Below are positions 1-32,360 of a stretch of DNA of 32,360 bases, in pieces. This DNA comes from Lewinella sp. (GTDB lineage: Bacteria > Bacteroidota > Bacteroidia > Chitinophagales > Saprospiraceae): NCBI GenBank assembly GCA_026421165.1, contig JAPKCQ010000010.1:1-32360 (forward strand), given 5' to 3'. The notes beneath the pieces are model-generated. The model did not search any database. It had not been told where the DNA came from and saw only the letters and a list, made by a program, of their open reading frames with translations. Position numbers and translations under genes: made by a program. Within the stretch, counting starts at the first letter, position 1, and each line of letters starts with the position of its first letter.

Positions 1-2
1 CC

Positions 3-693
3 CGCGTAGCCATAATCGGAGCCGGTTGCTCCGGTATCACGGCCTTAAAGAACTGCCTTGAGAAAGGCCTGCCTACGGTATGCTTTGAAGCGGGAGCCAA
101 TTCAGAAGCTTAGCCTCCGCTTTCAGGTCGGCCGGTACGCTGACTACGGCCTTGAGGAACCAGCCGAGCCGGTAACCCGTAGCCACCCGACGCTTAACTC
201 TGAGCGGCTCTACAAAATCCGCCACGGTAAGGTCCATCCTCAACGGGGTGTGGAGAAGGTGGAAGGCAAACGGGTCTTCTTCAAGGACGGCCGCGAAGGA
301 GAATACGACACCATCGTAGCGGCTACCGGCTACAAAATTACTTTCCCGTTCTTCAACGATGACATAGTCAACTACGAAGAGGCCGATCGTATTCCACTTT
401 ATCTGCGGATGTTCCACCCGGAACAGCCTACGCTTATCTTTATCGGCCTGTTCCAACCCCAGGGCGCCATTTGGCCGCTTAGTGACGCTCAGGCACGGCT
501 GGCTGCCGCTTATCTCGCGGGAGAGTACCAATTGCCAGGTAACTTGGCGGCGTTATCCGAAGCCGATAGTAAGCACATCGAACAGGAGTTTACGCGTTCT
601 AAACGGCATACCATTGAGGTGCACTACCATCCGTTTTTGAGGGCGTTGAAGCGAGAATTGAGGAAGACGGAAAAGCGAGAGTTATCGAATTGA
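3..693 (+). pseudogene. Flavin-containing monooxygenase, internally deleted and frameshifted
   Basis: The remains of an FMO-type flavoprotein, which would use FAD and NADPH to oxygenate small nucleophiles. Frame 3 (bases 3-110) gives the N-terminal FAD Rossmann strand with the fingerprint IIGAGCSG followed by TVCFEAG, then stops at TAG 111-113. From about base 115 a different frame (that of base 58) carries the C-terminal third, including the conserved VAATGY motif and a FPFF segment, ending at TGA 691-693. Intact family members are about 450-500 residues; here roughly 200 residues are missing at the junction, including the FMO identity motif and the NADPH-binding GxGxxG. The first one to three codons lie off the window edge. 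It cannot make a working enzyme. The family assignment is firm on both sides of the junction; the exact breakpoint (about bases 95-118) is inferred. Confidence 0.8.
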
Positions 694-1029
694 CGTTCTT
701 TAGTATAGCCGTTTTCTTCCGGGTCATCATTTTTCGTAAGGGGAGCCAGAGAAAAAATATCCACTGGAGGTTGTAACCGCGGAGTATAATCGGGAGCGAA
801 TCTAATGCCCTCAATAACGCTGCCTTCCGCTTCCGTATGACTTCTTTTCAAGCCCGGACAACGTTAACCTTAAGTTGTTCAAGATGATAAATGCACGGGT
901 TTTCCCGTGCATAGGACTTAAGTTTTGCTGAACGAAAGACATACACCAGTCTTTTGGTCTTTAGTAATTGATCAGCCGAATAAGGGCTGAACCCGTCAGC
1001 AATCAGTAAAATTGGTTGAAAACCACCGG
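694..1029. other. Intergenic gap between converging genes, with two small hairpins
   Basis: No convincing gene. Bases 891-912 form a perfect hairpin and 972-990 a weaker one (TCAGCC/GGCTGA). A minus-strand open stretch at 624-851 overlaps the end of the monooxygenase pseudogene and matches nothing I recognise. Confidence 0.5.
891..912. terminator. Perfect 9-bp hairpin with TTTT loop
   Basis: ATGCACGGG (891-899), loop TTTT, CCCGTGCAT (904-912). It lies between the plus-strand monooxygenase pseudogene and the minus-strand genes, where a bidirectional terminator would be expected. No clear T-tract follows on either strand, so the terminator role is an inference; the palindrome itself is certain. 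Confidence 0.45.
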
Positions 1030-1245
1030 TTAAAACAGCGCGTTGGTGCCTAGGTAAATGGGGGAGAGCAACCAGCCGGCTTCAGTAATAAGCTGGACAT
1101 ACTTCTCGCTGCCCATTTCCCGAACCAGTTTGAAGATCAGCCACAGGCTAAGCAAACCGATGATCGGTACCGGTATTTTAGCTGCCCAGATCGTGCCGCC
1201 GAAAACGAGTTGGCTAATACCTGCTACCCAACTAATTATTAGTTG
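1030..1245 (-). CDS. Small hydrophobic membrane frame without a standard start codon
   Basis: An open frame of 71 codons on the minus strand whose first codons overlap the stop of the arylsulfotransferase gene (1232-1234) in another frame. It reads as a plausible membrane protein: SWVAGISQLVFGGTIWAAK, then a hydrophobic run around IIGLLSLWLIFKLVREMG, and a C-terminus ending LLSPIYLGTNALF. The residue pattern suggests two or three membrane segments. There is no ATG, GTG or TTG in the first 25 codons; the frame opens after a TAA at 1246-1248 with CAA CTA ATA ATT. It may start at the ATA at 1237-1239 by translational coupling, or it may be a gene whose ATG has mutated. I do not recognise the family. 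The main alternative is that it is a decayed gene. Confidence 0.4.
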   Translation of the reverse strand, partial: QLIISWVAGISQLVFGGTIWAAKIPVPIIGLLSLWLIFKLVREMGSEKYVQLITEAGWLLSPIYLGTNALF

Positions 1246-2833
1246 TTAGCGAATACCGCTCACCCCGAAAGAGGAGGTCAGACTGCCCCCTTCTTTTCTC
1301 GTCGGTATCAAGCGCGTTCTTAAAGTAGATATCTGCTTCAAAGACGACTTCGTTGTTTGGGTAAGTGACCTCCACCATTTTGCCGTGCCCGGGCTTTCCA
1401 CTTACTTGGATGTTGCCAGAGGTAATCAGGCGATTGCCATTGGGCAGCGCGTCTACGTCGCTGGTGGTGGGGGAGAACATGTCCAGACCGCGTTCTTTGC
1501 CGTACTGCCATACCTGGGTAATTGTCCGGTTGGCTTCGTCAATTTTGTACTCTACGGCACGGGAGTAAGTCGGCTTAGATTCGAAGTTTCTGCGCAGGCC
1601 GTTGTCGAACAACAGGAGGTTACCATTGGGTAGTAGGTTGAGGGCGTGCTGGCCGGTGGGCCAGTCGAAATCTTCGGCCGAAACTTTTCCTTGCTGGACT
1701 TCGTCGGGGTAAAGCTCCCCCGTAGCATTGGTGGCGGCCAGGAGGTAATCGGTGGTATTAAGGCCTTTGCCATCAAAACCCGCCTGGCCCCAGGCTACGT
1801 GCGGAGCCAGAATCCAGCGCAGCGAATTGTCGGGTCCGACTTTTGCGACTCCCTGCTTGCTTCCTGAGACAAGTACGGAGTTGTCCCGCGAACTTATAGC
1901 GATGGAGTTTACGTGAAACCAGTCGGTGGCGGGGTCCATGCCGTAATCTGCAGGAAAAATATGGCGGTCTACTTTAAAGTACTTCCGCATGTCCCATTCC
2001 TTGGCGGTACGGTTGGTCATCCGGTCCCAGATTATGGCGTGGTCGAAACGGGTGGGGACTTTTCTCCCTTCGCTCATTACGTAGCTGCCTTTCTTTGAGC
2101 CACCCATCAGTAGCATCCCGTTGGGCATCTCAATGATTTCGTGCTTGCCCGCATTGCCCCGCATTTGCTCCTCCCTGATGGTTTTACCGAGGTCATTTAC
2201 TTCGAGAAGTTTGATCCAGTTAAGGTAAAGCCAGTTACCGTTCTTCAGACGGTAAGTGGTGTAGGTGATCTGCTCCTGTTCGCTCATGTCCATGAACCAG
2301 CGGATGACGCCCTGATTGTCGAACATCACGGTGTAAGGGAGAAACTTGCCGTTATTGGCGAGTAATAGATCTACGAGGTGAAAGCCTGCTTCCATCTTGT
2401 CCGGCTGAAGGGTCGTGACGTCGATGGTGGGGAAACCGGTGGGCAAGGCATTGGTGGCTACAACCGCAGTCCCACTATATTCTTGTTTATCCTCTGTGGT
2501 GAGCGTGATTTTAAGCACATTCTCGCGACCGGGGTAGAGGCCGAGAACCGGTACCTCCCGGAAATTTAGGTAGTCCAAAAATTCAAGTTTCACGGGTGTC
2601 TCGCCGGGTACGGTAACGGTAAGCTGGCAGGGCTGCTCGGTACGAACTTGTAGGACTGCACCCAGCGGGACGCGGCCGTGAGGATTTAGCGTGACTTCCA
2701 CCGGGCTCTTGAGGATGTCCTCCAGGGCGGAAGGTCCTGAATTGCAGGTACTGAAGGCGACAAATACAAGGGTGGAGACCAGTAGTAATGGAAGGCGTAA
2801 AAACATGCCAAATTTCGGTTTACTTAAGAACAT
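1232..2833 (-). CDS. Arylsulfotransferase-family lipoprotein or secreted protein
   Basis: Resembles the bacterial aryl-sulfate sulfotransferase (ASST) family, periplasmic beta-propellers that transfer sulfate between phenolic compounds through a sulfo-histidine. The N-terminus has lysines followed by a hydrophobic stretch and FSTC at Cys30, a weak lipobox, so export is expected. Propeller-like blades run from about residue 140 to the end with the repeated pattern 'lpNGnlL' (for example EMPNGMLL and LLPNGNLL). Histidines at 231 (KHEIIE), 307 (WFHVNS) and 396 (GQHALN) match the spacing expected for the family's active-site histidines. The length of 533 residues is in the usual range. An alternative start is Met10 (base 2806), which still leaves a good signal peptide. 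A TAAATTTG box (2836-2843) lies directly upstream of Met1, which would favour the later start if it is a real promoter. Substrate unknown. Confidence 0.75.
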   Translation of the reverse strand: MFLSKPKFGMFLRLPLLLVSTLVFVAFSTCNSGPSALEDILKSPVEVTLNPHGRVPLGAVLQVRTEQPCQLTVTVPGETPVKLEFLDYLNFREVPVLGLYPGRENVLKITLTTEDKQEYSGTAVVATNALPTGFPTIDVTTLQPDKMEAGFHLVDLLLANNGKFLPYTVMFDNQGVIRWFMDMSEQEQITYTTYRLKNGNWLYLNWIKLLEVNDLGKTIREEQMRGNAGKHEIIEMPNGMLLMGGSKKGSYVMSEGRKVPTRFDHAIIWDRMTNRTAKEWDMRKYFKVDRHIFPADYGMDPATDWFHVNSIAISSRDNSVLVSGSKQGVAKVGPDNSLRWILAPHVAWGQAGFDGKGLNTTDYLLAATNATGELYPDEVQQGKVSAEDFDWPTGQHALNLLPNGNLLLFDNGLRRNFESKPTYSRAVEYKIDEANRTITQVWQYGKERGLDMFSPTTSDVDALPNGNRLITSGNIQVSGKPGHGKMVEVTYPNNEVVFEADIYFKNALDTDEKRRGQSDLLFRGERYSLTTNN

Positions 2834-2969
2834 TACAAATTTAGCTGCCGTGCGTTCGTTGCCTGGTTATAGCTTAACCAATAGGTGTAATCTTACGCCG
2901 ATATGACAATTATAATATTTCTTGGTAGGAGACACATAACTTCATGGGTACCCAACTCGTGGGACGATT

Positions 2970-3009
2970 TTTTCCTGACGAACCCGCTTCGCGAAGCCCG
3001 TCAGGAAAA
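2970..3009. repeat. Cruciform: 11-bp stem enclosing a 12-bp palindrome
   Basis: TTTTCCTGACG (2970-2980) pairs perfectly with CGTCAGGAAAA (2999-3009). The loop contains GCTTCGCGAAGC (2986-2997), itself a perfect palindrome. A second CGTCAGG follows at 3015-3021. It lies between divergently transcribed genes and has no T-tract, so it is not an obvious terminator. Confidence 0.65.
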
Positions 3010-3183
3010 GTATTCGTCAGGCAAGCGGTTCCAGAATACGGTCATGCTTTTCAAACCCGGTAGACCTAATTGTCTGGATGGTCTCTGTCCAAATTTAATG
3101 ACAATCGTTTTAGTGCTTGATTTCTGCATTACAACTCTTTTACCTTGTAAATTAGTTACCGGTGGAACCCAAAAACCCTCCAT

Positions 3184-3201
3184 TGCACCCGCGCCCGCGC
3201 C
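3184..3201 (-). repeat. Family A dispersed repeat, copy 1
   Basis: Reads TGCACCCGCGCCCGCGCC on the plus strand, that is, the GGCGCGG...GGTGCA core on the minus strand. A poorly conserved tail extends to about 3163. Confidence 0.65.
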
Positions 3202-3267
3202 CCTAATTTCTGGAAAGTAATAAAGTGGTCCAGAACTTGATTCGGGACCTTAAAAAGATCGCCGCCG

Positions 3268-3298
3268 TTGCAACTCCCACTCCCACTCCCTATCTTCG
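3268..3298 (+). promoter_or_regulatory. Bacteroidota-type promoter of the beta-oxidation operon
   Basis: TTG at 3268-3270, a 20-base spacer, then TATCTTCG at 3291-3298. This fits the Bacteroidota vegetative promoter pattern (TTTG, 19-21 bases, TAnnTTTG) with one mismatch in the downstream box. It lies about 70 bases before the chosen ATG at 3372, and supports that start over the in-frame codon at 3225, which lies upstream of the promoter. Confidence 0.55.
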
Positions 3299-3371
3299 CC
3301 AGCGAAAATTCGCTAGACAGCCTTTAACCCAGCGGCAACTCATAGCGTTACTCGTTTACACAACCATCATC

Positions 3372-5771
3372 ATGCAACACCGAATAAAAAAAGTCGCCGT
3401 ACTCGGCTCCGGCGTAATGGGCTCCGGCATCGCCTGCCACTTCGCTAACATTGGCCTCGACGTGCTCCTGCTGGATATCGTACCGTTCAACCTCTCCGAC
3501 GAAGAGAAAAAGGACCCAGTAAAGCGTAACAGCCAGGCCGTAAGCGCACTGACCGCCGCCATCAAGTCCAAACCAGCACCACTCTTTAATAAGGACTTTG
3601 CCAGCCACATTACCACCGGTAACTTCGACGACGACTTCGAGAAAATCGGTGATTGCGACTGGATTATTGAAGTTGTGGTCGAGCGCCTCGACATTAAGCA
3701 GCAGGTCTTTGAGAAGGTAGACAAGTACCGTAAGGCTGGCTCGCTCGTCACCTCTAACACTTCCGGTATCCCGATCAAGATGCTCGCCGAAGGACGTTCT
3801 GCAGATTTTCAGAAGCACTTCTGTGGCACCCACTTTTTCAACCCGCCGCGTTACCTGCGTCTCTTTGAGGTGATCCCCCACGCGGGCACCGACCAGGGCG
3901 TTGTGGATTTCTTCATGCACTACGGTGACGTTTACCTCGGCAAGCAAACCGTACTCTGTAAGGATACCCCCGGCTTCATCGGCAACCGCATCGGCGTAAT
4001 GTCTGGCGTACAAATGATGGACCTGACGGTGAAGTACGACATGACCATCGAAGAAGTGGACGCCATCACCGGCTCTCTCATCGGCCGGCCAAACACCGCG
4101 ACCTACCGCCTACAAGACCTCGTTGGTATCGACACCAGCGCCAAGGTTTCCGCCTTCGTGATGATGAACGTTACCGACGATGAGTACATCGACACGGTGA
4201 AGACCAAGGAACAGCCGGCCTTCATGAAGTTCATTCTGGAGAATAAATTCTACGGCAACAAATCCGGCCAGGGCTTCTACAAAAAAACCAAAGAGCGGGA
4301 TGAGAACGGCAAGTCCATCATCCACGCCCTCAACCTGAAGACGCTGGAGTACGCACCGGCCACTCGCCCCCGCCTTGCCATCGGCAAAGCCAAGATGATC
4401 GACGATATGTCCCGCCGGATGCAGAGCATCGTTGGGGGAGACGACCGCGAAAGCAAGTTTCTTCGCGAATACTACGCCGGCCTAATCGCCTACTCCGCCA
4501 ACCGCGTACCGGAGATCGCTGACGATCTGTACAGCATCGACGACGCCATGCGCACCGGCTACTTCTGGGAGTATGGCCCCTTCGAGACCTGGGACCAGAT
4601 CGGTCTGGCTGCAGGCATCAAAATGATCGAGGAGACCGGCGGGAAGGTGGCCGACTGGGTCCTCGACATGCAGAAAGCCGGCCACGATACCTTCTACAAA
4701 GTGGAAGGCGGCAAGCGGATGTTCTACGACCAGGCAAGCAAGAGCTTCAAGCCGGTACCAAGCCTCGAGAACTACATCATCCTGGATACCCTCCGGGAGA
4801 ACGCACCGATCATCAAGAACGATTCAGCGACCGTCCACGACCTGGGCGACGGTGTAATGTGTGTGGAGTTCACCTCTAAATCCAACTCCATCGACGACGC
4901 CATCGGTCAAGCGATTTCTGACGCCATCGATAAGGCGGAGGAAGAAGGCTGGGCTGGCGTCGTGATCGGTAACAACGCTAAGAACTTCACCGTAGGTGCC
5001 AACCTGATGAACGTCGGGATGATGGCCATGCAGCAGCAGTACAAAGAACTAGACGTCCTCATCGACGGCTTCCAGCAGCTGAACATGAAGATCAAGACCT
5101 GTAAGGTGCCCGTCGTGGTCGCTACCCAGGGCTACGTCTTCGGCGGTGGCTGTGAAATCAGTATGCACGCCGATGCTGGTGTTTACGCTGCGGAGAGCTA
5201 CATCGGCCTCGTGGAGGTTGGCGTGGGCCTCATCCCCGGCGGCGGCGGAACGAAGGAACTCGCCCTGCGCGCTTCCGATAAGTTCTTCGAAGGCGACGTA
5301 ATGATGCCGACGCTTATCGACGCGTTCCAGACGATCGCTACGGCGAAGGTCTCTACCTCCGCCTCCGAAGCGTACGATTTTGGTTACCTTATCGAAGGCA
5401 AAGACTTTGTGGAAACCAACCTGCAGCGCAATATTGGCGAAGCGAAACGCAAGGTGCTTGAACTCTCTCGTGAGTACATAGCTCCGAGCATCCGCCAGGA
5501 CATCACCGTTCTTGGCCGCGCCGGACTGGCCGCCCTCTACACGGCGATCAACGAATTCAAACTCGGCAAGTACATCTCCGAGTACGACGGGATTGTAGCT
5601 GGCCACGTGGCCAACATTCTCTGTGGCGGCGAACTCACTCAAACTACGCTGGTGAGCGAGCAGTACCTACTGGACCTCGAACGCGAGGCCTTCCTTAGCC
5701 TGCTGGGCAACCAGAAGACGCTGGAACGGATTCAGTATACGCTGCAGAATAACAAACCACTTAGAAACTAG
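3372..5771 (+). CDS. fadN: 3-hydroxyacyl-CoA dehydrogenase / enoyl-CoA hydratase (FadN type)
   Basis: Bifunctional beta-oxidation enzyme of 799 residues that hydrates trans-2-enoyl-CoA and oxidises the L-3-hydroxyacyl-CoA product with NAD. The domain order is dehydrogenase first and hydratase last, as in Bacillus FadN and opposite to E. coli FadB. Visible are the NAD fingerprint GSGVMG (Gly12, Gly14, Gly17), the dehydrogenase catalytic region GTHFFNPPR with His154, and GFIGNRIG. In the C-terminal hydratase domain GGGCEIS holds Glu595 and GLVEVGVGLIPGGGGT holds Glu615; their 20-residue spacing equals that of the two catalytic glutamates in enoyl-CoA hydratase. Start: the ATG at 3372 gives a Rossmann strand directly, whereas the upstream in-frame extension is low-complexity and precedes the promoter. 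The thiolase follows 92 bases downstream, so the pair is probably one operon. Confidence 0.92.
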   Translation: MQHRIKKVAVLGSGVMGSGIACHFANIGLDVLLLDIVPFNLSDEEKKDPVKRNSQAVSALTAAIKSKPAPLFNKDFASHITTGNFDDDFEKIGDCDWIIEVVVERLDIKQQVFEKVDKYRKAGSLVTSNTSGIPIKMLAEGRSADFQKHFCGTHFFNPPRYLRLFEVIPHAGTDQGVVDFFMHYGDVYLGKQTVLCKDTPGFIGNRIGVMSGVQMMDLTVKYDMTIEEVDAITGSLIGRPNTATYRLQDLVGIDTSAKVSAFVMMNVTDDEYIDTVKTKEQPAFMKFILENKFYGNKSGQGFYKKTKERDENGKSIIHALNLKTLEYAPATRPRLAIGKAKMIDDMSRRMQSIVGGDDRESKFLREYYAGLIAYSANRVPEIADDLYSIDDAMRTGYFWEYGPFETWDQIGLAAGIKMIEETGGKVADWVLDMQKAGHDTFYKVEGGKRMFYDQASKSFKPVPSLENYIILDTLRENAPIIKNDSATVHDLGDGVMCVEFTSKSNSIDDAIGQAISDAIDKAEEEGWAGVVIGNNAKNFTVGANLMNVGMMAMQQQYKELDVLIDGFQQLNMKIKTCKVPVVVATQGYVFGGGCEISMHADAGVYAAESYIGLVEVGVGLIPGGGGTKELALRASDKFFEGDVMMPTLIDAFQTIATAKVSTSASEAYDFGYLIEGKDFVETNLQRNIGEAKRKVLELSREYIAPSIRQDITVLGRAGLAALYTAINEFKLGKYISEYDGIVAGHVANILCGGELTQTTLVSEQYLLDLEREAFLSLLGNQKTLERIQYTLQNNKPLRN

Positions 5772-5833
5772 AAGCTAGGAACTAGGGGGACTAGCAACTA
5801 GCTCCCTAGTCTCTAGCTCCTAACTTCTAATCT
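5768..5833. repeat. CTAGnnn heptamer array forming an inverted repeat
   Basis: Nine CTAG/CTAA-headed units start at 5768, 5775, 5782, 5791, 5798, 5806, 5813, 5820 and 5827, so the period is seven bases with one- and two-base slips. The first seven begin CTAG, the last two CTAA. The left half (5769-5794) also pairs with the right half (5806-5829) as an imperfect hairpin. The array starts on the fadN stop codon and fills most of the spacer before fadA. Confidence 0.75.
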
Positions 5834-5863
5834 CCCTTAACTCAATAATTAAAGCACCAGAAA

Positions 5864-7036
5864 ATGGAAGCTTACATAGTAAAAGGATACCGCTCCGCCA
5901 TTGGCCGCGCCAAAAAAGGAGGATTCAAAAACTACCGGTCCGACGACCTCGCCGTGGACGTGATCAAGCACCTCATGAGCACCGTTCCTGAGCTGGACCC
6001 AAAGCTGATTGACGATGTGATCGTCGGCTGTGCCAACCCGGAAGGGGAGCAGGGTTTACAGATCGGCCGCCTCATCGCAGCGCGTGCGCTTGGTAAGGAG
6101 GTGCCTGGTATTACCATCAACCGTTACTGTGCCTCCGGTCTGGAGTCCATCGCAATGGCGGTGGGTAAGATCAAGGCTGGTTTTGGGGACATTTACCTCG
6201 CTGGTGGTACGGAGAGCATGAGCCAAATCCCGATGACGGGCTATAAACTCAGCCCCAGCTACAAAGCTGCGATGGACAATCTTAACTACCACGTGAGTAT
6301 GGGTAAAACGGCCGAGGCCGTCGCCAAGAAATACGAGGTTACCCGTGAGCAGGCCGACGCCTTCTCCGTCCGCAGTCATGAAAAGGCTGCTGCCGGTATC
6401 GACGCCGGACACTTCGATGGTCAGATTGTACCCGTTGAGGTGGAAGATATTTACGTCAAGGATGGAAAAATGGTGAAGTCCAGCCATACCGTATCGATGG
6501 ACGAAGGTGTCCGTCGTGGAACTAGCATGGAGGGTTTGGCCCGCCTGCGCACGGTCTTCCAGCAAGGGGGTGTAGTGACGGCCGGTAACTCCAGCCAGAC
6601 GTCCGACGGTGCCGCCTTCACTCTGGTGATGAGCGAGCGCATGGTGAAAAAACTCGGCCTGGAGCCGATCGCGCGTCTTGCCAGTTGCTCTGTAGGCGGC
6701 GTTGACCCGCTGTACATGGGCATCGGCCCCTGCATAGCCATCCCGAAAGCGCTGGAACGCGCCGGACTGAAACTACAGGACATTGAGCAAACGGAACTCA
6801 ACGAAGCCTTCGCCACCCAGGCGCTGGCCGTCATCAAAACGCTGGGTATCGACCCCGAAACGGTGAACCCCAACGGTGGTGCTATCGCTCTGGGCCACCC
6901 GCTTGGTTGTACCGGTGCTAAGTTGACCATCCAGCTGCTGGATGAGATGCGCCGCCGTGATCAGCGCTACGGTATGGTTACCGCTTGTGTTGGTGGTGGA
7001 CAGGGTATTGCTGGTATTTTTGAGCGGTTGAGCTAG
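5864..7036 (+). CDS. fadA: Acetyl-CoA C-acyltransferase (3-ketoacyl-CoA thiolase)
   Basis: A thiolase of 390 residues, the family's usual length, which cleaves 3-ketoacyl-CoA with CoA to release acetyl-CoA. All catalytic motifs are present: the nucleophile Cys89 in NRYCASGLESIA, His345 in GGAIALGHPLGCTGAK and the acid/base Cys375 in CVGGGQGIAG. The substrate-loop motif GGTESMSQIPM is also intact. It lies directly downstream of the FadN-type gene, so the two together supply the last three steps of a beta-oxidation cycle; no acyl-CoA dehydrogenase or ligase gene is in the window. A biosynthetic acetoacetyl-CoA thiolase is the alternative, but the neighbour favours degradation. A hairpin-plus-T-tract terminator follows 43 bases after the stop. 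Confidence 0.93.
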   Translation: MEAYIVKGYRSAIGRAKKGGFKNYRSDDLAVDVIKHLMSTVPELDPKLIDDVIVGCANPEGEQGLQIGRLIAARALGKEVPGITINRYCASGLESIAMAVGKIKAGFGDIYLAGGTESMSQIPMTGYKLSPSYKAAMDNLNYHVSMGKTAEAVAKKYEVTREQADAFSVRSHEKAAAGIDAGHFDGQIVPVEVEDIYVKDGKMVKSSHTVSMDEGVRRGTSMEGLARLRTVFQQGGVVTAGNSSQTSDGAAFTLVMSERMVKKLGLEPIARLASCSVGGVDPLYMGIGPCIAIPKALERAGLKLQDIEQTELNEAFATQALAVIKTLGIDPETVNPNGGAIALGHPLGCTGAKLTIQLLDEMRRRDQRYGMVTACVGGGQGIAGIFERLS

Positions 7037-7078
7037 CCACTGTTCTGCAGTATTTGTGCTGCACCGTAATAAACAAAG

Positions 7079-7114
7079 AAGCCCCAGGACCTTTATTGGT
7101 TTTGGGGCTTTTTT
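7079..7114 (+). terminator. Rho-independent terminator after fadA
   Basis: AAGCCCCA (7079-7086) pairs with TGGGGCTT (7103-7110), followed by a run of six T residues (7109-7114). Placed to end the fadN-fadA transcript. Confidence 0.85.
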
Positions 7115-7345
7115 ATGTTAAGTCATGGTGGAACCGGCACGCTCGAGCTGTTGCTCCCTATTTTGATTTGCGCTTAAAATTTAACAACTAGGAATTAATA
7201 CGGCGTTTAGCAGCGTCTCTAGGATTGAAATTGGCTAATTTTACTGGCTATGATTTAATCTTTAGTTACGCATTCTGGAATCACTTGAATGGACAACTGT
7301 TATTTCTTTCAGCCTTAACGGCTTGTTACCTTGATCTAAATTATT

Positions 7346-8029
7346 ATGGATACTATAACCTTATCGCTTGCGATCACATATCTTGCGTTTACAGGAGTAG
7401 GATCAGAGATGTGTAACACGAAAAATATTTATTTTGACAACCACAATGGCTTTATGTGCGTGTCGAACACTGAAGCCGTTGATAGTGCCGGAAACGTTAC
7501 TCATACCCAAGACCTTTATTTTTGGAACGAATCGCTCCTGAAATATGATGAAAAGACAGCTACTTGGGACAAACTCCCAAACAGATCTATTGAATACACG
7601 GTTGATAAACTTGACGCGGGAAAGGAGGTCGTTACCAGTTTTAGCCAGGAGCCCAACTCCGGCGACGTTGAAGGAACGATGACTTTTCGCAAGCAATCCC
7701 AATATGTTAACACAGGAAACCTTCTATCGTTAGATTGCCCATCACCATCAATCGTCACGAACGACTTTTTTATTAAGCTGATTCCGGATATAGCTGATTA
7801 TAATATCTCTGCCCTTAGGCGTATTGGAGCTGTGATAACTTGGAATACTGATGGTGGCCGTTTTCCGGTGTTTTGGTCAGGATTTACATCCTCTTCTACA
7901 TCCTTTCTTGGTGACGAATTGGTCTTTTTTGAAAGACAACATCGAGAAAGCTCAAGTCTCAGATTCTCAAGCGAGAGTATCACCGAAGTAGTATCAAAAC
8001 ATCTGCCTAGTGGACCAACCCGTAAATAG
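7346..8029 (+). CDS. Hypothetical protein
   Basis: A frame of 227 codons, more AT-rich than its neighbours; I recognise no family. The first 20 residues are hydrophobic without a clear positive n-region, so either Met1 (7346) begins a weak signal sequence or translation starts at Met22 (7409), which has AGGAG and GGATCAGAG before it. The body is polar and beta-rich in appearance (for example KNIYFDNHNGFMCVSN and VITWNTDGGRFPVFWSGF). The stop codon and last five codons lie inside the left arm of the long palindrome at 8007-8174, so the C-terminus may have been rewritten by arrival of that element. The preceding gap (7115-7345) is AT-rich and holds nothing I can support. Base composition suggests lateral origin. 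Confidence 0.5.
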   Translation: MDTITLSLAITYLAFTGVGSEMCNTKNIYFDNHNGFMCVSNTEAVDSAGNVTHTQDLYFWNESLLKYDEKTATWDKLPNRSIEYTVDKLDAGKEVVTSFSQEPNSGDVEGTMTFRKQSQYVNTGNLLSLDCPSPSIVTNDFFIKLIPDIADYNISALRRIGAVITWNTDGGRFPVFWSGFTSSSTSFLGDELVFFERQHRESSSLRFSSESITEVVSKHLPSGPTRK

Positions 8030-8174
8030 AGGTACTGATAAGCGCAGGTATTTCGTGCGCTGACTAGGCGACAAAGTACTTGCATAGCCGTAGCTACGGA
8101 AGTACTTTGGTAACGACGGCAGCGTGCGAAAGGGCAAGCTTAGCGGTGCCTCTATTTACGGGTTGATCCACTAG
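8007..8174. repeat. Long palindromic element, family B copy 1
   Basis: The left arm 8007-8035 pairs with 8146-8174 over 29 bases with two mismatches; both ends read CTAGTGGA(C/T)CAACCCG. Nested inside, 8051-8062 pairs with 8120-8131, and 8072-8081 (CAAAGTACTT) pairs perfectly with 8100-8109. The apex 8080-8101 is TTGCATAGC-CGTA-GCTACGGAA, shared with the copies at 25369-25389 and 28269-28290. It lies between convergent genes (the hypothetical gene and the TolC-like gene) and includes the stop codon of the first. The terminal arms resemble those of a MITE-like non-autonomous element, with CTAG at both ends. Confidence 0.8.
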
Positions 8175-8222
8175 AGTAAGCTCTCAATAGTTTGAGGTGT
8201 AGTATCGGCAGTTTTCCTAACA

Positions 8223-8259
8223 TTGCCTCTCAACCTCTCACTGCACCCGCGCCCGCGCC
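8223..8259 (-). repeat. Family A dispersed repeat, copy 2
   Basis: Core TGCACCCGCGCCCGCGCC at 8242-8259 (plus strand), preceded by a well-conserved tail TTGCCTCTCAACCTCTCAC at 8223-8241. This is one of the best full-length copies. Confidence 0.7.
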
Positions 8260-8289
8260 ACCATGTAGTAGCCGCAAAGCGAAAAAATA

Positions 8290-9750
8290 CTACTCAACCA
8301 CCAACTTATCCCCCGTAATAAAGTCAAACAACGTAAGCCGCCGCAGCTCATAATACCCAATCCAGAAATTCCGTAAACTGGAGAGGTACTGCCCCCGCGC
8401 CGCATCCTGTTCCTTCACGGCAAGGTTGAGTTCGGTCACGCTGAGCTTACCGATTAGGTAGCGTTTGCGGGTGATGTCTTGGCGGCGGATGGACACTTCG
8501 TAGGCACGGTCGGAGAGGGTAACTTGGTTGCGCAGCAGGTCATATTGCCGCACCTGCAAGCGGATGCGCCGCTCAAAGCTGATCTTTTCCTGGGTGATGT
8601 TGAGCCGTTCCAAGTCCTGGTTGGAGCGGGCCACCTCGATGCGGCTGCGCGCCTTACCGAAGTCAGCTATCGGTACGCGGATGCCGAGGGTCACGACCTC
8701 CTGATCGATCAGCCCGTCGTAAGCATTACCGAAGCTGTTGCCCGTTCCGGAGAGGCCGAACTGCCCGTTGATGTCGACCTGAAAGCCATTATTTTTCACC
8801 GCACGGTCTACTTCCGCTTCGGCCTCTAGGGCACGGCGCTCGAAGGCGATAATTAGGCTACGGTTCTCGAGCGCGTACTGTAGGGCCTGATCGGCATCGA
8901 CGTTATTGGTCGGGATACCATCCGGTGGAATGAGTTGAAACTCGGCATTGGTAGTGATGCCAAGGAAACTACGCAACTGTTCGTTCGCCGTCTGGGCGTT
9001 GAGGTCAGCGCTGGCCAGTTGGGCGTTGGCGTTCATCACGCTCAGCTCAATCTGCAGCAAGTCCGTTTCGGCGATGCGGCCGACGGAGTAGCGGCCCTGG
9101 CTGATCTGGTAGAGTGTGTCGGCGTTGACCTTATTCTTGGTCGCCGCCTCGAGGGTAAGCTGGGCGATGAGGAGATCGAAGAAGAGATCGGATGATGTAG
9201 CTGCAGCCTGTTCTTTTGCCTCGTTAAACTCACGCTTGTTTTCCTGGTAGCGGAGCGGCTCGGTTTTTTTGCGCCACTTCAGCTCGTTGTAGGTCCGCAG
9301 CGGCTGGGTAAAGCCGATGGAAATGGGGGTGGAAAGATAGGATAGGGAGCCGGCATTAATATCTGTTTTAAAGATATCCAACCGGCGCAAACCGGTAGTA
9401 AGGAAGACTTGTCCACCAGTTGCCGTGATGGGCTGTGACAGGAAAAGGTTGACGGAGTTTCGCATGAACGCCCGACTTACAAAGTCCTCGCTACCGTCGG
9501 GCAGGGTGATCGGTTCGATGGAGCGGTTTAAGCCCGGCAGCGTAGCTTCCAGGTTGATCTGCGGTTTATAATCTGCCTGAAACGAGCGGTAGCGCCAGAG
9601 GCTGTTGTTGAGCCGGGTTTCGGCCAGCTTCATGTCGGGAGATTCACTGCGGGCGATGTCTACGACTTCTTCGAGGTTTAGCGTGTAGACTTCCTGGGCG
9701 CTGACGCAGGTGCAGAAAAAGGACAGTAAAAGCAAAGTAAGGGTACGCAT
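8290..9750 (-). CDS. TolC-family outer membrane efflux protein
   Basis: An outer membrane channel of 486 residues for a tripartite exporter. A signal peptide (residues 1-18, ending CVSA before QEVYTLNLEE) is followed by the typical TolC opening, 'Ldeavdia...sPdmklAe', and long amphipathic helices duplicated around residues 30-240 and 270-470. Family hallmarks visible include the strand-forming SVNLFLSQPITATGG segment and a second-half repeat with VVTLGIRVPIADFGKARSR, which matches the OEP 'vglslsiPlfdfG' motif. It is the last gene of a minus-strand operon after the adaptor and permease genes, 73 bases downstream of the permease stop. Cargo unknown. The operon lacks an ATPase gene, so the energising subunit must be encoded elsewhere. 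Confidence 0.88.
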   Translation of the reverse strand: MRTLTLLLLSFFCTCVSAQEVYTLNLEEVVDIARSESPDMKLAETRLNNSLWRYRSFQADYKPQINLEATLPGLNRSIEPITLPDGSEDFVSRAFMRNSVNLFLSQPITATGGQVFLTTGLRRLDIFKTDINAGSLSYLSTPISIGFTQPLRTYNELKWRKKTEPLRYQENKREFNEAKEQAAATSSDLFFDLLIAQLTLEAATKNKVNADTLYQISQGRYSVGRIAETDLLQIELSVMNANAQLASADLNAQTANEQLRSFLGITTNAEFQLIPPDGIPTNNVDADQALQYALENRSLIIAFERRALEAEAEVDRAVKNNGFQVDINGQFGLSGTGNSFGNAYDGLIDQEVVTLGIRVPIADFGKARSRIEVARSNQDLERLNITQEKISFERRIRLQVRQYDLLRNQVTLSDRAYEVSIRRQDITRKRYLIGKLSVTELNLAVKEQDAARGQYLSSLRNFWIGYYELRRLTLFDFITGDKLVVE

Positions 9751-9823
9751 GGTGTTCTCTGGGGTTTATATTTGATAAGATGCTGAGGTGGAGTACTCGC
9801 CCTCGGAGCGTATTTCATCCGAA

Positions 9824-11143
9824 TCAATCAGAACGAAGGGCTTTAATCGGATCAAGTTTAGCAGCGCGTTGGGCGGGGAACAGGCCGAAGACCAACCCAA
9901 TCACCGAAGCTACTCCGAAGGAAAGTAGTACGCTCCAAAGCGAGACCTCCGTCGGGATATCATAGTTGGCCGCAATGAAGCGTGCCGCGCCGACGCCGAC
10001 GATGATGCCCGTAATGCCACCGAGTAGACTGATGAAAATGGCCTCCAGCAAAAACTGCTGAACGATGTCTTGTTGGGTAGCACCGAGGCTGCGGCGGGTA
10101 CCGATCTCCTTGGTTCGCTCCAGTACGGAAGCCAGCATAATGTTCATGATGCCGATGCCGCCGACGAGGAGGGAAATCCCGGCGATGAAGGCCAGTACCT
10201 TATTGAAGGTGTCCTGGGTTTTCTGTTGTGCTTCGAGCATTTTCTCGGGCACGGCCATTTCGTAGTCGAGCACGCCCTGGTGGCGGCGCTTGAGTAGGCG
10301 GGCGACCACGTTGGAGGTCGCCAACAGCTCATCGGATTCATCCACCCGGACCACCAGGCGGTCCAGCTGGTGGTAATTCTCCGCTTTCTGGTTGCCGCGG
10401 CTCCGGCCGATGTTGGTCAGGTGTGCGTAGCTGCGGTCTTTGAAGCGAATGAGCGCGGTCTGCAGCGGTATGTAGACATCCTGGTTGTAGTCCCGGATGC
10501 CGAGGTTTTCGAGCTGCTCACTTTTTGCGATTCGCCGCTCCAGCACGCCGATGATGCGCAGCCAGGTACTGCCACATTTGATCCGCTGGCCAATGGGATT
10601 GCCGGCGCTGAAGTACTTGCGCAATATGTCTTGCCCGATGATGCAGACAGGATCGCCCCGTTGCTGGTGGATGTCGTGAAACATCGTCCCCCGGTCAAGG
10701 CCGAGGTTATTGAGTTCGAAGAAAGCATTGGTAACGCCGACGGCCCGGCTCTTGCCGATCTTCCCGTCCCGAATAATGGTAGTAGGAAGAATGATCTCCG
10801 GACTCATTGCCGTTACGCCGGGAAGAATGGCGGTGATGGCCCGAACATCCCCCAGCGTGAGGCCGGGAGACCACTTCTTGGTGTTCTTGTCCTGGCCTGC
10901 GGATTGAGCCTCTTCGGCATCGCCACCTTCGGCAGCTTCCATCAGGCTGGTCACTACGATGTTATTGGCTCCGATGAGACGCATTTGGGCCAGGATGGTT
11001 TCCCGAGCTCCAGTGCCGATGGCGAGCATGGCGATCACTGCCGCTACGCCGAAAACGATGCCCAGGGCAGTCAGGAAGGCCCGCAGCCGGTTGGCCGCTA
11101 CGCCTTCCAGGGCTAGTTGAAAGTTGAAGAATAGCTTTTGCAT
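9824..11143 (-). CDS. MacB-type ABC transporter permease (FtsX domain, no ATPase)
   Basis: A permease of 439 residues. One N-terminal membrane segment (RLRAFLTALGIVFGVAAVIAML, about residues 20-42) is followed by a large periplasmic MacB core domain and three C-terminal membrane segments, starting with LAFIAGISLLVGGIGIMNIML and ending at the classic FtsX tail 'PAQRAAKLDPIKALRSD'. The cytoplasmic coupling region LERTKEIGTRRSLGAT is intact. Unlike E. coli MacB there is no N-terminal nucleotide-binding domain, and no ATPase gene lies beside it. I chose Met at 11143; the extension to 11197 adds 18 residues without family resemblance. It lies between the adaptor and TolC-like genes in one operon and probably forms with them a mechanotransmission-type exporter of an unknown substrate. 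Confidence 0.88.
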   Translation of the reverse strand: MQKLFFNFQLALEGVAANRLRAFLTALGIVFGVAAVIAMLAIGTGARETILAQMRLIGANNIVVTSLMEAAEGGDAEEAQSAGQDKNTKKWSPGLTLGDVRAITAILPGVTAMSPEIILPTTIIRDGKIGKSRAVGVTNAFFELNNLGLDRGTMFHDIHQQRGDPVCIIGQDILRKYFSAGNPIGQRIKCGSTWLRIIGVLERRIAKSEQLENLGIRDYNQDVYIPLQTALIRFKDRSYAHLTNIGRSRGNQKAENYHQLDRLVVRVDESDELLATSNVVARLLKRRHQGVLDYEMAVPEKMLEAQQKTQDTFNKVLAFIAGISLLVGGIGIMNIMLASVLERTKEIGTRRSLGATQQDIVQQFLLEAIFISLLGGITGIIVGVGAARFIAANYDIPTEVSLWSVLLSFGVASVIGLVFGLFPAQRAAKLDPIKALRSD

Positions 11144-11243
11144 GTTAGGGCGGGTTACGGGTGGCGAGGTATAAAGTGAAAGTACATTGCCGTACAAATA
11201 ATGATTTTGATCATCTCGACTACGCTTGATGGCCGGGCGAATT

Positions 11244-12629
11244 TTAAAACATGATCATAAACCCTCCACCATCATCTCCACCGCCACCAAGCTGTCCTTC
11301 TTCCTTCACTTTCGCCTCTTTGGCGTCGCCGATTTTACGGCGCTCTTCACGCTCAGAGAAGAGGAAGTTTGTTGCTGAGTCACGGACCATTTGCGCCAGT
11401 GGTTGCAGCGGCATATTCACCGCGTCGGAAGGGGCGGTGAGGTACACCCGATCGCCGGGGGAGAGGCCTTCTACGATTACGACCTCGTTTTCGTTGCTCC
11501 AGCTGCTGAGTACTTCCTGCTTTACCGGCCGGCCGTTTACTTCTTTATAGACGAAGGAAACCGTGTCTTTATATAGTGCTTCGAGGGGAATGAAGAGCTT
11601 GTCTTCCAGTATATCGGTCAGGACTTCGTTGCCCGTCGTCATGGCTGGCCGTAGGATGGAGTCTGCTTCGTTGACCTGGATGATTACTTCGAATACCTTG
11701 GAGTCGTAGTTTCGGAGCTGTTCGCCGATGTTGGCCACCTGGACGACAAGACCGGTGTACGTCTTGTCCGGAAAAGCATCCACTTTAATTTCTACCTCCT
11801 GCCCTTTACGGACGCGGCTGATGTCGACTTCATTTACGTAGGTCTTGGAGATCATTTCAGAAAGGTCAGGCAGCTCTGCCACCACCGGGTCCCAGGCTTG
11901 GACCTGGGAGCCGGCTGCGACTTTACCTTGCCAGCCACGGGCGTAGATGACCATACCGTCTTTCGGGGCGGTGATGGTAAATTCTCCGGCGAGCTCCTGC
12001 AGGCTGGTTACAATGACCTGTTGCTGGCGGATATTGGCCATGATTTCGGCAACCTGGGTACGGGCTTTTTCCTGGCTCAGCTCGTACTTTTGTTCAAGCT
12101 GTTTCAGGTCGCGCTCGGCGCGTTCCAGTTCGATGTTGGCGCGCTGGATTACCATTGGAGCTTCGTATTTACTTTGCTCTACCTCCAGGTCTTTTTCGCG
12201 CATCCCGAAGCGCATATTGATGAGTTGATCGCGCATGGCGCGCATCTCGATGGCGGTATCGATGCGGGTGGCTTCGAGCTGGGTATTGATCTTGTCCATC
12301 TCACTCAGAGCAGCTTTCACCTTTGTATCGAGCTCCGTTTTATCGAGTTTGGCGACGTAATCACCTTCTTTCACCATCGTGCCTTCCGGAACAAGGTCGG
12401 TGATGCTGGTCTGGTAGATTTGGTTGCTTCGCATTCCCGGTGGCCCCTTTATTTTTTCGGAATGCTTGGCCTGAAGTTCGCCGGTGGCGATCACGCTCAT
12501 CAGGAATTTGCCCTGCTTTACCGGTACCGTTAGCTGAACTGATTCTTCGGCTTCTGCGGGCTGGGTGAAGTACCAAACGGAGAGGCCGACGGCGATTATG
12601 CCGAGAAGAGGTAAGAGGTATTGTTTCAT
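11244..12629 (-). CDS. HlyD/MacA-like periplasmic adaptor protein
   Basis: A membrane-fusion subunit of 461 residues linking an inner membrane permease to a TolC-like channel. It has an N-terminal anchor (LLPLLGIIAVGLSVWYF, about residues 5-21), a first lipoyl half ending near LVPEGTMVKEGDYVAKLD, a long coiled-coil hairpin (about residues 108-215, rich in E, R, Q), the second lipoyl half with FTITAPKDGMVIYARGW, then beta-barrel and membrane-proximal domains. The end is an unusual Gly/Asp-rich tail (GGGGDDGGGFMIMF). It is the first gene of the operon, 100 bases before the permease start. Together with the permease and TolC-like gene it specifies a MacAB-TolC-like exporter without its ATPase. 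Confidence 0.87.
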   Translation of the reverse strand: MKQYLLPLLGIIAVGLSVWYFTQPAEAEESVQLTVPVKQGKFLMSVIATGELQAKHSEKIKGPPGMRSNQIYQTSITDLVPEGTMVKEGDYVAKLDKTELDTKVKAALSEMDKINTQLEATRIDTAIEMRAMRDQLINMRFGMREKDLEVEQSKYEAPMVIQRANIELERAERDLKQLEQKYELSQEKARTQVAEIMANIRQQQVIVTSLQELAGEFTITAPKDGMVIYARGWQGKVAAGSQVQAWDPVVAELPDLSEMISKTYVNEVDISRVRKGQEVEIKVDAFPDKTYTGLVVQVANIGEQLRNYDSKVFEVIIQVNEADSILRPAMTTGNEVLTDILEDKLFIPLEALYKDTVSFVYKEVNGRPVKQEVLSSWSNENEVVIVEGLSPGDRVYLTAPSDAVNMPLQPLAQMVRDSATNFLFSEREERRKIGDAKEAKVKEEGQLGGGGDDGGGFMIMF

Positions 12630-13052
12630 TTGAGCTGGGTGTATGGGTAAAAGACTAGTGGTAACAGGATGCTTAAAGCTAACGGAATGGTTGTTGCGTG
12701 TTGTTGATTAGGTATAAAATTAACTTTTACTGCTTTTTGGGCGCGGGCGCGGGTGTAAAATAATGTTAGAAAATATTTCGCTTTGGCGAAAGGCTGGGGC
12801 GTGAAGTTCCTTCAGGACTTTCCGTACTTCGTCATCCCGCAATGGTTACGGGGGAATTAGTAAATTATGTTGGGAAAGGCGTACGCGGGTGTTTGTTTTT
12901 CATCTACGTAAGTCGAGGTGTCAAGTTTTGCGGGTATACACCTCCGTTCCAACGGAGAAGTAATTCTCTATCGTAACGGGAATTGTCGCTAAAGACAAAT
13001 CATTTCGTAATTAGTATATTTACCCACGACAACCTTAAAAGTAATTCTTCTA
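12630..13052. other. Divergent intergenic region with several small hairpins
   Basis: No gene. It holds family A copy 3 (12740-12757), the hairpin TTTCGC-TTTG-GCGAAA near 12777-12792, and two overlapping stems: GAGGTGT (12915-12921) with ACACCTC (12938-12944), and CTCCGTT (12942-12948) with AACGGAG (12951-12957). The last two share bases 12942-12944 and cannot form together. Promoters for the divergent genes must lie here, but I see no good TAnnTTTG match. Confidence 0.45.
12740..12757 (+). repeat. Family A dispersed repeat, copy 3 (core only)
   Basis: GGCGCGGGCGCGGGTGTA. The core is well preserved; the purine-rich tail is absent, as AAATAATG follows. Confidence 0.5.
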
Positions 13053-16000
13053 ATGAAAAAAGCGACTTTACTCCTTCTATTTTGCTTCCTGGCGGTTGCT
13101 GAATTACCGGCCCAAATCGAATTAGATCACCTGGAGTATCGCAACGTCGGTCCTACCCGCGGGGGCCGTGCTACGGCCGTGGCTGGCGTACGAACCCAAC
13201 CTAATGTCTTCTACATGGGGGCTACAGGAGGGGGAGTATGGAAAACGGAGGACTACGGAACGAGTTGGTCTAATGTGTCCGACGGTTTTTTTACTACCCC
13301 GTCGATTGGCGCGATTCGGGTAGCGCAAAATGACCCGAATATCGTGTACGTCGGTACGGGTTCGGACGGGCTGCGTTCCAACGTGATCACCGGTAAAGGG
13401 GTTTATAAGTCCGTCGATGCCGGGAAGTCCTGGCGACACATTGGGCTGGATAAGACCGGACAGATTGGCGCCGTCGAGATTCACCCGACCAATCACAATA
13501 TCGCTTTTGTCGCGGCTATTGGGAATGCCTTTGCGCCCAACCCGGAACGGGGTGTATTCCGGACGAAGGATGGAGGCAAGAGCTGGGAAAAAGTATTGTT
13601 CATTTCGGAGCAAACCGGCGCGGCGGACCTGGAATTTATGCCCAGCAACCCGGACATCATCTACGCGACCGTCTGGCGGGCCGAGCGGAAACCCTGGACC
13701 ATCATCAGTGGGGGAGAAGAACACGGGATATACAAATCCGTCGACGGCGGTGATACCTGGACCAAACTCGAAGAGGGACTCCCCTCCGGCATCGTCGGAA
13801 AGATTGACCTGGCCGTGAGTCCGGCCAACCCCAGCCTGCTCTACGCCCTGGTGGAAGCCCCCGATGATCAGGGCGGTTTGTACCGCTCCAATGATCAGGG
13901 CGAAAGCTTTACCCACGTCTCCAAGGATAAAAGCCTCTCCATCCGTCCCTTTTACTACACCAATATTGACGTCGACCCACAGGATACCGACATCATCTAC
14001 GTAATGTCTACTCCTTACCTGAAGTCCATCGACGGCGGTAAAACCTGGGGCCGCCTCAAACCGCCCCACGGCGACAATCACGACATGTGGATCAATCCGG
14101 ATAATCCCCAGCTTTTCGTCCAGGCGAACGACGGCGGCGCCAACGTCACCCACAACGGCGGCAAAACCTGGTCGACCCAACTGAACCAGCCCACGGCAGA
14201 ACTCTATACCCTGGAAGTAGACGATCAGTATCCCTACTGGCTCTACGCCGGCCAGCAAGACAACTACACCACCATCTCGGTGCCCAGCCTGCCGCCTTAC
14301 AGCCACCAGGCCGGTGCGATCGGACTGGTGATGAATACGGGGGGCTGCGAAACGGGGCCGGCCGTGCCCAAACCGGGCAATCCCGATATCGTCTATTCGA
14401 ATTGTAAGGGGCGCTTCAGTGTCTACAATAAAAACACTGGGCAGGAGCAGAGCTACGACGTAGGCGCCGCCTATATGTACGGGCATAACCCCAAAGACTT
14501 GACGTTCCGTTTCCAGCGGGTATCGCCCATCCACGTTTCCCCGCACGATGCGAACGTCATTTACCATACCTCACAGTTTGTTCATAAAACCACGGACGAG
14601 GGAAAGACATGGGAGATGATCTCTCCGGACCTCACGGCCTTTGAGGAAGACAAGCAGGTGATTTCCGGCGCACCCATTACCCGGGACATTACCGGGGAGG
14701 AGTTTTACAGTACAATTTATGCTATCCGCGAGTCTATGATTGAGAAAGGCGTGATCTGGGTCGGTGCAAACGACGGTCCGGTACACGTCACCCAGGACGG
14801 TGGCGCCAACTGGAAAAAAGTAACTCCTAACAACCTTCCCGGAGGAGGACGGATCGACTGCGTGGAGCCCTCTCCCCACCAGGCCGGGAAAGCCTACTTC
14901 ACGTCCATGCGTTACCAACTGGGCGACTGGAAGCCCTACATCTACAAAACGACCAACTACGGCAAGAACTGGGAGTTGCTGACGGATGGGAATAACGGCA
15001 TCCCGGCGGATCATCCGGTGCGGGTGGTGCGGGAAGACCCCGACCGCGAAGGCTTGCTCTACGCCGGGACTGAGTTTGGTCTGTTCATCTCTTTTGATGA
15101 CGGTAAAAACTGGCAGTCTTTCCAGCGTAACCTGCCGGTTACTCCCATCAGCGACATCAAGGTTCACCGCAAAGACCTGGTGCTGGCCACGATGGGCCGT
15201 TCCTTCTGGATAATGGACAACCTCTCGAGCCTGCACCAGGGCGCCGAGCAGCTGGAGGCCTCAGCCGCCCGTTTGTTCCGGCCCCGCGATCATGTCCGCT
15301 ACCGCTACCGGGGGCGCAGTGGTAGTGAGCACATCGATTATCCGCTGCCGGGTGTGGACATTGATTATTACCTCCCCGCAGGCGTGGCGGAACCGATCAA
15401 GATGGAATTCCTGGATGCTTCCGGAAAAGTGGTGCGTACGCTGGTGAGCGGCAGTCAGGACAGCGTAGCTACTGAAGTTGTGCGGGATATGGCGACCAAC
15501 GATGTGGCCTACAACCTGAACAGTAAGCTGAGCACCAAGTCGGGGCTCCACCGATTCCGGTGGGACATGCGGCACCACGGAAGTTGGGATGCCTCCAAGC
15601 GCAAGAGTTACTCCGGCGGGCCTATGGTCAGCCCCGGTACCTATACCGTTCGGTTCACCGTGGATGGTAAAACGATGGAGGAGTCCTTCGCACTACAACT
15701 CGACCCGAAAGTCGCCGCCAGTGGGGTGAGCCTGGCTGATGTGCAGGCGCAGGAGTCCGTAGCACTGGAGATCATCTCGCTACTTTCTGAGTTGAAAAAG
15801 ATGGGCCAGGGGGTCAAGGAAAAACAAAAGGCCCTGAAAGGGAATGGTGAGCTGACTGCGGACCAGCAAAAACAGCTGGAGCAACTCAAAGTATTAGAGA
15901 AAATGTTGGTTACGGCTAAAGGAACTTACATGCAGCCCATGCTTATTAGCCAGGTCAACTACCTGTATGGAATTGTCCGTCGGGCTGATCAGGTGCCGGG

Positions 16001-16070
16001 GCGGGATGTGTATCAACGCCTGCAAACGCTACAGGCAGAGAAGGCTGAGCTGGAGGCTATGATGGATTAG
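13053..16070 (+). CDS. Secreted Asp-box (BNR/VPS10-like) beta-propeller protein
   Basis: A protein of 1005 residues with a signal peptide (about residues 1-20, ending ELPAQ). The first 730 residues are built from sortilin/GH74-like propeller repeats with about eleven Asp-box motifs of the form SxDxGxxW, including TEDYGTSW, SVDAGKSW, TKDGGKSW, SVDGGDTW, SIDGGKTW, THNGGKTW, TTDEGKTW, TQDGGANW and SFDDGKNW. Between boxes are strands such as 'NPDIIYATVW'. A FlgD-like Ig module follows around residues 780-890 (MEFLDASGKVVRTL ... HRFRWDMR), then a C-terminal helical segment. Proteins like this are often annotated 'glycosyl hydrolase' in Bacteroidota. Catalytic acids of GH74 cannot be identified by eye, so the activity is open; a role in polymer binding or breakdown at the cell surface is inference. 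No T9SS sorting domain is seen at its end. Confidence 0.85.
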   Translation: MKKATLLLLFCFLAVAELPAQIELDHLEYRNVGPTRGGRATAVAGVRTQPNVFYMGATGGGVWKTEDYGTSWSNVSDGFFTTPSIGAIRVAQNDPNIVYVGTGSDGLRSNVITGKGVYKSVDAGKSWRHIGLDKTGQIGAVEIHPTNHNIAFVAAIGNAFAPNPERGVFRTKDGGKSWEKVLFISEQTGAADLEFMPSNPDIIYATVWRAERKPWTIISGGEEHGIYKSVDGGDTWTKLEEGLPSGIVGKIDLAVSPANPSLLYALVEAPDDQGGLYRSNDQGESFTHVSKDKSLSIRPFYYTNIDVDPQDTDIIYVMSTPYLKSIDGGKTWGRLKPPHGDNHDMWINPDNPQLFVQANDGGANVTHNGGKTWSTQLNQPTAELYTLEVDDQYPYWLYAGQQDNYTTISVPSLPPYSHQAGAIGLVMNTGGCETGPAVPKPGNPDIVYSNCKGRFSVYNKNTGQEQSYDVGAAYMYGHNPKDLTFRFQRVSPIHVSPHDANVIYHTSQFVHKTTDEGKTWEMISPDLTAFEEDKQVISGAPITRDITGEEFYSTIYAIRESMIEKGVIWVGANDGPVHVTQDGGANWKKVTPNNLPGGGRIDCVEPSPHQAGKAYFTSMRYQLGDWKPYIYKTTNYGKNWELLTDGNNGIPADHPVRVVREDPDREGLLYAGTEFGLFISFDDGKNWQSFQRNLPVTPISDIKVHRKDLVLATMGRSFWIMDNLSSLHQGAEQLEASAARLFRPRDHVRYRYRGRSGSEHIDYPLPGVDIDYYLPAGVAEPIKMEFLDASGKVVRTLVSGSQDSVATEVVRDMATNDVAYNLNSKLSTKSGLHRFRWDMRHHGSWDASKRKSYSGGPMVSPGTYTVRFTVDGKTMEESFALQLDPKVAASGVSLADVQAQESVALEIISLLSELKKMGQGVKEKQKALKGNGELTADQQKQLEQLKVLEKMLVTAKGTYMQPMLISQVNYLYGIVRRADQVPGRDVYQRLQTLQAEKAELEAMMD

Positions 16071-16181
16071 TGGAGTAGGGTAGTGGCTAGTCGTTGATGG
16101 TCGGCCGACGAATACACTTGTCCGGAGGGCAAGAAACGGAGAACGATGGGCAAGTGGTACGAGCATAAGAAAGTGAAGCGG

Positions 16182-16219
16182 GGCGCGGTCGCAGGTGCAG
16201 AGCAGGTTGGAAAGCAAAG
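16182..16219 (+). repeat. Family A dispersed repeat, copy 4
   Basis: Core GGCGCGGTCGCAGGTGCA at 16182-16199, then the tail GAGCAGGTTGGAAAGCAAAG. Core and tail are both well conserved. Confidence 0.7.
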
Positions 16220-16316
16220 CGGTGGAGGTCAACGCTTCCGTAACTTCTGTTCTTTGGCCTCAATTTGTAATGCCTGACTATGATATATGATTTTAGTATG
16301 ATAAGTATTTATATGC

Positions 16317-16495
16317 TTGGGTTTAGATCAAGAGTACTTTACCGAGGAACAACTCAGTGAATTAATGGTACAGCAAGAATATGATTTTATATATTCAATG
16401 GCTGTTGTATTATTTATGCGGCGTCCCTAAAGGGTCTAACAGACCGTGATGCACATGCCAATAAGTACTCGGACAGAATTAATGTGACATTATGA
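16317..16495 (+). pseudogene. Possible frameshifted small gene remnant
   Basis: From a TTG at 16317 a 37-codon frame reads LDQEYFTEEQLSELMVQQEY followed by DFIYSMAVVLFMRRP and stops at 16428-16430. The next frame continues with protein-like sequence, KGLTDRDAHANKYSDRINVTL, to a TGA at 16493-16495. The two pieces look like one short protein broken by a frameshift. No family is recognised, and no standard start codon precedes it. Chance coding-like sequence in an AT-rich stretch is a real alternative. Confidence 0.25.
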
Positions 16496-16506
16496 TCTGG
16501 TAGATT

Positions 16507-16908
16507 TTGGGTCTGAATGAGGCGAAACCTCGAAGAAGCCGCGAAGCGAAACGTAGGCAACACCGTAGTGTTAGCGAGGCTTTTCAACGAAGTTCAGGCT
16601 CAAAAGATGCCGAACAGGATGGTGCGATTAATTTTGTCCGAGTACTTACCGTTGAAAACGTATTTAATCGGGAAACGCCACGCGAAAGATTCCCACCTAT
16701 TAAAGAACCACACATTCCTCCTAAGGATGAATCCATATATGATAACGATGACTTAAACGACCTACAGCTCTCAATCGTAAAGGGTGCACATCACTTAGCT
16801 GTATACAGTCAAAAAACAAATAAACGTGTCCCTAAACCACATCGCGTTAAAAAGATGAAACATGCTAAAAAACATCTTAAACACATGAGTGATAATTTTA
16901 TAAAATAA
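16507..16908 (+). CDS. Doubtful hypothetical protein, basic C-terminus
   Basis: A 133-codon frame opening with TTG. The first 35 codons (AKPRRSREAKRRQHRS...) cover a small palindromic repeat (AACAC-CGTA-GTGTT at 16559-16572) and look like translated repeat. From about codon 40 the sequence is more protein-like, with an acidic part (DESIYDNDDLNDLQ) and a Lys/His-rich end (KKMKHAKKHLKHMSDNFIK). I recognise no family. If real, translation probably starts later than the first codon. Low GC and isolation suggest laterally acquired or decaying DNA. Confidence 0.3.
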   Translation: MGLNEAKPRRSREAKRRQHRSVSEAFQRSSGSKDAEQDGAINFVRVLTVENVFNRETPRERFPPIKEPHIPPKDESIYDNDDLNDLQLSIVKGAHHLAVYSQKTNKRVPKPHRVKKMKHAKKHLKHMSDNFIK

Positions 16909-17287
16909 CTACTATGCATGGTGGTGCGGAGACGGAAAATTGGGTTGGTGTCGAAGAGGAAACCTGACTTTAACGAACCCTTTTTCGGAAAGATCCAGTT
17001 ACCGTCGCCGTCTAACCCTCCGGAGGGGACACGATGGCGTGTACGTTTGGATGGAGGCTAAGGGCTTGTCCCCAGGTATGTAAAACCATGCTTGCACTTG
17101 TCCCGCAATCCTGCGGGGCCCAATTTCTTTTATCCTTTGCGAAAGTATCTAGCTTTTTCCATGCTGTATGTTGACTTCTTCGTATCATTGTTGACTCAAA
17201 GTCGGCCTACGTAGCCGCGCCCGTTATGTGTAAGTAAAAGTCATAGGAAAGTTGCTTTATGCGGCTTTTTACTACAAGAGTTAGATC

Positions 17288-19366
17288 ATGAAAAAAATAA
17301 GCAATCAATACAAGCATATCCTGTTTTTTTTGCTGTACTTGGTGCCAGCACTTGTGTTTGCAACGTCATTTACAGGTCCGAACACGAATGGCGTCAACCT
17401 TGACTTCAATGGCGACGGGGAAATAAACATTCTGGTGATCGGCACCAATCGTTCCATCAGTGGAGGAGAGGCTTTTTCTCCTAACCAGATTGCAGCTGAA
17501 TTGCAGAGCATTCTATCCGCTGACCCAACGATCAGTATTACGGTGAATGTGATTGCCGAGGATATTTATATGAGTGAGTCCGTCACCTTCGGTTTAGGAG
17601 GAACCGGAGCGGAGTATACCAGGGACTTCTACAGTCATTCGCTCGCACAATACTACTACTGGCCTGAAGGCCGTGATGATCGAATGGATAACTTGAGTGG
17701 AAATGGTGGCGTTGACTGGGACTATGTCGTCATTGGTGCGGACCCCCATATTATCTCTACGACACCCGGTTACCACTCATTGGGCGTCAATAAGCTTGCC
17801 GCTAAGGTCACAGAAGGTAATGCCCAACCACTTTTGCTAATGATGTGGCCTAAAAGTGAATCATCTATGCCTTCTATTGCGCATTTCGAAGAGTTCGCTT
17901 ACCGTACTGCTGACGGGGCGAAGGTTCCGCTATCGACTGTTCCTGCAGGGCTTGCCTGGCAGGCATTACCTGCCGCCAAAAAGGACGTTGCAAGCCTGCA
18001 CCCAACGCCGAACGGGGCTTATGTAACTGCAGCAACCATCTACTCTCACATCTGCGGTACAAATGCCTCTTCGTCGGGGTACACCTACGACGATGAATTG
18101 GCGGACGTGGCTTTGTCTACTGTAGACTTCGAGCAAAGCCAAGTCCATTATACAGGTGGTCGAACATTTATGTCTCCCTTCAAAAGTTGTGATGTGACCG
18201 ATAACGTCATCAACTACAACCAGACGGGATCAAGTTCTGAGGCTGGCATCCGGGGCGGTATGAACTGGGTATTCAATCAGGCGCCCGAGACGCTTCAGAG
18301 CGGAGGAACTTCTCCCATCAACTTCAACTACGGGCGAGCGAATTCAAATTTTGAGGCAAATAAACGCTACAAGATCAATCCAGCTCTGTTTGACTTCTCC
18401 TTTGGATTTCCCATGCAGGACCATGGGAATCATGGGGACGTTTCGATGTTGTATGGTCTGGATAAACGAAACTTCAGCACCCTCAACGATACCGACTTAG
18501 GCGTTGCCCGATTCATGGTTCAAGAAGGTGAATTGCCCTACGCGCGAGCCATTCCAATACGCACATTATTCGCACAAATGAAAGAGGTTACCCCAACACA
18601 ATCTGCCTACAGAGATTCATGGCATATGCACCGTGATCTTGACAAAGCGATAGGTGGTTACATGTACACTATGCTCACGGGTAATTGCGCTTTGGGTCAA
18701 GAACCGGTAGTTCAAGATTCGGACGAATGGCGGACCTGGATGGCGCACAAAATTGGTTATGAAACCGCCTGGACCCTAATGTACTTAGATGGAAACCCTC
18801 CGTGCGGCTTGGTTTCGTTGCCAGTTGCACTACAAAACTTTACCGTTAGCCCAAAGAAAAACCAAACGGCGGTTTTAGAATGGATCACCGCTACCGAAAC
18901 ACAAAATGAAGGTTTTTACATCGAACGTAGTTTAATGGGTGTAAACTGGAGCGATGTTGGTTTCATGGCTGGCCAGGGCAATTCATCAGCGCAACAAGCC
19001 TATCAATTTGAAGACGAGAACCTCGCGCCTGGTCTTTATTATTACCGCTTACGCCAGCTTGACCTGGGTGGAGCCTACACTTATTCACCAGTCAGGAGCA
19101 TTACGATTACCTCCAGCGCCAGTCCATTTGGTATTAGCGTGTTCCCTAACCCTGTCAAGGATGGAAACATAACGGTTGCCATTTCAGACCTGCAGGAAAG
19201 GGAAGGGAAGGCTCAAATAATTGACATGCTTGGACGTGTTATGCGCCAACAGCCTTTTAGGAGCTCTAATTTCATGATCAATACCGACAATTTATCACCG
19301 GGCGCTTACTGGTTGATGATAAGCGTGGAGGGTAATTCTATGCGGCATAAGGTTTTTGTGAATTAA
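17288..19366 (+). CDS. Secreted T9SS cargo protein with SGNH-hydrolase-like features
   Basis: A protein of 692 residues with a signal peptide (about 1-25, KHILFFLLYLVPALVFA) and a C-terminal type-A T9SS sorting domain (about residues 617-692) marked by VFPNPVKDG, IIDMLGRVM and a final LSPGAYWLMISVEG...KVFVN. The N-terminal half has strand-loop elements resembling SGNH/GDSL esterases: INILVIGTNRSISGG (48-60) where the nucleophile loop should be, WDYVVIGAD, and LHPTPNGAYVTAATIY with His238, matching the family's late 'D..HPs..G.Y' block. The usual GDS triplet is replaced by GTNRS, so catalysis is uncertain. A fibronectin-like segment (about 515-610, VLEWITATETQNEGFYIERS) precedes the sorting domain. 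Substrate unknown. It should be secreted through the T9SS regulated by the PorX encoded nearby. Confidence 0.75.
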   Translation: MKKISNQYKHILFFLLYLVPALVFATSFTGPNTNGVNLDFNGDGEINILVIGTNRSISGGEAFSPNQIAAELQSILSADPTISITVNVIAEDIYMSESVTFGLGGTGAEYTRDFYSHSLAQYYYWPEGRDDRMDNLSGNGGVDWDYVVIGADPHIISTTPGYHSLGVNKLAAKVTEGNAQPLLLMMWPKSESSMPSIAHFEEFAYRTADGAKVPLSTVPAGLAWQALPAAKKDVASLHPTPNGAYVTAATIYSHICGTNASSSGYTYDDELADVALSTVDFEQSQVHYTGGRTFMSPFKSCDVTDNVINYNQTGSSSEAGIRGGMNWVFNQAPETLQSGGTSPINFNYGRANSNFEANKRYKINPALFDFSFGFPMQDHGNHGDVSMLYGLDKRNFSTLNDTDLGVARFMVQEGELPYARAIPIRTLFAQMKEVTPTQSAYRDSWHMHRDLDKAIGGYMYTMLTGNCALGQEPVVQDSDEWRTWMAHKIGYETAWTLMYLDGNPPCGLVSLPVALQNFTVSPKKNQTAVLEWITATETQNEGFYIERSLMGVNWSDVGFMAGQGNSSAQQAYQFEDENLAPGLYYYRLRQLDLGGAYTYSPVRSITITSSASPFGISVFPNPVKDGNITVAISDLQEREGKAQIIDMLGRVMRQQPFRSSNFMINTDNLSPGAYWLMISVEGNSMRHKVFVN

Positions 19367-19387
19367 GTGGTCTATTACAAAACATCA

Positions 19388-19425
19388 GGCGCGGCCGCAG
19401 GTGCAATGAAGGTTGAGGGGCAGGG
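19388..19425 (+). repeat. Family A dispersed repeat, copy 5
   Basis: Core GGCGCGGCCGCAGGTGCA at 19388-19405 with the tail ATGAAGGTTGAGGGGCAGGG. It is close to the inferred consensus over its full length. Confidence 0.75.
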
Positions 19426-19467
19426 TTAAGGCTTCGAGGCGGGGCTTTTATCGGCGATTATAATGTG

Positions 19468-19599
19468 CACCATCGGCCTCAACCCCGCGGTCAGAACGAT
19501 GGTTTTGTCGATCAATGAACGGTAGCGAATTGGTCGACAAAACTTCGATCCGAACGCTCGGGGCCAGCTAATTGGACACCCTACCTGCAGGCGATGGTG
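19468..19599. repeat. Long imperfect cruciform
   Basis: The inner stem 19502-19516 pairs with 19529-19543 (14 of 15 bases) around a loop containing GGTAGCG. Outer pairings are CCCCG (19483-19487) with CGGGG (19559-19563), and CACCATCG (19468-19475) with CGATGGTG (19592-19599). Its apex differs from that of family B. Confidence 0.65.
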
Positions 19600-19726
19600 G
19601 ATTAGGCGGAATACAGTGGTGACTACGTGTCCACAAAGATAAAAAATAAAGTACTTTGCAAAATAAAGTGAACCCTTTTCCCGTATCTCTATTTACTACT
19701 TGTAAACAACCCTGAACGGAAACCGA

Positions 19727-21133
19727 GTGCGCTACCTATACATTTTCTCCACCCTGCTACTCTTTGTAGCCTGCAACGCCTATCATCCTCTGGCCGAAGC
19801 CACCGTCGATATCGATGCCTGGAAAACCCGGGTGCTGCCTCCCAGCCCCCAGGATACCACCGGCAATCCCGCCGCTGGCTTTGACTTCCTAATCCATGGC
19901 GACTATATCGGCAGTGGCGTCCCGCTGGAAATTATGCAGGATGCCGCGTCGAAGATGCCGCAGGACCAACCCTACCTCCGCAACGAACTCAACGAAGGTA
20001 TTCCGTACTTCATGACTGCCTTTATTGCCCCCAACGGCGCTAAAGTGGCCAACGGTAACTGCTTCACCTGCCACGCCGGTAAAGTGGACGGGGAACTGGT
20101 GGTCGGGCTGGGCGACAGCTTCTCCGACTTCGAAAAGAGTATGGTACTTATGGGCGTCGGTATGCGCATGGGCATGCGGGTGCAGTATAATAAAAAGAAG
20201 GATCTGCAGCCGGAAGCCTTCGAAGACTTCGGTAACTACTTCAAACGGATGGCCCCGAAGGTCAATACCACCCAGCCCGGCTCCAACCCTGCCTTCCGCC
20301 TTGCTGAAGCTTGCATGATGCACCGCGATCCCAAGGACCTCACCTACGTCGACAAACCTCTCTACGAGATGTGGGACTATAACATCGGCACCGACACCCC
20401 GCCCCTTTGGCACGTGAAGAAGAAAAACACCCTCTACTACAACGGCATTGGTCGGGGTAGTATGCCGAAACTCCTGCTGCAAGCGAGCGTGCTGGGTACG
20501 CCCGATAGTAGCCACAGCCGCACGTCGGTCAAAGCATTTAAAGACGTTTACGCCTGGCTGCTCAGCCTGGAAAGCCCAGCTTATCCTGGCGAAATCGACC
20601 AGGACCTCGCCTCCGCAGGTAAGCCCTTATTCAACAAAAAATGCGCAGGCTGCCACGGTACCTACGACGATGAAAAGGGCGATACCTACCCCAATAAAGT
20701 AGTCAACCTCGACGTCGTAAAAACCGACCGCCTCTATGCAGATTACATCAACCAGAGCGGCATCGTAGACTGGTACAACGAAAGCTGGTTTGCCACCAGC
20801 AGCCCTGCTTCTAGTTTCGAACCCACTGGGGGCTACGTCGCTCCGCCACTAGACGGAATCTGGGCGACTGCTCCTTACTTTCATAACGGATCGGTCCCTA
20901 CCGTCTACCAGGTCCTCAACTCCCCCGAACGCCCCGACCGCTGGACTCGCTCAGGAGACAGCAAAGACTACGACTGGAAGCACCTCGGCTGGAACTACAA
21001 CCCCGATCTGAAAAACGAGAAATGGACTTTTGATACGGAGGTGCCAGGCTACGGTAACGGAGGGCACTACTTCGGCGATAAATTCAGCGAAGACGAGCGC
21101 TGGGCGGTGGTGGAGTACCTGAAAACGCTTTGA
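19727..21133 (+). CDS. Two-heme c-type cytochrome lipoprotein (RoxA / cytochrome c peroxidase-like)
   Basis: A protein of 468 residues starting at GTG. The signal LLLFVAC gives a lipid-anchored Cys16. Two heme-binding CxxCH motifs are visible: FTCH with Cys112, Cys115, His116, and AGCH with Cys306, Cys309, His310. The C-terminal part has GYVAPPLDGIWATAPYFHNG followed by SVPTVYQVL and RPDRW, a signature shared by diheme peroxidase-like and RoxA-like cytochromes. It would act in the periplasm or on the outer membrane as an oxidoreductase or electron carrier; whether it reduces peroxide or oxygenates a substrate cannot be told by eye. It is a single gene, with long spacers on both sides, so the context gives no partner. 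Confidence 0.83.
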   Translation: MRYLYIFSTLLLFVACNAYHPLAEATVDIDAWKTRVLPPSPQDTTGNPAAGFDFLIHGDYIGSGVPLEIMQDAASKMPQDQPYLRNELNEGIPYFMTAFIAPNGAKVANGNCFTCHAGKVDGELVVGLGDSFSDFEKSMVLMGVGMRMGMRVQYNKKKDLQPEAFEDFGNYFKRMAPKVNTTQPGSNPAFRLAEACMMHRDPKDLTYVDKPLYEMWDYNIGTDTPPLWHVKKKNTLYYNGIGRGSMPKLLLQASVLGTPDSSHSRTSVKAFKDVYAWLLSLESPAYPGEIDQDLASAGKPLFNKKCAGCHGTYDDEKGDTYPNKVVNLDVVKTDRLYADYINQSGIVDWYNESWFATSSPASSFEPTGGYVAPPLDGIWATAPYFHNGSVPTVYQVLNSPERPDRWTRSGDSKDYDWKHLGWNYNPDLKNEKWTFDTEVPGYGNGGHYFGDKFSEDERWAVVEYLKTL

Positions 21134-21587
21134 ACTGGATCAAGCCAATGTGATCATACAATACCTTCAGGATGCTTTAGACCTTTCCTTCTGGTCAGCA
21201 ACGAGCATAGCTACCAGCAGAAAGAGTTGATTGACAATTGTCTCTACCATCTTTGTAGACTAGCCTTCTTGACTAATTATAAATAAGTAACCAGCGATAA
21301 GGCCAGCGGAAACGATGGCTAGAATACGGCGAAACTTGGAGCTATTAAAATTTATGCTTGTGCAACCTGACGTCAGCGAAAGATGTCATAGAAACATTTT
21401 ATAAGCCCCTCTAAGAAGCTGTCTCCTACTTCTTCAATCTCTACCGCACCAGCGGCCGCCGCTCAAAATTTTGGTAATTTTCCCAAATCTCTTAATTTTC
21501 AAGAGATAACAAGCTGCCACCGAACATCCGCTCTAAATTACCGTAAATTGTGTAGCACAAGCACAACAATCTTACGAGAAAACTACC
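21134..21587. other. Intergenic region, no supported gene
   Basis: Two very short hydrophobic minus-strand frames lie near 21170-21340 (one reads MVETIVNQLFLLVAML, the other RRILAIVSAGLIAGYLFII). They could be remnants of a membrane protein but are too short to call. A degenerate family A copy is at 21445-21462. The last 100 bases before the GCS2-CBS gene are AT-rich. Confidence 0.4.
21445..21462 (-). repeat. Family A dispersed repeat, degenerate copy 6
   Basis: CGCACCAGCGGCCGCCGC on the plus strand, preceded by a CT-rich tail. It matches the core in most but not all positions, so membership is tentative. Confidence 0.35.
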
Positions 21588-23513
21588 ATGGGCGAAGAAA
21601 GAGTAAACGTACCAACCAACGAAAGCCGCACTAATTTTGCGCACCACTTGCTGCAGGATGTGCAGGCGCTGGAGTATATGCTGAAGCATAAATGGTTCGA
21701 AACTGAGACCATCCGTATTGGTGCCGAGCAGGAATTGTGCTTAGTGGACAAAAAAACGCTGAAACCTGCGCCGAAAAATATTCAGGTACTCAACCGATTG
21801 AAGCAATACCCTTGGGCCACTACCGAGATCGCTAAGTTCAACGTGGAATGTAATCTGAGCCCTCAGGAGTTCACCGGTCACGCGCTGCGCCTGATGGAAA
21901 CCGAGAACCGGTTTCAGCTGGCGAAAGTCCAGGAGTCAGCCAAAAAGAGCGGCGCCCTCGTTGTGCTTACGGGTATCTTGCCTACTCTACGTAAGTTTGA
22001 CCTCTCGTTGGAGAACCTGACGCCCAAACCACGGTATCGGGCCCTTATCGATGCGATTCGCGCCCAGTCTAAATCTTCCAAAGGGTTTGAGTTACGGCTG
22101 ACGGGCATCGACGAACTGTACATCAGCCACGATAGCCCGCTGATGGAAGCCTGCAACACCAGCTATCAGGTCCACCTGCAGGTAACCCCGGATACTTTTG
22201 CGCCGCTTTACAATATTGCTCAGGCCATCACCGGCCCCATCCTCGCCATTTCAGCGAACAGCCCCTTGGTGTTTGGTAAGCGACTGTGGCACGAAAGCCG
22301 CATTGCCCTTTTTCAACAGTCGCTCGACGTACGGACCAGCCAGGATCACCTGCGCCAACCTGAGCCACGCGTAAGCTTTGGAACCGACTGGCTTGATAAG
22401 AGCATCATGGAGATTTATAAGGAAGACATTTCTCGCTTTCGGGTGCTGCTCGGTGCCGAGGTGGAGGAAAATAGCCTGGAGACGATCGGCCGTAAAGAAG
22501 TTCCCAAGCTGAAGGCCCTGCAGGTCCACAACGGTACGGTGTACCGCTGGAATCGGCCCTGCTACGGCATCAGCGACAACGGTATGCCGCACCTGCGTAT
22601 CGAAAACCGGGTAATCCCTGCCGGGCCGACGGTGCTCGATCAGGTAGCGAACTCCGCCTTCTGGCTTGGCACTATGATTGGAATGGCCAACAAGTACAAA
22701 GACATCCGGGAGCACATGAGCTTCGCCGACGCGAAAGACAACTTCGTGAAGGCCGCCCAGTTTGGCATTGATACGCAGTTCACCTGGTTCAACGATAAAA
22801 AGATGAGCTGCTGCGACCTCATCGTAAGAGAACTATTGCCTATTGCCCGCGAAGGTCTGCAGAGCCGTGGTATTGTGGAGGAAGACATCGAGCGCTACCT
22901 CGGCGTGATCGAGGCGCGGGCCAAGGCCCACCAGAACGGTGCGCGCTGGCTGCTACAATCGTACACCAAGCTGGAAAAAGAGGTTAACCAGGACGAAGGC
23001 CTGACGGTCATTACCTCGGCTATGATCAAGAACCAGATGTCGGAAACACCCGTCCATCTGTGGGGATTGCCCGACGCTGCGGACCTGAAGAGCTACCGTC
23101 CGGTGGGCCTTCGCGTCGAAGAGTTCATGGAAACCGACCTCTTTACCGTTCACGAAGACGACCTGCTGGAAATGGTGGCCAACGTGATGGAGTGGCGCAA
23201 GCTGCGCTACGTGCCGGTTGAAGACGGAAAGGGCCATCTGGTTGGCCTTATTACTACTCGGAAACTGCTGCGTTATTATACCCATCGTGAACGTCCGGAT
23301 AGCCCTGAAGCCGGTTACGTACAGGTGAAAGATATCATGATCTCCGCGCCTCTCACTATTCATCCGGACACTACCATCAAAGACGCCATGCACGTAATGC
23401 GCGGTGAAAAAATTGGCTGTCTGCCCGTGATTAAAGACAAGGAACTGGTGGGTATTATTACGGAGATGGATTTTTTGCGGGTTAGTGGGCGGTTGATTGA
23501 ACGGCTTAAGTAA
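21588..23513 (+). CDS. GCS2-family carboxylate-amine ligase fused to two CBS domains
   Basis: A protein of 641 residues. Residues about 35-420 resemble the glutamate-cysteine ligase family 2 (GCS2) fold, an ATP-grasp-like ligase joining a carboxylate to an amine; IRIGAEQELCLVD and FNVECNLSPQEF are the family's metal and substrate-binding glutamate segments. The C-terminal 130 residues are a CBS pair: CBS1 from about 510 (VEEFMETDLFTVHEDD ... GLITTRKLL) and CBS2 from about 580 (VKDIMISAPLTIHPDT ... GIITEMDFL). CBS pairs usually bind adenine nucleotides, so the ligase is probably tuned by energy state (inference). The true product could be gamma-glutamylcysteine or another amide; the family is functionally diverse. 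The start ATG has only AT-rich sequence before it, as is usual in Bacteroidota. No operon partner. Confidence 0.85.
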   Translation: MGEERVNVPTNESRTNFAHHLLQDVQALEYMLKHKWFETETIRIGAEQELCLVDKKTLKPAPKNIQVLNRLKQYPWATTEIAKFNVECNLSPQEFTGHALRLMETENRFQLAKVQESAKKSGALVVLTGILPTLRKFDLSLENLTPKPRYRALIDAIRAQSKSSKGFELRLTGIDELYISHDSPLMEACNTSYQVHLQVTPDTFAPLYNIAQAITGPILAISANSPLVFGKRLWHESRIALFQQSLDVRTSQDHLRQPEPRVSFGTDWLDKSIMEIYKEDISRFRVLLGAEVEENSLETIGRKEVPKLKALQVHNGTVYRWNRPCYGISDNGMPHLRIENRVIPAGPTVLDQVANSAFWLGTMIGMANKYKDIREHMSFADAKDNFVKAAQFGIDTQFTWFNDKKMSCCDLIVRELLPIAREGLQSRGIVEEDIERYLGVIEARAKAHQNGARWLLQSYTKLEKEVNQDEGLTVITSAMIKNQMSETPVHLWGLPDAADLKSYRPVGLRVEEFMETDLFTVHEDDLLEMVANVMEWRKLRYVPVEDGKGHLVGLITTRKLLRYYTHRERPDSPEAGYVQVKDIMISAPLTIHPDTTIKDAMHVMRGEKIGCLPVIKDKELVGIITEMDFLRVSGRLIERLK

Positions 23514-23553
23514 TCTGCGATTTGGCTGCCGCACGTTACCGGGGGTAAGAATA

Positions 23554-23587
23554 ATTAGGGTTTTTTATTTTTTTTCGAAATCCTAAT
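23554..23587 (+). terminator. Stem with T-rich centre after the GCS2-CBS gene
   Basis: ATTAGGGTTT (23554-23563) pairs with AAATCCTAAT (23578-23587), nine of ten bases. Bases 23561-23575 are almost all T. The T-run is within the hairpin loop rather than after it, so this is an unconventional terminator; a TTACC/GGTAA stem just upstream (23536-23548) could supply the hairpin. Confidence 0.45.
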
Positions 23588-23668
23588 CATCCTGAATTCT
23601 TTATTGTGTTTCCCAACGCTTATCCCGTGCGGGGGCACTAGATTACGACCGAACTACAAGGCTAAAGA

Positions 23669-23710
23669 GGCGGGGCCGCAGGATGCAAAGCCGGTTGAAA
23701 GGCAGGGAGG
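23669..23710 (+). repeat. Family A dispersed repeat, copy 7
   Basis: Core GGCGGGGCCGCAGGATGCA (one extra base) at 23669-23687, then the tail AAGCCGGTTGAAAGGCAGGG. The tail is very close to consensus. Confidence 0.65.
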
Positions 23711-23751
23711 TTACTCGTAAGCAAATGCTTCGTACTTTCGGCGCGGTCCGA

Positions 23752-23786
23752 ACTACTTGACTGCGTTACTTTTTGACTACTTGACT
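23752..23786 (+). repeat. Short direct repeat ACTACTTGACT before a start codon
   Basis: ACTACTTGACT occurs at 23752-23762 and again at 23776-23786; the second copy abuts the ATG at 23787. It may influence translation initiation or be a slippage product. Confidence 0.5.
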
Positions 23787-25169
23787 ATGAAATGGTACAG
23801 CCGCATCCCCTCTCCACTGATAATGCTTTTTCTAATCATCCTAGTGGTGGCGGCGATGACTTGGTTGCTGCCCGCCGGTTTGTACGAACGCATCGAGGTA
23901 AACGGTCGGCTGCGGGTGGTACCGGGTAGCTACGGTGAAGTGGAGTCCACGCCCTTGAGTATTTTCGAGGTGTTCAAGACCTTTCCAGATGGTTATAAGC
24001 GGGCAACGCCGATTATTTTTATCTGTCTGGCGAGTGCGTTGATGTTCTCATTACTGGAGCGGACCAGAACGATTGAAAACGCAGTTGGTCGTATCGTTCA
24101 TCTGATGGGGCAAAACCGGGCAGAGCTATTGTTGGTGTTACTGACTTTTGTTTACGGAATGCTGGGAGTTATGGTCGGTTACGAAAACAATATCGCGACC
24201 ATCCCGATTGCGGCTATTGTCGTACTCGCTCTGGGTGGTGACCTGGTGCTGGCCGCCGGGGTTAGCGTGGGGGGGATGACGGTAGCCTTCGGCCTGTCAC
24301 CGATTAACTTCTACACCGTCGGTAACGGCCATCTGATTGCCGACCTGCCCTTGTTCAGCGGAGCATGGCTAAGAACCATTCTTTGCGCTGGCGGCCTCGC
24401 CCTGATGGCCTGGTACAACGTGCGCTATTACCGTAAACTACAAGCCGATCCTGCCAACGCAATCGGTGGCGACCTGGATACCAGCGGAATGAAACTGAGC
24501 AAGCCGTTGGAAGAATACGAAATCACTGGCCGCAACTGGTTGCTACTGGCGATCTTCCTTTGTGGGTTGGGAGCAGTACTTTATGGCGTCTTCAACGTCG
24601 AAGGCTTTCACATTAACGACACCTCGGCCATTTTCTTGATGGTGACGGTCGTACTCGCGCTGGCCAGCGGCCTTTCCGGCAAAGATGTAACCGAGGCCGG
24701 TTTCCGCTCCATTGCTCAGATGGCTCCGGCGACTTTCATCATCGGCATGGCGACCACCGTTAGTGTGATCATGGAGCAAGGCCAAATTCAAGATACGATC
24801 AGCAACGGGCTCGCGAACGCACTTAGTGGCTTACCTACCTACCTTTCAGCCATCGGTATGTCGATCGGGCAGAGCGGACTTAACCTCTTAATTCCTTCGG
24901 GTAGCGGGCAGGCGATGGCGACGCTTCCGGTGATGATTCCGTTGGGGAATGAGCTCGGGCTTAGCCCGCAAATTTCTATCCTCGCCTTCCAGGTTGGGGA
25001 TGGGATTACGAACCTGTTCAACCCTTCGCTTGGCGGCTTGGTGGCGATGCTCTCGCTCTGTCGGGTTCCTTTTGACCGGTGGCTACGGTTTGCCTTGCCG
25101 CTTACGGGGATGTTGCTGATTTGGGCTTGGATGGGGCTGCTTTTGGCGGTCGCCGTTGGGTACCAGTAG
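23787..25169 (+). CDS. YfcC/DcuC-family membrane carrier
   Basis: An integral membrane protein of 460 residues with about 11-12 hydrophobic segments. The opening, IPSPLIMLFLIILVVAAMTW followed by LLPAGLYER and VVPGSYGEVE, and the later FEVFKTFPDGYKRA are characteristic of the YfcC branch of the C4-dicarboxylate carrier (DcuC) superfamily, whose members are often tied to amino-acid or peptide uptake. The second half has the paired family motif SGLNLLIPSGSGQAMATLPV and FQVGDGITNLFNPSLGGLVA. Start: the ATG at 23787 begins a natural cytoplasmic n-region; the upstream in-frame TTG at 23757 adds ten residues from a direct repeat and is not used here. The substrate cannot be inferred from position, as the gene stands alone with a long palindrome between it and the converging porX. 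Confidence 0.83.
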   Translation: MKWYSRIPSPLIMLFLIILVVAAMTWLLPAGLYERIEVNGRLRVVPGSYGEVESTPLSIFEVFKTFPDGYKRATPIIFICLASALMFSLLERTRTIENAVGRIVHLMGQNRAELLLVLLTFVYGMLGVMVGYENNIATIPIAAIVVLALGGDLVLAAGVSVGGMTVAFGLSPINFYTVGNGHLIADLPLFSGAWLRTILCAGGLALMAWYNVRYYRKLQADPANAIGGDLDTSGMKLSKPLEEYEITGRNWLLLAIFLCGLGAVLYGVFNVEGFHINDTSAIFLMVTVVLALASGLSGKDVTEAGFRSIAQMAPATFIIGMATTVSVIMEQGQIQDTISNGLANALSGLPTYLSAIGMSIGQSGLNLLIPSGSGQAMATLPVMIPLGNELGLSPQISILAFQVGDGITNLFNPSLGGLVAMLSLCRVPFDRWLRFALPLTGMLLIWAWMGLLLAVAVGYQ

Positions 25170-25456
25170 GTGTTGATCGGCTATAAATATGATAGGCCTT
25201 ACATGGATACTTCGCAAGGCTTAGCTTAAGGAGGCCGTTGTAACTTAGGGGGCCAATTCCTTAGAAACGTGAAATAAATAAACAATAATAGCCAGCTTAG
25301 GGACGCGGATATAATAAAGTGTGGCTTTCTGACCTGGCACTTTTGTTCCTGCTACCACCAAAAATTCTTTGCATAGCATCGCTACGGAAAGGATTTTGGT
25401 GGTAGCAGGGGCAAAGTAAGACGGTCAGAGATCGCAGTTTATTTTATTCCCGTTCT
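25170..25456. other. Spacer between convergent genes, mostly a palindrome
   Basis: The half next to porX is the long palindrome 25311-25447; the half next to the carrier gene shows nothing recognisable. Confidence 0.5.
25311..25447. repeat. Long palindromic element, family B copy 2
   Basis: The inner arms CCTGCTACCACCAAAA (25348-25363) and 25394-25409 are perfectly complementary over 16 bases. The apex at 25369-25389 is TTGCATAGC-ATC-GCTACGGAA, as in copies 1 and 3. Outer arms (25311-25340 against 25420-25447) are imperfectly paired and end in AT-rich sequence on both sides, giving T-rich RNA ends in either direction. It lies between the stop codons of the yfcC-like gene and porX, so it may also act as a bidirectional terminator. 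Confidence 0.8.
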
Positions 25457-27013
25457 TTACCTGCTTCGCAACCGAATCACCGGGCAAATAACCTCCTCCA
25501 ACGAAATACCACCGTGCTGGAAGGTGTCCCGGTAGTAGTTATTGTAGTAGTTGTAGTTGTTGGGGTAGAGGAAGAATTTATCCTCCTTAGCGAAGATGAA
25601 GGTGGAGCTCAGGTTGGGGCGGGGAAGCATTGCCTTCAGGGGGTCGCGGACCTCAAGTACGTCCTTTTCGTTGTAGTTGAGGTTGCGGCCAAGTTTGTAG
25701 CGTAGGTTGGAGCTGGTATCGCGGTCGCCAACGACGCGGCTTGGGGTGTTTACCCGGATGGTTCCGTGATCAGTAGTAACGATGAGCTGCACGTCGCGCT
25801 CGGAGAGTTTACGCAGGGTTGCCCACAGGGGAGAGTTCTCGAACCAGCTGCGGGTTAGGCTGCGGTAGGCTTTTTCGTCGCCGGCTAGTTCCTTGAGCAC
25901 CTCCATTTCGGTACGGGCGTGGCTCAGCATATCGATGAAGTTATAAACGATGACGCTGAAGTCGTTGTTCAGGAAGTCCAGCGCACGGTCCTGCATCTGG
26001 CGGGCGAAGTTGGTGCGGGTGACTTTTGTGTAGTCCCACTTGATATCACCCCTGCGGAGCACGCGTTCGATTTGCTTTCCAAGCAGGTCAGCCTCGTGCA
26101 TATTTTTACCGCCCTCGTCGGTGTCGTTCTTCCACCAGTCTTTGTAGTGCTTAGCGATTTCCGAAGGCATCATGCCGGCGAAGATGGCGTTGCGGCTGTA
26201 CTGGGTGGCGGTTGGGAGGATGCTGTAGAAATGATCCTCCTCTTCCACTTTGAAGAGTTCGGTGATGTAGGGTTCGATGACCTTCCATTGGTCGTAGCGC
26301 ATATTGTCTAGCAATACCATCACCGTGGGAACCTCCTTGTTGAGGTAGGGTAGTACCTTTTCACGCATCAGGTTGTGAGACATGATGGGGGCGTCTTCTC
26401 CCTGCACCCAGTCCACATAATTGCGTTCGATAAATTTACTGAATTCAGCGTTGGCTTCCCGCTTTTGCACGGCGAGGATCTCGCCCATCTGTTCGCTTTT
26501 GCTGTCGTCTAGCTTCAGTTCCCAGTTGATGATTTTCTTGTAGACATCGACCCACTCATCCTTGTTGAGCCCACTGTTGATCTGCATCATCAGCTGGCGG
26601 AAGTCTTGCTGGTAGTCAGTGTCTGTTTTTTCGCGAACGAGGCGTTTTTCATCGACGATGGTTTTCAGCGTCAGCAGTATCTGCATTGGATTGACCGGCT
26701 TGAGGAGATAGCCGGCGATCTGGCTACCGATGGCTTCTTCCATCAGGCTTTCGGCTTCGTTTTTAGTGATCATCACCACGGGGATGTTGTTGCCCGTTTC
26801 CCGGATGCGCGCCAGGGTTTCTAGGCCAGTGAGGCCGGGCATGGACTCATCCAGGAAAACGATATCAATCTCATCGTTCTCTTCCAGTTCTTCCAGGGCG
26901 TCGTGGCCGTTAGTGGCCGTTATGACTTCGTAGCCTTTCTTTTTCAGGAATATAAGCTGGGGCTTGAACAGGTCGATTTCGTCGTCGGCCCAGAGGATGG
27001 TGATTTGATCCAT
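25457..27013 (-). CDS. porX: PorX: response regulator-PglZ protein of type IX secretion
   Basis: A protein of 518 residues, the normal PorX length. Residues 1-120 are a CheY-like receiver: acidic pocket Asp10/Asp11 (WADDE), phospho-acceptor Asp55 in IVFLDESMPG, Thr83 and Lys105 in GYLLKPVNP. A helical linker follows (about 125-200), then a PglZ domain of the alkaline-phosphatase superfamily (about 215-515) with VMVLLDNMRYDQW, SILPTATQYSRNA (the likely nucleophile threonine region) and VTTDHGTIRV as metal-binding segments. In studied Bacteroidota PorX works with the sensor kinase PorY and sigma factor SigP to control T9SS genes, and its PglZ domain hydrolyses oligonucleotides. No PorY gene is nearby, as is usual. 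The product should control export of cargo such as the protein at 17288-19366. Confidence 0.93.
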   Translation of the reverse strand: MDQITILWADDEIDLFKPQLIFLKKKGYEVITATNGHDALEELEENDEIDIVFLDESMPGLTGLETLARIRETGNNIPVVMITKNEAESLMEEAIGSQIAGYLLKPVNPMQILLTLKTIVDEKRLVREKTDTDYQQDFRQLMMQINSGLNKDEWVDVYKKIINWELKLDDSKSEQMGEILAVQKREANAEFSKFIERNYVDWVQGEDAPIMSHNLMREKVLPYLNKEVPTVMVLLDNMRYDQWKVIEPYITELFKVEEEDHFYSILPTATQYSRNAIFAGMMPSEIAKHYKDWWKNDTDEGGKNMHEADLLGKQIERVLRRGDIKWDYTKVTRTNFARQMQDRALDFLNNDFSVIVYNFIDMLSHARTEMEVLKELAGDEKAYRSLTRSWFENSPLWATLRKLSERDVQLIVTTDHGTIRVNTPSRVVGDRDTSSNLRYKLGRNLNYNEKDVLEVRDPLKAMLPRPNLSSTFIFAKEDKFFLYPNNYNYYNNYYRDTFQHGGISLEEVICPVIRLRSR

Positions 27014-27188
27014 ATAATGTTTGGGGTTTTTGTCTGAGCCGGGGGAGAAACACTGGCCGTTAAAAGAGTACGCGTTAAAGCGCGTGATGTTTTAAACGTA
27101 GTGGATAATAGGGATAGTCTTTACCCTTTGATCGAATTCCGAAGGGTTCTTGCCGTTCAACGTTCTTTGCATCCCGCGTTCGCGCCAT

Positions 27189-27218
27189 AAAAAACAGCAC
27201 CCCCGGAAATTGATGCTC
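27189..27218 (-). terminator. Weak minus-strand terminator
   Basis: Read on the minus strand, GAGCATC (27218-27212) can pair with GGTGCTG (27201-27195), including one G-T pair, and is followed by six T residues (27194-27189). It lies downstream of the remnant ending at 27284 and upstream of porX. Confidence 0.4.
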
Positions 27219-27283
27219 AGAAGTGCCGTGTAACCTACTTCCTATTTTTTTAGCTTGCGGGAGGAGAGCAGCGAAGGAGGCCG

Positions 27284-27445
27284 TTACTCTTTTCCAGTAG
27301 TAAGTAAAGCCTCAAGTCGCGCCAACCGCGCCTCCAGGTTCTCGATTCGCTTGTTCTGCGCCTCAATAGTAGCCTGCTGCTCCTGAAAACTAAAACCAGT
27401 AGATTGAGGATGTACTGCAGCACGGATAGGAGGGATGGTTCAAGG
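27284..27445 (-). pseudogene. Remnant of a protein with a C-terminal coiled coil (tail-fibre/S74 chaperone-like)
   Basis: The minus strand reads FSFQEQQATIEAQNKRIENL followed by EARLARLEALLTTGKE and a TAA at 27284-27286. This heptad-patterned ending is typical of Bacteroidota proteins with an S74-type intramolecular chaperone domain, whose final helix has 'QEQQ..I..L...L..L'. An in-frame TGA lies only about 50 codons upstream. In the adjacent frame just before it, VAIGHKALNH resembles the 'YG.KALN' motif that precedes this helix, consistent with a frameshift. The rest of the gene is gone. Assignment to S74 is from the pattern alone; the loss of the upstream part is clear. Confidence 0.45.
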
Positions 27446-27496
27446 CTTTATGCCCTATTGCTACCGGCGTTACGGCTATACTTCAAAAACTTTTAT

Positions 27497-27514
27497 TGTA
27501 CCTGCGTCAGCGCC
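27497..27514 (-). repeat. Family A dispersed repeat, copy 8 (diverged)
   Basis: TGTACCTGCGTCAGCGCC on the plus strand, preceded by CTTCAAAAACTTTTAT, which matches the tail in reverse. Several substitutions relative to the core. Confidence 0.45.
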
Positions 27515-27519
27515 CATTA

Positions 27520-27623
27520 TTAGACCGTTAGAATTTAGACCGTTAGGAGAAAAAACCTTGGTCTGTCTACGATGACTATTTTGTGCAATCTAACGGTCTG
27601 ATTTTTTAATTTCTAACGATCTA
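27520..27623. repeat. Nested inverted repeats of TTTAGACCGTTAGAA
   Basis: Two direct copies at 27520-27533 and 27534-27548, and two inverted copies at about 27588-27601 (CTAACGGTCT) and 27611-27623 (TTCTAACGATCTA). A fifth copy is at 31896-31910, just after enolase. The block ends two bases before the HAD start codon, so it could shape that gene's 5' leader. Confidence 0.65.
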
Positions 27624-27625
27624 AT

Positions 27626-28237
27626 ATGCCCCACACAATAATTTTTGACATTGGTAACGTCCTAATCGGCTGGAACCCACACAACCTCTACGATAAAGTC
27701 TTCGATACGGTGGAGGAGGCCGACTGGTTCATCACTAACATTACCCATCTGGACTGGAACGAGGAGCAGGATCGCGGCCGGCCAGTGGCCGAAGCTACCG
27801 AAGAACTGGTGGCGCAGCACCCAAAATGGGAACGCGAAATCAGGATGTACTACGGTCGCTGGACGGAGCATTTTTCGGGCGCGATCGCAGGTACCGTGGA
27901 CGTTTTAAAAACACTGGAAGCCTCCGGAGGTTACCGCCTTCTCGCCCTTACCAACTGGAGCGCTGAACTCTTCCCCTGGGCCCGCGAAAACTTCGACTTC
28001 CTCGACATCTTCGAGGACATCATGGTCTCTGGCGAGGTGAAAATGAAAAAACCCAATCCGGATATTTACCTCCACTTAGCGGAAACGTACGGGCTGGGCG
28101 ACTTCTCCGGCTGCTTGTTTATTGACGACAGCGTTCGGAACTGTGTGACGGCACGGTCTCTGGGCTTAGATGCCATTCGGTTTGAGAGCCCTGAGCTGTT
28201 ACTGGAGGCATTGAAACAGCGGGGTGTGGTCGTTTGA
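27626..28237 (+). CDS. HAD-family phosphatase (YihX-like subfamily)
   Basis: A haloacid-dehalogenase-fold hydrolase of 203 residues. Motif I is FDIGNVL with nucleophile Asp8; the second Asp of the usual DxD is Gly10, as in YihX-like sugar phosphatases. Motif II is LALTNWS (Thr109, Asn110), motif III the Lys142 in KKPNPDIY, and motif IV LFIDDS (Asp167, Asp168). The helical cap lies at about residues 15-85. Probable reaction: dephosphorylation of a small sugar phosphate or similar metabolite in the cytoplasm; the exact substrate cannot be told. The start ATG lies directly after an inverted-repeat block. A chance similarity to family A occurs inside the gene at 27878-27895 and is discounted. Confidence 0.87.
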   Translation: MPHTIIFDIGNVLIGWNPHNLYDKVFDTVEEADWFITNITHLDWNEEQDRGRPVAEATEELVAQHPKWEREIRMYYGRWTEHFSGAIAGTVDVLKTLEASGGYRLLALTNWSAELFPWARENFDFLDIFEDIMVSGEVKMKKPNPDIYLHLAETYGLGDFSGCLFIDDSVRNCVTARSLGLDAIRFESPELLLEALKQRGVVV

Positions 28238-28262
28238 TCGCTGACGCTTAACGGTCTTGAAA

Positions 28263-28296
28263 AATTCTTTGCATAGCCTAAGCTACGGAAAGAATT
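28263..28296. repeat. Family B hairpin, copy 3 (short arms)
   Basis: AATTCTTT (28263-28270) pairs with AAAGAATT (28289-28296). The apex 28269-28290 is TTGCATAGC-CTAA-GCTACGGAA. Beyond these arms pairing is weak. It follows the HAD gene by 25 bases, and about 25 bases after it begins the truncated cfa pseudogene. Confidence 0.75.
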
Positions 28297-28321
28297 GCGG
28301 TACGCTGAGAAGCGCTACTGA

Positions 28322-28600
28322 GGGCTGGATGTGGAGTTCCAGTTTCAGGACTACAGGGAGGTAGGTGAACAATTGAATCGTATTATCTCCGTAGGAATGT
28401 TCGAGCACGTTGGACCTAAGAACTACCGTACTTACTTCGAAACGGTTCAGCGTTGCCTGGCGGAAGGTGGCTACTCTTTGCTCTACACTATTGGCGGAAC
28501 CGTCAGCCGTTCGAGTACCGACGCCTAGACGGACAAGTCCATATTTCCGGGAGTCGTACTGTCCGCCGTCGTCCAGATCACCAGGGCCTCGGAAGGGATT
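28322..28600 (+). pseudogene. cfa: Cyclopropane-fatty-acyl-phospholipid synthase fragment
   Basis: The frame reads GLDVEFQFQDYREVGEQLNR followed by IISVGMFEHVGPKNYRTYFE, which is unmistakably the middle of Cfa, the S-adenosylmethionine-dependent enzyme that methylenates unsaturated phospholipid acyl chains. After STDA the frame meets TAG at 28526-28528 where the family has Trp (TGG to TAG), then resumes in the same frame with TDKSIFPGVVLSAVVQITRA and SEGILV, still family-like. Homology fades near 28590-28600. The first roughly 220 residues and the last roughly 100 of a normal 380-400-residue enzyme are absent, and an in-frame TGA (28319-28321) precedes the fragment. Its upstream edge abuts the family B hairpin. 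A 65-codon frame from GTG 28331 could be translated but would be non-functional. Confidence 0.85.
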
Positions 28601-28651
28601 TTGGTATGTGCACCACCAACGTCTCATTCCCCACCACCCGTCTAAATAAGT

Positions 28652-29053
28652 ATGAAATATCTATTCCTGCTTATTTCCTTGTGCGTCCTCTCCTGCGGTA
28701 AAGAAAATTTTGACCCCAACCAGAACCCCGACATCGTCGGCACCTGGCAGGTAACCGAGCAATACTCCGACCCGGGAGATGGCTCCGGAGGTTTCTCAGA
28801 AGTCGATTATTATCGGACTTTCACCTTCTTAGAAGATGGAACTATTATCTCTGACCGGGACATGTGCTTCCCGCTGAACGGCTCCGAGGAGGAGGTTGAC
28901 AGCCGAGGCTCTTATGATGTAAGTACCGGCATCATTACGCCGGATATCTGTGCGTTTACAAGAGACTTTTGGTTCGAGCTCGACGGGCAAGTATTAACCT
29001 TCAATTTCTTCTGTTTTGAAAGCTGTGCGTTGAGGTTACGTAAACTGCGGTGA
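28652..29053 (+). CDS. Small lipocalin-like lipoprotein
   Basis: A protein of 133 residues with a clear lipoprotein signal, LFLLISLCVLSC, making Cys15 the lipidated residue. The mature part opens with DIVGTWQVTEQYSDPG, the beginning typical of lipocalin-like domains, followed by alternating strands (TFTFLEDGTIIS, GSYDVSTGIITP, FELDGQVLTFNFF). Four cysteines in the mature C-terminal half could form disulfides. Probably anchored in the outer or inner membrane facing the periplasm; ligand unknown. Such small lipoproteins are common in Bacteroidota and rarely characterised. The ATG lies 50 bases after the end of the cfa fragment. Confidence 0.72.
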   Translation: MKYLFLLISLCVLSCGKENFDPNQNPDIVGTWQVTEQYSDPGDGSGGFSEVDYYRTFTFLEDGTIISDRDMCFPLNGSEEEVDSRGSYDVSTGIITPDICAFTRDFWFELDGQVLTFNFFCFESCALRLRKLR

Positions 29054-29224
29054 TTACCTAAACGAACTTTTATTTGAATTATTGATAGGAGGGTAGTACA
29101 CAGTGGAAAGGCGATAACCTGCTGGGCTGGGCTCTGGTGGAGGCACGCGACCGCTTACGTGCCCAAACATCGTAGATAACCAAAACATAACCAAAGGCGG
29201 CAAGCCTCAACCACCTACATTTTT

Positions 29225-29232
29225 TATCTTTG
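29225..29232 (+). promoter_or_regulatory. TAnnTTTG promoter box of carA
   Basis: TATCTTTG matches the Bacteroidota -7 box exactly and lies 28 bases before the carA ATG. No TTG is found about 20 bases upstream, so the -33 box is missing or diverged. Confidence 0.5.
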
Positions 29233-29260
29233 TGCTAATACAGACCCCGTACAAAGCTCT

Positions 29261-30364
29261 ATGGATCAACAACGCGCCATTCTACTCCTCGCCGACGGCA
29301 CTACCTACGAAGGAAAAGCCGCCGGAAAAATCGGTACCACTACCGGTGAAATCTGCTTCAATACCGGCATGACCGGTTACCAGGAAGTATTTACCGACCC
29401 TTCTTATTACGGTCAGTTGTTGGTAACCACCAACGCCCACATCGGTAATTACGGTACGATGAAAGCCGATACGGAATCCGACTCGGTGAAGATCGCTGGG
29501 CTGATCTGCAAGAACTTTACCGTTCCCTACAGCCGCCACATCGGTGAGGCTTCCATCCAGGATTATCTGGATGGGGAAGGACTCGTTGGCATCAGCGATA
29601 TTGACACCCGCTCGCTTGTTCGCCACATTCGCTCCAAGGGAGCGATGAACGGCATCATCTCCAGCGAGGTCTTCGATATGAACGAGCTGAAGAAGCAACT
29701 CGATAAGGCTCCGAATATGGACGGCCTGGAACTTGCCAGCCACGTTACCACCAAAGAAGCTTACACGATCGGTGAGGAATCCGCGAAATACAAAGTAGCC
29801 GTACTCGACCTCGGTACGAAGCAGAACATTCTGCGCAACTTCATTGAGCGCGACTGTTACGTGAAGGTCTTTCCCGCAAAGGCCAGCATCGACGATATCA
29901 TGTCTTTTGCTCCGGACGGACTCTTCATCTCCAACGGCCCGGGCGACCCCGGCGCGATGGACTACGCAGTGGCCACCGCCAAGGAAATGCTGAAGCAGGA
30001 TAAACCGACGTTCGGCATCTGCCTTGGTCACCAGATCCTGGCTCGCGCCGTAGACATCCCTACCTATAAGATGCACCATGGCCACCGTGGCATCAACCAT
30101 CCGGTAAAAAATCTGGTCACCGGTAAGTCGGAGATTACCAGTCAGAACCACGGCTTCGGCGTAAGTCCTGAAGCCATTGCTGCTAACAGCGACAAGGTGG
30201 AGGTGACCCACCGCAACCTCAACGACGACACGATCGAGGGAATCCGTATCGTCGGGAAATCGGCCTTCAGTGTGCAGTATCACCCCGAGGCCAGCCCCGG
30301 TCCGCACGACGCTGCCTACCTCTTCGACCAGTTTGTAGACATGATCGCAGAGAAGAAAAATTAA
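29261..30364 (+). CDS. carA: Carbamoyl-phosphate synthase small subunit
   Basis: The glutamine amidotransferase subunit (367 residues) that hydrolyses glutamine and passes ammonia to the large subunit CarB for carbamoyl phosphate, the precursor of arginine and pyrimidines. The N-terminal CPSase small-chain domain (about 1-140) has GEICFNTGMTGYQEVFTDPS and ISDIDTRSLVRHIR. The class I amidotransferase domain (about 175-365) has ISNGPGDPG, the nucleophile Cys254 in FGICLGHQ, and His341 and Glu343 in YHPEASPGP, so the catalytic triad is complete. carB is not adjacent in this window; an inverted pair of family A repeats and then enolase follow. A TATCTTTG promoter box precedes it. Confidence 0.95.
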   Translation: MDQQRAILLLADGTTYEGKAAGKIGTTTGEICFNTGMTGYQEVFTDPSYYGQLLVTTNAHIGNYGTMKADTESDSVKIAGLICKNFTVPYSRHIGEASIQDYLDGEGLVGISDIDTRSLVRHIRSKGAMNGIISSEVFDMNELKKQLDKAPNMDGLELASHVTTKEAYTIGEESAKYKVAVLDLGTKQNILRNFIERDCYVKVFPAKASIDDIMSFAPDGLFISNGPGDPGAMDYAVATAKEMLKQDKPTFGICLGHQILARAVDIPTYKMHHGHRGINHPVKNLVTGKSEITSQNHGFGVSPEAIAANSDKVEVTHRNLNDDTIEGIRIVGKSAFSVQYHPEASPGPHDAAYLFDQFVDMIAEKKN

Positions 30365-30373
30365 GCACATTAG

Positions 30374-30460
30374 GGCGAGGACGCAGGTGCAGGCTGAGGT
30401 TCGAAAGAATGTTCCTCGGAACCCACTCTTTAAACCTCTCTCTGCACCTGCGGCCGCGCC
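30374..30460. repeat. Inverted pair of family A repeats (copies 9 and 10)
   Basis: Copy 9 has core GGCGAGGACGCAGGTGCA at 30374-30391 (plus) with the tail GGCTGAGGTTCGAAAGAA. Copy 10 has core TGCACCTGCGGCCGCGCC at 30443-30460 (minus orientation), with its tail at 30424-30442. Together they form a palindromic unit whose GCAGGTGCAG / CTGCACCTGC ends can pair. It starts ten bases after the carA stop and could act as a transcript-end structure. Confidence 0.72.
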
Positions 30461-30499
30461 CGCATCCTTCAACGGAGCAAGATCGCAAGGACCACGAAA

Positions 30500-31894
<1,395 letters not shown>

Positions 31895-31895
31895 A

Positions 31896-31910
31896 TTTAG
31901 ACCGTTAGAA
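31896..31910 (+). repeat. TTTAGACCGTTAGAA repeat after enolase
   Basis: An exact 15-base TTTAGACCGTTAGAA two bases after the eno stop, the same unit as in the block at 27520-27623. Confidence 0.6.
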
Positions 31911-31920
31911 CTTTAAATTT

Positions 31921-31962
31921 TCAGGGCCACCACTTTTATTAGTGGTGGCCCTGATTTTTTTT
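31921..31962 (+). terminator. Strong rho-independent terminator of eno
   Basis: A perfect 13-bp stem, TCAGGGCCACCAC (31921-31933) with GTGGTGGCCCTGA (31942-31954), an eight-base loop and eight T residues (31955-31962). A-rich sequence before the stem may let it also stop minus-strand transcription from the dockerin-like gene. Confidence 0.93.
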
Positions 31963-32025
31963 CATGCACACTGCATTAGCGGGCAGCAGACTGGAGGGCC
32001 TGCCTCATGAGCACATCTTCTGATA

Positions 32026-32360
32026 TTACTGAGGTGACCCGCACCAAGTAAGTAGCCCTGATGGCTGGTTACGGGCATCAAGCTCGACGTCAGCATTCAC
32101 GTCGCCCAATCTAATTGCTACGAAACCCTGGTTGATCTCCGTGGGGGTTACTTGTGAAAAATCAATAGAGGAAGCTGTGTTTTCTGCGTAGGGGAATTCG
32201 GGGTTAATAAACTCATAGCCTGCGGGCACGAAAAACCAAGGCTCGGCAGCTTCTCCCGGGAAGCGCTCTGTAAACCTAAGTATCTGCCAGGAGATGCCGA
32301 CGATGTCCAAAACGTCTAATGAGTTGTCACCATTCACATCCGCAGCTAAAAATTGATAGG
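32026..32360 (-). CDS. C-terminal end of a dockerin-like repeat protein (partial)
   Basis: The frame is open to the window edge, so only the last 110 residues or so are visible. It contains a dockerin-type calcium-binding repeat, ADVNGDNSLDVLDIV, followed by an aromatic segment (EPWFFVPAGYEFINPEFPY) and a second half-repeat, FVAIRLGDVNADVELDARNQ. This order occurs at the end of large secreted repeat proteins of Saprospiria-like bacteria. The final residues (SGLLTWCGSPQ) do not look like a T9SS sorting domain. In another frame the sequence continues as TYLVRVTSVISEDVLMRQAL, so a frameshift near 32060 is possible. The in-window ATG at 32337 is internal and is not the start. Confidence 0.65.
   Translation of the reverse strand, partial: YQFLAADVNGDNSLDVLDIVGISWQILRFTERFPGEAAEPWFFVPAGYEFINPEFPYAENTASSIDFSQVTPTEINQGFVAIRLGDVNADVELDARNQPSGLLTWCGSPQ

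Follow-up and report, generated by a model that had tools for sequence, protein, structure and literature searches.

In this study, a window of 32,360 nt of Lewinella DNA was investigated, in which the tip TTGCATAGC-N3/4-GCTACGGAA occurs three times, with 0 occurrences expected from 100 shuffles (Table 1). As the original prediction held, three hairpins share this tip, and their arms are variable yet self-complementary: copies 1 and 2 fold far better than shuffled sequences (RNA fold of 8011-8170, z -10.6, 0/200 shuffles as good; of 25302-25460, z -11.4, 0/200), and copy 3, apparently a fragment, retains an arm of approximately 8 bp (28200-28360, z -3.0, 1/200) and displays no visible outer arms or terminal inverted repeats (TIRs). 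The borders of copies 1 and 2 were refined from those first given by means of the CTAG and the TTA found on both sides, respectively; CTAG is palindromic, and the CTAGs flanking copy 1 are by themselves no proof of a duplication. The 160 bp of copy 1 recur identically at another locus of the same genome (L004). A related, longer hairpin with a different tip was also noticed, and its inner-arm motif is common to eight copies in the genome that bear the short tip or its variant.

Table 1. Hairpin copies, tips and flanking repeats in the window
Feature	Position	Strand	Description
Copy 1	8011..8170	+ (tip-bearing strand)	160-bp hairpin MITE, CTAG class; arms 89% complementary; fold z -10.6
Left CTAG, presumed target duplication of copy 1	8007..8010	.	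seen in sequence
Right CTAG, presumed target duplication of copy 1	8171..8174	.	seen in sequence
Tip of copy 1, loop CGTA	8080..8101	+	pattern match
Copy 2	25300..25456	+	157-bp hairpin MITE, TWA class; ends GGGACGC.. / ..CCCGTTCT
Target duplication left of copy 2, TTA	25297..25299	.	seen in sequence
Target duplication right of copy 2, TTA	25457..25459	.	seen in sequence
Tip of copy 2, loop ATC	25369..25389	+	pattern match
Copy 3	28259..28296	+	tip and arm of about 8 bp
Tip of copy 3, loop CTAA	28269..28290	+	pattern match
Related 187-bp hairpin	16462..16648	+	inner-arm motif TGAATGAGGC .. TTCAACGAA; longer, different tip; fold z -9.3

These hairpins are non-autonomous mini-transposons (MITEs) of approximately 160 bp, each folding over its whole length into a single imperfect hairpin; they possess TIRs, lack a transposase gene, measure less than about 200 bp and exist in many copies. 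The tip sits at the centre of the full-length hairpin, mostly 157-162 bp, which is bounded by the TIRs and target duplications. The ends differ by class, reading GAAC/GAAG, TACCAA or CTAG-TGG, with some TWA copies ending in ..CGTCCC. Perfect 3-bp repeats were detected at 24 of the 35 GAA-class sites (shuffled mean 4.1, maximum 11) and at 18/26 in the TWA class (10.4, maximum 15), and GAA-class Aquimarina pairs that had been chosen by TIR and not by tip exhibited a target duplication in 16 out of 20 cases. In the TACCAA class such repeats stood at 5/8 sites, within the shuffled range (3.3, maximum 6). The target duplications led us to set aside integron attC sites. According to PMC2229807, Correia/NEMIS, ERIC and RUP are MITEs of about 100-200 bp with TIRs, target duplications, mostly intergenic positions and long stem-loop transcripts, and RUP is tied to an IS630-type element. 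They resemble the present elements as whole-element hairpins of similar size with TIRs and duplications that are mostly intergenic, but here several TIR classes with differing target duplications have the tip, the inner motifs and the length in common across many genera.

Nor is the tip confined to the window, as the genome search suggested for the apex returned 20 exact copies and none of the reversed pattern. Named genomes contain it in 114 or more stretches, and Bacteroidota contributed 79 of the 80 tip-bearing stretches listed. Covariation in the arms, which was likewise to be checked, scored 0.429 against 0.163 after shuffling, and pairing was retained in 84.1% of cells against 66.8% (0/500 shuffles reached the observed value). 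Neither of the outcomes named beforehand as refuting the prediction was observed. A family of host regulatory RNAs, such as attenuators, terminators or small RNAs, would account for a stable hairpin lying outside open reading frames (ORFs), as observed at 180 of 182 sites; the target duplications and the patchy presence of the tip (within one family, 29 of 397 genomes carry it) speak against it, as does Rfam, where nothing scored above the gathering score in the window or in 10 loci, other matches being below it or outside the element, and we consider such a family highly unlikely. Our literature searches of openly licensed papers found no published description of the tip or of the element; 17 papers containing at least two of four 9-base strings appeared, from their listing, to be unrelated.

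The GAA class has an autonomous partner in the complete genome G184, where four insertion sequences of 927-929 bp carry the same TIRs, with perfect duplications at 3/4 and a 3-bp duplication like that of the GAA-class elements. Their transposase matches NF033580, the IS5 family (119.8 bits, cut-off 110), as well as DUF4096 and DDE_Tnp_1. The GAA-class elements resemble an IS5-family sequence in having the TIRs and the 3-bp duplication of the 928-bp insertion sequence, and differ from it in that the latter has a transposase and no hairpin core, whereas the elements show the reverse. In G060 and G062, remnants adjoin the same GAA-class TIR. For the TWA class, the Lewinella genome itself harbors a gene matching DDE_Tnp_1 only, with an internal stop and one TIR, that ends at CTAAGGAACGTCGATTT, which is the end of element copies such as L005 and L010. 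The NF033580 profile had no match in G000, G003, G005 and G034, and G034 displays 13 exact tips yet lacks a DDE_Tnp_1 match. The CTAG and TACCAA classes yielded no autonomous partner. Ten listed solo TIRs of Aquimarina included no clear autonomous copy, being half-elements, other remnants or unclear, and the DDE_Tnp_1 loci across seven genomes did not lead to the GAA-class insertion sequence.

The original prediction had likened the hairpins to REP hairpins recognised by RAYT-type transposases. A repeat family with a conserved, imperfectly paired tip and variable self-complementary arms was indeed observed, but REP hairpins moved by a RAYT or Y1 enzyme are not supported: the tip lay near only one of the 20 Y1 loci read, out of more than 100 listed. 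At that locus (L158/L026) an exact tip occurs in the stretch, and in L026 a RAYT-like ORF begins about 95 bp past the element end. Y1_Tnp matches were present in all 27 tip-bearing genomes searched, two of which, G034 and G066, seem to be a single genome; the domain is equally found in 50 of the 60 kin-set genomes, the Lewinella genome included, only 5 of which bear the tip. Y1 chemistry is not known to leave a target duplication, and here duplications are present together with, in one class, IS5 TIRs; the ends of three classes are GAAC/GAAG, TACCAA and CTAG-TGG instead of a GTAG or CGTC tag. According to PMC3733652, GTAG/CGTC REPs are 20-40 bp long with a terminal tag, GTAG repeats often lie near RAYT genes, and CGTC repeats are reported also from Bacteroidetes; the likeness extends to imperfect hairpins with G-T pairs in the stems, whereas size, tag and closeness to RAYT genes set the two apart. 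The same paper describes RAYT genes with long TIRs on either side, so the shape of the element alone would not exclude a RAYT. We regard mobilisation by a RAYT as very improbable. Among viruses, a RAYT query found no relative, and IMG/VR gave two tip matches only, with a 7-base loop and arms that did not match; phage and plasmid records, searched with one element each, gave no match.

Comparatively, the two strands of the hairpin are not alike. On the tip strand, G-T mismatches outnumber A-C (668 vs 245), and per copy (n=127) G-T is in excess in 106, fewer in 10 and equal in 11; strand-biased mutation could also give rise to this asymmetry. At sites between tandem neighbours, the tip strand is sense to both genes in 70 cases and antisense in 32 (p=0.0002). 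No such bias is seen among TWA copies (11 vs 9), among CTAG copies (3 vs 3) or in G060 (7 vs 5); beyond the GAA class, most of it is contributed by copies whose ends are unclassified (17 vs 2, by subtraction). The G-T excess and the co-orientation with genes together suggest that the hairpin may act, and matter, as RNA. G-rich mismatches would suit folded single-stranded DNA as well, G-T, G-A and G-G mismatches being the more stable ones in DNA too. The relevant fold could then be that of single-stranded DNA, in which TIR pairs with TIR and both would be united as one end for the transposase; we judge this improbable in view of the co-orientation with genes and of the complete G184 genome, whose six exact copies, all on one strand, are spread round the chromosome and cannot share one replication arm if the arms are about equal.

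The conservation of the tip has limits. The G/G and A/C non-pairs, predicted to be conserved, are present in all three window tips, but variant tips occur elsewhere in the genome, one of them (L354) fully complementary, and among 12 copies of one inner-arm type the exact tip was retained in 2, a variant in 6 and another tip in 4. Departures from consensus within one genome amounted to 29/524 in the tip against 117/1495 and 106/1047 in the arms, and in a second comparison to 8/210 against 15/599 and 13/408. Since tip and arms decay at about the same rate in that genome, the tip seems to be kept by selection on spreading copies, and not by its use to the host at individual insertion sites. Such decay, the variant and replaced tips, and the autonomous copies without the core would also be expected of plain palindromic MITEs, whose tip is merely ancestral and functionless and whose TIRs were altered by drift or recombination. 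We hold this reading to be possible though rather unlikely: arms that diverge widely among the TIR classes still pair, T and A tracts are fixed 26-28 from the tip, the four classes have the tip, inner motifs and a similar length in common, and the strands are asymmetric.

With a probability of roughly 0.55, we therefore favor MITEs that are cut and joined in trans by DDE transposases, with the hairpin acting mainly as RNA that bears a putative protein-binding tip module. The outer arms would serve as the TIRs on which insertion-sequence transposases work; mobilisation in trans is backed by the TIRs, the 3-bp duplications, the IS5 partner of the GAA class and the broken DDE_Tnp_1 gene of the TWA class, and the CTAG and TACCAA classes are probably mobilised likewise. 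The hairpin would be active chiefly as RNA of the tip-bearing strand, arising when transcription of adjacent genes reads through, and the tip, together with motifs located about 11-14 and 26-29 bp beneath it, may form the module that aids spread, perhaps by letting transcripts tolerate insertions better; selection on spreading copies, and not use at each site, would maintain it.

The usual view of MITEs is that they derive by deletion from a single parent insertion sequence. Here a single core recurs in hairpins whose ends are of four or more kinds, which points to a functional passenger and to the swapping of ends. Speculatively, and we consider this more doubtful than probable, one RNA hairpin module may, by exchanging one set of transposon ends for another, have spread across a phylum, riding several lineages of DDE insertion sequences with tip, inner motifs and length fixed, as a passenger selected for a trick at the RNA level, such as a tip that recruits a host factor and reduces the polarity caused by insertions within transcription units. 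The elements form a widespread, labelled set for testing a hairpin's contribution to a MITE, and the family is of help in annotating the intergenic repeats of Bacteroidota.

We identified the hairpins of the window, with near certainty, as members of a family of MITEs of about 160 bp that carry terminal inverted repeats (TIRs) and a conserved, imperfectly paired apex, hereafter the tip, with a loop of 3 or 4 nt. Four classes of ends, sought 55-85 bases from the tip, were tested. A perfect 3-bp duplication was observed in 24 of 35 elements of the GAA[CG] class (shuffled mean 4.1, maximum 11), and duplications in 18 of 26 of the GGRACG/GTAACG-like class with TWA (shuffled 10.4, maximum 15). The TACCAA class with TWA showed them in 5 of 8, which is not significant (shuffled 3.3, maximum 6), and the CTAG-TG class in 5 of 7, a count that is uninformative because the search pattern itself fixes the repeat. 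Lengths in all four classes gathered at 158-162, within the range set by the 55-85-base end search, with outliers from 147 to 170 arising in part from mis-anchored ends. TIR searches matched 119 and 105 times in the Aquimarina genome G060, and two sets of 20 loci were taken from the listed matches: one in which two TIRs face each other at a distance of about 160 bp, and one in which the TIR is unpaired. The facing pairs measured 160-162 bp, a length partly dictated by the selection, and 16 of the 20 displayed perfect duplications, which the selection does not dictate. Half-elements and decayed copies were found among the solo TIR ends, and other TIR spacings were noticed, for example in the genomes G062 and G184 (about 50 bp) and G061 (about 113 bp).

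Coordinates of hairpin copies and of other features in the window and at one other locus
Position	Feature	Remarks
8011-8170	Element copy 1	CTAG class
25300-25456	Element copy 2	TWA class
28259-28296	Element copy 3	Fragment
16462-16648	Related hairpin, 187 bp	Inner-arm motif shared, tip long and different; the Lewinella genome has three more hairpins of this kind
665-705	Resembles right-arm remnant of a TWA-class element	
7346-8029	ORF	The flanking CTAG and the start of copy 1 encode the last residues (..SGPTRK) and the stop codon
28300-29053	Broken-gene appearance by eye	10 stops in the frame tried; some resemblance to cyclopropane-fatty-acid synthase
1754-1836 (-) of locus L194	Sub-threshold Rfam match to Flavo-1 RNA	Score 32.6 bits, against a gathering score of 42; an element lies about 100 bp away

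The tip pattern matched three times in the window, with none expected, and the shared apex of the original prediction was borne out across the genome (4.5 Mb in 485 contigs), where a pattern scan returned 20 exact tips and no match to the reversed pattern. The tip was present in 5 of 60 genomes of the kin set and 3 of 395 of the phylum sample, the Lewinella genome being counted in both, in the family of G184 in 29 of its 397 genomes (24 of its 237 genera), and in at least 114 stretches of the named genomes scanned. Among the matches listed, 79 of 80 are Bacteroidota by title and the remaining one is a Chlorobiota MAG. The tip of a Prevotella locus (L069), with no arms seen around it, may be a chance match. 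Locus L033, from a congeneric genome (G003), was identical in reading to L117 from an uncultured Lewinella MAG.

Hairpin anatomy was investigated in 132 copies that have the exact tip and 110 flanking bases at each end; 127 are distinct, a few of these not being hairpins. By ungapped count, T occupied positions 26-28 upstream of the tip in 112, 121 and 116 of 127 copies, and A the same positions downstream in 108, 116 and 118; by eye, AGGC before the inner A/T tract and ACGA or ACAA after it are common to many arms. Positions 5-9 were Watson-Crick paired in 107-124 of 127, switching between A-T and T-A from copy to copy, pairing was poor at positions 13-15, G-T pairs were concentrated at positions 22-24 (36, 47 and 53 of 127), and position 30 held a non-standard pair in 94. 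Covariation of the arms was recovered in 52 diverse copies (0.429 vs 0.163 shuffled), falling to 0.331 or 0.251 when the structure was shifted by one column; 84.1% of cells of the named structure were paired vs 66.8% shuffled, and two-sided changes occupied 267 cells vs 126. The seven tip pairs were invariant in this set because the copies were selected by the exact tip, and they are therefore uninformative on covariation. Model R1 scored the window copies at 67.5, 59.0 and 47.9 bits, all three being in its training set, and nothing above 15.2 in the rest of the window.

The original prediction also likened the hairpins to REP hairpins recognised by RAYT-type transposases and suggested looking for a Y1/RAYT gene flanked by the same hairpin, an association that the loci read hardly displayed. 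Y1_Tnp gave a single weak match in the Lewinella genome (23.2 bits), and matches in all 27 tip genomes searched and in 50 of 60 kin genomes, Lewinella included. Twenty Y1 loci were read in 17 genomes, most of them RAYT-like, longer and with low scores. An exact tip was in view at one (L158, the place of L026), where about 95 bp separate the end of an element from the 217-aa ORF that follows; we took the two as neighbours by chance. The complete genome G184 harbors four TIR pairs spaced 927-929 bp, and three of these four insertion sequence (IS) copies have perfect duplications. The ORF of one matched NF033580 (IS5 family transposase) at 119.8 bits (cut-off 110) and contains DUF4096 and DDE domains, and all four copies exceeded the cut-off in a genome search. 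The hairpin core model had no match in the four copies at E up to 1, and therefore the IS manages without the core. Remnants adjoin the same TIR in G060 and G062. In the Lewinella genome a DDE_Tnp_1 gene broken by an internal stop terminates in CTAAGGAACGTCGATTT, the end of element copies such as L005 of that genome; its second TIR was not found. NF033580 had no match in the Lewinella genome, G003, G005 or G034, DDE_Tnp_1 had none in G034, which carries 13 exact tips, and no partner was found for the CTAG and TACCAA classes. The IS5 link of the window's own copies is therefore one of analogy.

Two coexisting subfamilies were recognized in G060 (35 distinct elements), the second with the tip ATTCATAGC-AGC-GCTACGGAT, in which the changes are paired and the A-C non-pair is unchanged. 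Departures from consensus in the tip amounted to 29/524 (5.5%) in one subfamily, whose arms gave 117/1495 and 106/1047 (7.8 and 10.1%), and to 8/210 (3.8%) in the other, whose arms gave 15/599 and 13/408 (2.5 and 3.2%). As the tip departures are comparable to those of the arms, the host does not clearly maintain inserted copies, and the conservation of the tip from class to class should stem from spreading copies. One inner-arm type of the Lewinella genome, with 12 copies, displayed the exact tip in 2, close variants in 6 (one a perfect palindrome) and a longer, different tip in 4, among them the window hairpin at 16462-16648; these variant and replaced tips argue that the exact tip is not strictly required. 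Nine other genomes yielded no copy of that inner-arm type. Tip, inner arms and ends look exchangeable. The left arms at loci L019 and L020 harbor an extra stretch, CGCTTCGCGGCTACTGCGTGG, which in part resembles a string within the long tip of the hairpin at 16462-16648.

When the arms of the 127 copies were aligned, mismatches were asymmetric: G-T 668 vs A-C 245, G-A 577 vs T-C 211, G-G 182 vs C-C 26, and A-A 307 vs T-T 216, with G-T more frequent than A-C in 106 copies, less frequent in 10 and equal in 11. These counts should balance unless one strand is favoured for folding or mutation is strand-biased. As an independent line, orientation was examined at 188 insertion sites that differ in their flanks and were picked by the exact tip or a single variant of it, with genes called crudely from ORF length. 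Hairpin arms are present at 182 sites, and 2 of the 182 lay within an ORF. Where tandem genes flank the element, the tip strand was sense at 70 sites and antisense at 32 (p=0.0002), or 45 and 23 where both genes lay within 300 bp; an ORF minimum of 150 codons gave the same 70 vs 32, and 200 codons 61 vs 29. By class, sense vs antisense was 32 vs 15 in GAA, 7 vs 3 in TACCAA, 11 vs 9 in TWA, 3 vs 3 in CTAG and, by subtraction, 17 vs 2 for unclassified ends; G060 alone gave 7 vs 5.

Searches of openly licensed papers returned no description of the tip. PMC3733652, PMC3049150 and PMC2229807 describe MITEs that have TIRs, duplications and long stem-loops, with RNA effects reported or proposed for some of them, orientation-dependent for ERIC. 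Folded single-stranded DNA, instead of RNA, is a rival account of the strand asymmetries; we read the mismatch asymmetry together with the gene co-orientation as action or selection at the RNA level. The folded strand is probably under selection, in the form of RNA and not of DNA.
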